Shown: in pieces, positions 1-64,000 of the stretch | Position numbering within the stretch: the first letter of the stretch is position 1 | Layout of the letters: every line of letters starts with the position of its first letter | From: Tardiphaga alba | GTDB taxonomy: Bacteria; Pseudomonadota; Alphaproteobacteria; Rhizobiales; Xanthobacteraceae | NCBI RefSeq assembly: GCF_018279705.1 | Contig: NZ_CP036498.1 | Coordinates: 5,287,001 to 5,351,000, forward strand | DNA: 64,000 nt | Reading direction: 5' to 3' | The notes under the pieces: model-generated | The model's database searches: none | Told to the model about the DNA's origin: nothing | The model's input: only the letters and a program-made list of their open reading frames with translations | Translations under genes and position numbers: made by a program

Positions 1-86
1 GGGCGTCTCGAAGGATGGCGGCCTTCCTCGATCTTCGTCTTCACCCTTCGAGACGCGCGCGAGGGCGCGCTCCTCAGGGTGAGGGC
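1..86. repeat. Dispersed intergenic palindrome, family F copy 1
   Basis: The segment contains nested inverted repeats: bases 3-14 pair with 45-56 (core GCGTCTCGAAGG), and 42-84 has the form TCACCCT..GAGAC-GCGC-(spacer)-GCGC-TCCTCAGGGTGA. The same layout, with different inner bases, recurs at 16976-17090. Elements of this shape are common between genes in Bradyrhizobium relatives. No coding potential is apparent, and the copy is cut by the window edge. Confidence 0.65.
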
Positions 87-105
87 CGCGCCTGGAGAAT
101 CCTCG

Positions 106-1160
106 ATGACGACTGCCGCCACCCAAAAAATTCCCGTGACCGTGCTGACTGGCTATCTCGGCGCCGGCAAGACCACGCTGCTGAATCGCATCCTCACCGA
201 GAACCACGGCAAGAAATACGCCGTCATCGTCAATGAATTCGGCGAGATCGGCATCGACAACGACCTCATCATCGGCGCCGATGAGGAAGTGTTCGAGATG
301 AACAATGGCTGCGTCTGCTGTACCGTCCGCGGCGACCTCGTGCGCATCCTCGAAGGCCTGATGAAGCGCAAGGGCAAATTCGACGCCATCATCGTCGAGA
401 CCACGGGCCTCGCTGACCCGGCGCCGGTTGCCCAGACCTTCTTCGTCGATGAAGACGTGCAGGCCAATGCGCGGCTCGATGCCGTCGTCACCGTGGCCGA
501 TGCCAAGTGGTTGAGCGACCGCCTCAAGGACGCGCCGGAAGCCAAGAACCAGATCGCCTTTGCCGACGTCATCGTCCTCAACAAGACCGATCTCGTCACG
601 CCGCCGGAGCTCGCGGAGGTCGAAGCCCGCATCCGTGCGATCAATCCCTATGCCAAGCTGCATCGCACCACGCGCGCGCAGGTGAAGCTGGAAGACGTGC
701 TCGACCGTGGCGCCTTCGACCTCGACCGCATCCTCGAGATCGAACCGGAATTCCTCAACGCCGACGATCACGATCACCACCATCATGATCACGACCATGG
801 CCACGATCATCACCATCATCATGGCCACGACCACGGTCACGGGCTGAAGCACTATCACGACGAGGACATGCAATCGCTGTCGCTGCGCACCGACATGGCG
901 CTCGATCCCTCGACTTTCATGCCCTGGCTGCAGGACCTAATGGCCAAGGAAGGCGGCAGGATCCTGCGTTCCAAGGCATCATCTCATTCTCCGGCGATGA
1001 CGAGCGCTATGTGTTCCAGGGCGTGCACATGATGCTGGAAGGCGATCACCAGCGCGCATGGAAGGATGACGAGAAGCGCGAAAGCCGCCTCGTCTTCATT
1101 GGCCGCGAATTGCCCGAGCAGCTGATCCGCGACGGCTTCGCACAGATCATTCCGTCCTGA
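106..1160 (+). pseudogene. CobW/G3E-family metal-chaperone GTPase, frameshifted near its C-terminus
   Basis: This is a G3E GTPase of the CobW/YjiA type, which uses GTP hydrolysis to deliver a metal ion to client proteins in the cytoplasm. The start at 106 follows a GGAG. The P-loop GYLGAGKTT is at residues 16-24, the CVCC metal-binding motif at 69-72, and NKTD at about 159. A His/Asp-rich loop lies at about residues 221-253 (bases 766-864), as in zinc or cobalt chaperones. A single G is missing at about 975-977: the frame reads ILRSK and then leaves the family sequence. Shifting by one base restores a normal CobW C-terminal domain down to a TGA at 1158-1160 (351 aa). That stop overlaps the ATG of the WD40 gene (TGATG), which supports the restored frame. 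As sequenced, the frame ends early at 1032. A sequencing error is more likely than decay. Confidence 0.88.
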
Positions 1161-2179
1161 TGTCCGATTTCAATCCGCTCAAGGAGCAAGAATCGATCGT
1201 CTCCGTCACCGACCGCGTAGTCGGAGCGACGATCGGTGCCGCGGTCTCCGCCGTGCATTTTTTCGGCGACAAGGCCGCCTTTGTCGGCGCCGAGGAAAAG
1301 GTCACGCTGGTCGATCCCGATGGCAGTGCGACGCCGGTCGAGGTCGCCTTCGGCGCGATCCTTTGCAGCGCCAGCGACGGCAAGCGGATCGTGATGGGGT
1401 GCGACGACGGCAAGGTCGTCGCTCTCGATCGCGACGGCGCGGTCTCGACCTTCGCCACCGACGCCAAACGCCGCTGGATCGACAATGTCGCGCTGCATCC
1501 CGACGGCGCTGTGGCGTGGTCGGCCGGCAAAACGGCCTTTGTGCAGGCGCCGAAAGGCGAGCTCAAATTCTTCGACGTGCCGACAACCGTCGGCGGTCTC
1601 GCTTTCGCGCCGAAGGGCCTGCGGCTTGGCATCGCGCACTACAACGGCGTGACGCTGTGGTTTCCCAACATGGCCGGCAGCGCCGAAGTGCTGGAATGGC
1701 AGGGCTCGCATCTCGGCGTCACCTTCAGCCCGGACAACAAATTCCTCGTCACGGCGATGCATGAACCCGCCCTGCACGGCTGGCGGCTCGCCGATGGCAA
1801 GCATATGCGCATGACCGGCTATCCCGCCCGCGTGCGCTCGATCGGCTGGACAGCGGGCGGCAAGGGCCTTGCGACCTCCGGCGCCGATACGGTGATCGTC
1901 TGGCCATTCACGACCAAGGACGGCCCGATGGGCAAGGAGCCGGCGATGCTGGCCCCGCTCAAGGCGAAGGTCACCATGGTCGCCTGTCATCCCAAGCAGG
2001 ACATTCTTGCTTGCGGCTATAGCGACGGCACGATTTTGATGGTGCGACTGGTCGATGGCGCAGAAATTCTCGTTCGCGCCAACAAGGGTGAGCCAGTGAC
2101 GGCCCTCGCCTGGAACGCGCGCGGCTCGCTGCTCGCCTTCGCCGATCAGAACGGCGATGCGGGGCTGCTCGCCGTCTAG
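1160..2179 (+). CDS. WD40 repeat protein coupled to CobW GTPase
   Basis: A 339-residue cytoplasmic protein without a signal peptide. It is built of beta-propeller repeats, visible as recurring blade endings such as VALDRDG, VTLWFPN, VIVWPF and ILMVRLVDG. WD40 propellers are protein-interaction platforms, and the exact role of this one is not known. The ATG shares a base with the stop of the restored CobW frame, so the two are translationally coupled. Such CobW-WD40 neighbours occur in rhizobia near zinc-uptake genes, so a role in metal allocation is a reasonable inference. A hairpin at 2272-2298 follows. Confidence 0.85.
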   Translation: MSDFNPLKEQESIVSVTDRVVGATIGAAVSAVHFFGDKAAFVGAEEKVTLVDPDGSATPVEVAFGAILCSASDGKRIVMGCDDGKVVALDRDGAVSTFATDAKRRWIDNVALHPDGAVAWSAGKTAFVQAPKGELKFFDVPTTVGGLAFAPKGLRLGIAHYNGVTLWFPNMAGSAEVLEWQGSHLGVTFSPDNKFLVTAMHEPALHGWRLADGKHMRMTGYPARVRSIGWTAGGKGLATSGADTVIVWPFTTKDGPMGKEPAMLAPLKAKVTMVACHPKQDILACGYSDGTILMVRLVDGAEILVRANKGEPVTALAWNARGSLLAFADQNGDAGLLAV

Positions 2180-2271
2180 CTAGCTCACGCCAGCGTAACA
2201 CCGCCGGGGAGAGTTGCTCATGCATCTCTCCCACCGTGACGGGTTTCATGATCTCCCCGCTTTGACTGGTT

Positions 2272-2301
2272 CCTCTCCCGTGCTAATCGAGGGAGAGGTT
2301 T
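2272..2301 (+). terminator. Hairpin between the WD40 gene and the copper cluster
   Basis: CCTCTCCC (2272-2279) pairs with GGGAGAGG (2291-2298) around an 11-base loop, and a short TTT follows. It lies 90 bases after the WD40 stop. The 3' arm also supplies the GGAGAGG that probably serves as ribosome-binding site for the GTG start at 2308, so the hairpin could also affect initiation. Termination is only a possibility because the T-run is short. Confidence 0.4.
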
Positions 2302-2307
2302 GAACCT

Positions 2308-2691
2308 GTGACACATGGATCGCGCAAACGCTGGTTTGGCGCCGTGGCTTCCCTGGCCGCGGTCTATGCGCTTGTCCTCAATGTGGTGCTGTCGAGCCTG
2401 ATCCTGGCATCGGTCTCGCCGGCCGCACAGGCCGCGGGCTTCGAGCTCTGCCTGACCCATCCCGATCTCGCCGTATCCCTCGACGACAACGGCAAGACCA
2501 CCGGTGCACCGGCGGTTCACTGCCCGGCCTGTCTCGGCACCCATGCGCCCGGCGCACCGCCAGCCATTGCCACCTTCGCCATCACGCGCATCGCCATTGC
2601 GATTACGCCGTTCACCGCGCCGGACGATCGCATCGTCGCGGAACGGGCAACGTCCGACCACCGGGCCCGCGCACCACCGCAGCTGAGCTGA
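2308..2691 (+). CDS. DUF2946-family small membrane/secreted protein
   Basis: A 127-residue protein starting at GTG 2308, nine bases after GGAGAGG. One hydrophobic segment at residues 13-40 acts as signal or anchor. It is followed by a short exported domain with the HCPACLG motif characteristic of DUF2946, and a Pro/Ala-rich tail. The HCxxC motif suggests copper binding. DUF2946 proteins often sit beside copper-related TonB receptors and PCuAC/YcnI chaperones, as here, so a role in periplasmic copper handling is inferred. It is followed after 66 bases by the TonB receptor. Confidence 0.75.
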   Translation: MTHGSRKRWFGAVASLAAVYALVLNVVLSSLILASVSPAAQAAGFELCLTHPDLAVSLDDNGKTTGAPAVHCPACLGTHAPGAPPAIATFAITRIAIAITPFTAPDDRIVAERATSDHRARAPPQLS

Positions 2692-2757
2692 CGTCCCACG
2701 ACGCCTTGCGCCGCGCATCTACGCGCGCTCAGTTCAATCCCGGTGGAGTTTCACCTC

Positions 2758-4965
2758 ATGTTATCCGTTTCCATGCGGCTGCGCGGCGTCCTGCTCGCAT
2801 CCGCGGCCACGCTCGTCCCAGGCATGGTAGTGGCCCAAACAGGCCCTTTCACATCGCTTCCGGCGGTGACCGTCGATGCACCGGCGCAGCAGCGCAGTGT
2901 CGCACCGCGCAAACCGCGTCCAACGGCACAGAACACCGGGGCACGCGGCGTGGCCGCGGCACCGGTTGCAACGCCCGCCTCGCCTACCGCGGCCCCCGCG
3001 TCCCGCGTACCCGGCTCCCTCACCGTCCTGACCGCACAACAGGCGCTGCGCGAGATCCAGCAGACGCCCGGCGGTGTTGCGCTGGTGACGGCGGATGCGT
3101 GGAAGAACTCCACGCCGTCGAACACCATCAAGGATGTGCTGGACTATGTGCCCGGCGTGTTCGCTCAGCCGAAATGGGGCGACGACACGCGGCTGTCGAT
3201 CCGCGGCTCCAGCCTGTCGCGGAACTTCCATCTGCGCGGCGTGCAGCTCTACATGGACGGCATCCCGATCAACACCGCGGACGGCTATGGCGATTTCCAG
3301 GAGATCGACCCCACCGCCTATAAATATGTCGAGGTGTTCAAGGGCGGCAACGCGCTGCGCTTCGGCGCCAATTCGCTCGGCGGCGCCATCAATTTCGTGA
3401 CGCCGTCCGGCCGCGATCCCTGGCTCAACGCCGTATCGCTCGACATGGGCGCCTTCGGCTTCCGCCGCCTGCAGGCCTCCACCGGCGGCGCCAACGGCCC
3501 GTGGGACGGTTTCATCACCGCCTCCACGCAATCCGCCGACGGCTTCCGCGACCACAGCTACGGCAATGCGACGCGCGTCAGCGGCAATGTGGGCTACCAA
3601 TTCTCACCGGACTTCGAGACGCGCTTCTATCTCAACGCCAACACTGTGCGACAGCGCATTCCCGGTTCGGTGAGCAAGGAATCAGCGCTGAATTCACCGA
3701 CCACGGCAGCGGCGAACAACATCACCGGCGATCAGCAGCGCAATATCGACACCGTGCGCCTCGCCAACAAGACGACGATCCGGCTCGACAACACCACCAT
3801 CGATTTCGGCATCTTCGGCGTTGATCGTCACCTGATGCATCCGATCTTCCAGTATCTGGACTATCGCTATCAGGACTACGGCGGCTTCGCGAAAGTCACC
3901 GACGATCGCATGATCGGCGGCTATCGCAACGTCTTCGTGGCTGGCGTCAATCTCATCAACGGGCGCATCGATAACAACCAGTATGTCAACGTCGCCGGAC
4001 AAAAGGGCGCACTGACGTCGTCGTCGATCGACCGATCGAAGAACACATCGGTCTATGTCGAAAACTCGTTCTACTTCCTTCCCAACGTCGCGCTGATCGG
4101 CGGCACGCAGTTCCTTTATGCGACGCGTAACCGTCAGGATCGTTTCCTCAGCGACGGTGATCAATCAGGCGCGACCGAGTTCAATCTCTGGAGTCCGAAA
4201 GGCGGCGTTCTCTGGAACATCGATCCGACCTGGCAGGCTTATGCGAATATCTCGCGCAGTGCGGAAGTCCCGAGCTTCGGCGAGAGTTCGAATGGGCCGG
4301 GCATCCCGACCATTCCCTTCACCAGCATCCGTCCGCAGCGCGCCACGACTTACGAGATCGGCACGCGCGGGCGGCGCCCTGACGTGACATGGGAGCTGAC
4401 CGGCTACCGCGCCAATATCACCGACGAATTGCAGTGCATCTACAGCGCCTTCGGCAATTGCAACGTCACCAATGCCGACCGCACCATCCATCAGGGCATC
4501 GAAGCCGGTCTCGGCATCGCGGTGCTGAAGGGCATGTTCGACGCATCGGCGCAGCCGGACAGGCTGTGGCTCAACATGGCCTATACGCTGAACGACTTCC
4601 GCTTCGACAATGATGCGACGTTCCGCAACAACCTGCTGCCCGGTGCCCCCCGTCACTATCTGCGCGCCGAACTGCTCTACAAGCACGCCAATGGATTCTA
4701 TCTCGGGCCCAATGTCGAATGGGTGCCGGAATCCTATTATGTCGACAGCGCCAATACGCTGAAGACCGAACCTTATGCGCTGCTCGGCCTGAAGGCCGGC
4801 GTCGACAATGGCGGGACCTATTCGGGTTACATCGAGGCACGCAACATCCTCGACACCCGCTACATCGCATCGGCCAGCATCCTCAACCAGGCCACCGCCG
4901 CGTCGCCCCTGTTCGAACCCGGCACCGGCCGCGCCGTCTATGTCGGCGTCAAGGCAAGGTGGTGA
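2758..4965 (+). CDS. TonB-dependent outer-membrane receptor (probable copper/metallophore uptake)
   Basis: An outer-membrane receptor of 735 residues. The ATG at 2758 is preferred over the upstream in-frame GTG (2743) because a GGAG lies nine bases before it. A signal peptide ends near VVAQ. A Pro/Ala-rich linker with a TonB-box-like stretch (LPAVTVDAP) precedes the plug domain, which contains LSIRGSS, YMDGIPINTADG and LRFGANSLGGAINFVTP. A 22-strand barrel follows, closing with the aromatic C-terminus VKARW. Neighbouring DUF2946 and YcnI-PCuAC genes suggest copper or a copper complex as substrate. The sequence alone would also fit a ferric-siderophore receptor. Confidence 0.85.
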   Translation: MLSVSMRLRGVLLASAATLVPGMVVAQTGPFTSLPAVTVDAPAQQRSVAPRKPRPTAQNTGARGVAAAPVATPASPTAAPASRVPGSLTVLTAQQALREIQQTPGGVALVTADAWKNSTPSNTIKDVLDYVPGVFAQPKWGDDTRLSIRGSSLSRNFHLRGVQLYMDGIPINTADGYGDFQEIDPTAYKYVEVFKGGNALRFGANSLGGAINFVTPSGRDPWLNAVSLDMGAFGFRRLQASTGGANGPWDGFITASTQSADGFRDHSYGNATRVSGNVGYQFSPDFETRFYLNANTVRQRIPGSVSKESALNSPTTAAANNITGDQQRNIDTVRLANKTTIRLDNTTIDFGIFGVDRHLMHPIFQYLDYRYQDYGGFAKVTDDRMIGGYRNVFVAGVNLINGRIDNNQYVNVAGQKGALTSSSIDRSKNTSVYVENSFYFLPNVALIGGTQFLYATRNRQDRFLSDGDQSGATEFNLWSPKGGVLWNIDPTWQAYANISRSAEVPSFGESSNGPGIPTIPFTSIRPQRATTYEIGTRGRRPDVTWELTGYRANITDELQCIYSAFGNCNVTNADRTIHQGIEAGLGIAVLKGMFDASAQPDRLWLNMAYTLNDFRFDNDATFRNNLLPGAPRHYLRAELLYKHANGFYLGPNVEWVPESYYVDSANTLKTEPYALLGLKAGVDNGGTYSGYIEARNILDTRYIASASILNQATAASPLFEPGTGRAVYVGVKARW

Positions 4966-5009
4966 AAATGACATCTCACGCTAGACTACAGACCGCGAAA
5001 GGACATCTC

Positions 5010-5972
5010 ATGACGAACCGCTCCACGCTGCTGCTTATCGCTGCGCTCGGCACAGCCAGCGCACCGGCCTTTGCCCATGTGTTCGTGCAGAGTGGCACGG
5101 CCACGGTCGGCGGATCGTATCGCGCCGTGCTGGCCGTGCCGCATGGTTGCGGTGCCTCGCCGACGACAAAGATCACCGTGCAGATTCCCGAGGGCATGAT
5201 CGCGGTGAAACCGATGCCGAAGCCGGGCTGGCTGATCGAGACCAAGAAAGGTCCGTATGCGCAGAGCTACGACTTCATGCATGGCATGAAGGCATCCGAG
5301 GGCATCAAGCAGATTTCGTGGACGGGGAAACTCGAGAACGACTTCTATGACGAGTTCGTCTTCTCGGCCTACCTGCCGGCTTCCCTGAAAGCCGATGCGC
5401 CGCTTTACCTGCCGACCCTGCAGACCTGCGAGAACGGCTCCGAAGACTGGGCACAGATTCCCGCAGCCGGACAGGATTCGCACAGCCTGAAGTCACCCGC
5501 ACCGGCAGTGCGCCTCGCAGCCGCGCCTGCGAAGGACGCGATGGCGCAGATGGCCGGCATGATCCATGCGGGCGACCTGATGATCTCAGCGCCATGGACG
5601 CGCGCGACGCCACCGGCAGCCAAGGTGGCGGGCGGCTATCTCACGGTGACCAACAACGGAAAGAGCAGCGACAGGCTGATCGGCGGCTCGTTCGCTGGCG
5701 GCAGCCGGATCGAAGTGCACGAAATGAGCGTCACCGATGGCGTGATGAAGATGCGCCCGTTGAATGCTGGCCTGGAGATCAAGCCGGGCGCCACGGTCAA
5801 GCTCGAGCCCGGCGGCTATCACCTGATGCTGATGGACCTGAAGAAGCCATTCGCGAAAGGCGAAAAGATCAAGGCACAACTACAGTTCGAGAAGGCCGGC
5901 AAGGTCGATGTCGAGCTCGACGTGAATGCCGTCGGAGCATCGGCGCCTGCTGGTGGCGGACACGCCCACTAG
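5010..5972 (+). CDS. YcnI (DUF1775)-PCu(A)C fusion, periplasmic copper chaperone
   Basis: A 320-residue exported protein. The ATG at 5010 is chosen because AAAGGA lies six bases upstream; an earlier ATG at 4968 lacks a site and would put 14 charged residues before the signal peptide. Cleavage after PAFA would leave His as residue 1 of the mature protein, the copper ligand of the YcnI (DUF1775) domain (about residues 20-165). A linker leads to a PCu(A)C domain (about 185-310) with the Cu(I) motif HEM..GVMKM..GGYHLML. The C-terminus ends in GGGHAH, which may add a metal site. Two copper-binding modules in one chain would allow handover between them. It is 45 bases after the TonB receptor and probably in the same operon. 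Confidence 0.9.
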   Translation: MTNRSTLLLIAALGTASAPAFAHVFVQSGTATVGGSYRAVLAVPHGCGASPTTKITVQIPEGMIAVKPMPKPGWLIETKKGPYAQSYDFMHGMKASEGIKQISWTGKLENDFYDEFVFSAYLPASLKADAPLYLPTLQTCENGSEDWAQIPAAGQDSHSLKSPAPAVRLAAAPAKDAMAQMAGMIHAGDLMISAPWTRATPPAAKVAGGYLTVTNNGKSSDRLIGGSFAGGSRIEVHEMSVTDGVMKMRPLNAGLEIKPGATVKLEPGGYHLMLMDLKKPFAKGEKIKAQLQFEKAGKVDVELDVNAVGASAPAGGGHAH

Positions 5973-6035
5973 ACGGGTTCACTCATCGAAAGATGAACGA
6001 AACGAGATGGGGTCGCGCAGATCGCGCGGCCCCTG

Positions 6036-6257
6036 TCAGCAACTGCTGCGATCGACGACCACGTCGCCCCAATCCAGCGGCCGCGATTCCACGCGCACCA
6101 GCTTCGCTGCTCCGCAGTGGCTGCATTCGAACGAGCGGGTCTCGAACCCCTCGAACTGATCAATGGACTTCAGCAGAATGCGTGTTCGGCAACGATCGCA
6201 TTTCAGGTGACCAGTGCGAATATTGTCATTGTTGAAAGAGTGCCCACGGGGCGACAT
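6036..6257 (-). CDS. Small zinc-ribbon-like protein, function unknown
   Basis: A 73-residue protein with two Cys pairs, CDRCR near residue 20 and CSHCG near residue 45, spaced as in a zinc ribbon, with FETRSFEC between them. Short proteins of this layout are frequent in Bradyrhizobium genomes and have no assigned role. The ribosome-binding site is weak (GAGG about eight bases upstream). It stands alone between convergent and divergent neighbours. The Cys pattern is the main support. Confidence 0.6.
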   Translation of the reverse strand: MSPRGHSFNNDNIRTGHLKCDRCRTRILLKSIDQFEGFETRSFECSHCGAAKLVRVESRPLDWGDVVVDRSSC

Positions 6258-6553
6258 GTGGAAAACCTCGACTGGGCATTAGCGCCCGAGAGAACGGCCG
6301 TATGTTCTGAAACAATATTGAGGCAAAGCAGAATAATGTCGGAAACAGCTACGAATCAGCACTTCTGAGGTTTCGGAGCATTTAACGATTTTTGATAGCT
6401 TGCAATCGAACAAGCCGCTATTCGCCCCCACAATCGCGTGTGGAGTGCGTGAACTATAGTCGCATATCACACGGCAGCATGACCTGTGGTCGATAGTGCA
6501 CTGCGGCGCCATCGTCCCGTTTCGTTTTGATCACCTTAGTCGGTCAGGACCAG
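6258..6553. other. Non-coding stretch, relatively AT-rich
   Basis: About 300 bases between the zinc-ribbon gene and the 3' end of the protease-like gene. Open frames here lack ribosome-binding sites and recognisable protein sequence. I see no convincing repeat, terminator or RNA. It probably includes the promoter of the zinc-ribbon gene. Confidence 0.4.
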
Positions 6554-7525
6554 TCAGTGCAGCCGCGGCGCCTTCAGCATCCGCGCGCGGTCAGTGGATA
6601 CCAGCTCCACATCGAACGTGTCTCCGCCGCGGTAGAGCGTCAGTGGCACATCGACACCCGCCGCGCCAAGGCTCCACAGGGCCTGATAGAACTCGGCGGA
6701 ATCGCGCACCTCTTCGCCATCCACCGCCAGAATGACGTCGCCGGTCTTGAGTTCCGCCCGGGCGGCGGGTCCGCGCTTGGCGATCCCGACCACCACGACC
6801 TTGTCCTCGACCTCGGCGGCATAGAGGCCCAGCCATGGCCGTGCCGGCCTGTTGACCCGGCCGAACTTGCGGAGATCATCGAGAACCGGCTTCAGCAGGT
6901 CGATCGGCACGACCATGTTCAGATGCTCGCTCTGCCCGCCATGCTCGCGCTCGATCTGCAACGAACCGATCCCGATCAACTCGCCTTTGCCGTCGATCAA
7001 CGCCGCCCCGCCCCAGTTCGGATGCGCGGGATGGGTGAACAAGGCATCGTCGATGAAATACTCCCAGTAACCGGCGAACTCCTGGACAGCTGCGATCTTG
7101 CCGGACACCGAACGCGTGCGGCCGCCGGCGCCGCCGACCACCACCTGATCACCCGGCTTCGCAGCGCTGGACGTGCCCAGCTTGAGCGGAATGATGTCGA
7201 TATCGCCGAGCACTTGAACCAGGCCGAGGCCGCTCTCCTGATCGACGCCGAGTACCGTGCCCGGCACCACGGCGCCATCGCCGAGATGCACCCAGATCGT
7301 CTCCGCTTCAGTGATGAGATAGCCGATAGTGAGGATCAGACCTTCGTCAATCAGCACCCCATTGCCGGCGCGCTCGGTGCCAAGGGTTTCCGCCGTGAAG
7401 GCATCTTCGGGAATGATGCAGTGAAGCCCGACGACGGCGTCGAGCGCACGATCGAGATCGAACTTGAAATCCTCCGGGCGCGGCTGAACGCCTGCAGGCA
7501 CCTTCCATTCGGTCAATGATGGCAT
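6554..7525 (-). CDS. S1C (DegP/HtrA)-like protein with PDZ domain and no catalytic triad
   Basis: A 323-residue protein with a trypsin-like double barrel (about residues 25-215) and a C-terminal PDZ domain (about 225-315, with GLYAAEV and LKTGDVILAVDGEEV). The ATG at 7525 is chosen for the GAGGAG six bases upstream. There is no signal peptide, so it is probably cytoplasmic. The three catalytic positions are replaced: the His of LTNNHV is Tyr69 (LTIGYLI), the Asp of DLAVL is Gly99 (SGLGLVQV), and the Ser of GNSGG is Trp171 (PNWGGA). The fold is kept but proteolysis should be impossible, so peptide or protein binding is more likely. It follows the esterase gene on the same strand after 82 bases. 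Confidence 0.85.
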   Translation of the reverse strand: MPSLTEWKVPAGVQPRPEDFKFDLDRALDAVVGLHCIIPEDAFTAETLGTERAGNGVLIDEGLILTIGYLITEAETIWVHLGDGAVVPGTVLGVDQESGLGLVQVLGDIDIIPLKLGTSSAAKPGDQVVVGGAGGRTRSVSGKIAAVQEFAGYWEYFIDDALFTHPAHPNWGGAALIDGKGELIGIGSLQIEREHGGQSEHLNMVVPIDLLKPVLDDLRKFGRVNRPARPWLGLYAAEVEDKVVVVGIAKRGPAARAELKTGDVILAVDGEEVRDSAEFYQALWSLGAAGVDVPLTLYRGGDTFDVELVSTDRARMLKAPRLH

Positions 7526-7607
7526 CCACATCTCCTCGTCCGAAATCGCCCGCCCACCGAGCATATAGGAACCGATTGGGCGCGCAAAAGTCCAGCACGC
7601 ACCGGTT

Positions 7608-8678
7608 TTATCGAGGGATACTCATCCAATCGAGCAGGACTGTGTTGATTTCACGCGGATAGGCGTGGCTGAGGTCGTCGATCTCGCGATAGGCGACATG
7701 CGCGCCCGCCACGGTGAGCGCGTCCCTTGCGTCGCGCGCGGTCTGCACCGGAAACATCCAGTCGAGCCGGCCATGCACGAGATGGATCGGTAGATCGCGC
7801 AGCCGATCGGCATCGGCGAATTGCGCCATCAGCGGATGGAAGGTCGCGGCCACCGGCGCCAGATGCGTGAAAGGTGAGTCCGCGCGAAGCCCGCTCACAT
7901 GGCAGAAGGTGCCGCCGTCGCTCATGCCGGTCAGCAGTTGTTGGGATCGATCGACGTTGTAGCGCCCCTGCACGAATTCGAGAATGCGGGCGATGTTCGG
8001 CGTGTCGGGATCATCGCCCATCAGCGCCCAGGTGCCACCGACCGCCGTGGGAGCGACGACGATGGCGCCGCGCGCACGCGTATCGGCAACCCAGCTCCAG
8101 AGAAACGCCCGGCCATTGCCGCTGCCGCCATGCAACGCCATGACCAGCGGCCACGTCCGATCCGGCGTGTAATATTCCGGCACGTAAAGCGAGAAGCCGC
8201 CGCGTGCCCCCGGCTCCCCGCCATGCATGACGCCCGTATTCTCGGCGGCGGGCTGCGCCAGTTGCGCGACAAGCGCGGCATCCTCGCGCAACGCCGGCGG
8301 CAGGAAAAACGAACTGACCGGCGGCAGTCGCCCGACCGTCGCATAGAGCGCCTCCTGCGCCCGCGTCGCGTGACGCACCGCGCGGAACACCATGGTGATA
8401 TCGCCGCCCGGCTTCTGCGCATCGCAGAGACCTGCAAAGCCCGCAATGACGGCATCGCTGGTGGTATCGAGCTGGCGGCGCAGGTCAGCGAATTCATCGG
8501 GCCACGGCGCCATCCCGGCACGCACCTCCTGCAAGGCCACATCCGGCCGGCCGACAGCGTCCATCATGGAATCGAAAGCCGGCGGATGAAGATGTCGCGC
8601 GACGAATTGCAGTGCTTCCAGCGTCTGCAGGAGCGGTGGCAGCAGTGCCACGATGTCATCGACAACCTTATCGCTCAT
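7608..8678 (-). CDS. Alpha/beta-hydrolase esterase with N-terminal helical extension
   Basis: A 356-residue protein. The start at 8678 (MSDKVVDD) follows GGAGG by five bases; upstream in-frame Met codons lack a site. Residues 1-150 are mostly helical and unassigned. The catalytic domain (about 160-356) shows LALHGGSGNG-type oxyanion sequence, nucleophile Ser253 in GMSDGG, Asp306 in HGRLDWMF and His338 in LSHAYP. It resembles PHB-depolymerase-like or phospholipase/carboxylesterase family proteins, with a substrate not known. There is no signal peptide. It is upstream of the triad-less S1C protein on the same strand, so the two may be co-transcribed. Confidence 0.82.
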   Translation of the reverse strand: MSDKVVDDIVALLPPLLQTLEALQFVARHLHPPAFDSMMDAVGRPDVALQEVRAGMAPWPDEFADLRRQLDTTSDAVIAGFAGLCDAQKPGGDITMVFRAVRHATRAQEALYATVGRLPPVSSFFLPPALREDAALVAQLAQPAAENTGVMHGGEPGARGGFSLYVPEYYTPDRTWPLVMALHGGSGNGRAFLWSWVADTRARGAIVVAPTAVGGTWALMGDDPDTPNIARILEFVQGRYNVDRSQQLLTGMSDGGTFCHVSGLRADSPFTHLAPVAATFHPLMAQFADADRLRDLPIHLVHGRLDWMFPVQTARDARDALTVAGAHVAYREIDDLSHAYPREINTVLLDWMSIPR

Positions 8679-8927
8679 CACATCCTCCAGATCGAACATC
8701 ACGTGGCGCCGCGCGATAGCCCGCACATCTCTTCGCCCGTGATCGCTTTCATAGGTACTTAAACCCGCAGCGATGGAAATGTAATCAGTCCATAAAATTA
8801 ATCGCGAATTGCAGAAAGGCTTCGTTGGCTTTGATTCTGTTTTGTAGTGGCTGCAACAGTGAGAACTGCTGCGGCCATGCCGCGAACCGACGCGCCAGCC
8901 GCAGCATAGCGGTGTGGAGTATCAATC

Positions 8928-10361
8928 ATGCGTACGGCCTCGCTTGTCCTCTTGTCGGCCGTCTCCATCACCCCAGCTTTCGCACAAGGCATCGATACCA
9001 CAGGAACACTCGGGCTGCGCGGCAGCGACACCAGCCTTGTGGTTCGCGGGCGCCAACAACCCAACATGCAGCCGAGCGCACCATCACGGCCCGTTGCCGA
9101 CGACGCCTCGCTGACGGACACGATCGCACCATCAGCGCCTTACAAGGGGCACGAATTTGCGGATGGCACGCTGCGCCTCGGCATCACCGCAGCGACGATG
9201 TATGACGACAACGTCTTTGCCGGCCGCACCTTGCGGCCATCCGACACCGTGTTCATTGGTCGCCCGGAATTCTCGTGGGTCAAGCAAGGCAGCGGCTACG
9301 GCGTCGGCATCGACGGCTATCTCGAAGCCCGACAATATGTGAAATTCGAATCCGAGAACCAGTTGAACGGATCGGTCGGCGGCAGCTTTACGCTGATGCC
9401 AGACAATGACACGCAAGTCATCGGCAATGCGCGTTACATCCACGCGCACCTGGAGCGCGGCACGTCGGAGACGATCGGCCCCGGCGACATCCTCCTCAGC
9501 ACGGCCTTCGACCGTCCGATTTCATATGACCAGGGCGTCGGCTCGCTCGCACTCAACAAGCGCTTTGATCGATGGTGGACGTCTGTCGGCGCGGCAGGCT
9601 CTGTCGTCGCTTACAAGGACCCTACCATTGGCGATCTCAACATCGATCTGAGTTATGCCGAAGGCACGATCGCCGTGGTGAACGGACGCCTCGGCTATGT
9701 GGTTGCACCACAGACGAGCGTCTTCGTGGAGGCCGCAGGCAATACGCGGGACTGGAAAGTCGGCATCTTCGACTCCACCGGCTATCGCACCACCGGTGGC
9801 GTCCTGTTCGAGCAAGGCCCGAACGCGCGGCTGAAAGGCGAAGTCTGGGCTGGCTACATGAATCAGAGCTACAACGGCATCAGCTTCCAGAACGTATCGA
9901 GCTGGACCTACGGCGCCTCGCTGGCCTTCCTGTTCACCGATCAATTGACCGGTACCATCGAAGGCAGGCGCGAAGCCAAGGAGGCGGCTTTGAGCCTCGG
10001 CCTGATCGGCCCCACCACGATCGGCGCCAATGCAGCCGTGTGCTCCGCGGGCGCGTCCTGCGTCAGTGCTATCCAGTCATCGGTGAGCGGCCGTCTCGAC
10101 TACAAGCTGCTGCCGAATCTGGTGGTCGGCGCCGGGGCATCCTTCGTGGTTGACGACTATCTCGGCGAAGCCGCAGGCGGACGTGTCGACCGCACCATCA
10201 GCCCGCTGGCCTCGGTCAAGTATTTCCCGAGCGACCAGTTGGCATTCGGCTTCGACTATCGGCGCGTGAATTACGATCCGTCCGGAGGATCGGCAGCCGG
10301 CGTCAGCGCGCTCTCCTACTATCGCAACCTCTATCTCGTCTCAGCGAACGGCAAGTTCTGA
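8928..10361 (+). CDS. Outer-membrane beta-barrel protein (BBP2_2 type)
   Basis: A 477-residue protein with a clear signal peptide cleaved near AFAQ, a short Pro-rich N-terminal segment, then a region of alternating amphipathic strands (VGIDGYLEARQYVKF, FGFDYRRVNYDPSG) ending in LYLVSANGKF with terminal Phe, typical of an outer-membrane barrel. It resembles the putative beta-barrel porin 2 family, often found near polysaccharide secretion genes. No such genes adjoin here. The next gene, convergent with a 23-base gap, encodes the Gly-rich repeat protein. Confidence 0.8.
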   Translation: MRTASLVLLSAVSITPAFAQGIDTTGTLGLRGSDTSLVVRGRQQPNMQPSAPSRPVADDASLTDTIAPSAPYKGHEFADGTLRLGITAATMYDDNVFAGRTLRPSDTVFIGRPEFSWVKQGSGYGVGIDGYLEARQYVKFESENQLNGSVGGSFTLMPDNDTQVIGNARYIHAHLERGTSETIGPGDILLSTAFDRPISYDQGVGSLALNKRFDRWWTSVGAAGSVVAYKDPTIGDLNIDLSYAEGTIAVVNGRLGYVVAPQTSVFVEAAGNTRDWKVGIFDSTGYRTTGGVLFEQGPNARLKGEVWAGYMNQSYNGISFQNVSSWTYGASLAFLFTDQLTGTIEGRREAKEAALSLGLIGPTTIGANAAVCSAGASCVSAIQSSVSGRLDYKLLPNLVVGAGASFVVDDYLGEAAGGRVDRTISPLASVKYFPSDQLAFGFDYRRVNYDPSGGSAAGVSALSYYRNLYLVSANGKF

Positions 10362-10384
10362 TCGCCGGCTGCTCGCCGCCAAAC

Positions 10385-12262
10385 TCAATGCGTCGCCGCC
10401 TGCTTGCCGCGCACGCGATCGACAAGCTTGCGACACTGCATCAGGATGTTGCGGCGATACAGCGCCGGCTCGCGCAGAATGCCGACGCAACGACTGACAG
10501 CGGCTTCGCCATTGCCGTCGCTCGCGATCAGCGACGTAAAGCCGCCGATGGTAACACCGCCACCACCACCTCCTCCTCCGCCGCCACCGCCGTTGCCGGG
10601 ATTACCCGCACCGGGGCCACCGCCATTACCCGGCGATCCACCGCCCGGATTGTTGCCACCGGGATTGTTGCCGCCGGGATTTCCGCCGGGGCCGCCGCTG
10701 CCGCCACCATTGCCGATATTCACGGTCGCCAGTGAACCCGACGGCCCCGGCCCGGCATTCAGCACATTGGCGACGATCCCACCGCCAGTCGATGGCGTGC
10801 CGGATGTGGCCGTCCCGCCCGCATTGCCATTGGCAATATTCACCGTGCCGAGCGTGCCGGATGCCCCGGGCGTTGCATTCAGAATGTTCGCGGCAAGCGC
10901 GCCACCATTGCTGCCGCCCGCACCGCCAGTCGATGAACCTGAGCCGGCTCCTGCGCCGTTCAACGCATTCACCGTCGCGAGTCCACCGGATGGTCCCGGC
11001 GTCGCGTTCAGAACATTTGCACCGACAAGACCGCCGCCTGCAGCCGTACCGGACGCTGGCGCACCTGTTCCACCTCCCGCACCGTTCAGTGCATTCACCG
11101 TGGCCAGGCTACCGGACGGCCCCGGCGTCGCGTTCAAAACATTCGCTCCGACCAGACCGCCGCCTGCAGCCGCACCGGACGCTGGCGCACCTGTTCCGGC
11201 GCCCGCACCATTCAGTACATTCACCGTGGCAATACCACCGGACGGCCCCGGCGCGGCATTCAGCACATTCGCGGTTACTGCACCGCCGCTCGCGCCTGCC
11301 CCCGGTGCAGGTGCGCCGGTCGCAGCACCCGCGCCGTTCAGTGCATTGACTGTCGCGAGACCGCCGGAGGGACCCGGCGTTGCGTTCAGCACATTGGCGG
11401 TGACAGCACTTCGCGATGCGGCTTCGCTGCCAGCGGCACCGCCCGATGCCGGCCGTTGACCGTTGAGCACATTCACTGTCGCCAAGGATCCGCGCGAACC
11501 TGTCGTGGCATTGCCGACATTGACGGCAGCCAGTGTTCCGTCGCGTCCTTCCGGCGACGCCTTCCGGCTGCCTTGACGGTTCAGCACATTGACATTGGCG
11601 AGACGACCGCGACCGGTCGAGCTCGCACTCAGTGCATTTGCCCCGATCAACGGACGCTCGCTACGCGCTGCACGGCTGCCCGATCCACCGACCGAAACTT
11701 CAGCCGCCCGCGCCGCGCGTGCAATCGCGCGCGCCTGGCGCGGACTGACATAGATCGGTGCTCCGCCGCCTAGTCCCAGCCGCGGGCGCGCACCTGCGCC
11801 ATCACCGAGTTGCGTGCCACCCGAGAAGAACCCGGCGCCCCCGCCAAAGCCCGTGCCGCCGCTGACCGGCCCGGCACCGACACGAACATCGGTCGCGCTC
11901 ACGCCGCTGCCGCCCACATTGACATCGCCGACACCCACGCCGACCGAGCCGGCGCTCACACCCACGCCGCCAACGCCGAGGCCGCCTGCACCGACGCCGA
12001 CGCTGCCGACACCAACGCCGACGCTCCCCGCGGTGACGCCGACACCACCCAGCCCTACGCCGCCCGTACCGACGCTCACACCGCCGACACCCACACCCAC
12101 GCCGCCGACGGCCACGCCGGTCGAACCGATGCTCACACCGCCTGGTCCCGCGCCGATCGTCGGCAAGCGAATGACCTGCGCCATGGCGCCTGCCGAGCCA
12201 AGCGCTGCCAGAGCGACACCTGCAAACAATGCGCGATGGATGTTGTGAATGGTGGATCGCAT
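10385..12262 (-). CDS. Secreted Gly-rich repeat protein (42-residue VN-LN repeats)
   Basis: A 625-residue low-complexity exported protein. The start at 12262 follows GGGAG by about seven bases. A signal peptide (residues 1-29) ends in AMAQ. Residues about 35-125 are Gly/Val repeats (GVGVGxxGVxVG). Then come five to six copies of a roughly 42-residue unit with two strand-like motifs, ANVLNATPGPSG and LATVNALNGAG, separated by Gly/Ala/Pro linkers. A Gly/Asn/Pro tract with 11 consecutive Gly residues follows. The last about 50 residues are non-repetitive with two Cys (SRCVGIL and LMQCRKLV). Function unknown; a surface, matrix or adhesive protein is inferred from composition. It has no homology to a named family that I can recognise. 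Confidence 0.75.
   Translation of the reverse strand: MRSTIHNIHRALFAGVALAALGSAGAMAQVIRLPTIGAGPGGVSIGSTGVAVGGVGVGVGGVSVGTGGVGLGGVGVTAGSVGVGVGSVGVGAGGLGVGGVGVSAGSVGVGVGDVNVGGSGVSATDVRVGAGPVSGGTGFGGGAGFFSGGTQLGDGAGARPRLGLGGGAPIYVSPRQARAIARAARAAEVSVGGSGSRAARSERPLIGANALSASSTGRGRLANVNVLNRQGSRKASPEGRDGTLAAVNVGNATTGSRGSLATVNVLNGQRPASGGAAGSEAASRSAVTANVLNATPGPSGGLATVNALNGAGAATGAPAPGAGASGGAVTANVLNAAPGPSGGIATVNVLNGAGAGTGAPASGAAAGGGLVGANVLNATPGPSGSLATVNALNGAGGGTGAPASGTAAGGGLVGANVLNATPGPSGGLATVNALNGAGAGSGSSTGGAGGSNGGALAANILNATPGASGTLGTVNIANGNAGGTATSGTPSTGGGIVANVLNAGPGPSGSLATVNIGNGGGSGGPGGNPGGNNPGGNNPGGGSPGNGGGPGAGNPGNGGGGGGGGGGGGVTIGGFTSLIASDGNGEAAVSRCVGILREPALYRRNILMQCRKLVDRVRGKQAATH
10700..11408 (-). repeat. 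Tandem 126-bp coding repeat in the Gly-rich protein gene
   Basis: Five to six in-frame units of about 126 bases (42 codons). The two closest units, around 11031 and 11157, start with the same 16-base string 126 bases apart and differ at only a few positions over about 50 bases. Outer units are more diverged (41-43 codons). Copy number could change by recombination without breaking the frame. Confidence 0.8.
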
Positions 12263-12344
12263 GGCTCTGCTCCCGTCCGGTCGCATCAGCGCGACCGGCG
12301 GATTAAAGCGTGCGAAATTGTGGACGTTCCTAACGCGAAGCGAT

Positions 12345-12359
12345 CACCGATAATCGGTA
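12345..12359. promoter_or_regulatory. Candidate operator upstream of the Gly-rich protein gene
   Basis: ACCGATAATCGGT (12346-12358) is a perfect 6+1+6 palindrome, 84-96 bases before the start at 12262, in an AT-richer intergenic stretch (12263-12537). No cognate regulator is recognised. It is the only strong palindrome in that stretch. Confidence 0.35.
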
Positions 12360-12537
12360 TCAATGCTTCGTTACTTCACGCGATTAAGTACCAGACAAAG
12401 GCATCTCGATCTGTACTGGTAGATAGTTGCGCGAATAAATCCGAAGCCTCATACGAAGCGCGATGCTTGACTCCACGACATTCGGTAGATGTGTAGTTGC
12501 GCGACTGCGCACAACACAACGGCCGAACAATCTGGGC

Positions 12538-13095
12538 CTACGGATCGAGTTCCGTGTCCCAATAGAGATAATCGAGCCAGCTCTCATGCAGATAGTTCGG
12601 CGGGAACAGCCGGCCGTTGCGATGCAGCTGGTGCACCGTCGGCGAGAACGCGGTCTGGCGCGGGAACATGCCGGCCTGATGAGTCGTCAGATTGCCCTTG
12701 CGCAGATTACAGGGCGAGCAGGCCGCGACGACATTCTCCCAGGTGGTCTGGCCACCCTTGGAGCGCGGGATGATGTGATCGAAGGTCAGGTCGTCGCGCG
12801 AGCCGCAATACTGGCAGGAGAAGCGATCGCGCAGGAAGACGTTGAAGCGCGTGAAGGCAGGATGCGTCGTCGGCTTCACGAACGACTTCAGCGACACCAC
12901 GCTGGGCAGCTGAAAATCGGCCGAAGGGCTCCGCACCGCGTGATCGTAGAGCGCTACGATATTCACACGATCGAGAAACACCGCCTTGACCGCGTCCTGC
13001 CACGACCAAAGCGATAGAGGATAATAGCTCAGCGGCCGGAAGTCCGCATTGAGTACAAGAACCGGCCAGCCGCCTTGCGAGACATGTGCGTTCAA
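12538..13095 (-). CDS. HNH endonuclease with a TTG start
   Basis: A 185-residue protein whose C-terminal half is an HNH nuclease domain: CQYCG, then DLTFDHIIPRSKGG, then ENVVAACSPCNLRKG, with Cys pairs binding structural zinc and the DH..N..H metal site cutting DNA. The start is placed at TTG 13095 because AGGAG lies six bases upstream and the protein then begins LNAHVSQGGWPVLVLN, the usual N-terminus of this family. An ATG at 13218 would add 41 unrelated residues. It is a stand-alone chromosomal HNH protein common in alphaproteobacteria, with no phage or restriction context. Confidence 0.85.
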   Translation of the reverse strand: MNAHVSQGGWPVLVLNADFRPLSYYPLSLWSWQDAVKAVFLDRVNIVALYDHAVRSPSADFQLPSVVSLKSFVKPTTHPAFTRFNVFLRDRFSCQYCGSRDDLTFDHIIPRSKGGQTTWENVVAACSPCNLRKGNLTTHQAGMFPRQTAFSPTVHQLHRNGRLFPPNYLHESWLDYLYWDTELDP

Positions 13096-13319
13096 GTAAC
13101 GCTCCTGACTCCACAATTCGACTGCGCGAAGCAGCCTGTCATCACATACTACAGGCAGCGTGACAGGGTTGTGAAGGGCATAGCTCTGGTCTATCCCCTC
13201 CGCAAAAGCATGCCGCAATCCCGGCTTTTTCCGCTACATCGGGTGGTCTCACGAGAGGGCTGCCGCTAGCCGCGGGACGCGAGCCCTGCTTGACGCGCGC
13301 CACGTCCGAAAGCTGCCTG

Positions 13320-15074
13320 ATGGTCACTTCGTCACGATATCTTGAGGCCCCGCAATGGCTGCGTGCCTTCGTCCGCGCGCATGAAACCAGCCTTGCGGTC
13401 CTTGCGGCCATGATCGGCGTCATTGGCGGCCTTGTGGTGGCCGGCATGGGCGCCGCTGTCAGCGTGCTGCACGCCGTATTGTTCAATCTGGAATGGGGGC
13501 AGCGGCTGTCCAGCCAGTACTGGATCGATCCGGTCCGGGCGCTTGCGGTTCCCACCCTCGGCGGCCTCGTTCTGGGACTGACCTTTGTATGGCTGCTGCG
13601 CTGGCGGCCGGCGCGGGAGATCGACCCCATCGAGGCCAATGCGCTTTATGGCGGCAAGATGTCGTTTCGCGGCAGTGTCATCGTCTCGCTGCAAACCATC
13701 TGGTCGAGCGGCGTCGGTGCCTCGGTGGGGCTGGAGGCCGGCTACACCCAGCTCGCCAGCGGGCTCGGCGCCTCCATCGGCCGGGCTTTCAACCTCCGCC
13801 GTGCCGATCAGCGCGTGCTGGTGGGCTGCGGGGCCGCCGCGGCCATTGCCGGCGCCTTCGGCGCGCCGCTGGCCGGCGCGTTCTATGCATTCGAACTGGT
13901 GATCGGCAGCTATACTGCAGCCAGCCTGATGCCCGTCGGCGTTGCGGCCGTGACCGGCTATTTCGTCGCGCACTCCTTTTCGCCACTGACCCTCGGCGTC
14001 GTCGCTGGCCGCTTCGGCGATGTCGAGGCGCACGATCTCCTGGTGGCAGCGCTGCTTGGCGTGTTTGCCGCGGCCTATGGCATCGGCATCATGCGCGTCG
14101 TGACATGGTGCGAGATGCTGCTGACCAAGATCCGGCTGTGGTCGCCGCTTCGCCCCGCGCTCGGCGGCCTCGGCGTCGGCCTGCTCGCGCTGCTGACGCC
14201 GCAGGTGATGTCGTCTGGCCACGGCGCGCTGCATTTCGGCGGCATGACGGCCTATCCGATCGCACTGGTTGCCTTCGTGATGGTGCTGAAGACCATCGCA
14301 TCGATCATCTCGCTCGGCACCGGCTTTCGCGGCGGTCTCTTTTTCGCCTCGCTGTTCATCGGCGCGCTCGGCGGGCATCTGTTCGCCACCGGCATCAATG
14401 CGCTGTGGCCGGAGATCAATGTCGATCCGAACATCTATACGATCATCGGCATGAGCGCTCTGTCCGCCTCGGTGATCGGCGGCCCGCTGACCATGAGCTT
14501 CATCGCGCTGGAATCCACCGGCAATCTCTGGCTTACTACCGCGGTGCTGGTGGCCGTCATCATCTCGACGCAGATCACGCGCGAGCTGTTCGGCTACTCC
14601 TTTGCCACCTGGCGCCTGCATCTGCGTGGCGAGACGATCCGCAGCGCCGCCGATATCGGCTGGATCCGCGACCTCACGGTCCAGCGGCTGATGCGGCCCG
14701 ATGTCAGCATGGTCGAGGTCTCGATGCCGCTCGATGAATTCCGCACCAAATATCCGCTCGGCTCGAAGAACCAGGTGGTCGTGGTGGATTCCGAGGGCTG
14801 CTATGTCGGCCTCGCCAGCGTGCCCGATGCGCATTCGCCCGATGTCACGGCGTTCCGCCTCGACAGCCTGCTCTACAGCCGCAATGTGGTGCTGCATCCC
14901 GAAATGAACATCCGCGACGCCATGGTCGTGTTCGAAGGCGCCGAAGCGGAATCCCTCGCCGTGGTCGAGGCGGAGAGCCACCGCGTCCTCGGCACACTGT
15001 CCGAATCCCATGCCACACGGCGCTATGCCGAAGAGGCCGAGCAGCGCCGCCGCGAAGCCTTTGGCGAGATGTGA
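13320..15074 (+). CDS. ClC-family chloride channel/transporter with CBS pair
   Basis: A 584-residue inner-membrane protein with about 10-12 transmembrane segments. ClC signatures include GLEAGYTQLASG (the gating Glu of GREGP retained), GAFGAPLAGAFYAFE, and GTGFRGGLFFASLFIGA. A cytoplasmic C-terminal region (from about residue 450) carries two CBS motifs, which in this family bind nucleotides and tune transport. The start is uncertain: ATG 13320 has only a weak site, and an upstream TTG at 13290 is possible. It is followed closely by the convergent DUF2855 gene. Confidence 0.9.
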   Translation: MVTSSRYLEAPQWLRAFVRAHETSLAVLAAMIGVIGGLVVAGMGAAVSVLHAVLFNLEWGQRLSSQYWIDPVRALAVPTLGGLVLGLTFVWLLRWRPAREIDPIEANALYGGKMSFRGSVIVSLQTIWSSGVGASVGLEAGYTQLASGLGASIGRAFNLRRADQRVLVGCGAAAAIAGAFGAPLAGAFYAFELVIGSYTAASLMPVGVAAVTGYFVAHSFSPLTLGVVAGRFGDVEAHDLLVAALLGVFAAAYGIGIMRVVTWCEMLLTKIRLWSPLRPALGGLGVGLLALLTPQVMSSGHGALHFGGMTAYPIALVAFVMVLKTIASIISLGTGFRGGLFFASLFIGALGGHLFATGINALWPEINVDPNIYTIIGMSALSASVIGGPLTMSFIALESTGNLWLTTAVLVAVIISTQITRELFGYSFATWRLHLRGETIRSAADIGWIRDLTVQRLMRPDVSMVEVSMPLDEFRTKYPLGSKNQVVVVDSEGCYVGLASVPDAHSPDVTAFRLDSLLYSRNVVLHPEMNIRDAMVVFEGAEAESLAVVEAESHRVLGTLSESHATRRYAEEAEQRRREAFGEM

Positions 15075-15078
15075 CGGC

Positions 15079-16173
15079 CTATCGCTCGAACAGCGACAAC
15101 AGGTGCCCTTCGCGCGGCGACGCCTTTCCGGCCAGCGTGGCGCGATAGACACGCTCGACATCGGCAAGCCCATGGCCCTCGACGATGGCCAGCGACGTCT
15201 CCAGCATCGGCAGGAAATCCGCCCACGCTGCGCCGAAACGCGTATCGATGCCGCCCGGTCCCCACTCCTTGGCGCGCTTGCGGATCTGGTCCGGCGCAAA
15301 GAACCAGGATGGTTTGACGCCGGGCAGTCCATCCGTCTCCGTCGTGTCCTGATGGGTCATGCCGATCCGGCCGCTATAGACGAGATTATCCTTGAAATGC
15401 CGGTGCAATCGCGCGCGCAGGTCGGCATTGCCGGCCATGTCGACAAAGGCCGTCGGCTGCTCCGCGGGCAGGCTATCGACGCGATCATAGGGGACGACCT
15501 CGTGATAGCAGCCGAGCGAGGCGACGAAATCTGCATTGTCGTGTGACGTCAGGCCGACGACGCGGATCGGCTGACGCTTCGTGTGCAGCAGATGCGCGAG
15601 ACCGAAGGCCGTCTTGCTCGATGCGCTCGACAGGATCACCTGCCGGGCGCCGAAGAACTCCGCCTCGGCCAGAAAATCATCGACGAGAAAAGACAGCATG
15701 AACAGCGCACGCAGCAGCGCCTGATAGTCGCCGTTGCGCCCCGTGAAAGCAGGATCATCACTCACCCGCGCATAGGCATTGTACACGGGCGCAACACCCT
15801 GCCGTTGCGCGGCGCCATCGCGCAGGCCGCGCTTGCTGACATCCGCAGCTTCGATCACCAGATGCGTCGCCATCGGGAAATAGCCGAACAGGCGCTCGCC
15901 CGTCTCGATCTGCGGATGCTTCGAAGCGATCACCTCGCCAAAGCCCCAGACCGGCACATTGCCGAAACCCTCGGGCGCAGGAAACAGCTGCCAGTATTTC
16001 AGGGCATCGCCCAGCATGGCGTAAGTAATATTGTTGGCGGTGAAGGCGAAGCGATCGATCTTTACCAGCAGCGCATCCTCCGGCAGCGCATCGTGTGACG
16101 GCAGTGGCACCTCCGTCACCTCGACCGTTGCCAGATCGCGCTTGCTCACATTGAACTGCCGAATGCCTGTCAT
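15079..16173 (-). CDS. DUF2855-family protein (MDR-like fold)
   Basis: A 364-residue cytoplasmic protein. The start at 16173 follows GGAGGA. The sequence matches DUF2855: an N-terminal GroES-like portion (KIDRFAFTANNITYAMLGD), VPVWGFGEV, and a Rossmann-like part with VILSSASSKTAFGLAHLL. It is distantly related to medium-chain dehydrogenases/quinone oxidoreductases. No reaction is established. The AlkA-like gene lies 95 bases further upstream on the same strand, with its own start region. Confidence 0.85.
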   Translation of the reverse strand: MTGIRQFNVSKRDLATVEVTEVPLPSHDALPEDALLVKIDRFAFTANNITYAMLGDALKYWQLFPAPEGFGNVPVWGFGEVIASKHPQIETGERLFGYFPMATHLVIEAADVSKRGLRDGAAQRQGVAPVYNAYARVSDDPAFTGRNGDYQALLRALFMLSFLVDDFLAEAEFFGARQVILSSASSKTAFGLAHLLHTKRQPIRVVGLTSHDNADFVASLGCYHEVVPYDRVDSLPAEQPTAFVDMAGNADLRARLHRHFKDNLVYSGRIGMTHQDTTETDGLPGVKPSWFFAPDQIRKRAKEWGPGGIDTRFGAAWADFLPMLETSLAIVEGHGLADVERVYRATLAGKASPREGHLLSLFER

Positions 16174-16268
16174 CGGTATCTCCTCCTGTTTGCGCAAAGT
16201 CTCACCACAGGCGATGTCCGTTTTGCGACAGGCCGCTTGTTTAAAACGACGTTCGTTTCAAACAGCAT

Positions 16269-16925
16269 TCAAGCGGGCGCGCCCGCGATCACGCCTTCGC
16301 GTTTCTTGATGGCGTGATAGTAGGCCCACCACAGATGCGCGGCTGCGCCGCGGAGCGGACGCCAGGATTCGGCGATGGGCGCCATATGTTTCACGGTCGG
16401 GCGCGCATCGAGGCCGAGCCCGACCTTGATCGCCTCCTGGATGGCGACGTCGCCGGCGGGCCAGGCATCGCCATGGCCGAGACAGAACAGCAGATAGACA
16501 TCCGCCGTCCACGGGCCGATGCCATGTAGCGCCACCAGCGTGTTGTGGGCGGCATCGGCATCCTCCTCGGCCAGCACATCGAGGTTGAGCCGCTCCTCGA
16601 CCATCTGCTTCGCAATCGCTTTCAGCGTCCGGATCTTCGCAGCCGACAAACCGAGCCGGCCGAGCCGGTCGGTGCGCGCTTTGCGGATGGCGTGATGATC
16701 GAACGGCACATAGGCCGCATGAACACGGCCCCAGATCGCAGCCGCGGCGGCGACCGAGACCTGCTGACCGCACACGATCTGCGCCAGCCCCTCGAACCCC
16801 GGCGCGCGCTGGCGCAGCGCGGGCATGCCGGCCATCGCGAGAATCGGCTTCAGACGCGGATCGGCTTTCACCAGTTGCCGAACGGCGGCATCGAGGACGG
16901 ATTGATCGGTGAGATGCACGGTCAT
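16269..16925 (-). CDS. DNA-3-methyladenine glycosylase II (AlkA-like)
   Basis: A 218-residue base-excision-repair glycosylase that removes alkylated bases from DNA. It has the helix-hairpin-helix motif LHGIGPWTADVYLLF (about residue 135) followed by the catalytic Asp in AGDVAIQ, and an upstream helical domain with IVCGQQVS. It is shorter than E. coli AlkA because the N-terminal beta domain is absent, as in the compact alphaproteobacterial forms. The start at 16925 has a weak ribosome-binding site. It is followed by DUF2855 on the same strand. Confidence 0.88.
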   Translation of the reverse strand: MTVHLTDQSVLDAAVRQLVKADPRLKPILAMAGMPALRQRAPGFEGLAQIVCGQQVSVAAAAAIWGRVHAAYVPFDHHAIRKARTDRLGRLGLSAAKIRTLKAIAKQMVEERLNLDVLAEEDADAAHNTLVALHGIGPWTADVYLLFCLGHGDAWPAGDVAIQEAIKVGLGLDARPTVKHMAPIAESWRPLRGAAAHLWWAYYHAIKKREGVIAGAPA

Positions 16926-16975
16926 GGAACAAGGTCATCATGAGGAACCGCGTGAATCAATGCCCCAACTTTGCC

Positions 16976-17090
16976 CCTCATGGTGAGGAGGCGCCAATGG
17001 GCGCCGTCTCGAACCATGAGCGACAAGCACTCGGAGCTTGCGGTCATCCTGCGAGACGCGGTCGAAGACGACCGCTCCTCAGGATGAGGG
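16976..17090. repeat. Dispersed intergenic palindromes, family F copy 2 (double)
   Basis: Two adjacent hairpins. At 16976-17020, CCTCATGGTGAGGAG pairs with CGAACCATGAG around a GGCGCC-type stem. At 17042-17090, TCATCCTG..GAGAC-GCGGTC-GAAGAC-GACCGC-TCCTCAGGATGA. The second has the same architecture as the element at 42-84. They fill most of the gap between alkA and the small membrane-protein gene. Confidence 0.65.
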
Positions 17091-17156
17091 ACGGAGTGTG
17101 CGACCGCGGAACCAAAGCCTCGAACGCCGCGTTGTCGGGGCTCAATGGAGGCTGCC

Positions 17157-17372
17157 ATGCGGACCTTGTTCGGAATGATTTTGGGTGCCCTGATCCTGGG
17201 CATCGGCGTTTACATGCACGACTCGATGGCGACATCGACGGTGGCCAATGGCCAGACCGCGCAGGAACGTCGCACGATCGTCAACTGGGACGTGGCCCAG
17301 ACCAATTGGGAAGCGCTGAAGGCGCGCACCAAGGAGGATTGGGCGAAGCTGACGGCGCAGATGAAGTCGTAA
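17157..17372 (+). CDS. Small single-pass membrane protein, function unknown
   Basis: A 71-residue protein. The ATG at 17157 is preferred over 17145 because GGAGG sits five bases before it. An N-terminal hydrophobic helix (LFGMILGALILGIGVYM) is followed by a hydrophilic helical tail rich in Trp, Lys and Thr (VAQTNWEALKARTKEDW). It resembles short conserved Bradyrhizobium proteins of unknown role. A strong terminator follows. Confidence 0.7.
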   Translation: MRTLFGMILGALILGIGVYMHDSMATSTVANGQTAQERRTIVNWDVAQTNWEALKARTKEDWAKLTAQMKS

Positions 17373-17430
17373 GCGGAGCTGCGGAGGACACGCGAGAGGG
17401 ATTGAAACGAGACCGGCTGAAGCCGGCTGC

Positions 17431-17464
17431 AAAAACGCTCCCGTCCCTGGACGGGAGCGTTTTG
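17431..17464. terminator. Bidirectional rho-independent terminator
   Basis: ACGCTCCCGTC (17435-17445) pairs with GACGGGAGCGT (17450-17460) around a 4-base loop. AAAA on the left and TTTT on the right serve both directions. It lies between the convergent small membrane-protein gene and the DsbA-like gene. Confidence 0.88.
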
Positions 17465-17480
17465 ACGTTTGCTATTGAAA

Positions 17481-18152
17481 TTACTTCTTCTCGGCAGCCG
17501 CCTTGCGGGCATCGGCGATCGCGAGCTTGAAATGCTCCTTGCTGATCGGGCCGGGGATTCGGAACTTGCCGACGATGAAAGACGGCGTGCCACGGAAGCC
17601 GAAGGCTGTTGCCTGCTTGTCGATCTGCTTCAGCTTGCCGGCGATGGCATCCTTGTTGCTCGCCAGATCCGTCAGCGCGCGATCGACATCGATGCCGGCC
17701 TTTTTCAGCGTGTCGCGCGCCACCGTTTCGGTGAGCTTCGTATTCAGGCTGATCATCGCGTCCTGCGCTTCGATGAACTTGTTCTGATAGCGCGTCGCCA
17801 GCACGAGGCCGGCGGCATAGACCGAGACCGGGCCCAGGATCGCCCAATCCTTGGAGACCAGGCGGACATTGCCGTCTTCCTTCACCACGGCGCGCAGCTC
17901 GGGCGCGATCTTGCGGCAATACGGGCACTGGTAATCGAAATATTCGATGATGGTGACGTCGCCCTTCGGATTCCCCGATGACGGGATATCCGGATCGCGC
18001 AGCACCAGGGCCTCGTTCAGGACCTCATCGTCATCCGGCTCGCTGCCGGGGGCAGCCCATGCGCGCCCCGCAATCCCGAACAGCGCCGCGCCGCCGGCCA
18101 GGCCGAACAGGCCGCGCCGGGTCGGTCGAAGGGGGAACCGGATGTTGCTCAT
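17481..18152 (-). CDS. DsbA-family thiol:disulfide oxidoreductase
   Basis: A 223-residue periplasmic protein. The N-terminus has a twin-arginine-type signal (TRRGLFGLAGGAALFG) cleaved near AWAA. The thioredoxin fold carries the CPYC active site at Cys76/Cys79 and the cis-Pro loop GTPSF. Such proteins introduce or rearrange disulfides in exported proteins, and DsbB (encoded at 22293-22826 in this window) reoxidises DsbA. The C-terminal helical part ends in a Lys/Ala tail. A GGAG lies shortly before the ATG. It is 33 bases from the TauE/SafE gene upstream, so co-transcription is possible. Confidence 0.87.
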   Translation of the reverse strand: MSNIRFPLRPTRRGLFGLAGGAALFGIAGRAWAAPGSEPDDDEVLNEALVLRDPDIPSSGNPKGDVTIIEYFDYQCPYCRKIAPELRAVVKEDGNVRLVSKDWAILGPVSVYAAGLVLATRYQNKFIEAQDAMISLNTKLTETVARDTLKKAGIDVDRALTDLASNKDAIAGKLKQIDKQATAFGFRGTPSFIVGKFRIPGPISKEHFKLAIADARKAAAEKK

Positions 18153-18185
18153 GATGTTCTCCGCGGTCGCATCATGCGCCTGCCG

Positions 18186-18964
18186 TCATGTCACATAGAT
18201 ATTGCGGGCCAACATATAGAGCGCCACGAGGATAATGATAACCGCAAAAACCACGTTCAGCGCCCCGCGCCGCAGCGACAGCGCGCGGGCCGTGGCGGTC
18301 CCGATGACGCCGCCCACCAGCCCGCCGAGAATGAACACCAGCGCAAGCGTCCAGGAGATCAATCCGGACCAGGCATAGCTCGCAGCCGTGGTGAGGCCGA
18401 ATGCGGTCACCGCCACCAGCGAGGATGAGATCGCGCTCATGATCGACATGCCGGTGGCCAGCATCAGCGCCGGCACGATCAGGAAGCCGCCCCCGATGCC
18501 GAAGAAGCCGGACAAGGTCCCCGTGACGAGGCCGAGGCCGAGCAGCGCCGGCGTATTCGCAGCGCTGATATCGACACGATGCGCACCGACCCGCGCCCGC
18601 GTCTTCAGCATCAGCACGGCGATCACCAGCATAAGCCCGCCGAACAGCGCCAGCAGATTGTGCCCGTCCATCTGCTTGCCCAGAATCGAGCCGCCAAACG
18701 CGCCGACGATGCCGGCCGCGGCAAACACCAGCGCGCAGGACCAGTGCACATTGCCGCCGCGCGCGTGATTGCCGAGATTGACCGCGGCATTCGCCGCCAC
18801 CGCGATGGCGCTGGTGCCGATCGCCACGTGGGGATTGGGCACGCCCACCACATAGACCATCAACGGCACGGCGAGAATCGAGCCGCCGCCCCGACGAGGC
18901 CGAGCGAAAATCCCACCAGTGCGCCGGAGCCGAGCCCCAGCACGCTTTGCATCATCGTGATCAT
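18186..18964 (-). pseudogene. TauE/SafE-family permease, frameshifted near its N-terminus
   Basis: An inner-membrane permease of the sulfite/organosulfonate (TauE/SafE, DUF81) family with eight expected helices; motifs include HVAIGTSAIAVAANA and GFFGIGGGFLIVPALML. From 18869 downward the frame is intact. The normal N-terminus (MQSVLGLGSGALVGFSLGL) is found one frame away, starting between 18952 and 18964. The junction, expected VGGGGSILAVPLM, lacks one G/C at about 18889-18892 (GTC GG- GGC GGC GGC TCG). Adding one base gives 259 aa. As sequenced, only a GTG start inside the first helix (18869) remains. Probably a consensus error. The substrate is not known. Confidence 0.83.
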
Positions 18965-19000
18965 CAGTCGCCGATTCGCGATTACTTTGGCCGCGACCTT

Positions 19001-19050
19001 AGAGCATGATCCCGAAAAGTGGATGCCGGTTTTCGGACAAGATCATGCTC
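19001..19050. repeat. REP-like palindrome, family A copy 1
   Basis: AGAGCATGATC-CCGAAAA ... TTTTCGG-ACAA-GATCATGCTC. The outer GCATGATC/GATCATGC and inner CCGAAAA/TTTTCGG arms pair around a short centre. The same element is found at 20342, 22241 and 54835 (inverted). It lies between lrgB and the TauE/SafE gene. Confidence 0.8.
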
Positions 19051-19057
19051 GCATGGA

Positions 19058-19111
19058 CAAAAATTCGAGAGCCGGCTTCATCGAAGATGAAGCTGGTTCT
19101 CGTGGCCTTTT
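19058..19111 (-). terminator. lrgB: Terminator downstream of lrgAB
   Basis: Bases 19067-19082 (GAGAGCCGGCTTCATC) pair imperfectly with 19086-19101 (GATGAAGCTGGTTCTC) around a 3-base loop. On the minus strand the stem is followed by TTTTT (19059-19063). On the plus strand it is followed by CCTTTTT (19107-19111), so it could work both ways. It lies about 70 bases after the lrgB stop. Confidence 0.7.
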
Positions 19112-19170
19112 TCCGTCATCTCCATGCAGGGAAGCGCATGGCTCCGCAGCTTGTGAACGAATTTGTCCGC

Positions 19171-19893
19171 TTAGCGCATCAGGAACGTGATCAGCAGCGG
19201 CACCAGCAGCGAGGTCACCAGCGCATTCAGCCCCATGGCAATGCCCGCAAACACGCCGGCCACCGGATCGACCTGAAACGCACGCGCCACGCCGATACCG
19301 TGCGATGCAAGGCCCGTGGCAAAGCCGCGGGCGCGATAATCGCGAATGCCGATCCGATTCATCATCGGCGTGACGATGATCGCGCCCATGATGCCTGTGA
19401 GCACGACCGCCACGGCAGCCAGCGAGGCATCGGCGCCGAGGGATTCGCTGATGCCCATCGCCACGCCGGCCGTGACCGATTTCGGCGCCAGTGACAGCGT
19501 CACGGTCTTGGGCAGGCCGAATGCCTTGGCCAGCAGTACCACGGACACGATGGCCGTGATGCAACCGACCACCAGCGCAGCCAGCATCGGCACGATCGCG
19601 GCCAACACCGTCCTGCGATTTTCATAGAGCGGAATGGCCAGCGCCACCGTCGCCGGGCCGAGCAGGAAGTGCACGAACTGCGCACCGCTGAAATAGGTGG
19701 TATAGGAGGTGCCGGTCAGCAGCAGGAAGGCTGCGATGATCCACATGGAATGGAAGACGGGATTGGCCAGCGGATGCCGCCCGGTCGCCAGCGACAGTGC
19801 ATCCGCGGTCGCATAGACGAACAGCGTCACCGTGAGCCACAGCAGCGGCTGCTGCGAAAGATAGACCCAGAGCGCGAATGGATTGGCGTTCAT
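19171..19893 (-). CDS. lrgB: LrgB/CidB-family membrane protein
   Basis: A 240-residue inner-membrane protein with about seven helices and the LrgB family signature LAPKSVTAGVAMGISESLG, followed by GFATGLASHGIGVARAF. LrgAB/CidAB systems have been linked to murein hydrolase control and, in Bacillus, to pyruvate uptake. Its ATG overlaps the lrgA stop (ATGA), so the two are translationally coupled. Confidence 0.9.
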   Translation of the reverse strand: MNANPFALWVYLSQQPLLWLTVTLFVYATADALSLATGRHPLANPVFHSMWIIAAFLLLTGTSYTTYFSGAQFVHFLLGPATVALAIPLYENRRTVLAAIVPMLAALVVGCITAIVSVVLLAKAFGLPKTVTLSLAPKSVTAGVAMGISESLGADASLAAVAVVLTGIMGAIIVTPMMNRIGIRDYRARGFATGLASHGIGVARAFQVDPVAGVFAGIAMGLNALVTSLLVPLLITFLMR

Positions 19894-20276
19894 GACGGAC
19901 GCTCATTGCGCGCCATCAGGCGGCCGATGACGAGAAACGTGCCGACTGTCGCCAGCAGCGTGATCACCACGGAAATCGCCAGCACGGCAACGATGGCAGC
20001 GCCATGTTCGGCGAGCAGATCGAGCCGCTGCACGACGCCCACGCCCGCCGGAATGAACATCAGGGACAGATGCGCGAGAAGCCCCTTGGCGGCGTTCTCG
20101 ACACCGCCGCCCTGCAACGGGCCGCGCGCAAGCAATGTCGCGCGATCGCGCAGCAAGAGCAGGATGAACAGCAGCAGCATGCCGAAAACCGGCCCCGGTA
20201 TCGGCATGGCGAGCGCGCGCACGATGATCTCGCCGGCAAGCTGGCACAGCAGGATCAGACAGAGGCTGGCAATCAT
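19890..20276 (-). CDS. lrgA: LrgA/CidA-family holin-like membrane protein
   Basis: A 128-residue protein with four predicted helices and the family motif PIPGPVFGMLLLFILLL near the N-terminus. It is the small partner of LrgB. No normal Shine-Dalgarno precedes the ATG; the 5' sequence is CCCCTCCT instead. A five-codon mini-ORF (20273-20290) whose TGA overlaps this ATG may bring ribosomes in. Either translation is coupled to that leader, or the true start is at 20290 and a base is missing there. Confidence 0.9.
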   Translation of the reverse strand: MIASLCLILLCQLAGEIIVRALAMPIPGPVFGMLLLFILLLLRDRATLLARGPLQGGGVENAAKGLLAHLSLMFIPAGVGVVQRLDLLAEHGAAIVAVLAISVVITLLATVGTFLVIGRLMARNERPS

Positions 20277-20327
20277 AGGAGGGGTGTCATGGAAACTCCG
20301 CGGGAGAGGCGTTATCGCCCGCGGAGT
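20273..20327 (-). promoter_or_regulatory. Hairpin-masked leader mini-ORF in front of lrgA
   Basis: A perfect 10-bp inverted repeat, ACTCCGCGGG (20295-20304) with CCCGCGGAGT (20318-20327), lies just before lrgA. On the minus strand its 3' arm holds GGAG, five bases from ATG 20290. That ATG opens a five-codon frame, ATGACACCCCTCCTATGA, whose stop overlaps the lrgA ATG at 20276. This fits a leader peptide with sequestered ribosome-binding site. It could equally be the terminator of the upstream PsiF-like gene. Confidence 0.45.
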
Positions 20328-20341
20328 GGAATATGTCGATC

Positions 20342-20390
20342 AGAGTATGATCCCGAAAAGTGCATAGCGGTTTTCGGAAAGATCATACGC
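20342..20390. repeat. REP-like palindrome, family A copy 2
   Basis: AGAGTATGATC-CCGAAAA .. TTTTCGG-AAA-GATCATAC. The outer arms carry a compensating change relative to other copies (GTATGATC with GATCATAC), so pairing is kept. It lies between lrgA and the PsiF-like gene. Confidence 0.8.
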
Positions 20391-20423
20391 CAAGGAAAAA
20401 CACCCGATGCACGGCCAGTGTGA

Positions 20424-20906
20424 TCAGGCTGCACCCTTCAGGCGCTTGGTGCATTCGCTGTAATAGCCGCCGCCCTTCTGGATCCACTTCATGCCGCCAT
20501 TGGCGTTGCCGGCCTTGTTGGCATTGTATTGATCGACGCATGTATGCATGCGGGCCTTGCCGGCGGTTTCCTTGGCGTATTTCGGATCGACCGCCGTCGG
20601 GAATGTCGCCGGACCGGCCGGGGTGGCAGGTACAGCAGCCGGAGCAGCCGCCGTCTTAGGCGCCGCCGCGGGTTTCGCATCGGCGGCCGCCGGAGCGGCG
20701 GTTGCAGCGGGCGCCGCCGCAGCCGTGGCGCCGCATTCGGCCTTGCGGAAGTCATTCCATTTCTGACCGTTCAAGGTCCCGGCGGTTTTCGCCGCCTGGT
20801 ATTTTGCACTGCATTCCGCGGCCGTCAGCGCACTGGCTGGCTGCGACGCCAGTAAAGCGAAGCCGGAGATCATCAAGGCACTTGCAATGGCGAGATGCTT
20901 GGTCAT
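20424..20906 (-). CDS. Secreted Ala/Pro-rich protein with PsiF-like Cys motifs
   Basis: A 160-residue exported protein. The start at 20906 follows GGGAGA; the signal peptide is cleaved near PASA. Two similar Cys-containing modules, one after the signal (AAECSAKYQAAKTAG..WNDFRKAEC) and one at the C-terminus (CVDQYNANKAGNA..YYSECTKRL), flank an Ala/Pro/Lys linker of about 50 residues. The modules recall PsiF, a phosphate-starvation protein of unknown function in enterobacteria. The similarity is modest. The linker composition suggests a flexible periplasmic protein. Confidence 0.65.
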   Translation of the reverse strand: MTKHLAIASALMISGFALLASQPASALTAAECSAKYQAAKTAGTLNGQKWNDFRKAECGATAAAAPAATAAPAAADAKPAAAPKTAAAPAAVPATPAGPATFPTAVDPKYAKETAGKARMHTCVDQYNANKAGNANGGMKWIQKGGGYYSECTKRLKGAA

Positions 20907-21168
20907 GTCATCGTCTCCCTGAATACGAAATGACGGAACTATCCTAGCGCCGTGGGCATCAACGGCAATGACATCCCGCGAGCCGGACAAAATTTTATCG
21001 TGAGCACATGTGCGGCGCGAAGTGTAGTTCATTCAGCCGCCGTTCAGCCATTGCGGAGCGCGCATCAGTTACACGCACAGCAGCTAGGCTTGGCGGCATT
21101 TGTCGCCGGCACCGGACTTTGCCATAACGAGGGCTCCTCAAGCCTTAGGGCTCCTCGAACCGTCGCCG

Positions 21169-22239
21169 ATGCCCCTGACCTTTACCCTCCCCACATCCCT
21201 GCAGATCCGCACCACCCTTGAGACGCTGGTCCTCGGCACGATCGGCGGCGCGGTTTTCTATTGGGCAGAACTGCCGGGCGGATTGATCTCCGGCGCCATG
21301 GTCGCGGTGGCCGTCTATGGCATTGCCGGCCGCCCCGTCGGCGTCCCGCAGCCGATGGCACACGTCATCCTGATGACATTGGGCCTGTCGCTGGGCTCGA
21401 TGGTGTCGCCGGAAATGGTGAGCAATCTCAGCGCCTATCCCGTCACCATCGCGCTGCTCGCGCTCGCTACGTTCTGCGTCACCTTCGGCAGCAGCATCTA
21501 TTTGCAGCGCATCCATGGCTGGGACCGCACCTCGGCGCTGCTCGCCGGCAGCCCCGGCGCGCTGTCGCAGATCATCATGCTGGGCACCGAGCGCAACGCA
21601 GACGTGCCCGGCATTGCCGTGGTGCAGATTTTTCGCGTCATCATCCTCACCGGCATGGTGCCGCTGCTGCTGGCCGCGACCGGGCAGATCGGCCATGGGC
21701 CGCTGCCCTCGCGCGGACCGGAGGCGACACCGCTGGCGCTGTTTGCGCTCGCTGCCGCGGCCGTCGCCGTGGCGCTGTTCATGAAGTGGATCCGGTTTCC
21801 GGCAAGCTGGATGTTCGGCGCGATGATGGCGTCATCGGTGCTGCACGGCACGGGGTGGATCCACGGCACGCTGCCGCAATGGGCTTATATCGCAGCCCTG
21901 GTCGGCATCGGCAGCCTGATCGGTTCGCGATTCGGCAAGATTTCGCCGCGCACCATTCTCAGCCATGTCTGGGCGGCGCTCGGCTCGTTCTCCGTTGCGA
22001 TGGTCATCTCGGCGGCCTTCATCGCAGTCATCGTGCTGACGATGAATGTGAAAGCGAGCGACGTGGTGGTGGCCTTCGCGCCCGGCGCCATGGACGCCAT
22101 GCTGGCGCTGGCGCTGACATTGCACATCGACCCGATTTTCGTCGGTGCGCATCACCTGTCGCGCTTCATCTATGTGTCGATCGTGACGCCGGGGATCGTA
22201 CACCTGCTGGGCAAGGCGCAGGACGATATCGACGACTAG
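21169..22239 (+). CDS. AbrB-family membrane protein
   Basis: A 356-residue inner-membrane protein with about ten helices in two similar halves, each with a Gly/Pro-containing re-entrant motif (LPGGLISGAMVAVAVYG and FPASWMFGAMMASSVLHG). This is the architecture of the AbrB / putative ammonia monooxygenase family (PF05145), thought to be a transporter or membrane regulator. The ATG at 21169 lacks a clear ribosome-binding site; a TTG at 21100 would add 23 residues. It converges with dsbB across a REP palindrome. Confidence 0.8.
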   Translation: MPLTFTLPTSLQIRTTLETLVLGTIGGAVFYWAELPGGLISGAMVAVAVYGIAGRPVGVPQPMAHVILMTLGLSLGSMVSPEMVSNLSAYPVTIALLALATFCVTFGSSIYLQRIHGWDRTSALLAGSPGALSQIIMLGTERNADVPGIAVVQIFRVIILTGMVPLLLAATGQIGHGPLPSRGPEATPLALFALAAAAVAVALFMKWIRFPASWMFGAMMASSVLHGTGWIHGTLPQWAYIAALVGIGSLIGSRFGKISPRTILSHVWAALGSFSVAMVISAAFIAVIVLTMNVKASDVVVAFAPGAMDAMLALALTLHIDPIFVGAHHLSRFIYVSIVTPGIVHLLGKAQDDIDD

Positions 22240-22240
22240 G

Positions 22241-22286
22241 GCATGATCCCGAAAAGTGGGTACCGGTTTTCGGATACGATCATGCT
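22241..22286. repeat. REP-like palindrome, family A copy 3, between convergent genes
   Basis: GCATGATC-CCGAAAA .. TTTTCGG-ATAC-GATCATGC. It starts directly after the stop of the AbrB-family gene and ends six bases before the dsbB stop. The position between convergent genes fits a role in 3'-end formation or in blocking read-through. Confidence 0.8.
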
Positions 22287-22292
22287 CTAACT

Positions 22293-22826
22293 CTAGCGCC
22301 GCGCAGTCCGCACCGCGCCGCACGCTGCGATCGCCGCCATTAGCAGCGAGATCAGCACATTGTATCCAGCCAGCGACAGGCCAAGGAAACGCCACTGCAC
22401 CTCGTCGCAGCGGATGACTTTTACGGTGTCCAGGCGCTCGAACAGGCTGCCGGCTTTGCCGAGATCCACCACAGGGCCGGAACAGCCGGTCGGCCCCTGC
22501 CAGAACTTCCATTCGACGCCGGCGTGATAGCCGCCGAGCACCGCATTGGCGAGCGCGGCGAGAGCCAGCAGCGCGAGCCCCGCCACCAGCACGCCGCGCG
22601 GCGCCCCGCGGCCGGCGCCGATGGCCACCAGAACCGCCAGCGGGATCGACAGATAATAGGCATAGCGCTGTTCGAGGCAGAGCGGGCATGGCCGGATATC
22701 GAGCACCAGCTCGAAGAACCAGGCGCCGGCGATGGTCGCCACGGCGATGACAGCGACCGCGACAGCGGCCTGGAAGGCCGGATTCGCGGCGGAGGACGCG
22801 GCGGGCGAGGATGAAACGGCTGTCAC
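22293..22826 (-). CDS. dsbB: Disulfide bond formation protein B
   Basis: A 177-residue inner-membrane protein with four helices that reoxidises DsbA and passes electrons to quinone. The first periplasmic loop has CPLC (Cys47, Cys50); the second has the Cys pair in TGCSG and IRCDE. The start is placed at GTG 22826, preceded by GGAGAG at four bases, giving the usual family length. A GTG at 22883 would add 19 residues without a good site. A DsbA-like partner is encoded 4 kb away. Confidence 0.87.
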   Translation of the reverse strand: MTAVSSSPAASSAANPAFQAAVAVAVIAVATIAGAWFFELVLDIRPCPLCLEQRYAYYLSIPLAVLVAIGAGRGAPRGVLVAGLALLALAALANAVLGGYHAGVEWKFWQGPTGCSGPVVDLGKAGSLFERLDTVKVIRCDEVQWRFLGLSLAGYNVLISLLMAAIAACGAVRTARR

Positions 22827-23009
22827 GTGGCTCTCCGATGGTCCTGCGCGTCCTATCGCGAGGACCCCGGACTGTCGAGACACCCGCAGATCACATGGCC
22901 GACATCAAAACGCGTGCAAGCGGGCGCGATGCCCCATCCGCCGGTTGACCCGCGAAAAGTCCCGGCTATAGTCCGCCCACTTCGCGACCCCGGTCTCCGG
23001 CGTCCGATG

Positions 23010-23094
23010 GCCCCTGTGGTGGAATTGGTAGACGCGCTCGACTCAAAATCGAGTTCCGAAAGGAGTGCTGGTTCGATCCCGGCCAGGGGCACCA
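23010..23094 (+). tRNA. tRNA-Leu (anticodon CAA)
   Basis: An 85-base class II tRNA. The acceptor GCCCCTG pairs with CAGGGGC at the 3' end. The anticodon stem CTCGA/TCGAG encloses the loop CTCAAAA with anticodon CAA (reads UUG). A long variable arm is present, the T-arm has GTTCGATCC, and the CCA is encoded. No integrase or repeated att sequence is seen nearby. Confidence 0.97.
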
Positions 23095-23185
23095 ATTCAC
23101 GCGAACATTCGCGCGACCTGAAACCGAATTTCAACAGAGACGCTCTATGGGCTGTCCCGTCGACAAGCGATCGGGATGATCTGAC

Positions 23186-24403
23186 ATGCGTATGATCTGG
23201 GGTTTCTGCGTTCTTCTGGCCGTCCTGATCCAGAGCGCGCCTGTCAGCGCCCAGGATAGCCGGATCGTCAGGCTGTCCCCGGACATCCAGTATGAATTCA
23301 TCGCGCGCTGGGACGTGGATCGCCTCAACAAGATCCTGCAGGTCGATACACCGAATTTTGCCGGCATTCCGGTGACCTACAGCCCGGCCCGCAACGGCGT
23401 CCGGCTCTATCGCGTCACCTATTCCTCGGTCGTGCCGGAGCATGGCAACAAGCCGACCACGGCCTCCGGCCTGCTCGCCATCCCCGAAAATGGCGGGCCG
23501 TCATTCCCGATGGTGTCGTATCAGCACGGCACGGTTTACGGAAAGCAGGAGGTCCCCTCCTTTCCCGACCAGTCGTCGGAAACGCAATTGATGATCGCGC
23601 AATTCGCCGGCCAGGGTTACGTGCTGATCGGCGCCGACTATTTCGGCCTCGGCACCTCGACCGAGCCGGAAGGCTATATGGTCAAGGCCAGCCATCAGCA
23701 GGCGACCTATGACATGCTGACGGCGAGCCGCGCCGTGCTCGCCCATCTCAAGCTCAGCACGACCAAACTGTTTCTCGGCGGCTGGTCGCAGGGCGGCTTC
23801 GTCACCATGGCCATGCTTGAAAAGCTCGAGCGCTCAGGTTTGGCAGTCGATGCGACGGCAACGGCGAGCGCGCCGCTCGACGTCTTCGTCGCGCTCAACG
23901 GCTTTCTCAACTTCCCGCGCAAGAACGACGCCTCCTGGGTGACGTCGCTGTTCATCCTCTCGGCATTCTCGTTCGAGAACTATTACAACGTGCCCGGCCT
24001 CGCGCGCTCGGTGATTGCGGCGGAGCATTACGAGCTGGCGCGCAAAGCCTATATGCGCGAACCCTATGATGCCACGCAGGTGCCATCGGATCTGCGCAAG
24101 CTGATCCGGCCGAACTATTTCGACCCGCAATTCTTCTCCGCCTCGGCCTATGGCCGCCTCGCAGCGGAAACCACGGCCTATCGCTGGATCATCAAATCGC
24201 CGGTACGCAACTATTTCGGCGAGAGCGACGAGGTCATCAGCGTCGGCCTTGGCCAGCTCGGCATGAATTATCAACGCGCGATCGGCAACGGTAATCCTGC
24301 CGTCGAGGCGCTATCGACCGGCGCGACCAGCCATCGCGGTACATTCGCGACCGCCGTTCCGAAATGGAAAGCATGGTTCGACGGAATCGCCACGGCGCCT
24401 TGA
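23186..24403 (+). CDS. Secreted alpha/beta hydrolase (lipase/esterase-like)
   Basis: A 405-residue exported hydrolase; the signal peptide is cleaved near VSAQ. The N-terminal about 90 residues precede a core domain with MVSYQHGT and a nucleophile elbow GWSQGG. Candidate Asp in YFGESDEVIS and His in GATSHRGTF complete the triad. The order and spacing recall secretory lipases. The substrate is not known. It lies between tRNA-Leu and a second exported enzyme gene on the same strand, 57 bases apart. Confidence 0.82.
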   Translation: MRMIWGFCVLLAVLIQSAPVSAQDSRIVRLSPDIQYEFIARWDVDRLNKILQVDTPNFAGIPVTYSPARNGVRLYRVTYSSVVPEHGNKPTTASGLLAIPENGGPSFPMVSYQHGTVYGKQEVPSFPDQSSETQLMIAQFAGQGYVLIGADYFGLGTSTEPEGYMVKASHQQATYDMLTASRAVLAHLKLSTTKLFLGGWSQGGFVTMAMLEKLERSGLAVDATATASAPLDVFVALNGFLNFPRKNDASWVTSLFILSAFSFENYYNVPGLARSVIAAEHYELARKAYMREPYDATQVPSDLRKLIRPNYFDPQFFSASAYGRLAAETTAYRWIIKSPVRNYFGESDEVISVGLGQLGMNYQRAIGNGNPAVEALSTGATSHRGTFATAVPKWKAWFDGIATAP

Positions 24404-24460
24404 TTGCATCGGCCTGATCTGCTGGGGTCTGCTTCGGGCAGGACCCAGCACGAGGGCGCG

Positions 24461-25735
24461 ATGAAGATGATCGACCGGCGCACGCTTCTGCAAGGCAGCG
24501 GAGCACTCCTGCTGCTCCGATCATCCCCTGCGCGGGCAGCGCCCCTGCCCGGTCCGACGGATACATTTACCGACAGTGTCGGCGTCAATGTTCACATCAG
24601 CAGCGAACCTTATGCACCGAATTTCGAGCGGTTCTTCGATCTGCTGGACAAGAGCGGCATCCGACATCTGCGCGATGAACTGAGGCCCAGCAACGATCTC
24701 GCACGCTGGCGCAGGCTCGCTGACCGCCTTGGCGTCATGTTCAACATTCCGGTATCGCCCGCGACCAACACCGTGGCGGAGATGATGTCCTATCTCGATG
24801 CATTCGGTGTCGAACGGGTGTCGAGCATCGAGGGACAGAACGAGGGCGACAGCCCGTGGTTCATGTCGCTGCCATTGGCCAAATCGGGCTGGAGCAATGT
24901 CGTCGTAGACTATCAGCGCGACGTGCATCGCGCCTTGCGCGCGCGGTACACGGCCGAACAACTGCCGCTGCTGTCGCCGAGCGTGATCAACTGGAAGCCC
25001 GCCGACGTGGCGCTGCTGCGCGGCGCTGCGCAATATAGCGATGTCGTCGCGATCCATTCCTACGTGCAAAAGGCACAGGAGCCGGAGACGACGGACGACT
25101 ACGCCGCGGTCTCCTGGTATCTCAAGAACATGCGCGACGCGTTCAAGCCGGGCGCGCCGGTGATGGTCACCGAGGCCGGCTATTGCAATGTCGTGAAGCC
25201 CGGCAGCGCCGGTGTCGGTGAAGTCGCGTCCGGCATCTACATGCCGCGCATGCTGCTCAACAATTTTCGCCTCGGAATCTTGCGCACCTATCTCTACGAA
25301 TTCTTCGATGGCGGCATCGATCCGAATGAAGGCGAACATCACTGGGGGCTCGTGCGCAACGATCTCACACCGAAGCCGGCCTATGACGCTATCCGCAATC
25401 TCCTTGCGATCCTGAAGGGCGCAAGGCGCGCGGGCGACAATCAGCCATTGCGACTCGAGACACGTTCGCTCGAATTGCGGCACATCGCATTCGAGGACGC
25501 ACAGGGAAAGCCTTTGCTCGCCGTCTGGCGCGCGGTGCGCTGCTGGGACGTGGCCAAGGCCGATGACATCGAGGTACCCACGCGGTCGGTCGGCATCAAT
25601 GTCGAGGGACCCGGCACGGAGTTGATCGTGAACCGGCCGAACGATGGCGCCGGTTGGGAGCGCATCCCCATCACCGATGGCCGGGCCAGAATCCCGCTCG
25701 ACGGCAAGGTCGCCATCATCAGCCTTGCGGCTTGA
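24461..25735 (+). CDS. Exported glycoside-hydrolase-like (clan A TIM barrel) protein
   Basis: A 424-residue protein. The start at 24461 follows GAGGG; the upstream frame has no signal. The N-terminus has a Tat-type signal (IDRRTLLQGSGALLLL). The TIM-barrel part shows SIEGQNEGDSPWF, where NE supplies the acid/base Glu, and VMVTEAGYCN, where TE supplies the nucleophile Glu, both as in clan GH-A enzymes. The C-terminal about 100 residues form a beta domain. It probably hydrolyses a beta-linked sugar polymer outside the cytoplasm. The precise family (GH5/GH39-like) is not resolved. Confidence 0.78.
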   Translation: MKMIDRRTLLQGSGALLLLRSSPARAAPLPGPTDTFTDSVGVNVHISSEPYAPNFERFFDLLDKSGIRHLRDELRPSNDLARWRRLADRLGVMFNIPVSPATNTVAEMMSYLDAFGVERVSSIEGQNEGDSPWFMSLPLAKSGWSNVVVDYQRDVHRALRARYTAEQLPLLSPSVINWKPADVALLRGAAQYSDVVAIHSYVQKAQEPETTDDYAAVSWYLKNMRDAFKPGAPVMVTEAGYCNVVKPGSAGVGEVASGIYMPRMLLNNFRLGILRTYLYEFFDGGIDPNEGEHHWGLVRNDLTPKPAYDAIRNLLAILKGARRAGDNQPLRLETRSLELRHIAFEDAQGKPLLAVWRAVRCWDVAKADDIEVPTRSVGINVEGPGTELIVNRPNDGAGWERIPITDGRARIPLDGKVAIISLAA

Positions 25736-25820
25736 ACAGCCATGGCACGCTTTATAGTGTGCGGCGCATTCCGATAAGGGACGCGACATCGCTCCCGAAA
25801 CTGACAGGTTCCCCTTGCCT

Positions 25821-26735
25821 ATGGATCACGCGCCGACCGTCCCGGCTCTCCCGCCCGCCAAGCACAGCTTTGACATCCCGCTGGAGGACGGCGCCACCGT
25901 CAGCGCCCGCGTCTATGGCGAAGGCCCGCGCGTCATCAGCAGCCATGGCAACGGCCTCTCCGCCGATGCCTTCCAGAGCTTCTGGCGCCTCTTCATTCCG
26001 GACTACGAAACCGTCGTGTTCGACTTCCGTCACCACGGCCTCAGCAGCCCGTTCGTCAAACCGATTCCGCAGGTGTGGCCGCAGCTGATCCGCGACTATG
26101 ATGCCATCATGAAGGGGATCACCCGCGAGATCGGCGCAGCACCGAGCCTCGGCGCCTTTCACTCCATGAGCGCGCTGACCACGTTGCTGCACGCATCCGA
26201 ATATGAATCCCCATGGATCGGCATCGTCGGCTTCGAACCGCCGGCGACACCGCCGGCCCATTATCCCGAATTCCAGATGTTCCGTGCCGACAATGGCCGC
26301 CTGGCCGAGCGCACCATCAAGCGGCGCTTCGAATTCAGCACGGTGCAGGAATTGTTCGACTCCTATCGCCGCAGCTCTGCTTTCACCGGCGTCGACGATG
26401 CGGGGCTGCAAGCTCTTGCTGCTTCGACACTGCGCTGGAACGACGACAAAGAACTCTATGAGCTCGCCTGCCCGCGGGAATTCGAAGCCAGCATCTTCGC
26501 CATGCAAGGGTTGGAGGGCGCATGGGAGCGCATGTGCAAGATCAAGATTCCCGTCCAGCTCGTGGCGGGCCAGCCGAAGACGGGGACCAGCCCGTTCATC
26601 ATCATCGAGAGCGCCTTCGCCCGCGATGGCGGCTTCGACTTCGTCACCGTGGATGACGCCTCGCATTTCATGCAGATGGAAAGGCCGGAGGAATGCGCAG
26701 CCATCGTCCGCGCATTCCATGCCGGGCTCGGGTAA
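25821..26735 (+). CDS. Alpha/beta hydrolase, cytoplasmic
   Basis: A 304-residue hydrolase without a signal peptide. It shows ISSHGNGLSADAF (oxyanion region), FDFRHHGLSS, a nucleophile elbow GAFHSMSALT with Ser after HS, and DDASHFMQMERPEE with the catalytic His. This pattern is that of the AB_hydrolase_6 family (haloperoxidase/epoxide hydrolase-like), substrate unknown. The ribosome-binding site before ATG 25821 is weak. It is the third hydrolase in a row and converges with the cobW gene. Confidence 0.8.
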   Translation: MDHAPTVPALPPAKHSFDIPLEDGATVSARVYGEGPRVISSHGNGLSADAFQSFWRLFIPDYETVVFDFRHHGLSSPFVKPIPQVWPQLIRDYDAIMKGITREIGAAPSLGAFHSMSALTTLLHASEYESPWIGIVGFEPPATPPAHYPEFQMFRADNGRLAERTIKRRFEFSTVQELFDSYRRSSAFTGVDDAGLQALAASTLRWNDDKELYELACPREFEASIFAMQGLEGAWERMCKIKIPVQLVAGQPKTGTSPFIIIESAFARDGGFDFVTVDDASHFMQMERPEECAAIVRAFHAGLG

Positions 26736-26741
26736 CGCGCG

Positions 26742-27946
26742 CTACGCCATCTCGTCGGCCCGCTTCCATTTGGGAAACGGGTCCGGCAGCTTGGCCCAAT
26801 CCGCGATCTCCATGCCGGGCTTGCCATCCACGAGACATGCATCGAGTCTGCCGCGCAGGCCAGCTTCGTCCATGCCGGTGCCGATGAAGACGATCTCCTG
26901 GCGACGATCGCCATAGATGTCGTTCCAGTTCTTCTTCAACGACTGCCGCCAATATGGATCGTTCGGCCAGCGCTCTGCGGGAATGTTCGCCCACCAGAAG
27001 CCCATGCCTTCGGTGCGCACGATGGCGCCGGCCTGGCTCAGCTCGCCGACCCATTGCGGCCGCGTCGCCAGCCAGAAATGCCCCTTGCTGCGGATCACGC
27101 CGCCCCAGCTCTCGCGCAGGAACGCCTGGAATTTGGCGGGATCGAACGGCCGCCGCGCGCGATAGACGAAATTGCTGACGCCGTATTCCTCGGTTTCCGG
27201 AACATGATCGGCGAAACCGTAGAGTTCCTTGTACCAGAGCGGATGCTGCTGCGCCCGCTCGAAGTCGAACAGGCCGGTATCGAGCACGCGATCGAACGGC
27301 ACGTCGGCAAAATCAGCCTCAATGATCTCGGCTTCCGGGTTCAGCGCACAGATGATTTTTCGCGCCGCGTCGCATTGCGCGGGTGTGGCATCGTTGACCT
27401 TGTTGAGCACGACCACATCGGCGAACTCGATCTGCTCCACCAGCAGATCCACCAGCCGTCGCTGGTCATTGTCCAGCGCTTCACCACGGTCCTCGAGAAA
27501 ATCGGTCGAGGAATAGTCCTTCAAGAGGTTCACCGCATCGACCACGGTCACCATCGTGTCCAGCCGAGCGACATCGGAGAGGCTGTCGCCATTCTCGTCG
27601 CGGAAATCGAACGTCGCCGCCACCGGCAGCGGCTCCGCGATCCCCGTGGATTCGATCAGCAGATAATCGTAGCGGCCGCCTTCCGCCAAAGCGCGCACTT
27701 CCTTGAGTAGGTCATCGCGCAGCGTGCAGCAGATGCAGCCATTGGTCATCTCGACCAGCTTCTCATCCGTTCGCGAAAGATTGGCACCGCCATCCCTCAC
27801 CAGATCCGCATCGATGTTCACTTCGCTCATGTCGTTCACGATCACCGCCACCTTCAGCCCGTGGCGGTTGTTCAGGATGTGATTCAGCAAAGTGGTCTTT
27901 CCAGCCCGAGGAAACCGGACAGCACTGTGACGGGGAGTTTTCGCAT
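26742..27946 (-). pseudogene. CobW-family zinc-chaperone GTPase, frameshifted inside the P-loop
   Basis: A G3E GTPase of the CobW/ZigA class with a C-terminal CobW_C domain (WGGVIRSKGHFWLATRP). It has NGCICCTLRDDLL, STGIAEPLPV and VVLNKVN. In the given sequence the P-loop reads FPRAGKTT with an unrelated N-terminus up to 28001. One base away, ATG 27946 opens RKLPVTVLSGFLG, and adding one G in the GGG at 27905-27907 restores GFLGAGKTT and a 401-residue protein. Since the P-loop is essential, this is probably a consensus error. A Zur-like palindrome about 75 bases upstream suggests expression under zinc limitation. Confidence 0.85.
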
Positions 27947-28020
27947 CGAGATCAAACAGCCTGTTGAGGGCGGCGAAGCAGTGGGGTGTGTCGATATCCA
28001 TGAGCGCCGTCGATTTATGT

Positions 28021-28039
28021 TATGTTATAACGTTACATA
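28021..28039. promoter_or_regulatory. Zur-like box between cobW and the LLM oxidoreductase gene
   Basis: TATGTTATAACGTTACATA has six of nine symmetric pairs and resembles alphaproteobacterial Zur operators (GTTATAxxxTAxAAC type). It lies about 75 bases before the restored cobW start and 95 bases before the divergent oxidoreductase ATG, in a short AT-rich stretch that should hold both promoters. CobW/ZigA genes are classic Zur targets, which supports the call. Confidence 0.6.
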
Positions 28040-28134
28040 TTGCAGCAATGATCTGTCAAGGCGGACCTGCACCCGGCGCGCTGGCAAAAGAAGATGCGAA
28101 TGCATAGATATTTACTCCAACCGGAGCCCTGCAC

Positions 28135-29145
28135 ATGACCGCCTTGTCGATTCTCGATCTCGTCCGCGTCACCCAAGACACCAATGCGCGCGGCGCGCTC
28201 GATAATTCACGGGATCTGGCGGCGCATGCGGAGCACTGGGGCTATCAGCGCTTCTGGGTTGCCGAGCATCACAACATGATCGGCATCGCTTCTGCTGCCA
28301 CCTCGGTGGTGATCGGCCATATCGCAGCGGGCTCCAAAACCATCCGCGTCGGCGCCGGCGGCATCATGCTGCCGAACCATGCGCCCATCGTGATCGCCGA
28401 ACAGTTCGGCACGCTGGAGCGGCTGTTTCCCGGCCGCATCGATCTCGGCCTCGGCCGCGCGCCCGGCACCGACCAGATGACCATGCGCGCGCTGCGCCGC
28501 TCCTTGCAAAACTCCGACAATTTCCCGCAGGATATTCAGGAGCTGCAGGCCTATTTCGCCGAAGCCGCGCCCGGCCAGCGGCTGCAGGCCGTGCCGGCCG
28601 CAGGGACCAATGTGCCTTTGTGGATTCTCGGCTCCAGCAATTACGGCGCCCAGCTCGGCGCCGTGCTCGGCCTACCCTATGCCTTCGCCTCGCATTTCGC
28701 GCCGGAAATGCTGCTGCAGGCGCTGGAAATCTATCGCACCCATTTCGAACCGTCGGAGCAGTTGGCGAAGCCACATACCATGGTCGGCGTGAACATCATC
28801 GCGGCCGACACCGATGCCGAGGCGAAGCGGCTGTGGACCACGCAGCAGATGTCCTTCACCAACATGTTCCGCGGCACCCGCGGTCTCAGCCAGCCGCCCA
28901 TCGACGATATCGAGACCTATTGGTCGCCAGCCGAAAAGATGCAGGCCATGGGCATGCTACGCCGCGCGATCATCGGCTCAAAGGAGACCGTGCGTGCGGG
29001 CATCGCCGCACTGGTTGAAGAGACCAAGGCGGACGAGCTGATGATCGTGTCGGATGTCTATGAGCATCCGAAGCGACTGAAGTCGTATGAGATGATCGCG
29101 GACGCCGCGGCAGGGCTGGTTGAAGCGCCTGTAGCAGCGGCCTGA
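28135..29145 (+). CDS. Luciferase-like (LLM) flavin-dependent oxidoreductase
   Basis: A 336-residue cytoplasmic TIM-barrel monooxygenase of the bacterial-luciferase superfamily, using FMNH2 supplied by a reductase. It shows [40 protein letters not shown] and a late [14 protein letters not shown]. These motifs match the group of LLM proteins annotated MsnO8/YhbW-like. GGAG lies eight bases before the ATG. It is divergent from cobW and shares the Zur-like region, so zinc-linked expression is possible. The substrate is not known. Confidence 0.87.
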
Positions 29146-29152
29146 TAGAACA

Positions 29153-30514
29153 TCAGAACGTGATTGTGGTGCGGACGCCGAACACTGCCGCATCCTTGAT
29201 GCGGCGGGTCTGCGTCGGATCCTCCGGATTCACGACGCCGCCGCCGGGATGGATCACATATTGAAACACCGGCTGCACCGCGACGCCAGGCGCGGCCATG
29301 GCGATATAGGTCGCCTCGAACACCGCCTCGAAATCACGGATCGGCGTTGCGATGCCGGTGAAGCGCTGCACGTCGCGGTCGAGACCGCGGGCGCCGTCTG
29401 AAATCCGCGCATAGGTCATGGCGATGCCGAAGCGATCATCAGGCCGCTCCGCAGAGAAGCCTGAAACCTGAAAACCGCCGTCGAGATAGAAGCTGATCAG
29501 ATTGCGATCCGACGGACTGAATGACGCCCGAGCGAAGAAGCCGACGCCCTTGGCGGGATCTACTGCGCTGAGCGCCAGCCGTTGCTCATAGACGGCAAAC
29601 ACGCCGCGATTGCCGCGCCGCATGGCCGGCTCGCCGGTGCCGAGCGGGTCCGCTTGCGACAGGCCCTGCGCCGTCCACCGCTCGTCATCGAACTGCTCGA
29701 AATGATACCAGCCGCCGCCGGTGATGGCGCCGGGCAGCCCGGCCGCGCCGAGACGATAGCTGTATTTCAGCTGGCCGATGACCCATGGCGGATCGTTGAC
29801 GCGGAATGCGAGGCCATGCGGATTGGAGATCTGCGGATCATCCGGCCCCTGCGCCCCCGCGCTGCCGTTGAACACCGCGAGATAGGCCGTGAACGCATCC
29901 GACAATAGCGCCTTCACGCGTATGCCAGGCACAGCCAGCGGCGGCGATGGACCACCCGCCGGCAGGATCACGCCGGTGATGCCGGGCCAACCGAGCGCCG
30001 AATTGACGAAGATGTCGTCAAACTTGCTGTCAATGAATTCGGTGTCCGACGGCTGCTGCCCGACTTTCACGAACAGCCGGCCGCCGAACAGCGACTGTTC
30101 GATCCAGAACTCGTAGAGCCGTGTCGAGGGCAATGCCTCGATTCCACTGACCAGCATGAGATTGCCGATATAGTCGCGCGACAAGCCCTGGCCGTGGATC
30201 TGGAAGACGTTGCCGTGGAAGGTCGCGCCGCGCCAGCCCACCGCTTTTTCCAGATCGACATCGACGCCGAGATCGATGCGGCCGTCATAGATCCTGCCGC
30301 GGCGGATGCCGCCGGAGGCATTGCCGAGCGCCTCGCCGATATAGGCCGCGGAGAATGCCACGCCCCAGTCGTCGAGCCGTGCGTTGAGTGCCTTTAGCCC
30401 GCCATCACGCCAGTCGCCCCCATGGGCAACGGACATCTGCAAGGCACAGCAGACCACAAGCCCGGCCAACGCCTTCGCCACACGCGGCATCCAGCATCGC
30501 AACACGCTGCGCAT
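29153..30514 (-). CDS. OprB-like carbohydrate porin
   Basis: A 453-residue outer-membrane porin. The start at 30514 is used because AGGTAGG lies just upstream, formed by the end of corA; the signal peptide is cleaved near VAHG. OprB features include HGNVFQIHGQGLS, YEFWIEQSLFGGRLFVKVGQ, NGSAGAQGPDDPQISN and a late QPVFQYVIHPGGG. It ends VRTTITF with terminal Phe. Members of this family admit sugars or other small solutes. It is five bases after the corA stop, so it is operonic with a magnesium/metal channel. Confidence 0.88.
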   Translation of the reverse strand: MRSVLRCWMPRVAKALAGLVVCCALQMSVAHGGDWRDGGLKALNARLDDWGVAFSAAYIGEALGNASGGIRRGRIYDGRIDLGVDVDLEKAVGWRGATFHGNVFQIHGQGLSRDYIGNLMLVSGIEALPSTRLYEFWIEQSLFGGRLFVKVGQQPSDTEFIDSKFDDIFVNSALGWPGITGVILPAGGPSPPLAVPGIRVKALLSDAFTAYLAVFNGSAGAQGPDDPQISNPHGLAFRVNDPPWVIGQLKYSYRLGAAGLPGAITGGGWYHFEQFDDERWTAQGLSQADPLGTGEPAMRRGNRGVFAVYEQRLALSAVDPAKGVGFFARASFSPSDRNLISFYLDGGFQVSGFSAERPDDRFGIAMTYARISDGARGLDRDVQRFTGIATPIRDFEAVFEATYIAMAAPGVAVQPVFQYVIHPGGGVVNPEDPTQTRRIKDAAVFGVRTTITF

Positions 30515-30519
30515 GACGC

Positions 30520-31548
30520 CTACCTGATGATGCCGATACGCTTCATGATGAAATAGGCGGTCGCCGAGGACAGCATCAGAATTCCGCACACCAGGATGAA
30601 GCCGTTGTCGCCATCCACCAGTGGCATCGCCTTGATGTTCATGCCGAAGATGCCCGCGGCCAGTGTCGGCGGCATCAGCAAGGCGGTGAGCACAGAAAGC
30701 ACGCGCAGCGCCTCGTTGCCGCTTTCGGCGATCTGCAGATGCAGCTCTTCCTGCAATAGCCGGCTGCGCTCGCGCAGTTCGACGATGATGCGGTCGAGCC
30801 CGTCGAGCCGTTGCGCCAGCTTGCCCGCACGGAGTTGCAACGCTGGCTTCAGGTCGAGCCCGCCTTTCTGCTCGAAACGCTGGAATACGAGACGCAGGCC
30901 GGAGAGCTGGCGATGCAACCGCACGCAGGTGCGCCGCTGCCGGCCGAGCGTCTGCAGCATGTGGCGGGATTCGCCGAGCACCACCTGCTCCTCGATCTCA
31001 TCCAGTGCGAGCGCGAGCTTGTCGGCAACGCCATCGATGGTGTCGGCCACATTCTCGATGATGGTCTCGAACAGCGCCGCCATGCTGTCGATCTTGAGGC
31101 CCTGTTCGAGCGAGCGCCTCGTCGCATCCACTGCGCAGAGCGCATGATGCCGGCCGCTGATCAACAGATGCTCGGTCATCGCAAAGCGCAGATAGCCGGT
31201 GTCATCATCGACATCGTCGATATCGCGCAGCAGATCCGAGATCACGCCATAAACGCTGTCGTCGGCCGTGTGCAGCTGCTGGAAACTGTCCTTCGACAAC
31301 AGCAAAGCACGCGCCGCATCCGGCGCCTGCAGCGGCGCTTGCGTCAGCCACTGCAAGGCGCGCGTGTCGGCGAGATTGAAATGCAGCCAGACCAGACCGT
31401 CATGGCTGGTATCGATCGCCTGATGGATAGACAACGCCTCCGGCTGGCCATCGGCATGGATGCGAAACGCCCAGACCAGGCCGGGAATGGCGTTGTCCGG
31501 CGCCAACGCACCAGCCTGTGTCGCGAAATGAAGACTGTCTGACGACAT
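30520..31548 (-). CDS. CorA-family divalent cation transporter
   Basis: A 342-residue protein with a large N-terminal cytoplasmic domain, long coiled helices, and two C-terminal transmembrane segments. The signature FGMN is at the end of the first (GIFGMNIKAMP), and MKRIGIIR closes the chain. The family forms pentameric channels for Mg2+, Co2+ or Zn2+. The sequence is nearer the ZntB/CorA side group. Its last codons AGG TAG form the ribosome-binding site of the porin gene. Confidence 0.88.
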   Translation of the reverse strand: MSSDSLHFATQAGALAPDNAIPGLVWAFRIHADGQPEALSIHQAIDTSHDGLVWLHFNLADTRALQWLTQAPLQAPDAARALLLSKDSFQQLHTADDSVYGVISDLLRDIDDVDDDTGYLRFAMTEHLLISGRHHALCAVDATRRSLEQGLKIDSMAALFETIIENVADTIDGVADKLALALDEIEEQVVLGESRHMLQTLGRQRRTCVRLHRQLSGLRLVFQRFEQKGGLDLKPALQLRAGKLAQRLDGLDRIIVELRERSRLLQEELHLQIAESGNEALRVLSVLTALLMPPTLAAGIFGMNIKAMPLVDGDNGFILVCGILMLSSATAYFIMKRIGIIR

Positions 31549-31675
31549 CGGGAATCAACAAAATAGGAGCAAGGGACGCCGATCTCTGCACGATCGGTTT
31601 GAACTCCGGATGACAGCGAACCGCCGTCATCCACGATGCGCCGCCATCACAGCGACGCATCGTACCGAGACCGAC

Positions 31676-33304
31676 TCAGAAGATGTGGGCGAAGATGAAA
31701 TACAGCGCTGCCGACAGTGCGATGGCGCATGGCAGCGTCAGCACCCAGGCCATCAGCAGATTGCGGATGGTGGCCATCTGCAGGCCGGAGCCGTTCGCTG
31801 CCATGGTGCCGGCGACACCGGATGACAGCACATGGGTGGTCGAGACCGGCAGGCCGAAAATATCCGCCGCGCCGATGGTGCCGGCGGCGACCAACTCCGC
31901 CGACGCACCTTGCGCGTAGGTCAGATGCGTCTTGCCGATCTTCTCGCCGACGGTGACGACGATGCGCTTCCAGCCCACCATGGTGCCCAACCCAAGCGCG
32001 ATGGCGACGGCGATCTTCACCCAATCCGGGATGAACTTGGTCGCCGCATCCAGCGAGCCCTTATAGGCATTCAGCGTCGCGACCTCTTCCTTGTTGAGGT
32101 CGTTTTCCTTGTCCTTCATGAGGAAGCGGATGGCTTCCGATGCGAGATACATGTCGTTACGGGTGTTGCCGACCTTCTCCGCCGGCACCTTGTCGAGCGT
32201 GCCATAGGTGCGGACCTGATCGCCGACATCCTTCACCAGCACGGCAAGCGCCGGATAGGTGCCTTCGCTGATTTTTCGCGCGGCAACGTATTGCGTCACC
32301 ACCGGACGGGGATCACCGATGGTGCCGTGGCCGGCACCCTTGGCAGCGACGACCTGCGAGGCCTTCAGCGAGGTCTGCTGAAACTGCTCGATGCGCGATT
32401 CCGGCAGCGCACGGTTCAGCGCATAGGCGGTCGGCACGGTGCCGATCAGCACCAGCATGATCAGGCCCATGCCCTTCTGGCCGTCATTCGAACCATGCGC
32501 GAAGGACACACCGGTGCAGGTGGCGATCAGGATGCCGCGGATCCACAGTGGCGGCGCCTTGTCGCCTTCCGGCGCTTCATACAGCGCGGGATTGCGCACC
32601 AGGAATTTCAGCACGAGCAGCAGGATCGCCGCGCAGGCAAAGCCGAACAGCGGCGACAGCAGCAGCGCGTAGCCAATTTCCGTGGCCTTGGTCCAGTCCA
32701 CGCCCGAGGTGCCGTCGCGGCCGCGCATCAATGCATTGGCAATACCAACGCCGATGATCGAGCCGATCAGCGTGTGCGACGACGAGGCGGGAAGGCCGAG
32801 CCACCAGGTGCCAAGATTCCAGATGATCGCTGCGATCAAGAGCGCGAACACCATCGCGAAACCGGCGGATGAGCCGACCTGCAGGATGAGTTCGACCGGC
32901 AGCAGCGACACGATACCGAACGCCACCGCGCCCGACGAGAACAGCACGCCGAGAAAGTTGAAGAAGCCAGACCACACCACAGCAATCTCGGGCTTCAGCG
33001 AGTGGGTGTAGATCACCGTCGCCACCGCATTGGCGGTGTCGTGAAAGCCGTTCACGAATTCGAAGCCGAGCGCGATCATCAGCGCCACGAACAGCAGGAT
33101 ATAGGGTAGATAGCTTGTGACGCGCGTGCCGGTGGCACTGACATCCGCATAGATGCTGTAGGCGACGTACAGCACGCCGCCGGCAAGCACCGCCATGAAC
33201 AGGATCATCGTGAGCGGATTGAAGCCCTTGTCGAGATTGGGCCGCGCGGCCGGCTCGATGGGTCCACTTCCTGAAACGGATGAATTGAGTGTGAAATCGG
33301 TCAT
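31676..33304 (-). CDS. pit: Low-affinity inorganic phosphate transporter (Pit family)
   Basis: A 542-residue inner-membrane permease that imports phosphate as a metal-phosphate complex. It has two homologous membrane halves with family motifs GFHDTANAVAT in the first and VSTTHVLSSGVAGTM near the end, and FAHGSNDGQKGMG in the middle. A long cytoplasmic insert of about 150 residues, rich in charged residues, separates the halves, as in other alphaproteobacterial Pit proteins. The ATG at 33304 follows GGGG. No phoU or regulator adjoins. Confidence 0.92.
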   Translation of the reverse strand: MTDFTLNSSVSGSGPIEPAARPNLDKGFNPLTMILFMAVLAGGVLYVAYSIYADVSATGTRVTSYLPYILLFVALMIALGFEFVNGFHDTANAVATVIYTHSLKPEIAVVWSGFFNFLGVLFSSGAVAFGIVSLLPVELILQVGSSAGFAMVFALLIAAIIWNLGTWWLGLPASSSHTLIGSIIGVGIANALMRGRDGTSGVDWTKATEIGYALLLSPLFGFACAAILLLVLKFLVRNPALYEAPEGDKAPPLWIRGILIATCTGVSFAHGSNDGQKGMGLIMLVLIGTVPTAYALNRALPESRIEQFQQTSLKASQVVAAKGAGHGTIGDPRPVVTQYVAARKISEGTYPALAVLVKDVGDQVRTYGTLDKVPAEKVGNTRNDMYLASEAIRFLMKDKENDLNKEEVATLNAYKGSLDAATKFIPDWVKIAVAIALGLGTMVGWKRIVVTVGEKIGKTHLTYAQGASAELVAAGTIGAADIFGLPVSTTHVLSSGVAGTMAANGSGLQMATIRNLLMAWVLTLPCAIALSAALYFIFAHIF

Positions 33305-33427
33305 GCTACGCCCCGTCGTTAACAGGCGTTAAGTTCTGCATGCCGTGTGCGAAGCCCCGATGACAACCGCGACAATTTGTCATGTCGCGTCAGAACAGCG
33401 CAGAAAATGGTAATCTGATCCGCCCGA

Positions 33428-34162
33428 TCAGATCGCAGCAGCGACCTTTTCCAGGCCGATGATGCGGGCGAGGGCGCGCACTTCGCGCTTCTGGTCCTCA
33501 CGCAACTGGAACAGCAGCGGCATCGCGGCCGATTTCAATTGCTGCACTTCGGCGCTTTCGGGATCGATCGGCGGCGCATTACCGGATGCTGCGGCCTGCT
33601 TGGCGTCATGCATCTTCCGGGCAATCGCCTTCAGCGCGACTTCGATATCGGGCCAATAGGATTCCTGCGACGGCGTCAGATTGAGCCGTCCCTTGATGGC
33701 CACAATCTGCGCATCGCTGAGCAGCGTGAAGTTCTTGTGGCCCGCATTCTTCGCGGCGGCCTTCGGCTTGGCCGTCGGCTGCGGCACCACGACGGGTGGC
33801 AGCACGGTCGCGTTGGGCGATGGATCGATGACGCCGTCCGTCGCAAAGGCCTGCCGCAGCGGCTCGGTAGTGGGATCGACATTTTGCGGCGTCAGCGACG
33901 CCATCATCGCGCCGGGCGGCAGCCGGTCGGTCTTGCCTTCGCGGTTGGATGTCGGCCCGCGCGAGACCGGGATCGAGCTTTGCGCAACGCTGGATGAGAA
34001 GGACGACGACAGCATCGGCACACTGTCACGGCCCAGAATGCTGGCCACGGCGACTCCGGTCAGCAACAGGCAACTCAGCACCAGAATAGTCAGCGTCCGC
34101 GTCAAGCCGATCCCCGCGAGAGATGGTCCCCGTGGAATGCGCTCTGGCATTCCTTTGGCCAT
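33428..34162 (-). CDS. Membrane-anchored protein with LTxxQ-like helical domain
   Basis: A 244-residue protein with one N-terminal membrane helix (TLTILVLSCLLLTGVAVAS), a Pro/Ser/Lys-rich linker (about residues 45-130) and a C-terminal helical domain containing LSDAQIVAIKGRLNLTPSQ followed by ESYWPDIE. This resembles the LTxxQ motif region of Spy/CpxP-type periplasmic proteins. The function is unknown. The start could also be at 34150; ATG 34162 follows GAGGA. It stands alone. Confidence 0.68.
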   Translation of the reverse strand: MAKGMPERIPRGPSLAGIGLTRTLTILVLSCLLLTGVAVASILGRDSVPMLSSSFSSSVAQSSIPVSRGPTSNREGKTDRLPPGAMMASLTPQNVDPTTEPLRQAFATDGVIDPSPNATVLPPVVVPQPTAKPKAAAKNAGHKNFTLLSDAQIVAIKGRLNLTPSQESYWPDIEVALKAIARKMHDAKQAAASGNAPPIDPESAEVQQLKSAAMPLLFQLREDQKREVRALARIIGLEKVAAAI

Positions 34163-34307
34163 TGTCCTCACAAATCGAGATTAATTAAGGCCTAACCATA
34201 CCGCGCGAAAAGCACATCGCGGCCTTCAGACGCGTGTCCGCAAGCGCGGAAACGCGCTTTTGGCCATTCGCAAGGCATCGCGTTGGAATGTCGAGGACGG
34301 ATCGCGC

Positions 34308-34574
34308 TCAGGCGGCTCGATACAGCGTCCGCTCTTCCGACAGCAGATAGGCATCCTGAATGTCGGAGACGATTTCAGACGCTTCCCACAATGCATCGGG
34401 AGCGACCTGCTGCATCGTGATGGTCCAGTTCGCGCCCTTCCCCATACGCGGGGTCTGAACGATGTCGAACTGCAAACCGCGGCAGAGAAAATTGCGGTCG
34501 AACGCAAAGGCGACGCGATGCTTGATCTCGTCGAGCGTGACGGTGGTCTTGGCGAAATGCGCTGTAATATCCAT
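34308..34574 (-). CDS. Small conserved hypothetical protein
   Basis: An 88-residue cytoplasmic protein. The start at 34574 follows a GGA; the in-frame Met at 34601 has no site. The sequence is mixed alpha/beta, without Cys pairs, signal or membrane segments (DITAHFAKTTVTLDEIKHRV .. LLSEERTLYRAA). No family is recognised. It lies between the hybrid kinase and the membrane-anchored protein and is on their strand. Confidence 0.6.
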   Translation of the reverse strand: MDITAHFAKTTVTLDEIKHRVAFAFDRNFLCRGLQFDIVQTPRMGKGANWTITMQQVAPDALWEASEIVSDIQDAYLLSEERTLYRAA

Positions 34575-34683
34575 GGGTGGTCCATCAACGGGCCGAATCA
34601 CCGCCGTATTGTTGTTCCCGCACCCTTTAATGAGAAGTTAATTTGCCGCAGGTGCGAAGAAGGTACACCCACCCCATTACCTA

Positions 34684-36741
34684 TTACCCAAGTAAGTGAT
34701 CGAGCTGATCACGCAGTTGATCCTGATGATAGGGCTTGGCGAGGCGCGGCAGGTCCAGCTGGGTGCCTTCGGGCAGGTCCGCATAGCCGGTGGCAAGCAG
34801 GATCGGCAGGGTCGGGCGCACCTCGCGCGACTGCGCGGCGAGCTCGATTCCGGTCATGCCCGGCATCATGTGATCGGTCATCATCAGATCGATCGGCTCG
34901 TCACTGCGCAGGACATCCAGCGCGTCGCGGCCGGAATTCACCGGGATGACACGGTGGCCGAGATCCTCCAGCATTTCGGTCGTCGACATGGCGATCAGGG
35001 GATCGTCATCGACGAACAGGATGACCGCCGAGCGCGCGGCATGCCGTTCCGCTTGTTCTTCCTCGGCCACTGCAGGTTCTGCGGTCGTCGCAGGCAGGAC
35101 GAGCGTCGCCGTCGTGCCCTTGCCGACCGTGCTGGTGAGTTCGAGCGTGCCGCCGAGTTGCTCGGCAAGACCATGGACCATCGACAGGCCAAGCCCGGTG
35201 CCCTTGCCGACCGGCTTGGTCGAGAAGAACGGCTCCACCGCCTTTTTCAACGTCTCCGGTGACATGCCCTCGCCGGTGTCGATCACCGACACTTTGAGAT
35301 AGTCGCCGGCCTTCAACAGGCGATGTCCGCGCCCGACGCGATGCTCCGACAGTCGGATCGTAATCGCACCGCCATCCGGCATCGCATCGCGTGCATTGAT
35401 GACGAGGTTGAGGATCGCCAGTTCGAGCTGGTTGGCATCGATCCGCGCCGGCGGCAGATGCTCAGGAACCGCGAAACCAAGCGTGATGCGCGGGCCAAGC
35501 GAACGATCGAGCAGATCGCTCATGCCGCGCACCAGCGTGCCCAGGTCGACGGCTTCTGCGCGCAGGTCCTGTTGTCGGGCGAAAGCGAGCAGACGCTGGG
35601 TCAGTGATGCACCGCGCTCGGCGCCTTGCATGGCGCCATCCACAAGCCGCTTCAGCCTGGGATCATCGGGCATGCGCTTGCGCAGCAGTTCGAGATTGCC
35701 CATCACCGCCATCAAGAGATTGTTGAAGTCATGCGCGACACCACCGGTGAGCTGGCCGATGGTCTCCATCTTCTGCGCCTGGCGTAGCTGCTCCTGCGCG
35801 CGCTCGCGCGCGGCGGATTCCCTGGTGAGATCGGCGGTGCGCTCCTCGACACGTTGTTCGAGCGTTGCGGTGAGTTCATCCAGCGCCGCGCGTTCGGAGG
35901 TCAGCTGCTCAAGCAGCTTGTCACGCTCGATGTCCGCGGTCTTGCGCGCCGTGATATCCACGGACACGCCCACCAGCGTCTTCGGCTTGCCATCGGGCCC
36001 GCGCACGATCCGCGCGCGCGTTTCCACCCAATGCACCGAGCGATCGGCCCAGACGCAGCGATATTCCACATTGTAATCGACTCCGGTCGTCAGCGTCGCA
36101 TCCAGCGCGCTCTGGCGCTGCACGCGGTCGTCCGGATGAATGGATGCCTGCAATTCGGCGAACGTAAAACGGTCATGCGGCCCGCGACCGAAGCAGGCTT
36201 TGGTCGTGTCCGACACTTCGAGCCGCAGCTCCGGCAGGTGAAGTTCGAGCGTGCCGAGCCGGCCGGCATCCAGCGCCGTCTGCAGCAAAGCCTGGCTGTC
36301 GCTGAGATCCTCGAGGATGGCACGTGTCTGATACTGCCGTCGCCGGCCGCGCACGGCGGAGCCGACAACGCTGATCAGCGTGGTCGGATGAAACGGCCGC
36401 TCGAGAAAGGTCACATTGCCGAACACCTGGCGCAGGCGGGCCGCATCGGGATTGCGCTCGGGACCGCCGCCCTGCCGTGTCAGCAGCACGATCGGGAAAT
36501 CCGACCACACAGGCTGATTGTGCAGCCAGCGATCGAGGTCGCGTAGATTGACCCCCTTGATCGCTTCATCGGCAATCACCGCAATGCCGGCGCCGGATTC
36601 GACTTCACTGACGAGTTGAGCGAAATCCGCGCATACCGTTGCGTAGTAGCCGGCCTCGCGGATCAGAGCTTCCGCGACGGTCGCGTCTCTTCCGTTCGGC
36701 GCCAGAATGACCGCTCGTTCTGATGAACGGCCGGGCTTCAC
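34684..36741 (-). CDS. Hybrid histidine kinase (Rec-like, PAS, HisKA, HATPase, REC) paired with KaiC
   Basis: A 685-residue cytoplasmic kinase. Residues 8-135 are a receiver-like domain lacking the acidic pair (VILAPN where VDD is usual) and the conserved Lys (RPF). A PAS domain (about 155-265), a coiled coil (270-330), HisKA with phospho-His in GGVAHDFNNLL (about 350), and HATPase boxes NLVINARDAMP, DTGEGM and GTGLGLSMVHGL follow. A C-terminal receiver (about 565-685) has VDDD, acceptor Asp in MMTDHMMPG, and KPY. The GTG start at 36741 overlaps the kaiC stop (GTGA), so it is translationally coupled. It probably receives or relays a KaiC-dependent signal. Confidence 0.9.
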   Translation of the reverse strand: MKPGRSSERAVILAPNGRDATVAEALIREAGYYATVCADFAQLVSEVESGAGIAVIADEAIKGVNLRDLDRWLHNQPVWSDFPIVLLTRQGGGPERNPDAARLRQVFGNVTFLERPFHPTTLISVVGSAVRGRRRQYQTRAILEDLSDSQALLQTALDAGRLGTLELHLPELRLEVSDTTKACFGRGPHDRFTFAELQASIHPDDRVQRQSALDATLTTGVDYNVEYRCVWADRSVHWVETRARIVRGPDGKPKTLVGVSVDITARKTADIERDKLLEQLTSERAALDELTATLEQRVEERTADLTRESAARERAQEQLRQAQKMETIGQLTGGVAHDFNNLLMAVMGNLELLRKRMPDDPRLKRLVDGAMQGAERGASLTQRLLAFARQQDLRAEAVDLGTLVRGMSDLLDRSLGPRITLGFAVPEHLPPARIDANQLELAILNLVINARDAMPDGGAITIRLSEHRVGRGHRLLKAGDYLKVSVIDTGEGMSPETLKKAVEPFFSTKPVGKGTGLGLSMVHGLAEQLGGTLELTSTVGKGTTATLVLPATTAEPAVAEEEQAERHAARSAVILFVDDDPLIAMSTTEMLEDLGHRVIPVNSGRDALDVLRSDEPIDLMMTDHMMPGMTGIELAAQSREVRPTLPILLATGYADLPEGTQLDLPRLAKPYHQDQLRDQLDHLLG

Positions 36742-38216
36742 GACTTCTCTTCTTCCATCATCAGCGTATTGCCGGAATAGGTCGGCACACCGCGCAGCAC
36801 GCCATGGAAAGACGTCAACGGCGCTCCTATAGTGAGTCCACGGTTGTCGATACGGTATTCGCGAATGGTCGCTTCATGCGAGCCTGTACGCTTCTTGATG
36901 ATGGAGACGGCACGGCGTACGGCGCCGAACGCCTCGAAGTAGCGCAGCAGAATAACGGTGTCTGCGAGATAGGTGACATCGACCGGCGTCTTCATGTCGC
37001 CGACGAGACCGTGCTGCGCCACCGTGACAAAGGTCGATGCGCCGCGACGGTTCAGATACTGAAGAAGCTCATGGATATGGAGAACCAGTGAATTCTCCTG
37101 CGGCATGGCCGCCTGATAGCCGTTGAGACTGTCGATCACGACGGTCTTGATATCCTTTTCATCGACCTGCCTGCGCACACGATGCGCAAATTCACCCGGG
37201 GAAAGTTCGGCCGCATCGACCTGTTCGATCACGAGCTTTCCACTCTTCTGCAGCGCTTCGAGATCGATCCCCATCTTCAGCATGCGATTGAACAGCAGGC
37301 CGAGTTCTTCATCGAATGCGAAGAACGCCGCCTTCTCACCGCGATTGATCACCTCCAGCATGTTGACGATCGTGAGCAGCGATTTGCCGGTTCCGGCCGG
37401 CCCGAGCACGAGCGTGCTCGATCCGGTCTCGATACCGCCGCCGAGCAGTGCATCAAGCTCGGGGTTGCCGGTCGATTTCGTGACGCGCGTTTGTCCGATT
37501 TTATGCTCGGATGCGACCAGGCGCGGAAAGACGTTCAACCCGCCACGGGTGATCGTGGCATCGTGATAGCCGCCGCGAAATTTCGAACCGCGATATTTGA
37601 TGACGCGCACCCGGCGACGCTCGGCACCATAATCCGGCGCAAGTTCTTCCAACCGAAACACGCCATGGGCGACGCTGTGCACGGTCTTGTCAGCGACTTC
37701 GGCGGTCAGATCGTCCAGCAGCATCACCGTCGTGGAAAACCGCGCGAAGTAATGCTTGATGGCCAGTATCTGACGGCGATAGCGCAGCGAACTCTGCGCC
37801 AGGAGTCGGATTTCCGACAGACTGTCGAGCACAAGTCGCGCCGGCTTCAGACGCTCCACCGCATCGAAAATCTGCCGGGTGGTTTCGCCGAGTTCGAGAT
37901 CGGACGAATACAGGAGGCTTTGCTGCTGCTCCTGATCAAGCAGGCTTTCCGGCGGCAGCAACTCGAATACGTCGATCTTGTCGCCGATGTCCCAGCCATG
38001 GGAGGCTGCACCGTCGCGCAGTTCCTTCTCTGTCTCAGACAGGGTGATATAGAGCCCTCGCTCGCCGTTCCGTGCGCCTTCGAGAAGGAATTGCAGAGCA
38101 ACGGTGGTCTTGCCGGTACCGGGAGCGCCTTCCAGCAGGAAGATATGTCCCTTGGAAAGACCACCTGTGAGGATATCGTCCAGCCCCCAGATGCCGGTTT
38201 TCGCCCTATCAGCCAT
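36738..38216 (-). CDS. KaiC-like double-domain RecA ATPase
   Basis: A 492-residue cytoplasmic protein with two RecA/KaiC domains: CI (about 1-235, Walker A GAPGTGKTT) and CII (about 240-490, Walker A GPAGTGKS). It keeps KaiC features such as SETEKELRDGAASHGWDI, FRGGYHDATI, and VILLRYFEAFGAVRRAVSIIKKRTGSHE. At the position of the cyanobacterial Ser431-Thr432 phosphosites the sequence is TY (PVDVTYLADTV). No kaiA or kaiB adjoins. ATG 38216 fits family N-termini (MADRAKTGI); an in-frame ATG at 38228 is possible. It overlaps the kinase gene by four bases. Such KaiC-kinase pairs occur in Bradyrhizobium relatives and may act in stress or timing control. Confidence 0.88.
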   Translation of the reverse strand: MADRAKTGIWGLDDILTGGLSKGHIFLLEGAPGTGKTTVALQFLLEGARNGERGLYITLSETEKELRDGAASHGWDIGDKIDVFELLPPESLLDQEQQQSLLYSSDLELGETTRQIFDAVERLKPARLVLDSLSEIRLLAQSSLRYRRQILAIKHYFARFSTTVMLLDDLTAEVADKTVHSVAHGVFRLEELAPDYGAERRRVRVIKYRGSKFRGGYHDATITRGGLNVFPRLVASEHKIGQTRVTKSTGNPELDALLGGGIETGSSTLVLGPAGTGKSLLTIVNMLEVINRGEKAAFFAFDEELGLLFNRMLKMGIDLEALQKSGKLVIEQVDAAELSPGEFAHRVRRQVDEKDIKTVVIDSLNGYQAAMPQENSLVLHIHELLQYLNRRGASTFVTVAQHGLVGDMKTPVDVTYLADTVILLRYFEAFGAVRRAVSIIKKRTGSHEATIREYRIDNRGLTIGAPLTSFHGVLRGVPTYSGNTLMMEEEKS

Positions 38217-38311
38217 CACTATACCCATACGTCAGCGCAACGAACATCAACCCGGCGCTATGAGCCAAGTTCCAATTGCGCGACTGTAACACGCAAGTCG
38301 GTGACGTCACC

Positions 38312-39103
38312 CTAGCGTCGCTCGATCACCAGGCTTTGCACGGCGCGGCCAAAATAGCCGTTCACATCCGCCAGCTTGGACGCCGCGAGCCCGCTACCGT
38401 CAGGCCCGATCCAGGTCTCTGAATCCAGCAGGATCCAGTCGCCCACCGGTGGCCGTGCCATGCTGACGGAGAGGTCGGCATTCAGAAAGGTCCATTCCTT
38501 GAAGCTAAGCACGGAGGACGAGCCGTTGCTGAAATCCGACGCGATCACCGCCCGCATCGCCTGGGACATCGGCTGCCCCTCGATGATTGCCCGATTGGCG
38601 CGATACCAGATCGCGCCGGGCCCGAGCGTCAGGAAGCCGCCATGCACGGCGCGGATGGTCATGCCGGAGACGAACGCGCTGCTGTGGTCCTTCGGCTCGG
38701 AGAGACCGGGCGCATCCGGCAGCGGCACCGTGAGCGGTGCATCCTTGATGTCAGCCGGCAGCGGCTGCTCCTCGACGCGCACCTTCAGCACCGTCGCCGT
38801 CGTGACGACCGTGCCGTTGGACAGCAGGCGAATGCCGACCAGTTGAATTTTGCGGCCTTCGCGTAGCACCTCGATCTCATAGGTCAGCGGCGCCACCGGC
38901 ACCGGCCGCATCAGATCGATGGTGACCCGCGTCACCGCCATCGGCGATGACGTTGGCTGTTGCTCCGCCAGCCACGTCACCAGCGCCGAGGGCGCCGAGC
39001 CGTGCTGCATATGCGGATTCCACGGCCCCGCCGCATGCGGGCTGGTGATGATGCGATTGCCGTCCAAGCGATAGACAGCATCACTCACGGGATGTTTGTC
39101 CAT
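38312..39103 (-). CDS. Thioesterase-family (acyl-CoA hotdog) protein
   Basis: A 263-residue cytoplasmic protein with two hotdog halves, similar to the TesB-like thioesterase family (NPHMQHGSAPSALVTWLAEQQ, VTIDLMRPVPVAPL, then a second half with DFSNGSSSVLSFKEWTFLNADLSVSM). These enzymes hydrolyse acyl-CoA. The start is ATG 39103, which shares a base with the stop of the nitronate monooxygenase gene (TGATG); a GTG three bases earlier is possible. The coupling suggests a shared catabolic pathway. Confidence 0.8.
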   Translation of the reverse strand: MDKHPVSDAVYRLDGNRIITSPHAAGPWNPHMQHGSAPSALVTWLAEQQPTSSPMAVTRVTIDLMRPVPVAPLTYEIEVLREGRKIQLVGIRLLSNGTVVTTATVLKVRVEEQPLPADIKDAPLTVPLPDAPGLSEPKDHSSAFVSGMTIRAVHGGFLTLGPGAIWYRANRAIIEGQPMSQAMRAVIASDFSNGSSSVLSFKEWTFLNADLSVSMARPPVGDWILLDSETWIGPDGSGLAASKLADVNGYFGRAVQSLVIERR

Positions 39104-40070
39104 CACAGCGCCGGATCGATCGCTTCGTCATATTCCTTCTTGAGGCGCGCGACCAATTCAGCCACCGGCACCACTTTCTTGACGCTGCCGATGCCTTGGC
39201 CGCTGCCCCAGATTTCCTTCCAGGCCTTCGGTTTCGCTCGCTCGCCATTGGCATCGGTGCCGAAGTTCATCTTGGACGGATCGGAGACGGGCAGATTGTC
39301 GGGGTCCATGCCGGCGGCGACGATGGACGGCTTCAGATAGTTGCCGTGCACGCCGGTGAAGAGGTTGGAATAGACGATGTCCTGCGCGGCCGAGGACGCG
39401 ATCATGTCCTTGTAGCCCTGCACTGCATTGGCTTCTTCGGTCGCGATGAAGGCCGAGCCGATATAGGCGAAGTCAGCGCCGAGCACGCGCGCGGCCTTGA
39501 TGGCGCGGCCATTGCCGATGGCGCCGGACAACGCGATCGGACCGTCGAACCACGCCCGCGTTTCGGCAACGAAAGCGAGCGGCGAGAGTTCGCCGGCATG
39601 ACCACCCGCACCGGCGGCAACGAGGATGAGGCCATCGGCGCCCTTCTCGATCGCCTTATGGGCGAAGCGCTGGTTGATAACGTCGTGAAACACGATGCCA
39701 CCCCAGCCATGAGCGGCCTGATTGAGCTCCTCGCGCGCGCCGAGCGAGGTGATGATCATCGGCACCTTGTGCTTCTCGCAAAGCGCCAGATCCTGATCGA
39801 GGCGGTTGTTGGATTTGTGGACGATCTGGTTGACCGCGAATGGCGCCGACAGGCGATCCGGATTCGCCCTGTCATGCGCGGCAAGTTCTTCCTTGATCCG
39901 GTGCAGCCATTCGTCGAGCAGCGCCGCCGGGCGCGCATTGAGCGCCGGAAACGACCCCACGATCCCGGCCTTGCACTGCGCGATGACGAGATCCGGCCCG
40001 AGATAATGAACAGGGGAGAGCCGATCACGGGCAGCGACAGGCGGTTTTTGAACAAAGCCGGCATGGACAT
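39103..40070 (-). pseudogene. Nitronate monooxygenase (2-nitropropane dioxygenase-like), frameshifted near its N-terminus
   Basis: An FMN-dependent TIM-barrel enzyme of the NMO family, oxidising nitronates; it has LVAAGAGGHAG and GAIGNGRAIKAARVLGADFAYIG. The true N-terminus MSMPALFKNRLSLPVIGSP starts at ATG 40070, seven bases after GAGGA, but the frame leaves the family after FIISG. One G/C is missing at about 39997 (TCG GG- CCG GAT). Adding one base gives 322 aa. As sequenced, the downstream frame runs on from 40137 with unrelated codons. A consensus error is likely. It is coupled to the thioesterase gene. Confidence 0.83.
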
Positions 40071-40211
40071 CAGGAATTCCTCGAGGACTTTTCTTATGAG
40101 AGCGGCCCGCATCGCGGGCCGTGGGAGTGCAGCGCAAACATGCCAGAAAGGCGCTGCGAAAGGCAAATCCGTTGCGATGGTTGAGCGCGCGATCCGCTGG
40201 GCGGAATGCGT

Positions 40212-40772
40212 CTATTGGCAGACGGCCTGGGTGACGTAATTGTCGGTCCGGCAGTCACCCTCTTCGGGCTTCCGGCCGGGGATCAGCGCCTTGGGCGAGC
40301 AGGTCTGCGCCGCATCGGTATCCAGGCTCTTGCCTTCCTTGTAGCCCTTGCTCTGGCAGAGCTTGTCGGAAGCCGCCTTGCAGTCCGGCGCACCATTGGC
40401 AGCGACCGGACAGACCACCCGGCCCTTTACCACCGTGTTCAGGTTCGTCGTCCCGAGCGCCGGCAGCGACCAAGACGGGACCAGTGACGGCGTATCCTTG
40501 AAGAGCTTGTTGATCTCGTTGAAAAGTCCGGGATTTTCCGGTGTCGCCGGCACTGGCGGCGGCGCCTGCTGCGCCATCGGGGCCGGCGAAAGGGCTGCCG
40601 GAGGCGGCGGCGCCTGCGTCGCCGGCGCCACCTGAATGATCACTGATTTCTGCTGCGGCACGGATTGCTGCTGCATGGCCTGTGACCACGCCGTCGCCGA
40701 CAGCAAGGCCCATGTCATCGCGAGAGCGACGACACGCATTTCAGACCGCAGCGAATTCACAGGCTTGGACAT
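40212..40772 (-). CDS. Exported Pro/Gln-rich Cys-containing protein, unknown function
   Basis: A 186-residue protein with a signal peptide (VVALAMTWALLSATAWS), a Pro/Gln/Ala-rich stretch (about residues 35-80), and a C-terminal region of about 90 residues with six Cys (VVCPV, DCKAA, KLCQS, TCSPK, GDCRT, AVCQ) that probably form disulfides. No named family is recognised; similar small exported proteins exist in Bradyrhizobium. The start could be ATG 40772 or 40739; neither has a strong site. It is 47 bases after the DedA-like gene on the same strand. Confidence 0.7.
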   Translation of the reverse strand: MSKPVNSLRSEMRVVALAMTWALLSATAWSQAMQQQSVPQQKSVIIQVAPATQAPPPPAALSPAPMAQQAPPPVPATPENPGLFNEINKLFKDTPSLVPSWSLPALGTTNLNTVVKGRVVCPVAANGAPDCKAASDKLCQSKGYKEGKSLDTDAAQTCSPKALIPGRKPEEGDCRTDNYVTQAVCQ

Positions 40773-40819
40773 GTCGGGAAACGTACTCCGACACCCTTGC
40801 CGGGGGAAGTCCATTCGCT

Positions 40820-41401
40820 TCAGAACAGTTTGAAGGCGACCACGAAGCCGCCGATCAGTCCGATCAAAGCGAGTGTCACCACGAGACCTAGATGCTTCTC
40901 GATGGTCTCGCGAATCCACACGCCATAGCGGTTCATCAGGATCGCCACCACGTAGAAGCGCGCGCCACGGGCGATGATCGAGAGTCCGATGAACATCCAG
41001 ATATTGTAGCCGGCGAAACCCGAAGTGATGGTCACGAGCTTGTAGGGGATCGGCGTCAGGCCCTTCAGCAGGATGATCCACGCGCCATATTCGGCATAGC
41101 CGGCGCGGAAGGCTTCGACCTTGTCGCCATAGCCGTAGAACTGGATCACCCACTGCCCGACGCTGTCATAGAGCAGATGGCCGATCAGATAGCCGACCAC
41201 ACCACCAGCCACCGACGTGATCGTGCAGATGCCGGCATAGAGCCAGGCCTTGTTCGGCCGCGCCAGCGCCATCGGGATCAGCATCACGTCCGGCGGTATC
41301 GGAAAGAACGAGCTTTCCGCGAACGACACGATGCCCAGGATCCAGAGAGCATAGGGTTTGTGAGCGGCGTCGATGCACCAATCATACATACGTCTGAGCA
41401 T
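40820..41401 (-). CDS. DedA/YqaA-family inner-membrane protein
   Basis: A 193-residue protein with four to five helices. It shows the DedA/SNARE-associated pattern: SFAESSFFPIPPDVMLIPMAL, GGVVGYLIGHLLYDSVG, LLKGLTPIPYKLVTITSGFAGY and ARGARFYVVAILM. DedA-family proteins act as lipid flippases or support proton-motive force and envelope integrity. The YqaA subgroup is not characterised in detail. It is followed by the exported Cys-rich protein gene. Confidence 0.85.
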   Translation of the reverse strand: MLRRMYDWCIDAAHKPYALWILGIVSFAESSFFPIPPDVMLIPMALARPNKAWLYAGICTITSVAGGVVGYLIGHLLYDSVGQWVIQFYGYGDKVEAFRAGYAEYGAWIILLKGLTPIPYKLVTITSGFAGYNIWMFIGLSIIARGARFYVVAILMNRYGVWIRETIEKHLGLVVTLALIGLIGGFVVAFKLF

Positions 41402-41479
41402 GGCTCGCGATGAACCATCCCGACGTCGATTTGTCCATGCTTGATTGGTGACGGTATCGCGACAGGAACCGCTGCGCGA

Positions 41480-41869
41480 TCAACCCAGTTTGCGGATACG
41501 ATCTTCCAGCGCGTCAATCGGTCGCCGGTTGCCACTGCGTGATTTCGCCACTTTGGGCGACTTGGGCAATTTCTCGGCAATCCCCATCATGCGCTCGCGA
41601 CGGGTCATCTCGGCCCAGACCTGCTCGGGACGCACACCGGCGCCGGCCCACAGAACAGTCAGATTGTAGAGAAGATCGGCACTTTCGCGGATCACTGCAT
41701 CACGCTTGCCGGCAACGGCGTCGATCACGACCTCAATGGCCTCTTCCGCGAGCTTCTTCGCCATCTTGTCCGGCCCCTGCCGAAACAGCCGGGCCGTCCG
41801 CGAGGTCGCGGGATCGAGATCCCGGGCCGCGAGCACCGCTTGGTAAAGCCGGTCGAGCGAATCACTCAT
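41480..41869 (-). CDS. HisE-like phosphoribosyl-ATP diphosphohydrolase, orphan
   Basis: A 129-residue all-alpha NTP pyrophosphatase. It shows the MazG/HisE metal-binding pattern KMAKKLAEEAIEVVIDAV followed by RESADLLYNLTVLW, with the EExxE and ExxD acidic ligands. It has a C-terminal extension (KSPKVAKSRSGNRRP) beyond the usual HisE end. No other his gene is near, so it may be a second HisE or a related house-cleaning enzyme. Many Bradyrhizobium genomes carry such an extra copy. Confidence 0.75.
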   Translation of the reverse strand: MSDSLDRLYQAVLAARDLDPATSRTARLFRQGPDKMAKKLAEEAIEVVIDAVAGKRDAVIRESADLLYNLTVLWAGAGVRPEQVWAEMTRRERMMGIAEKLPKSPKVAKSRSGNRRPIDALEDRIRKLG

Positions 41870-41942
41870 GCAACTAAACTAGCGAAAAGCTGCGACTGTT
41901 GCGTTAACGCAGATCGCCGGCCGCGACACGCGACCGGCGATC

Positions 41943-42032
41943 TGTAGGGTGGGCAAAGCGTAGCGTGCCCACCCTCATGTACTCGTCATGTATTGGTGGG
42001 CACGGCGCACGAGCACCTTTGCCCACCCTACA
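41943..42032. repeat. Dispersed intergenic palindrome, family B copy 1
   Basis: TGTAGGGTGGGCAAAG (41943-41958) pairs with CTTTGCCCACCCTACA at the right end (42017-42032), with an inner CGTGCCCACC / GGTGGGCACG pair. The same element occurs at 49408-49496. It lies between the HisE-like gene and the Gly/Tyr-rich protein gene. Confidence 0.8.
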
Positions 42033-42044
42033 TGTAACAGGGGG

Positions 42045-42467
42045 TTACCAGGTCATGCGGCGCGAATTGTCGTAGCCGTAGCCGCCGCCATAACCACGAT
42101 AGGGGCCGCCATAGTAGCCGCCGCCGTAGCCATAACCGGGGCTGCTGTAATAGACGGGGCCGCCACCGTAACCATAGCTGTCATAATAGCGCGGGCCGCT
42201 ATTGGCCGCGGCGATTGCACCGATGGTGCCGACGATGGCACCGAAGGCTGCGAGACCGGCTGCGTTACCGCCACCGCGATAGTGACGACGACGCGAGCTG
42301 AAATCCGTGACATCGCTCGACCCGTGATGGGTCGTCGCCTTCGCGGGACTATTGTTCACCGGCGCAGCCATTGCGCCGGTCGGCGCCACTGCTGCGATCG
42401 ACATTGCCGCCACCGTCGCAAGAACAGCGGCGCGGCCACTAAACTTCAAACCATGACGCGCAAACAT
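42045..42467 (-). CDS. Exported Gly/Tyr-rich protein
   Basis: A 140-residue protein with a signal peptide (residues 1-35, ending AMAA), a basic patch (SSRRRHYRGGG), a short hydrophobic segment (LAAFGAIVGTIGAIAAANS) and a C-terminal half of Gly/Tyr repeats (YGYGGGPVYYSSPGYGYGGG). Similar proteins are common in Bradyrhizobium and have no known role. Composition suggests a surface or envelope-associated protein with a glycine-zipper-like helix. Confidence 0.72.
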   Translation of the reverse strand: MFARHGLKFSGRAAVLATVAAMSIAAVAPTGAMAAPVNNSPAKATTHHGSSDVTDFSSRRRHYRGGGNAAGLAAFGAIVGTIGAIAAANSGPRYYDSYGYGGGPVYYSSPGYGYGGGYYGGPYRGYGGGYGYDNSRRMTW

Positions 42468-42700
42468 CTCTCAATATCCTTCCGTGGTCTCAGGCCCTGC
42501 GGGCCGCTGCACTATCAACCACGATGTGCATATTGGGTTCCGCTACCCCAACGCAGCCTGAACGATCGGTGTCCAAATCAAGGCACTCAGCTTCCATTCA
42601 GGTTGTCGGGCGCAGTTTTGAGGCGCAAGATGTCGCAGACAGACGCCATCAATCAAACATACCGGACGGAGTATCTGTCGGTCCGTGTTGTTATTTCCGT

Positions 42701-43768
42701 ATGCCGATGCCCAAAAATGCACCTTTGATGTCCCGACGGTCCCTGCTTCACGGGATAGGTGCGTTCGGAGTTACGGCTTTTTACGCACCATCCATTGTCG
42801 CCGCTCAGGACGACAAGGCAGCAACGACCATCCAGTTCACGCTGGACCGCCCGGTCGATGCCATCGCCGCCCCCTTCGTGCTTGCCGCAAGCCGCGGTCT
42901 TTACCGGGCGCAGAATCTCAATGTCGCGCTGCAGGTCGCGACCGGCTCGAAAGACACCATCACCCGCGTCGCTGCCGGCACGACCGACATCGCCGTGGCG
43001 GACTTCAATTCGCTGGTGCGCTACCGCGCCGATCCCGATGCCGCCCCGGTGAAGGCGGCTTTCGTGCTGCTCAACCGCGCGCCCTATGCCGTGGTCGCGC
43101 GCAAGAGCCGCGGCGTGATCTCGCTCGGCAGCCTCGAAGGCCGCACGCTCGGTGTCGCCGATGGCGATCTCGCGATCCGGCTATGGCCTGCACTGGCGCG
43201 CCGCAACGGCATCAAGGCGTCCGCCGTGAAGCAGGAGAAGATCAGCCCTGCGGTGCGCGAGCCGATGCTGTCGGCCGGCCAGGTCGATGCGGTCACCGGT
43301 TTTTCCTATCTCTCGGCGGTCAACCTGCGGGATCGCGGCATTCCGGCCGATGACCTCGCCGTATTTCGTTTCGCCGAATTCGGCTCGGCCGCCTATGGCC
43401 TTGCTGTGATCGTCAGTCCGAAATTCGCAGCCGCGAGATCCGATGCGGTGAAAGGCTTCGTGCAGGCCATCACATCCGGCACGCAGCTCGCGATCCAGGA
43501 CCCCGACAAGGCCGTGGATGACGTGCTTGCACAGATGGATGGCGGCACGCGGGAGCTCGAACTGACCCGCCTGAAGATCGCCATCAGCGACAACATCCTG
43601 ACCGACGACGTCCGGCGCGACGGACTTGGCGGCATCGACAGCACGCGCTTCGACGCGTCACTCGTCGAGATCGCCGAGGATTTCACCTTCCGCAACAAGC
43701 GCCCGGCCATGGCGGATGTGTTCGACGACCGCTTTCTGGCGGAATCGACCGGCCGCAAGATCAACTGA
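42701..43768 (+). CDS. NMT1/THI5-like ABC substrate-binding protein, orphan
   Basis: A 355-residue periplasmic binding protein with a Tat-type signal (MSRRSLLHGIGAFGV). The sequence TLDRPVDAIAAPFVLAASRGLYRAQNLNV and the motif GTTDIAVADFNSL are typical of the NMT1/SsuA family, which binds pyrimidines, sulfonates or related compounds. It lacks the usual permease and ATPase neighbours. The start is uncertain (42701, 42707 or 42728; none has a strong site). The next gene is an exporter and not its partner. Confidence 0.8.
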   Translation: MPMPKNAPLMSRRSLLHGIGAFGVTAFYAPSIVAAQDDKAATTIQFTLDRPVDAIAAPFVLAASRGLYRAQNLNVALQVATGSKDTITRVAAGTTDIAVADFNSLVRYRADPDAAPVKAAFVLLNRAPYAVVARKSRGVISLGSLEGRTLGVADGDLAIRLWPALARRNGIKASAVKQEKISPAVREPMLSAGQVDAVTGFSYLSAVNLRDRGIPADDLAVFRFAEFGSAAYGLAVIVSPKFAAARSDAVKGFVQAITSGTQLAIQDPDKAVDDVLAQMDGGTRELELTRLKIAISDNILTDDVRRDGLGGIDSTRFDASLVEIAEDFTFRNKRPAMADVFDDRFLAESTGRKIN

Positions 43769-43908
43769 CGGCTGCCGGCAAGATCGTCGTCGAGACCTTC
43801 GTCGAGACATTCAACTGAACAACTCCCCGCGAAGCTGTATTCAGCACCTGTCCGCATCTAGACTGCGGGCATGACCGGCCATGTCTGCGCCGGCCCGGAT
43901 AGCTGCTG

Positions 43909-45684
43909 ATGATCAAACTCTATATTCGCGTGCTGGACCTTCTCGGCAAGGAGAAACGCCTCGGCTGGATTCTGGCCCTGGCCAACCTGCTGCTAGCCGG
44001 CGCCCAGTTTGCCGAACCGGTGCTGTTCGGTCGCATCATCGATGTGTTGTCGAACAACCTGTCCACCAGCGCCACGCCATCGGGCGGCGCATCGCCATGG
44101 CCCCTGCTCGCCGCCTGGGTCGGCTTTGGCCTGTTCACGATCTTTTGCGGCGCCATCGTCGCGCTCCACGCCGATCGGCTGGCGCATCGCCAGCGCCAGG
44201 CGGTCCTGACCGACTATTTCGAACACATCATGCAATTGCCGCTGACCTTCCATAGCGGCACCCATTCGGGCCGCCTGATGAAGGTGATGCTCGCAGGCAC
44301 CGATGCGCTGTGGCGCGTCTGGCTCGGCTTCTTCCGCGAGCACTTCGCCTCGATCGTGTCGCTGCTCGTGCTGCTGCCGCTGTCGGTCTATCTCAACTGG
44401 CGGCTTGCCGTTCTGCTCATCGTGCTCTGCCTGGTGTTCACCCTGCTGACCACGCTGGTGGTGCGCAAGACGTTCAGCATGCAGAGCGCTGTCGAGGATC
44501 ACTATGGCGATCTGTCCGCACGTGCCTCGGATGCGCTGGGCAATGTCGCGCTGGTGCAGAGCTTCACCCGCATCGATGCCGAGGTGCAGGGCCTGCGCGG
44601 CCTCTCCCGCGAATTGCTGGCGGCGCAGATGCCGGTGCTGTCGTGGTGGGCGATCGTCTCGGTGATCACCCGCGCCTCCACCACCATCACGGTGCTGGCC
44701 ATCTTCACCGTCGGCATCGCCCTGCATCAGCAGGGGCTGACCACCGTCGGCGAGATCGTGATGTTCGTGTCCTTCGCGACCATGCTGATCCAGCGTCTCG
44801 AACAGGTCGTCGGCTTCATCAACAGCGTGTTCATGGAGGCCCCGCGCCTGCGCGACTTCATGAACGTGCTCGACGCCGTGCCGACGGTGCGCGACCGCAT
44901 CGACGCCGTCGATCCCGGCCGCATGCAGGGCCTGGTCGAGTTTCATGACGTCTCGTTTTCCTATGACGGCAAGCGCCCGGCCATCGAAGACCTCACCTTC
45001 ACGGCACTGCCCGGCCAGACCATCGCGCTGGTCGGCGCCACCGGCGCCGGCAAATCGACGGCGATTGCCCTGTTGCATCGCGCCTTCGACCCGCAATCCG
45101 GCATAGTCAGCATCGACGGCATGGACGTGCGGGCGCTCACTCTGTCGGGCCTCCGCCGCAATATCGGCGTCGTCTTCCAGGAAGCACTGCTGTTCAACCG
45201 CTCCATCGCCGACAATCTGCGCGTCGGCAAGCCCGACGCGACCGATGACGAACTGCGCCTCGCCGCCGAACGCGCCCAGGCCCTCGACTTCATCACCCGC
45301 AGCGATGCCGGCTTCGACACCAATGCCGGCGAGCGCGGCCGCATGCTGTCGGGCGGCGAGCGTCAACGTCTCTCCATCGCCCGCGCTTTACTTAAAGATC
45401 CACCGATCCTGATCCTCGACGAGGCCACCAGCGCGCTCGATGCCGTGACCGAGGCCAAGCTCAATATCGCGCTCGACGAGGTGATGAAGGGACGAACCAC
45501 CTTCGTGATCGCGCATCGCCTGTCCACCATCCGCAACGCCACGCGCATTCTCGTCTTCGAGAACGGACGCGTGACCGAAGCGGGAACTTTCGATGAACTC
45601 GTGGCGCAAGGCGGCTACTTTGCCGAACTCGCCAAGGCGCAGTTCATGGTGCAGGAACAAGCGCGAACCGATGCGGGGCTTTAA
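43909..45684 (+). CDS. ndvA: NdvA-like cyclic beta-glucan ABC exporter (fused permease-ATPase)
   Basis: A 591-residue half-transporter with six helices (about residues 15-310) and an ATP-binding domain (about 340-580): Walker [11 protein letters not shown]-loop VFQEALLFN, signature LSGGERQR, Walker [10 protein letters not shown], and H-loop IAHRLSTI. Sequence and architecture match NdvA/ChvA, the inner-membrane exporter of cyclic beta-1,2-glucan. The glucan synthase gene is not in the window, so the substrate is inferred. It functions as a homodimer. Confidence 0.83.
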
Positions 45685-46010
45685 GGAGCCAGACATGGTT
45701 GTCGTCGCCCGGCTCGACCGGGCGATCCAGTAGACATAAACGGTCGTGTTTACTGGGTCACCCGGTCCTAGCGCGCAATTGCGCGCATGGCCGGGTGACG
45801 ACAATTGAGTTTGCATCGCCGAACTTTGGCCCCTTTCCTCACCGATTTAACGCCATCGCCACTGTTCTGATGCTCCCGGCCGGTATAGGTTTGCTGCCAT
45901 CACTGCGTGACGGCGCAATCGATTTGAGAGCCACGAACCCTCATTGTCTTAAATTAGCTGCGCACGGTGCCGAGGCACTGCAGGCGGGCCGCCAAGACCG
46001 GAACCGGATA
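45685..46010. other. Non-coding region holding a dispersed repeat
   Basis: The 326 bases between ndvA and the carboxypeptidase gene. The first third is the family C repeat (45699-45805). The remainder can be read in frame with the carboxypeptidase but shows no signal peptide or family sequence, and I treat it as untranslated leader and promoter. Confidence 0.5.
45699..45805. repeat. Dispersed intergenic palindrome, family C copy 1
   Basis: TTGTCGTCGCCCGG at the left pairs with CCGGGTGACGACAA at the right. Inside are GTTTACTGGGTCACCCGGTCCT and the palindrome GCGCGCAATTGCGCGC. The same blocks occur, rearranged, at 50736-50858. Confidence 0.8.
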
Positions 46011-47474
46011 GTGCAGTTTCCCTCCGCCTCCCCTCGCTGGTCATTGAACTCGTTTGGTGCCGTCGTGGCGCTCGCGCTATGCGCATTGGCGCCGCGGACT
46101 GCGAGCGCCGAAGCGACGCTGGTGATCGAGGCCGACACCGGCAAGGTGTTGCAGGCAGAGAATGCCACCTATCCGTGGCACCCGGCGTCCGTGACCAAGA
46201 TCATGACCGCCTATGTGACGCTGAAGGCGGTGAAGGAAGGACGCATCCGCCTCGACTCCGTGTTCACGGTATCGCCGGTCTCGGCCTCCCAAGCGCCGTC
46301 GAAAATGGGGTTTGCCGCCGGTACCCAGATCACTGTCGAGAACGCCCTCACCATGATGATGGTGAAGTCGGCCAATGACATGGCCGCCGTGCTGGCCGAA
46401 GGCGTCGGCGGTTCCATCGACGGCTTCTCGGGCATGATGAACGCCAATGCCCAGCGGCTCGGCATGACGCAGACCCACTATGTCAATCCGAACGGCCTGC
46501 CAGCGGACGAGCAGGTGACCTCCGCGCGCGACCTCGCCATCCTCGCGCGTGCCGTCATCCGCGACCTGCCCGAATACGAATACTTCATGCACATCCCCGC
46601 GATGAAATTCGGCCGCCGCATCACCCCGAATTTCAACAAGCTGATCGGCCGCTATCCCGGCGCCGACGGTTTCAAGACCGGCTTCATCTGTGCCTCCGGC
46701 TACAACCTCGTCGCCTCCGCGACGCGCAACAACAAGCGCCTGATCGCCGTCGTGCTCGGCTCGACCTCCGGGCACGCCCGCGCCGTGAAGGCCGCGCAGC
46801 TGCTCGAAGCCGGTTTCGGCAACAGCAATGGCGGCCTGACTTGGCTGAAACCGGCACTCGGCACTGTCGATGCCATGGCTCCGATCGACGCCGCGCCGCC
46901 GAACCTGCGCGATGAGATGTGCGGACCGAAGCGCAAGCGCCAGGGTCCGATCAGCGATGAAGATGCCGTGGCCAGCAGCGAAGCCGGCAGCAACGCCGCA
47001 CTGTCGTTCTTCTCGGGTGGCTTACAGCCGCCGACATTGCGACCCGAGGACATGATGGCTGCGGCCGCAGCGCCCGTCGAACCGGTGATCGTCTATACCG
47101 GCCCGAAAAAGACCGGTGCCGACCTGATCGCCGCCAACGCGGTGGAAGAAGCCAAGCAGACCCCCAAAGCCAAAGGCAAAAAGGGCGCGAAAACCGCAGC
47201 GAAGAAGCCGGCTGCGACGGCAGATGCCAAACCTGCTGCCGATGCAAAACCTGCAGCCAAACCGGCAGCCAAGCCCGCCGCGCCAAAGCAGGCCGCAGCA
47301 AAACCCGACGCTGCACCGAAGCCGGCTGCAGCTGCCAAGCCTGCCGCAAAGCCAGCAGCGGCAGCTGCGACACCCGCACCCGCCAAGCCGAAGCCGGCAG
47401 CAGCCAAGCCGCCGGCGCCCAAGCCCGCGGCTACCGGTGAAGCCAAGCCGGCTGCGACAGCTCCGCGCAGCTAG
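46011..47474 (+). CDS. D-alanyl-D-alanine carboxypeptidase (penicillin-binding protein 5/6 type)
   Basis: A 487-residue exported enzyme trimming the terminal D-Ala of peptidoglycan stem peptides. The GTG at 46011 is chosen because the signal peptide (SLNSFGAVVALALCALAPRTASA) begins just after it; upstream codons run through a dispersed repeat. The active-site motifs are SVTK (after PWHPA), SAND and KTG (DGFKTGFIC). The C-terminal about 150 residues are Ala/Lys/Pro-rich (KPAAKPAAP repeats), probably a periplasmic wall-contacting tail. There is no C-terminal amphipathic anchor as in E. coli DacA. Confidence 0.9.
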   Translation: MQFPSASPRWSLNSFGAVVALALCALAPRTASAEATLVIEADTGKVLQAENATYPWHPASVTKIMTAYVTLKAVKEGRIRLDSVFTVSPVSASQAPSKMGFAAGTQITVENALTMMMVKSANDMAAVLAEGVGGSIDGFSGMMNANAQRLGMTQTHYVNPNGLPADEQVTSARDLAILARAVIRDLPEYEYFMHIPAMKFGRRITPNFNKLIGRYPGADGFKTGFICASGYNLVASATRNNKRLIAVVLGSTSGHARAVKAAQLLEAGFGNSNGGLTWLKPALGTVDAMAPIDAAPPNLRDEMCGPKRKRQGPISDEDAVASSEAGSNAALSFFSGGLQPPTLRPEDMMAAAAAPVEPVIVYTGPKKTGADLIAANAVEEAKQTPKAKGKKGAKTAAKKPAATADAKPAADAKPAAKPAAKPAAPKQAAAKPDAAPKPAAAAKPAAKPAAAAATPAPAKPKPAAAKPPAPKPAATGEAKPAATAPRS

Positions 47475-47712
47475 ACCTTCGTCGAACCGTCACGTGCTCC
47501 TTGCCTGCCGCGAAATTCATCACGCGGCGAGATGGGCTGGATGTCGCGCGTCGGCGCGCAAACGTGTCGCAGTTTCAGCCTGCGTCCCTAACCAATGTCA
47601 TGCGTTAATCCTCCAACGCCGTCCGGCCATGTCATTGTTGCGGCGCGACTTGCTATCACCGCGCGATCTGCTCAATACTTCCCGCAACAATAATTTTTCG
47701 AGGGGGAATGTC

Positions 47713-49401
47713 ATGGAACGCATCTGGCTCAAACACTATCCCGCAGGCGTCCCGGCCGACATCGACACCAGCCAGTACCCGTCGCTGGTCGCACTGCTGG
47801 AAGAGAGCTTTGCGAAGTTTCGCGATCGCAAGGCCTTCATCTGCATGGACAAGTCGATCACCTATCGTGAACTCGACGAGATGTCCGTGGCGCTCGGCGC
47901 CTATCTGCAAAGCAAGGGCCTCGCCAAGGGCGCGCGCGTCGCGCTGATGATGCCCAATGTGCTCCAATATCCCGTCGCCACCGCCGCGGTGCTGCGCGCC
48001 GGCTATGCCGTGGTCAATGTCAATCCGCTCTACACGCCGCGCGAGCTCGAGCATCAGCTCAAGGACTCCGGCGCCGAAGCCATCATCGTGCTGGAGAACT
48101 TCGCCTCCACCGTGCAGCAGGTGATCGCCAAGACCAATGTGAAGCACGTGATCCTCGGCAGCATGGGCGACATGCTCGGCTTCAAGGGCGTGATCGTGAA
48201 CCTGGTGGTTCGTCGCGTGAAGAAGATGGTGCCGGCCTATGACCTGCCCGGCGCGGTGTGGTTCAACGACGCGCTCACCGCCGGCCGCAGCATGAAGCTG
48301 AACAAGCCGACGCTTGGCCCGGACGACGTCGCCTTCCTGCAATATACCGGCGGCACCACCGGCGTCTCCAAGGGCGCGACGCTGGCCCATCGCAACATCA
48401 TCGCCAACATGCTGCAGAACGACGCCTGGCTGCAGCCGGCGATCCGCAAGCCGCCGCATACGGACCAACTCTTCATCGTCTGCGCGCTGCCGCTGTATCA
48501 CATCTTCGCGCTGACGGCCTGCTTCCTGCTCGCGGTGCGCGCCGGCGGCGTCAACCTGCTGATCCCCAACCCGCGCGACATGCCGGGCTTCGTGAAGGAG
48601 CTGAAGAAGTATCAGGTCAACAGCTTCCCGGCCGTCAACACGCTCTATAACGGCCTGCTGAACACGCCCGGCTTCGACGAAGTCGACTTCTCCAAGCTCA
48701 AGATCTCCAATGGCGGCGGCATGGCCGTGCAGCGGGCGGTCGCCGAGAAGTGGCAGAAGATGACCGGCTGCCTGGTTGCCGAAGGCTACGGCCTCTCCGA
48801 GACCTCGCCGACGCTGACCTGCAACCCCGCCGATGTCGACGAATTCACCGGCACCATCGGCCTGCCGGTGTCGTCGACCTATATCTCGATCCGCGACGAC
48901 GACGGCAATGAAGTGCCGCTCGGCGAAGCCGGCGAAATCTGCGCCAAGGGTCCGCAGGTGATGGCGGGCTACTGGAATCGGCCGGAAGAGACCGCCAAGG
49001 TGATGACCGCCGATGGCTTCTTCCGCACCGGCGACATCGGCATCATGAATGCCGACGGCTTCACCAAGATCGTCGATCGCAAGAAGGACATGGTGCTGGT
49101 CTCCGGCTTCAACGTCTATCCGAACGAAGTCGAGGACGTGATCGCGAGCCATCCGGGCGTGATGGAATGCGCCGTCATCGGCGTGCCGGACGCAAAGACC
49201 ACCGAGGCGGTGAAGGCGTTCATCGTCAAGAAGGATCCGAGCGTCACGGCGGAAGACATCATCAAGTTCTGCGGCACGCAGCTCACCAACTACAAGGTGC
49301 CGAAGCAGATCGAATTCCGCGACGCCTTGCCGAAGACCAATGTCGGCAAGATTCTCCGCCGCGAGCTCCGCGACGAGAAGAAGCAGAACGCAGCAGCGTA
49401 G
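47713..49401 (+). CDS. fadD: Long-chain fatty-acid-CoA ligase
   Basis: A 562-residue AMP-forming acyl-CoA synthetase. The start follows AGGGGG. The P-loop YTGGTTGVSKGATLAHRN, the adenine motif EGYGLSETSP, the hinge DRKKDMVLVSGFNVYP and the C-terminal catalytic Lys in KTNVGKILRREL are all present, and length and N-terminus (MERIWLKHYPAGVP) match FadD. It activates fatty acids for beta-oxidation or lipid synthesis at the inner membrane. Confidence 0.93.
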   Translation: MERIWLKHYPAGVPADIDTSQYPSLVALLEESFAKFRDRKAFICMDKSITYRELDEMSVALGAYLQSKGLAKGARVALMMPNVLQYPVATAAVLRAGYAVVNVNPLYTPRELEHQLKDSGAEAIIVLENFASTVQQVIAKTNVKHVILGSMGDMLGFKGVIVNLVVRRVKKMVPAYDLPGAVWFNDALTAGRSMKLNKPTLGPDDVAFLQYTGGTTGVSKGATLAHRNIIANMLQNDAWLQPAIRKPPHTDQLFIVCALPLYHIFALTACFLLAVRAGGVNLLIPNPRDMPGFVKELKKYQVNSFPAVNTLYNGLLNTPGFDEVDFSKLKISNGGGMAVQRAVAEKWQKMTGCLVAEGYGLSETSPTLTCNPADVDEFTGTIGLPVSSTYISIRDDDGNEVPLGEAGEICAKGPQVMAGYWNRPEETAKVMTADGFFRTGDIGIMNADGFTKIVDRKKDMVLVSGFNVYPNEVEDVIASHPGVMECAVIGVPDAKTTEAVKAFIVKKDPSVTAEDIIKFCGTQLTNYKVPKQIEFRDALPKTNVGKILRRELRDEKKQNAAA

Positions 49402-49407
49402 GGATCA

Positions 49408-49496
49408 TGTAGGGTGGGCAAAGGCGCTCTTGCGCCGTGCCCACCTTCATCCGCCGAGCGCGGGATGGTAGGCACGCTTCGCTTTGCCCACCCTAC
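49408..49496. repeat. Dispersed intergenic palindrome, family B copy 2
   Basis: TGTAGGGTGGGCAAAG at the left and CTTTGCCCACCCTAC at the right, with inner GCGCTCTTGCGCCGTGCCCACC. It is the same as 41943-42032 in its outer arms and different in the centre. It begins seven bases after the fadD stop and ends eleven bases before the DUF924 start. Confidence 0.8.
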
Positions 49497-49506
49497 GGAA
49501 TCCTGC

Positions 49507-50052
49507 ATGACCTCAACAACTCCCTCCGACATCATCACATTCTGGACCGACGCCGGCTGGGACCGCTGGTACACCCGTGACGACGCCTTCGACGCCGAGA
49601 TCAGGGCGCGCTTCCTGCCCGTCTATGAAGACGCGCGCGATGGCAAGCTGGCCGCTTGGGAAAACACGGACGACGGTACGCTGGCGCTGATCCTGCTGCT
49701 CGACCAATTCCCGCGCAATCTCTTCCGCGACGATCCCCGCGCTTTCGCGACCGATGCCGTCTGCTGCGCGCTGGCCAGGCGCGCCATCGCCCGCGGCGTC
49801 GGCGATCGCGTCGATCCCGTGATGCGCCAGTTCGTCTACATGCCACTGATGCACTCCGAAGACATGGCCGATCAGGAGCATTGCTGCGCCCTCTTCCGCG
49901 CCACCGGCGAGACCGACAATCTGAAATTCGCTGACATCCATGCGGACATCATCCGCCGCTTCGGCCGCTTCCCGCACCGGAACGCCGTGCTCGGCCGCGA
50001 CACGACAGCCGAGGAGCAGGCGTTTCTCGATGCGGGTGGATTTAAGGGGTAG
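49507..50052 (+). CDS. DUF924-family protein
   Basis: A 181-residue helical cytoplasmic protein. DUF924 motifs are ILLLDQFPRNLFRDDPRAFATD and FVYMPLMHSEDMADQEHC, then FGRFPHRNAVLGR. The fold is tetratricopeptide-like and no activity is established. It is read through from the family B repeat, with GGAATCC as a possible weak ribosome-binding site. Confidence 0.88.
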   Translation: MTSTTPSDIITFWTDAGWDRWYTRDDAFDAEIRARFLPVYEDARDGKLAAWENTDDGTLALILLLDQFPRNLFRDDPRAFATDAVCCALARRAIARGVGDRVDPVMRQFVYMPLMHSEDMADQEHCCALFRATGETDNLKFADIHADIIRRFGRFPHRNAVLGRDTTAEEQAFLDAGGFKG

Positions 50053-50055
50053 GTC

Positions 50056-50161
50056 GTCATTGCGAGGAGCGCAGCGACGAAGCAACCCAGGGGCCAAGAG
50101 CAAAGACTGGATTGCTTCGCCCAAACGAATTGCTTCGCAATTCGTCAGGGCTCGCAATGAC
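50056..50161. repeat. Dispersed intergenic repeat, family D
   Basis: GTCATTGCGAGGAGCGCAGCGACGAAGCAA at the left matches in reverse the right end CTCGCAATGAC, and a central ATTGCTTCGC..GAATTGCTTCGCAATTCG part forms its own hairpin. This is a common repeat type in Bradyrhizobium genomes. Only one copy is seen in this window. It starts four bases after the DUF924 stop. Confidence 0.65.
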
Positions 50162-50226
50162 GGTGAATATTGTGCCCATCATCACCCCGGTCTAAAAACC
50201 CTCACCTACATCCGGAGAAAGCGACC

Positions 50227-50712
50227 ATGAGCATCCAAGTCGGCGACAAGCTGCCCGAGACCAAGTTTCGCGTGATGACCGAGGAAGGCCCGGTGGTGAA
50301 ATCCACCGACGATATCTTCAAGGGCAAGAAAGTGGCGCTGTTCGCGGTGCCCGGCGCCTATACCGGCACCTGCCACAAGATGCATCTGCCGAGCATCTTC
50401 CTCAATGCCTATGCCATCAAGGGCAAGGGCGTCGATACCATCGCCATCACCTCGGTCAACGACGCGTTCGTGATGAATGCCTGGAAGAAAGACACCGACC
50501 TGCGCGACGAAGCGGTGTTCCTGGCCGACGGCAATGCCGAATTCGCCAAGGCCATCGGCCTCGACCTCGACGCCTCCGGCAACGGCCTCGGCATCCGCTC
50601 CAAGCGCTATTCGATGCTGGTGGAAGACGGCAAGGTGACCAAGCTCAACCTCGAGCCGGCACCGGGCAAGGTCGAAGTCTCCGGCGGCGATACGCTGCTG
50701 GGGCAGCTGTGA
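50227..50712 (+). CDS. Peroxiredoxin (Prx5/hybrid type)
   Basis: A 161-residue cytoplasmic thiol peroxidase reducing H2O2 and organic peroxides. The peroxidatic Cys49 is in PGAYTGTCH, with the Prx5-type sequence FLADGNAEFAKAIGLDLD and SKRYSMLVEDGKV. No second conserved Cys is seen, so recycling probably needs glutathione or glutaredoxin. GGAGAAAG precedes the ATG at a good distance. It is a stand-alone gene. Confidence 0.92.
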   Translation: MSIQVGDKLPETKFRVMTEEGPVVKSTDDIFKGKKVALFAVPGAYTGTCHKMHLPSIFLNAYAIKGKGVDTIAITSVNDAFVMNAWKKDTDLRDEAVFLADGNAEFAKAIGLDLDASGNGLGIRSKRYSMLVEDGKVTKLNLEPAPGKVEVSGGDTLLGQL

Positions 50713-50735
50713 GCTGAGGCTCACGAAACACGCAC

Positions 50736-50858
50736 TGTCGTCGCCCGGCCGTGCGCGCAATTGCGCGCTAGGACCGGGTGACCCAGTAGACACCGGCTTC
50801 GGTGATTATCTTCAAAGATAGCGTTTACTGGATCACCCGCTTTCGCGGGTGATGACAG
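50736..50858. repeat. Dispersed intergenic palindrome, family C copy 2
   Basis: The blocks TGTCGTCGCCCGG, GCGCGCAATTGCGCGC, GACCGGGTGACCCAGTAGAC, GTTTACTGGATCACCCG and GGGTGATGACAG are in part the same as those at 45699-45805 but in another order. It fills the gap between the convergent peroxiredoxin and rnhA genes. Confidence 0.78.
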
Positions 50859-50866
50859 TTAGAGCC

Positions 50867-51313
50867 CTACTTCTTCCGCGCTTCCGCCAAACCATCCCGC
50901 GCCAGTTGATCCGCGCGTTCGTTCTCGGCGTGGCCGGCATGGCCCTTGACCCAGTGCCACCTGATCTCATGCGTATGCAGCGCGCTGTCCAGCCGCTGCC
51001 AGAGATCGACATTCTTCACGGGCTTCTTGTCGGCGGTCTTCCAGCCATTGCGCTTCCAGCCGTGAATCCAACTCATGATTCCGTTGCGCAGATACTGGCT
51101 GTCGGTGTGGAGATCGACGCTGCACGGCTTCTTCAGCGCTTCCAGCGCCGAGATGGCAGCCATCAGCTCCATACGATTGTTGGTCGTATGCGCCTCGCCG
51201 CCCTTCAGCTCTTTTTCGGCATCGCCGAAACGCAGGATCGCGCCCCAGCCGCCCGGCCCCGGATTCCCTGAACAGGCGCCGTCCGTATAGATCGTTACCG
51301 GCTGTGTGCTCAC
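50867..51313 (-). CDS. rnhA: Ribonuclease HI
   Basis: A 148-residue enzyme that cuts the RNA strand of RNA-DNA hybrids. The catalytic carboxylates are visible as Asp11 ([14 protein letters not shown]), Glu49 (TNNRMELMA), Asp71 (HTDSQY) and an Asp near the C-terminus (NERADQLAR). The basic handle loop ([14 protein letters not shown]) is present. The GTG start overlaps the thrB stop (GTGA), so it is co-translated with thrB. Confidence 0.95.
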
Positions 51314-52290
51314 GCAGGCTGTCCTGCAGCTTCCAGGCCGTAATCGGCCATGCTCTTCACCGACTGATGAAAGCGCAGCTTGCGGACATATTCCAGCGGA
51401 TCCTTCGGCTTCACGAAGGCGCCCTCGGGCACATTGAGATAGTCGACCAGGCGCGTCAGCAGGAAGCGCAGCGCCGAGCCGCGCGCCAGCAACGGCATCG
51501 CCGCCTGCTCGGCCGGGGTGAGCGGACGCACCTTGTTATAGGCGTTCAGAAGTGCACGGGCCTTGGTGGCATTGAAGGAGAAATCCGGCTCAAAACACCA
51601 GGCATTGACGCAGATCGCCACGTCGTAAGCCAGCATGTCGTTGCAGGAGAACGGGAAGTCGATCAGGCCGGAAAGCTTGTCGCCGAGGAAGAACACATTG
51701 TCCGGAAACAGGTCGGCATGGATCACGCCTTGCGGCAGATCGCTCGGCCAATGCGCGGCGAGATCGTTGAGTTCGGTTTCGAGAAACGCACGCAGGCCCG
51801 GCTGCACCGTATCGGCACGCGGCGCTGCCAGGTCGAGCAGATGGCGCCAGCCTTCGACCGAGAGATTGTTGGCGCGCTTGAGCGGGAAATCCTGACCCGC
51901 CACATGCATGCGCGCCAGCGCGTCGCCGACACCGGCGCAATGCACGGCACTCGGCCGGCGCGGCCACATGCCTTCGAGGAAGTTGATGATCGCGGCCGGG
52001 CGGCCGGCCAGCGACGAATAGACCGCGCCATCACGCGTTTTCTGCGGCTGCGGGCACGTCACGCCGCGTTCGCACAGATGCGCCATCAGGCCGAGAAAAT
52101 ACGGCAGGTCGTCCAGCGCCACGCGCTTCTCGTAGAGCGTGAGGATATACGCGCCCTTCGAGGTATGCATGAGATAGTTGGAATTCTCGACGCCTTCGGC
52201 GATGCCCTTGTAGGAGAGCAATTCGCCGATATCGTATTGTTTCAGGAAGTCCGCGAGATCGTCATTTGCGACGTCAGTATAGACGGCCAT
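51310..52290 (-). CDS. thrB: Homoserine kinase (type II, aminoglycoside-phosphotransferase fold)
   Basis: A 326-residue kinase making O-phosphohomoserine for threonine synthesis. The start at ATG 52290 follows GAGG and matches the family N-terminus [15 protein letters not shown]. The kinase motifs are [24 protein letters not shown], the catalytic loop [14 protein letters not shown] and the metal Asp in [10 protein letters not shown]. It starts four bases after the ispH stop. Confidence 0.93.
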
Positions 52291-52294
52291 GGCC

Positions 52295-53272
52295 TCACGC
52301 GGCGGCTTCGGGACGCAGCGAGCGCGGCAGCGGGAAGAATTCGTTTTCTTCCGCAGCAGACACCGTCTCCACATTCAGCGTGTAGCGCTGCGCGAAGGCA
52401 TCCATGATTTCCTCGACGATCACTTCCGGCGCCGATGCGCCCGCGGTGATGCCGAGGCTGGTGATGCCTTCGAACATGCCCCAGTCGAGATCGCTGGCGC
52501 GCTGCGCCAGCACCGACACGCGGCAGCCCTCGCGCTCGGCGACTTCGCGCAGACGCTGCGAGTTCGACGAGTTCGGTGCACCGACCACGATCAAGGCGTC
52601 CACCACCGGCGCTACCTTCTTTACCGCGAGCTGGCGGTTGGTGGTTGCGTAGCAGATGTCTTCCTTGTGCGGGCCGTTGATATTCGGGAAGCGCTCCTTG
52701 AGCACGGCCACGATTTCCGCGGTGTCGTCGATCGACAGCGTGGTCTGGGTCACGAAGGCCAGGTTGTCCGGATTCTTCGGCTGGAAGGTCTGGGCATCCT
52801 CGGCGGTCTCGATCAGTTCGACAGCGCCCGGCGGCAGCTGGCCGACAGTGCCGACCACTTCCGGGTGATGCGAATGACCGATCAGCAGGATTTCGCGGCC
52901 GCGCTTGAAGTGGATCGCGGCCTCGCGGTGCACCTTGGTCACCAGCGGGCAGGTCGCATCCAGCGAGAAGAAATTGCGCTGGCGCGCATCCTCGGGAACC
53001 GACTTCGGCACGCCATGGGCGGAGAACACGACCGGAGCGGTAGTATTATCCGGAATCTCAGCGAGTTCTTCGACAAAGATCGCGCCCTTGGTCTTCAGGC
53101 TGTCCACGACATATTTGTTATGGACGATCTCGTGGCGGACATAGACCGGCGCGCCGTGGATGGCCAATGCGCGTTCGACCGTATCGATTGCCCGGACCAC
53201 GCCGGCACAGAAGCCGCGCGGCGAACAAAGAACGATTTTCAGGGCGGGTTTGGTCATATCGGGGCGATCCAT
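52295..53272 (-). CDS. ispH: 4-hydroxy-3-methylbut-2-enyl diphosphate reductase
   Basis: A 325-residue [4Fe-4S] enzyme for the last step of the MEP isoprenoid pathway, giving IPP and DMAPP. The cluster cysteines are in PRGFCAGV (Cys22), [11 protein letters not shown] and a third near residue 210 (ICYATTNRQ). HGVPKSV and the [10 protein letters not shown] motif are also present. The start at 53272 has AAGG upstream; ATG 53257 ([10 protein letters not shown]) is equally close to family N-termini. It is first in an ispH-thrB-rnhA operon. Confidence 0.94.
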
Positions 53273-53504
53273 GTGCCTTGAGCGCCGCCCAAAAAAAGGC
53301 GCGCACCGTCAAATTGACGAAAATCAGCCAAAGGGCTTGTCTGCATAAGGACTTGGGGCCGGTTTACGGCGCTGTCAAGGCCGAAACGTTCGCCATTGCG
53401 CGTCAGCCCCGGCACAGCTTATATAGAAGGCTAATTCCCCGTCATCCCCGATGACCAGACGGCTCCGCCTCCTCGAGGTGGGCGGAGCGCAAAGGAGATT
53501 TGCC

Positions 53505-54205
53505 ATGAGCAATGCCCCGCTGATGCCAAAGGCGACGGCCGTGTGGCTGGTGGACAACACCGCGCTGACCTTCGACCAGGTCGCCGATTTCACCAAAATG
53601 CACGTGCTCGAAGTCCGCGCCATTGCCGATGGCGACGCCGCCCAGGGCATCAAGGGCATGGATCCGATCTCGAACGGCCAATTGACCCGTGACGAGATCG
53701 AACGCGGCGAAAACGACGCGAATTACCGCCTGAAGCTCGAAGAGAGCAAGGTCGTGCTGCCGCCCGCCGCCAAGAAGAAGGGCCCGCGCTACACCCCGGT
53801 GTCGCGCCGCCACGAACGCCCCAGCGCGATCCTCTGGCTGGTCCGGAACCATCCGGAACTCAAGGATGCCCAGATCATGCGTCTGGTCGGCACCACCAAG
53901 ACCACCATCGCCTCGATCCGCGATCGCACCCACTGGAACGCGCAGACCCTAACCCCGATGGATCCGGTGACCCTCGGCCTGTGCTCGCAGCTCGAACTCG
54001 ATTTCGAAGTGCAGCGCGCCGCGAAGGAAAAGCCGCTGGACCAGCAGGCCTATGGGGCGCCACGCTGCTGCCGGCGTCGGAAACGACCCGCAAGGACGAG
54101 TACGAAGGCGCCGAGCGCGGCGACGACGATCTCAATGTGGATGCCGTGTTCGCGAAGCTGAAGGGCATCGGCGGCGGCAAGCCGCGCGACGAGGACGAAG
54201 AGTAG
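53505..54205 (+). pseudogene. trcR: TrcR/DUF1013-family cell-cycle regulator, frameshifted near the C-terminus
   Basis: An alphaproteobacterial regulator conserved alongside cell-cycle genes. AAAGGAG precedes the ATG at 53505. Residues 1-185 match DUF1013 (MPKATAVWLVDNTALTF, PRYTPVSRRHERPSAILWL, GTTKTTIASIRDRTHWN). After QQAYGA the frame leaves the family: one G/C is missing at about 54055 (TAT GGG GC- GCC ACG). The next frame continues ATLLPASETTRKDEYEGAE and ends in KPRDEDEE at 54205 (233 aa). As sequenced the frame ends at 54161. Because the protein is highly conserved, a consensus error is more likely than decay. Confidence 0.88.
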
Positions 54206-54240
54206 GCGATTTCGCGATCAGTGGATTGCTGAAGAGACAA

Positions 54241-54269
54241 ACGCGGCGAGGAAACTCGTCGCGTTTTTT
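54241..54269 (+). terminator. Rho-independent terminator after trcR
   Basis: ACGCGGCGAG (54241-54250), a GAAA tetraloop, CTCGTCGCGT (54255-54264), then five more T. The stem is ten pairs with one G-U. It lies 36 bases after the stop of the restored trcR frame. Confidence 0.88.
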
Positions 54270-54290
54270 GTTGAGCGCGCGGCTCTTGCT

Positions 54291-54457
54291 TCTCCCTCCC
54301 CAAGCGGCGAAGCCGCGCAGCGGGGAGGGTGGATTGAAGCGAGCGTTCAGCGAGCTTCGAGACGGGTGGGGTCTCTCAGCACGGAAGACGTCACGTTGGG
54401 CTCCCCACCCGGCGCTACGCGCCACCCTCCCCATTCGCTTCGCTCCGGGGAGGGAGA
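54291..54457. repeat. Dispersed intergenic repeat, family E
   Basis: TCTCCCTCCCCAAGCGGCGAAGCCGCGCAGCGGGGAGGGTGG is followed at the right end by CCACCCTCCCCATTCGCTTCGCTCCGGGGAGGGAG in opposing orientation, with GGGTGGGG / CCCCACCC arms inside. This is a large compound palindrome of a kind common in Bradyrhizobium genomes; one copy is seen in this window. Confidence 0.65.
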
Positions 54458-54476
54458 CCACACGCCTCCGCGCGCC

Positions 54477-54695
54477 TCACGCCTTCTTCAAGAACTCCGT
54501 GCGCAGCACCAGGCCCTTCACCTTGTCGGTGCGGCCTTCGATTTCGTCTTCATTGTCGGTGAGATGGATGTTCTTGATCATCGTCCCGCGCTTCAGCACG
54601 GTGGATGAGCCTTTCAGCTTCAGGTCCTTGATGAGCGTGACGGTGTCGCCCTCAGCGAGCAGCGCGCCGTTCGAATCCCTGACCTTTATATCCAT
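54477..54695 (-). CDS. PhnA/YjdM-type protein
   Basis: A 72-residue protein of the PhnA C-terminal domain family: VRDSNGALLAEGDTVTLIKDLKLKG, then KRGTMIKNIHLTDNEDEIEG. It is a small beta-barrel. Many genomes annotate it as alkylphosphonate utilisation protein, but a role in phosphonate use is not established. It lacks the N-terminal zinc ribbon of the longer forms. GGGAAGAG precedes the ATG. Confidence 0.88.
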   Translation of the reverse strand: MDIKVRDSNGALLAEGDTVTLIKDLKLKGSSTVLKRGTMIKNIHLTDNEDEIEGRTDKVKGLVLRTEFLKKA

Positions 54696-54834
54696 GATCT
54701 CTTCCCAATGGTGCGATGGTATTGTCGCGACCCAACAGGATGCAGGCCCGGAAAGCAACAGGCAGGGCTACAAAAAAGGGGCCGACTTGCGCCGGCCCCT
54801 CAGTCACACACAGAGATCGTGAAGCTTATTCTTC

Positions 54835-54886
54835 AGAGCATGATCTCGCCCGAAAACCGGAATCCACTTTTCGGGATCATGCTCTT
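54835..54886. repeat. REP-like palindrome, family A copy 4 (inverted)
   Basis: AGAGCATGATC-TCG-CCCGAAAA .. TTTTCGG-GATCATGCTCT. The order of inner parts is reversed relative to the other three copies. Its right end overlaps the ompW stop codon (54885-54887), so it can act on the ompW 3' end. Confidence 0.8.
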
Positions 54887-55592
54887 AGAACTTGTAGGTG
54901 ATGCCGGTGCCGATCAGCCACGGATCGAGCTTGACCTGACCGGTGATCGCCGTGCCGTTAGCAAGCGTGCCTTCCCAGTCCGGACGCATCCACATCTTCT
55001 TGACGTCCACGTTCCAGCCCCAATGCTTGTCGATCATGTAGTCGAAACCGAACTGCAGGACTGGCGCGGCCGTGTCCTTCAGCGAGCTGTTGGTCACCGT
55101 GACACCGGCATTCGCCGTATTGCCGGCCGACTGGCTGAAGAACCAAGTGTAGTTCACACCGGCGCCGATATAGGGCTTGAAAGCGCCGAACTGGGTGAAG
55201 TGATACTGGAAAGTCAGGGTCGGCGGCAGCAGCCAGGCCTTACCGACATCGAGACCGGCCAGTGCGCCGTCGCCAGTCACGTGATGCTTGGTGACGCCGA
55301 GGATGAGTTCAGCGGCGAGGTTCGGCGTGAAGAAGTAGGAGATGTCGATTTCCGGAACGACCTGGTCCGAGGTCTTCAGGCTCGAACCTGGAACCTGATG
55401 GACCGAGCCGCCATCTTCTGGAACGACAGCGAGCGCGCGCACGCGGATCATCCAGGGATTCCAGAGATCCACCGCCGGCACTGCCTTGTAGACCGGCTTG
55501 GCGGCGAGATCGGCTGCGTGGCCGGTTGTAGAAATGCCCGTGATGGCCGTCGCGGCCAGCAGCAGCGACATCGTGGTCCAGATCGTCTTCAT
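54885..55592 (-). CDS. OmpW-family outer-membrane protein
   Basis: A 235-residue eight-stranded barrel. The signal peptide is cleaved near GHAA. OmpW motifs are PWMIRVRALAVVPEDGG, SYFFTPNLAAELILGVTKH, LPPTLTFQYHF and FKPYIGAGVNYTWFF. It ends LIGTGITYKF with terminal Phe. The family forms small pores for hydrophobic compounds. The start at 55592 follows GGGGCG; upstream in-frame codons show no signal. Confidence 0.9.
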   Translation of the reverse strand: MKTIWTTMSLLLAATAITGISTTGHAADLAAKPVYKAVPAVDLWNPWMIRVRALAVVPEDGGSVHQVPGSSLKTSDQVVPEIDISYFFTPNLAAELILGVTKHHVTGDGALAGLDVGKAWLLPPTLTFQYHFTQFGAFKPYIGAGVNYTWFFSQSAGNTANAGVTVTNSSLKDTAAPVLQFGFDYMIDKHWGWNVDVKKMWMRPDWEGTLANGTAITGQVKLDPWLIGTGITYKF

Positions 55593-55852
55593 GGCAAAGC
55601 GCCCCAACTTTCGAATTGTCTCGGGTGAATGATCCCACCGTCGGTGTATGCGAAAGACGACAGCTGGCCTGCGCGAACGTTGATGTCGCTCAAAGCGCAG
55701 GCGCGTCACAGGGCGATGCCACGCGCGCGTTGCAGGACGGCCACACGGAATTGAGGGATATCAAGAAAAGAACGCAACCACAGATGCGGACGGGCGGCGC
55801 ATGATCCGCGAGCCGATTGACCGACGGCGGACTGCGGCTGCGATTCGGCGCC

Positions 55853-56119
55853 TTACGGCCGATTCGGATTGTTCAGCATGTATTCGCCGAGATCGCGCTG
55901 CTTGCGATCAGCGCGGGCGATGGCATTGCTGCGCTGAACGTCGCGATCCCGGCGACAGGCCGAATATTCCGGCGAACCGACCGCGACGCCATTGGCGCGG
56001 CAGATCGCATCGTCATCGTCGCCGAGGCTCGACATCGGCACATCGGTCCGCCGCGCGCAGGCGCCGAGCAGTGTGGCAGCGAGCGTCAGGGCGATGAGAG
56101 ATGTCGGGGCGAGGCGCAT
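55853..56119 (-). CDS. Small lipoprotein
   Basis: An 88-residue protein with a lipoprotein signal ending in LLGAC (lipobox, Cys20 lipidated). A short soluble part contains GDDDDAICRANGVAVGSPEYSAC and a basic DRDVQRSNAIARADRKQRDLGE. Similar small lipoproteins occur across Bradyrhizobium; the role is unknown. AGGA precedes the ATG. Confidence 0.78.
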   Translation of the reverse strand: MRLAPTSLIALTLAATLLGACARRTDVPMSSLGDDDDAICRANGVAVGSPEYSACRRDRDVQRSNAIARADRKQRDLGEYMLNNPNRP

Positions 56120-56180
56120 GCGGGAATCCTGTCGGCGATAGGGCCGTGTTTAGCGCGAAATGCGGGGATTGTAAGGTGCC

Positions 56181-58082
56181 TTACACCCTTCCCTTCAGCG
56201 CCACGCCGATCTCATCCAGCGATTTCGGGTCCTCGATGGTCGCGGGCATGGTCCAGGTTTCGCCGTCGGCGATCTTCTTGATGGTGCCGCGGAGAATCTT
56301 TCCGGAGCGGGTCTTCGGCAGGCGCGTGACCGCGATAGCGAGCTTGAAGGCGGCGACCGGGCCGAGCTTGTCACGCACCAGCGCCACGACTTCCTTCTCG
56401 ATCTCGGCATTGGAACGCGACACGCCAGCCTTGAGCACCAGGAAACCGCAGGGCACCTCACCCTTGATATTGTCCTTGATGCCCAGCACGGCGCATTCGG
56501 CGACATCGGGATGCGAGGCCAGAATCTCCTCCATGCCGCCGGTGGAGAGGCGGTGGCCGGCGACATTGATGATGTCGTCGGTGCGGCCCATCACATAGAC
56601 ATAGCCGTCCTCATCGAGATAACCGGCATCGGAGGTTTTGTAGTAGCCGGGGAATTCATTGAAATAGGCTTCCTTGCAGCGTGCATCCTGCTCCCACAGC
56701 GTGGGCAGGCAGGCAGGCGGCATCGGCAGCTTGATGACGATGGAGCCCATGGTGCCCGCCGGCACCGGCTTTGCGGCCTCGTCCACCACCTCGACCTTGT
56801 AGCCGGGCATCGGCACCGTGGGCGATCCGTGCTTCACGGGCAGCATGCCCAGGCCAACCGGATTGCCGGCGATGCACCAACCCGTCTCGGTCTGCCACCA
56901 GTGATCGATCACCGGCACCTTTAGCTGCTTCTCGGCCCAGTCCACCGTCGGCGGATCGGCGCGCTCGCCTGCGAGGAAGAGCGTGCGAAAATGCGACAGA
57001 TCGTATTTGCGGATGAAGTGGCCCTCCGGATCATCCTTGCGGATGGCACGGAAAGCCGTCGGCGCCGTGAAGAAGGCGACAGCCTTGTGTTCGGAGATCA
57101 CACGCCAGAACGCGCCCGCATCGGGCGTGCCCACCGGCTTGCCCTCATACATGATCGAGGTCGCGCCATGGAACAGCGGCGCATAGATGATGTAGCTATG
57201 GCCGACCACCCAGCCGATATCGGAGCCGCACCACCACACCTCGCCGGGCTTCACGCCGTAGAGATTTTCCATCGACCAGGCGAGCGCGACCGCATGGCCG
57301 CCATTGTCGCGCACGACGCCTTTCGGCTTTCCGGTCGTGCCTGACGTATAGAGGATATAGAGCGGATCGGTCGCCTGCACCGGCACGCATTCGGCGGATT
57401 TCTTCGCCGCGATCGCCGCGCTGCGCAGCTCGGCCCAGTCGTGATCGCGGCCTTCGATCAGTTCACAGCGCTGCTGGGGACGCTGCAGGATGATGCAGCC
57501 GCCGGGCTTGGCGCTGGACAGTGCAATCGCCTCATCGAGCAGCGGCTTATATTGCACGATGCGGCCGGGCTCGATGCCGCAGCTTGCGGACAGGATCAGT
57601 TTCGGCCGCGCATCATCGATGCGCGTCGCGAGTTCTTTCGCCGCGAAGCCGCCGAACACCACCGAATGCACCGCACCGATGCGCGCGCAGGCGAGCATGG
57701 CAACGACGGCCTCCGGCACCATCGGCATATAGAGAATGACGCGATCGCCCTTGCCGACGCCATGCTCCTGCAGGACGGCGCCGAGCACCTGGGTTTCATG
57801 CAGCAATTCAGCGTAGGTGAATTTGCGGATCTCGTTGGTCAGCGGCGAGTCATGGATCAGCGCGACCTGATCGGCACGGCCGCGCACCACATGGCGGTCC
57901 AGCGCATTGTAGCAGGTGTTGAGCACGCCGCCCGCAAACCAGCGGCCATAAAGGCCCAGCGTGGGATCGAACACCTTTTCCGCTGGCACGATCCAGTCGA
58001 TCGCCTTGGCCGCCTCGCCCCAGAAAGCTTCCGGATCGGACAGCGACTGCGCGTGGACCTCGTGATAGCGGCTGGTTGTCAT
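56181..58082 (-). CDS. prpE: Propionyl-CoA synthetase / acetyl-CoA synthetase-like
   Basis: A 633-residue AMP-forming acyl-CoA synthetase. P-loop YTSGTTGKPKGVVRDNGGH, the motif YKTSDAGYLDEDGYVYVMGRTDDIINVAG and catalytic Lys in KTRSGKILRGTI are present. RDNGGH and the N-terminus MTTSRYHEVHAQSLSDPEAFW match PrpE rather than Acs. It makes propionyl-CoA (or acetyl-CoA) from the acid. GGGAGG precedes the ATG. It lies 52 bases after the TPR gene and may belong to the same transcript as the TAXI binding protein. Confidence 0.92.
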   Translation of the reverse strand: MTTSRYHEVHAQSLSDPEAFWGEAAKAIDWIVPAEKVFDPTLGLYGRWFAGGVLNTCYNALDRHVVRGRADQVALIHDSPLTNEIRKFTYAELLHETQVLGAVLQEHGVGKGDRVILYMPMVPEAVVAMLACARIGAVHSVVFGGFAAKELATRIDDARPKLILSASCGIEPGRIVQYKPLLDEAIALSSAKPGGCIILQRPQQRCELIEGRDHDWAELRSAAIAAKKSAECVPVQATDPLYILYTSGTTGKPKGVVRDNGGHAVALAWSMENLYGVKPGEVWWCGSDIGWVVGHSYIIYAPLFHGATSIMYEGKPVGTPDAGAFWRVISEHKAVAFFTAPTAFRAIRKDDPEGHFIRKYDLSHFRTLFLAGERADPPTVDWAEKQLKVPVIDHWWQTETGWCIAGNPVGLGMLPVKHGSPTVPMPGYKVEVVDEAAKPVPAGTMGSIVIKLPMPPACLPTLWEQDARCKEAYFNEFPGYYKTSDAGYLDEDGYVYVMGRTDDIINVAGHRLSTGGMEEILASHPDVAECAVLGIKDNIKGEVPCGFLVLKAGVSRSNAEIEKEVVALVRDKLGPVAAFKLAIAVTRLPKTRSGKILRGTIKKIADGETWTMPATIEDPKSLDEIGVALKGRV

Positions 58083-58134
58083 CGCGTGCCTCCCGTTCCG
58101 ATTTATTTTCTCCGGATTGTCACGGGATACGCTT

Positions 58135-58647
58135 CTATTTCAAGGGGGCCTTTGGTGGGGGCTGCACCGACATCTTCGCGCCCATGCGTTCGATCTCCTG
58201 CGCCAGCGCCTTGTAATTGGCGCGCACGGCCTCGTTCTGCGGATCGATCTTCAGCGCCGCGCCGAAATCGCGGATCGCGCGCGGGCGATCGCCCTTCTTG
58301 CGCAAGAGTTCGCCGCGAGCATTGAGAAGATCAGGCCGCGTCAGATCGATCTTCAGCGCCGCATCGTAATCGGCGATGGCGAGATCGGTCTGGTCCTTGC
58401 GGGCATAGGCAGCGCCGCGCGCGCTCGCCGCCTTGAGGCGATCGGCCGTCATCACTTTCTCGTTGCCGATCAGCTCGCCGCAGATCGCAATGATCCTGTC
58501 GTCATCGCCAGCCACCACTGCCGCGAAGCAGGGTGCCGTGTCGACCTTGGACGCCACCGGTGTTTCCGGATCGGTATCGACAGCCGCATGCGCATTGCAG
58601 GCAGAGAACAGAAACATGACGGCAAAAGAATAGATCGACAGACGCAT
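58135..58647 (-). CDS. Exported tetratricopeptide-repeat protein
   Basis: A 170-residue protein with a signal peptide (SFAVMFLFSACNAHA; the SAC could be a lipobox) and three TPR-like helical pairs (ARGAAYARKDQTDLAIADYDAAL, LNARGELLRKKGDRPRAIRDFGAAL, RANYKALAQEIERM). TPRs bind peptides or proteins. The ATG shares one base with the stop of the TAXI binding-protein gene (TAATG), so it is translationally coupled to it. The function is unknown. Confidence 0.83.
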   Translation of the reverse strand: MRLSIYSFAVMFLFSACNAHAAVDTDPETPVASKVDTAPCFAAVVAGDDDRIIAICGELIGNEKVMTADRLKAASARGAAYARKDQTDLAIADYDAALKIDLTRPDLLNARGELLRKKGDRPRAIRDFGAALKIDPQNEAVRANYKALAQEIERMGAKMSVQPPPKAPLK

Positions 58648-59606
58648 TACTTGATCAGGCCCTTTTCACGATAATAGCGCACCGCGCCCGGGTGCAGCGG
58701 CACCGGGCTGCGACTCACGGCGGCCGCGAGCTTGATTTCATGTCCCGCACGATGCGCGACAGCGAGTCCATCGACCGCATCGAACAGGCGCTTGGTCATC
58801 TGATAGACCAGCTCATCGCTCACCGATGCGCTGGTCACCAGATAGTTCATCACCGATGCGGTCGGCACAGGTTTCGGCTGGCCGCGATAGGTGTCCGCCG
58901 GAATCGTGGCAGGCCGGAACGGCGCACCGAGCTTCTTCACGACCGCGGGCGATACCGGCACCAGTACCGTATCGCTGTTATCGGTCAGTTCCTTGATCGA
59001 GGTCACACCGAGCCCTGCGGATTGCAGCGAGGCATCAAGCTTGTTGTCGATCATCCGCTTGGTGGATTCCGCAAACGGGATCATCTCGGCGCGGCCGAGC
59101 GACGCGAAGTTCATTCCGGCAGCCTTCAAGATCGCGCGGGCCTCGAGTTCGGTGCCCGATTTCTCGGCCCCGACGGCGAGGCTCTTGCCTTGTAGATCCT
59201 TGAGGGAACGAATGCCGCTCGCTTTGGTGGCGACGATCTGGACATAGTTCGGATACAGCGCGCCGATGACACGCAACCCGTCGAGCTTGCCGGCAAAGCC
59301 GGCCTGCGCATCACCGCGCCAGCCGGCCATGAGTGCATCGCCGAGCGCGAAGGCGACCTGCCCGGTGCCCTGCTGCAACCGCATCAGATTGGCGACCGAA
59401 CCATCGGTTGTCTCCACCAGCACCTTCGCGCCGGGAATATCCGCATAGACCATGCCGATGCTGACGCCGAGCGGATAGTAAACGCCCGAACTGCCGCCGG
59501 TGAGGATGGCGATCGGCTCTGCGCGCGCGAGCGGTGCCCATAGAGCGAACATGCCCGCAACTAATGCGATGCAGCATCGCCGTCCTGTCATTCGATATCT
59601 GATCAT
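58647..59606 (-). CDS. TAXI-family TRAP solute-binding protein (divergent copy)
   Basis: A 319-residue periplasmic binding protein with a signal peptide cleaved near ARAE. TAXI features are ILTGGSSGVYYPLGVSIGMVYA, LQQGTGQVAFALGDALMAG, LKDLQGKSLAVGAEKSGTE and VPLHPGAVRYYREKGLIK. It is less similar to the two copies at 61908 and 62904 than these are to each other. It is transcribed away from the permease gene with a 195-base shared upstream region. The start at 59606 or 59591 is uncertain. It may supply a different ligand. Confidence 0.87.
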   Translation of the reverse strand: MIRYRMTGRRCCIALVAGMFALWAPLARAEPIAILTGGSSGVYYPLGVSIGMVYADIPGAKVLVETTDGSVANLMRLQQGTGQVAFALGDALMAGWRGDAQAGFAGKLDGLRVIGALYPNYVQIVATKASGIRSLKDLQGKSLAVGAEKSGTELEARAILKAAGMNFASLGRAEMIPFAESTKRMIDNKLDASLQSAGLGVTSIKELTDNSDTVLVPVSPAVVKKLGAPFRPATIPADTYRGQPKPVPTASVMNYLVTSASVSDELVYQMTKRLFDAVDGLAVAHRAGHEIKLAAAVSRSPVPLHPGAVRYYREKGLIK

Positions 59607-59801
59607 GCGGGATCGAACGTGAACCGGTCACCGCGCCGGGTCAATTGGCGCATGGACGCATCGCACGCGTGGCAACGCACGCGCGACGAAAGTTTCACAG
59701 GTCAACCCTTGCGCCAGCCGGTCAAAACGGCATGAATGCGCCGCACTAAAACTAATAAGGCCGGGAAATCCGGCTCACGGGAAAATCCCGGGGGAAGAAA
59801 C

Positions 59802-61832
59802 ATGGCTGACGACAAAGCGCACGCGACCGATGGCAACAAAATCGTCGAAGCGGAGATCATCTCCGACGCCACGATGCAGAAGGTCGAGGAGCTGATCGAA
59901 GCCGAAGAGGGCGCCGCAAACCGTCTGATGGGTTGGGCCGGCACCATCTCCACCGGCATCGCGGTGACGATGAGCCTGTTTCACCTCTATGCCGCCTATG
60001 CGATCGTGCCGACGCAGGAACTGCGCTACATCCACGTCGCTTTCACGCTCGTGCTTGCCTTCATGCTCTTCCCCGTCGCCCGCCGGTTCCGCGACCGCGC
60101 GCGCTGGTGGGATATCCTGCCCGGCATCGTCGCCATTGCCACCATCGTCTATGCGCTGTGGGGCGGCGAAGACTTCACCGATCGCGCCACCCTGCCCGAT
60201 CACGTGGACGTGGTCGTCGGCATCGTCTTCATCCTGCTGCTGCTGGAGGCGACGCGCCGCACCACCGGCTGGATCATGCCGGTCGTCTCCATCTTCTTCA
60301 TCGCCTATGCCATGCTCGGCCCGCATCTGCCGGCGCCGTGGACGCATCGCGGCTATGACCTGCCGCGCCTCGTCGGCCATCTCTTCATCACGCTGGAAGG
60401 CATCTTCGGCGTCGCGGTGGATGTCTCGGCGACGCTGATCATCCTGTTCACAATCTATGGCGCCTTCCTCGCGCAATCCGGCGCAGGCAAATTCTTCATC
60501 GATTTCTCGCTGGCGCTGATGGGCAACAAGCCCAATGCCGCCGGCCGCACCGTGGTGCTGTCGTCCTTCCTGCTCGGCGGCCCCTCCGGTTCGGGCGTCG
60601 CCACCACCGTGATGATCGGCACCGTGGCCGCGCCGATGCTGAAGAAGGCCGGCTTCGAGAAGAATGCCGCCGGCGGCCTGCTGGCCGCGGGCGGTCTCGG
60701 CGCCATCCTGTCGCCGCCGGTGCTGGGCGCCGCCGCTTTCCTGATCGCCGAATTCCTCAAGATCAGCTATCTCGACGTGATCTGGATGGCCACCATCCCG
60801 ACCATCCTCTACTACCTCTCGCTGCTGATCATGGTGGAGATCGACGCCAAGCGCTTCGGCGCGAAGAACGTCAACATCACGCCCGAGCTTGGCTTGGGCA
60901 CCATGACCAAGCGCTACGGCTTCCACTTCATCTCGCTGCTCGCCGTCGTCGTCTTCATGGTGATCGGCTTCTCGCCGGCATTATCGGTGTTCTATGCGAT
61001 CCTGGTGACGCTGGCGCTGAGCTTCCTGCGCAAGGACACCGCCTTGATGCCGAAGAAGCTAGTGAAGGCGCTCTCCGAAGGCTCGATCGGCGCGCTCAAT
61101 GCCGCCACCACCTGCGCCTGCGCCGGCATCGTGGTCGGCGTCGTCACCCTCACCGGCCTCGGCCTGAAATTCTCGTCCATCGTCATCGCTTATGCCGGCG
61201 GCAGCCTGCTGCTGACGGCGCTCTATACGGCGCTGATCGTCTGGATCATCGGTCTCGCCGTGCCGGTGACTGCGTCCTACATCATCTGCGCCGTCATCGC
61301 CGCCCCCGCGCTGATCAAGCTCGGCGTGCCCGATTACGCCGCACACATGTTCATCTTCTATTACGCCGTGCTCTCGGAAGTCTCACCGCCCACCGCGCTG
61401 TCGCCCTTCGCAGCGGCGGCCATCACCGGCGGCGATCCCTACAAGACCACGCTGCAATCCTGGAAATATACGCTGCCGGCCTTCCTGGTGCCGTTCGTGT
61501 TCGTGTGCGATCCGCAAGGCGTCGGCCTCTTGCTGTCGATCCCGAAGGGCGGCTCGTGGGTGGATATCGTCGAGATCACCTTCAAGACCACCTGCGGCCT
61601 GCTAGCGCTCGCAGCCTGCGCGCAGAACTGGGGTCTGCGACAAAATACGCCGATCGAGCGCGGACTGCTTCTGCTATCCGGATTGCTGCTGGTGTTCCCG
61701 AGCCTGATCGAGGCGATCATCGAAGCCATCATCGGCCGCGACATCAGTTACACATTCCTGCCGGGCCTGATCATCGGCCTCGGCGTCCTCTTCTGGCAGG
61801 CGCGCACCCGCGCCCAGCCGGTAGCTGCGTAG
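59802..61832 (+). CDS. TRAP transporter fused permease (4TM/12TM, TAXI type)
   Basis: A 676-residue inner-membrane protein with a charged cytoplasmic N-terminus, a DctQ-like part (about residues 40-180), and a DctM-like part with repeated Gly-rich re-entrant motifs GGPSGSGVATTVMIG, GGLGAILSPPVLGAAAFL and PVTASYIICAVIAAPALIKLG. Fusion of the small and large subunits is the rule for TAXI transporters, which are Na+- or H+-driven. GGGGGAAGAAAC precedes the ATG. It is followed by two binding-protein genes in the same direction (76 and 40 bases apart). Confidence 0.93.
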   Translation: MADDKAHATDGNKIVEAEIISDATMQKVEELIEAEEGAANRLMGWAGTISTGIAVTMSLFHLYAAYAIVPTQELRYIHVAFTLVLAFMLFPVARRFRDRARWWDILPGIVAIATIVYALWGGEDFTDRATLPDHVDVVVGIVFILLLLEATRRTTGWIMPVVSIFFIAYAMLGPHLPAPWTHRGYDLPRLVGHLFITLEGIFGVAVDVSATLIILFTIYGAFLAQSGAGKFFIDFSLALMGNKPNAAGRTVVLSSFLLGGPSGSGVATTVMIGTVAAPMLKKAGFEKNAAGGLLAAGGLGAILSPPVLGAAAFLIAEFLKISYLDVIWMATIPTILYYLSLLIMVEIDAKRFGAKNVNITPELGLGTMTKRYGFHFISLLAVVVFMVIGFSPALSVFYAILVTLALSFLRKDTALMPKKLVKALSEGSIGALNAATTCACAGIVVGVVTLTGLGLKFSSIVIAYAGGSLLLTALYTALIVWIIGLAVPVTASYIICAVIAAPALIKLGVPDYAAHMFIFYYAVLSEVSPPTALSPFAAAAITGGDPYKTTLQSWKYTLPAFLVPFVFVCDPQGVGLLLSIPKGGSWVDIVEITFKTTCGLLALAACAQNWGLRQNTPIERGLLLLSGLLLVFPSLIEAIIEAIIGRDISYTFLPGLIIGLGVLFWQARTRAQPVAA

Positions 61833-61907
61833 GAGACGCGACGACAAGAAAAACACGACAGCGGACGCCGCACATAAGCGGCGCCGCCAACTTCAGGGAG
61901 TGCAACG

Positions 61908-62864
61908 ATGAAATGGACGGCTTTTAGCTTCGCTCTGCTCGGCATCGCCTGCGTGACACATCCGGCGACGGCGCAGGAAAAGACCATCGCAATCGCGACA
62001 GGCGGCACCGGCGGGATTTTCTATCCGCTCGGCGGCGGTCTCGCGAACCTGCTCTCGAAGAAACTCCCCAACACGCAGGCGACCGGTGAAGTCACCGGCG
62101 GCAGTGTCGATAACATCAAGCTGCTGGAAAGCGGCCAGGCCGATCTCGGCTTCATGACCGGCGACGTCGCCTCCGACGCCATCAAAGGTGAGCAGAAATT
62201 CAAGAAGCCGGTGCCGCTGAAGACCATCGTCGCCGTCTATTCCAGCCCCGTCCATGTGGTGACCATCGCCGGCACCGGCATCGAGAAATTCGCCGACCTC
62301 AAGGGCAAGCGCATTTCCGGCGGCGCGCCGGGCTCGGCCTCGGAAGCGCAGACCTTCCGCCTGCTGGAGGCCGCCGGCCTCGACAAGGACAAGGACGTCA
62401 AGCGCGAGCGCCTGTCGGTGGCAGAATCCGCCGCGGCGCTGAAGGACCGCAAGATCGATGCATTCTTCTGGGGCGGCGGCGTGCCCACCGCCGCCGTGGT
62501 TGATCTCGCAGCCACGCCGGGCGTGCATATCAAATTGATCGAGATCGATCACCTGCTGGAGCCCATCGTCAAGAAATACGGCCAGATCTTCGCGCCCAGC
62601 GTGATCAAGGCCGGCAGCTATCCGGGCCAGACCACCGACAGCAAGGGCTTTGCTGCCTGGAATCAGATCATGGCCACCGACAAGATGTCGGACGAGACGG
62701 CCTACGCCATCACCAAGACGATATTCGAGAACAAGGCGGACCTCGTCGCCGTGCACAAGGAAGCCGAGAACATCAATCTCGCCACGCAGACCCCGGCCCA
62801 ATCGCCGGCGCCGTATCATCCCGGCACGCTCAAATATCTCAAGGAAGTCGGCGCGGTGAAGTAA
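61908..62864 (+). CDS. TAXI-family TRAP solute-binding protein (tandem copy 1)
   Basis: A 318-residue periplasmic binding protein. Signal peptide cleaved near ATAQ; mature start EKTIAIATGGTGGIFYPLGGGLANLL. It keeps GTGIEKFADLKGKRISGG, FFWGGGVPTAAVVDLA and HPGTLKYLKEVGAVK. Strong similarity to the next gene over the whole length shows a tandem duplication; differences cluster around LESGQADLGFMTGDVA and YSSPVH, which would line the ligand pocket. GGGAG precedes the ATG. It delivers an organic acid or amino-acid-type solute to the permease; the substrate is not known. Confidence 0.9.
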   Translation: MKWTAFSFALLGIACVTHPATAQEKTIAIATGGTGGIFYPLGGGLANLLSKKLPNTQATGEVTGGSVDNIKLLESGQADLGFMTGDVASDAIKGEQKFKKPVPLKTIVAVYSSPVHVVTIAGTGIEKFADLKGKRISGGAPGSASEAQTFRLLEAAGLDKDKDVKRERLSVAESAAALKDRKIDAFFWGGGVPTAAVVDLAATPGVHIKLIEIDHLLEPIVKKYGQIFAPSVIKAGSYPGQTTDSKGFAAWNQIMATDKMSDETAYAITKTIFENKADLVAVHKEAENINLATQTPAQSPAPYHPGTLKYLKEVGAVK

Positions 62865-62903
62865 TCGCCACGCCATCAACGAAAACTGGAGGAGAGGAAG
62901 TCC

Positions 62904-63875
62904 ATGTTCAAGCGTTTCAAGAAGACCACCATCGCGGCGGCCGTCATCGCCACCGCAGGTCTTGCCGGTGCCGCCATCGCGCAGCAGAAGACCATTGCCA
63001 TCGGCACCGGCGGCACCGGCGGCGTCTATTACCCGCTCGGCGGCGCCGTCGCCAATGTGCTGTCGAAAGCCCTGCCGAACACCCAGGCCACCGCGGAAGT
63101 CACCGGCGGCTCCGTCGATAATCTCAAGCTGATCGCCTCGGGCCAGAGCGAGATGGGCTTCAGCATGGCCGACGCCGCGCTCGATGCCTTCAAGGGCGAG
63201 GACAAGTTCAAGAGCGGCAAGGTCCCGCTGCGCACGCTGCTCGTAGTCTATCCGAACCGCATGCATGTAGTGACGGTGGAAGGCACCGGCATCGAGAAGT
63301 TCTCGGACCTCAAGGGCAAGCGCGTCTCCACGGGCTCGCCGGGCAGCGCCACCGAAGTGATGGCATTCCGTGTCATCGAAGCCGGCGGCCTCGACAAGGA
63401 CAAGGACCTGAAGCGTGAGCGTCTCGGCGTCGCCGAAAGCGTCAACGCCATCAAGGATCGCAAGATCGACGCCTTCTTCTGGGTCGGCGGCGTGCCGACG
63501 GCCGCGGTGACCGACCTTGCCGCCACGCCCGGCCTGAAGATCAAGATGATCGACCACGCCGAACTCGCCGACAAGATGAACGCCAAATACGGCAAGCTGT
63601 ATTCGGCTTCGAATATCAGCAAGAGCATCTATCCCGGCATGGACAAGGACAACGCCAATACCGAGGTCTGGAACATCATCGTCACCAACGACAAGATGAA
63701 GGACGAGGACGCCTACAACATCGTCAAGACGCTGGTGGAGAAGAAGGCAGACATCGTCGCCGTGCACAAGGAAGCGGAGAGCTTCTCGCTCGACAACCAG
63801 GTGCAGGAGCGCTCGCCGGTCCCGTTCCATCCGGGCGCCCTGAAATACTTCAAGGAAAAGGGCATCGGCAAGTAA
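62904..63875 (+). CDS. TAXI-family TRAP solute-binding protein (tandem copy 2)
   Basis: A 323-residue periplasmic binding protein, paralogous to the previous gene: QQKTIAIGTGGTGGVYYPLGG, GTGIEKFSDLKGKRVSTG, FFWVGGVPTAAVTDLA and HPGALKYFKEKGIGK. GGAGGAGAGG lies just before the ATG, the strongest ribosome-binding site of the cluster, so it may be the most abundant of the three proteins. The signal is cleaved near AIAQ. A rho-independent terminator follows. Confidence 0.92.
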   Translation: MFKRFKKTTIAAAVIATAGLAGAAIAQQKTIAIGTGGTGGVYYPLGGAVANVLSKALPNTQATAEVTGGSVDNLKLIASGQSEMGFSMADAALDAFKGEDKFKSGKVPLRTLLVVYPNRMHVVTVEGTGIEKFSDLKGKRVSTGSPGSATEVMAFRVIEAGGLDKDKDLKRERLGVAESVNAIKDRKIDAFFWVGGVPTAAVTDLAATPGLKIKMIDHAELADKMNAKYGKLYSASNISKSIYPGMDKDNANTEVWNIIVTNDKMKDEDAYNIVKTLVEKKADIVAVHKEAESFSLDNQVQERSPVPFHPGALKYFKEKGIGK

Positions 63876-63898
63876 GACTGGCCGACACGACCTGACTG

Positions 63899-63931
63899 CA
63901 AGCCGCGATGTGAAAGCATCGCGGCTTTTGC
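63899..63931. terminator. Rho-independent terminator closing the TAXI operon
   Basis: AGCCGCGATG (63901-63910), loop TGAAAG, CATCGCGGCT (63917-63926), then TTT: a ten-pair perfect stem, 25 bases after the binding-protein stop. It also separates this operon from a convergent gene on the minus strand. Confidence 0.88.
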
Positions 63932-63945
63932 TTTGGACGGCGGAT

Positions 63946-64000
63946 CTACGCCGCTTCCGCCTGCCGCTGCCGGGCGACGGCCAGATCGTAATTCGATTGC
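63946..64000 (-). CDS. C-terminal end of a gene that continues beyond the window (partial)
   Basis: On the minus strand a frame enters from the window edge and reads QSNYDLAVARQRQAEAA before a TAG at 63946-63948. The residues look like a real helical C-terminus and the position fits a gene converging on the terminator. The product cannot be named from 17 residues. Confidence 0.4.
   Translation of the reverse strand, partial: QSNYDLAVARQRQAEAA

Follow-up and report, generated by a model that had tools for sequence, protein, structure and literature searches.

Five apparent frameshifts in a 64-kb segment of the Tardiphaga alba chromosome most likely reflect consensus errors at short G/C runs

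Five genes in the window, the whole 64,000-base stretch of T. alba DNA that was analysed (G000:C1:5287001-5351000), appear frameshifted in the assembly. These frameshifts are very probably consensus errors of the assembly, and in the living organism the genes are most likely intact. Comparison with relatives argues strongly for an assembly artefact as the cause, so that the five events, otherwise ordinary, would most likely be a matter of sequencing or consensus and not of biology. The T. alba genome (G000) is a single contig of 5,857,905 bases. Two separate regions of the chromosome held single-base deletions specific to it; these lay at G/C runs, were commoner in longer runs and affected genes that are intact in relatives, which points to sequencing as their probable source. 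A long-read platform is suggested because the genome is a single contig and because of the type of error. The basecaller or polisher would then under-count bases in short G/C runs, and the loss of one base at a time per run would leave a frameshift in the consensus. The five genes were as follows:

106..1160, plus strand: CobW-type GTPase gene (cobW1), PF02492 with PF07683 (CobW_C) in the other frame; frame switch at about 975
18186..18964, minus strand: TauE/SafE family permease gene (TauE), PF01925; frame switch at about 18890
26742..27946, minus strand: second CobW-type GTPase gene (cobW2), PF02492 and PF07683; frame switch at about 27904-27907
39103..40070, minus strand: nitronate monooxygenase family gene (NMO), PF03060; frame switch at about 39996-39999
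53505..54205, plus strand: trcR, PF06242 (DUF1013); frame switch at about 54056, past the domain

When the window was translated as it stands, both family halves of each gene were present in two frames, and the frame jumped at the reported places when intact ORFs of relatives were aligned to it. The original prediction that each gene changes frame once was borne out by this direct ORF reading and alignment. Its break points (about 976, 18890, 27906, 39997 and 54055) lay within a few bases of ours, and its restored lengths of 351, 259, 401, 322 and 233 aa matched the start and stop positions arithmetically. It had further held that one G or C is missing from a G/C run at each site. The loss of a single base was confirmed throughout; the identity of that base at TauE, NMO and TrcR could not be fixed from relatives, since some of them hold another base inside the run. 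G/C runs were present at all five sites, but in G000 they were short (2, 4, 3, 3 and 4 bases).

In cobW1, Pfam placed PF02492 in the first frame and the end of PF07683 in a short second-frame ORF. The matches of TauE to PF01925, cobW2 to PF02492 and NMO to PF03060 began at profile positions 24, 11 and 95, respectively; the late start in NMO may reflect distance from the model instead of the break. PF06242 was complete in the TrcR ORF, the break being 3' of the domain. The break in cobW2 adjoins what we take to be the P-loop, and this protein scored 585.8 bits against the NCBIfam ZigA model, under the model cut-off of 600. Codons matched those of the relative G013 equally well before and after the break: 19/21 and 18/20 in cobW1, 20/20 and 20/20 in NMO, and 19/21 and 19/20 in TrcR.

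Orthologues were sought with intact proteins of relatives as queries in 18 genomes of the genus including G000, that is, 17 relatives, for TrcR, TauE, cobW2 and NMO, and in 12 same-genus genomes for cobW1. TrcR was open across the site in 15 of the 17 relatives, up to residue 232 or 233 (the match in G009, which lies at a contig end, begins only with residue 11), and two had no match; in G000 it stops at residue 186. TauE was open over residues 1-258 or 1-259 in 14 relatives at 81-100% identity, while G006 and G015 yielded paralogues only (54-55% identity) and G004 had no match; coverage in G000 was residues 25-259. For cobW2, 12 relatives were open and five had no match at the cut-off (G000 covers residues 15-404). 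NMO was open from residue 36 or earlier in 16, with G015 lacking a match at the cut-off, and coverage in G000 was residues 56-359. In 11 of the 12 genomes, including G008, which has a stop further upstream, a single open frame held both halves of cobW1, and the twelfth, G003, was cut by a contig end; cobW1 of G013 was intact too. Intact ORFs measured 259 aa for TauE (G001, G016), 233 aa for TrcR (G012) and, with earlier starts, 404 aa for cobW2 (G012, G009) and 359 aa for NMO (G012, G013, G009). In a protein search with the TrcR ORF, the closest 233-aa proteins among the best 120 of 8000 candidates were up to 98% identical over the first 85% of the query, so the match ends at the break. In the window, G013, G012, G009, G001 and G016 mostly shared the gene order of G000, and for G013 and G001 this held along much of a surrounding 464 kb stretch. 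A segment of 5,896 bases in G002 was identical to Tardiphaga sp. P9-11, which places these genomes in Tardiphaga or the equivalent GTDB genus (Nitrobacteraceae). Relatives with the same frameshifts, which would have told against an assembly error, were looked for and none was found: site-spanning same-genus orthologues were open.

The window held one probable further event of the same kind:

45995..45996, no strand assigned: probable further one-base deletion, one base fewer than in five of five covering relatives (four passed the filter)

The gene ending at 47474 likely starts at about 46011, as judged from the ORFs of G012 and G009, so this site lies upstream of the start and is not coding; the corresponding ORFs of G013, G001 and G016 begin further upstream. 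No further coding frameshift was accepted in the 53,854 of 64,000 bases for which at least two relatives gave cover (1-2258, 5971-6552, 8680-12536 and 23095-24535 had fewer). Other flagged frame changes, including those near 6.6-8.1, 13.2, 16.3, 49.4, 52.3 and 59.6 kb, were judged to be antisense ORFs, variable starts or gene ends, and were not accepted because of low identity or overlap with Pfam-supported genes. Among ten ORFs scanned, three had no Pfam match and one had only matches below the cut-off. Near 13257, upstream of a CLC channel gene, one base differed against G013 alone. Just before the window, at G000:C1:5286613, one more base has probably been lost; the gene concerned has a 300-aa orthologue in G016 that presumably resembles a metal-binding ABC substrate protein.

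Indels were then counted in two regions of the one contig, the 464 kb stretch (region A) and 3660001-3780000 (region B, 120 kb, around rpoB), in orthologous ORFs of two comparators aligned to a focal genome. Events less than 75 bases from the 5' end or less than 60 from the 3' end were left out, and a passing event had 60% amino-acid agreement on both sides. This filter replaced that of a first gene-by-gene scan with a lax end filter, in which many of the control events fell close to the 5' ends of ORFs and resembled mis-extended ORFs. The comparator pair G016 and G001 was also dropped as too close (378 gene pairs); it gave 31 passing events in 233 G000 genes against 14 in 224 G013 genes, many of them resembling conserved antisense or non-coding ORFs.

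Against G013 and G016, G000 showed 13 isolated one-base deletions in 314 genes of both regions, three in the window and ten outside it, and no isolated one-base insertion passed the filter in these genes (two were among the raw events). In the 227 genes of region A (221.9 kb), 24 raw events were counted and 15 passed, including ten isolated one-base deletions, three of them in the window; the five uncounted passing rows were multi-gap events in repetitive stretches (149360 twice, 173030 twice, 337608). Region B gave eight raw and three passing events in 87 genes (79.4 kb), all of them one-base deletions. The mirrored control, G013 against G000 and G016, had no isolated one-base deletion and one one-base insertion in 315 genes: 17 raw events and one passing (a 23-base deletion in a repeat, no one-base event) in 229 genes of region A, and four raw and one passing, the insertion, in 86 genes of region B. 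G001 against G013 and G016 had six raw and no passing events in 215 genes. G016 was not clean. In region A (212 genes, against G013 and G001) five of its six raw events passed, namely three one-base deletions, one one-base insertion and a 19-base insertion; in region B (87 genes, against G000 and G013) seven of 12 passed, more than the three of G000 there, namely four one-base insertions, one one-base deletion and two longer events. Its events, unlike those of G000, were thus not all deletions. G016, a two-contig assembly, may possibly carry errors of its own in these one-base indels.

The ten affected genes outside the window, scanned through their G013 orthologues, encode an AMP-binding enzyme, a CoxE-like VWA protein, a LysR regulator, an N-formylglutamate amidohydrolase, a short-chain dehydrogenase, a DnaJ-domain protein, an acetyltransferase, an AzlC protein and a ClpA-like ATPase, the tenth having no Pfam match; no common function was seen among them. 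The ClpA-like gene, of 798 aa in G013, is frameshifted alike at G000:C1:3690422.

Sequence context was evaluated at 16 sites: the 13 deletions, TauE and cobW2, which fell outside the 13 because of the end filter or for want of an orthologue, and 199613, which other comparators had revealed. A G/C run of at least 3 lay within 3 bases of 14 of the 16 sites, compared with 15.7% of random coding positions (p=5e-10), and a run of 4 at seven sites against 2.6% expected. Runs with identical 4-base flanks and a longer copy of at least 3 were also compared between genomes, both regions summed. With this limit of at least 3, set after inspection of the table, G/C runs of G000 were shorter than those of G013 in 17 cases and longer in 2 (p=0.0007), or in 12 and 2 without the five frameshift sites (p=0.013); A/T runs were shorter in 4 and longer in 7. 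The share of runs shorter in G000 rose with run length, from 8 of 1385 runs of 3 to 4 of 166 runs of 4 and 4 of 20 runs of 5. The ratio of shorter to longer G/C runs was 4:1 against G001, and 5:2 and 4:2 against G016. Over all run lengths the G/C bias reached p<0.05 in two of five comparisons with G000 (p 0.12, 0.29, 0.039, 0.039 and 1), and genome pairs without G000 showed no significant run-length bias. Long G/C runs, of at least 6, were scarcer in G000 (13 in 464 kb) than in G013 (43 in 480 kb), G001 (28 in 470 kb) and G016 (32 in 470 kb), while A/T runs of at least 6 were similar in number (57, 62, 65 and 53, respectively). In region B the small counts of long G/C runs were 3, 7 and 3 for G000, G013 and G016, with no depletion relative to G016.

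The motif CCCGAG occurred at 4 of the 16 deletion sites over a background of about 1.7%, and 30 of 1000 permutations did as well at k=6; the figures for k=4 and k=5 were 42 and 131 of 1000, and the motif is a weak lead. It would be improbable that the errors mark a modified DNA motif around CCCGAG, betraying an uncharacterised methyltransferase specificity, instead of plain run undercalls. Modification-mediated nanopore errors, as far as described in the portion of PMC10687267 consulted, would be tied to a sequence context, as the CCCGAG bias might be, but the bias in G000 is weak.

G000 agreed with systematic long-read consensus error in several respects. The affected genes were intact in close relatives, the one-base indels were concentrated in homopolymers and rose with run length, at G/C runs only, and they were spread beyond one locus over the two regions, 464 and 120 kb, of one contig. 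In the parts seen of the Kastor paper (PMC12007338), the indels of the draft Pss508 were for the most part false deletions, which fragmented genes and were most frequent where four to five like bases preceded them; in those of the Homopolish paper (PMC8011154), the leftover systematic errors were mainly frame-shifting homopolymer indels. The one-base deletions of G000 resemble both accounts (PMC12007338, PMC8011154). Two differences were seen in the Kastor example, as far as these parts go: A/T runs were hit most and G/C runs about half as often, whereas the bias of G000 is at G/C runs, and 1101 genes of the draft were annotated as frameshifted only, against about 200 extrapolated for G000.

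Real gene decay, by which the five genes would be recent pseudogenes of the strain, is very unlikely. The frameshifts were seen only in G000, as decay would have it, and some of the genes may be dispensable: according to PMC12864828, TrcR is associated with RNA polymerase, and Caulobacter stays viable on rich medium when trcR is deleted in frame. Because the deletion is tolerated there, a broken trcR is not itself proof of error. Nothing in decay, however, would favour the loss of single G/C bases over insertions. Nonsense codons were few, with 1 in 227 and 1 in 87 genes of G000 against G013 and G016, compared with 4 in 229 and 0 in 86 for G013, giving no excess, and the codons past the breaks were conserved. 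Decay is disfavoured for these reasons, and the depletion of long G/C runs in the 464 kb stretch counts against it as well. The original prediction had likewise preferred assembly or read-consensus error to decay, a preference that the one-base deletion bias at G/C runs and the open frames of relatives support.

Still less probable would be a true mutator lineage, in which defective mismatch repair shrinks G/C runs in the living cell. Polymerase slippage would also give the dependence on run length, but slippage would be expected to insert bases as well and to act on A/T runs too, and neither tendency was seen against G013. A loss of mutS or mutL was not found in G000, where the MutS and MutL frames are open (912 and 641 aa). 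Programmed ribosomal frameshifting, transcriptional slippage or phase variation is hardly credible, although the switches do sit at short runs, since four unrelated families are affected, each of the proteins is read from one frame at that place in relatives, no two-frame arrangement of the five genes is conserved in them, and a run of only 2-4 bases is short for phase variation.

Consensus error thus remains the preferred reading, and its reach may extend over the whole genome. If the 13 clean sites are scaled up from the 301 kb of coding sequence that was aligned, with about 87% coding and an even rate assumed, approximately 200 falsely broken genes would be expected. If the sites are errors, claims of gene loss, pan-genome counts and metabolic models based on this T. 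alba assembly would be wrong at about that many genes.
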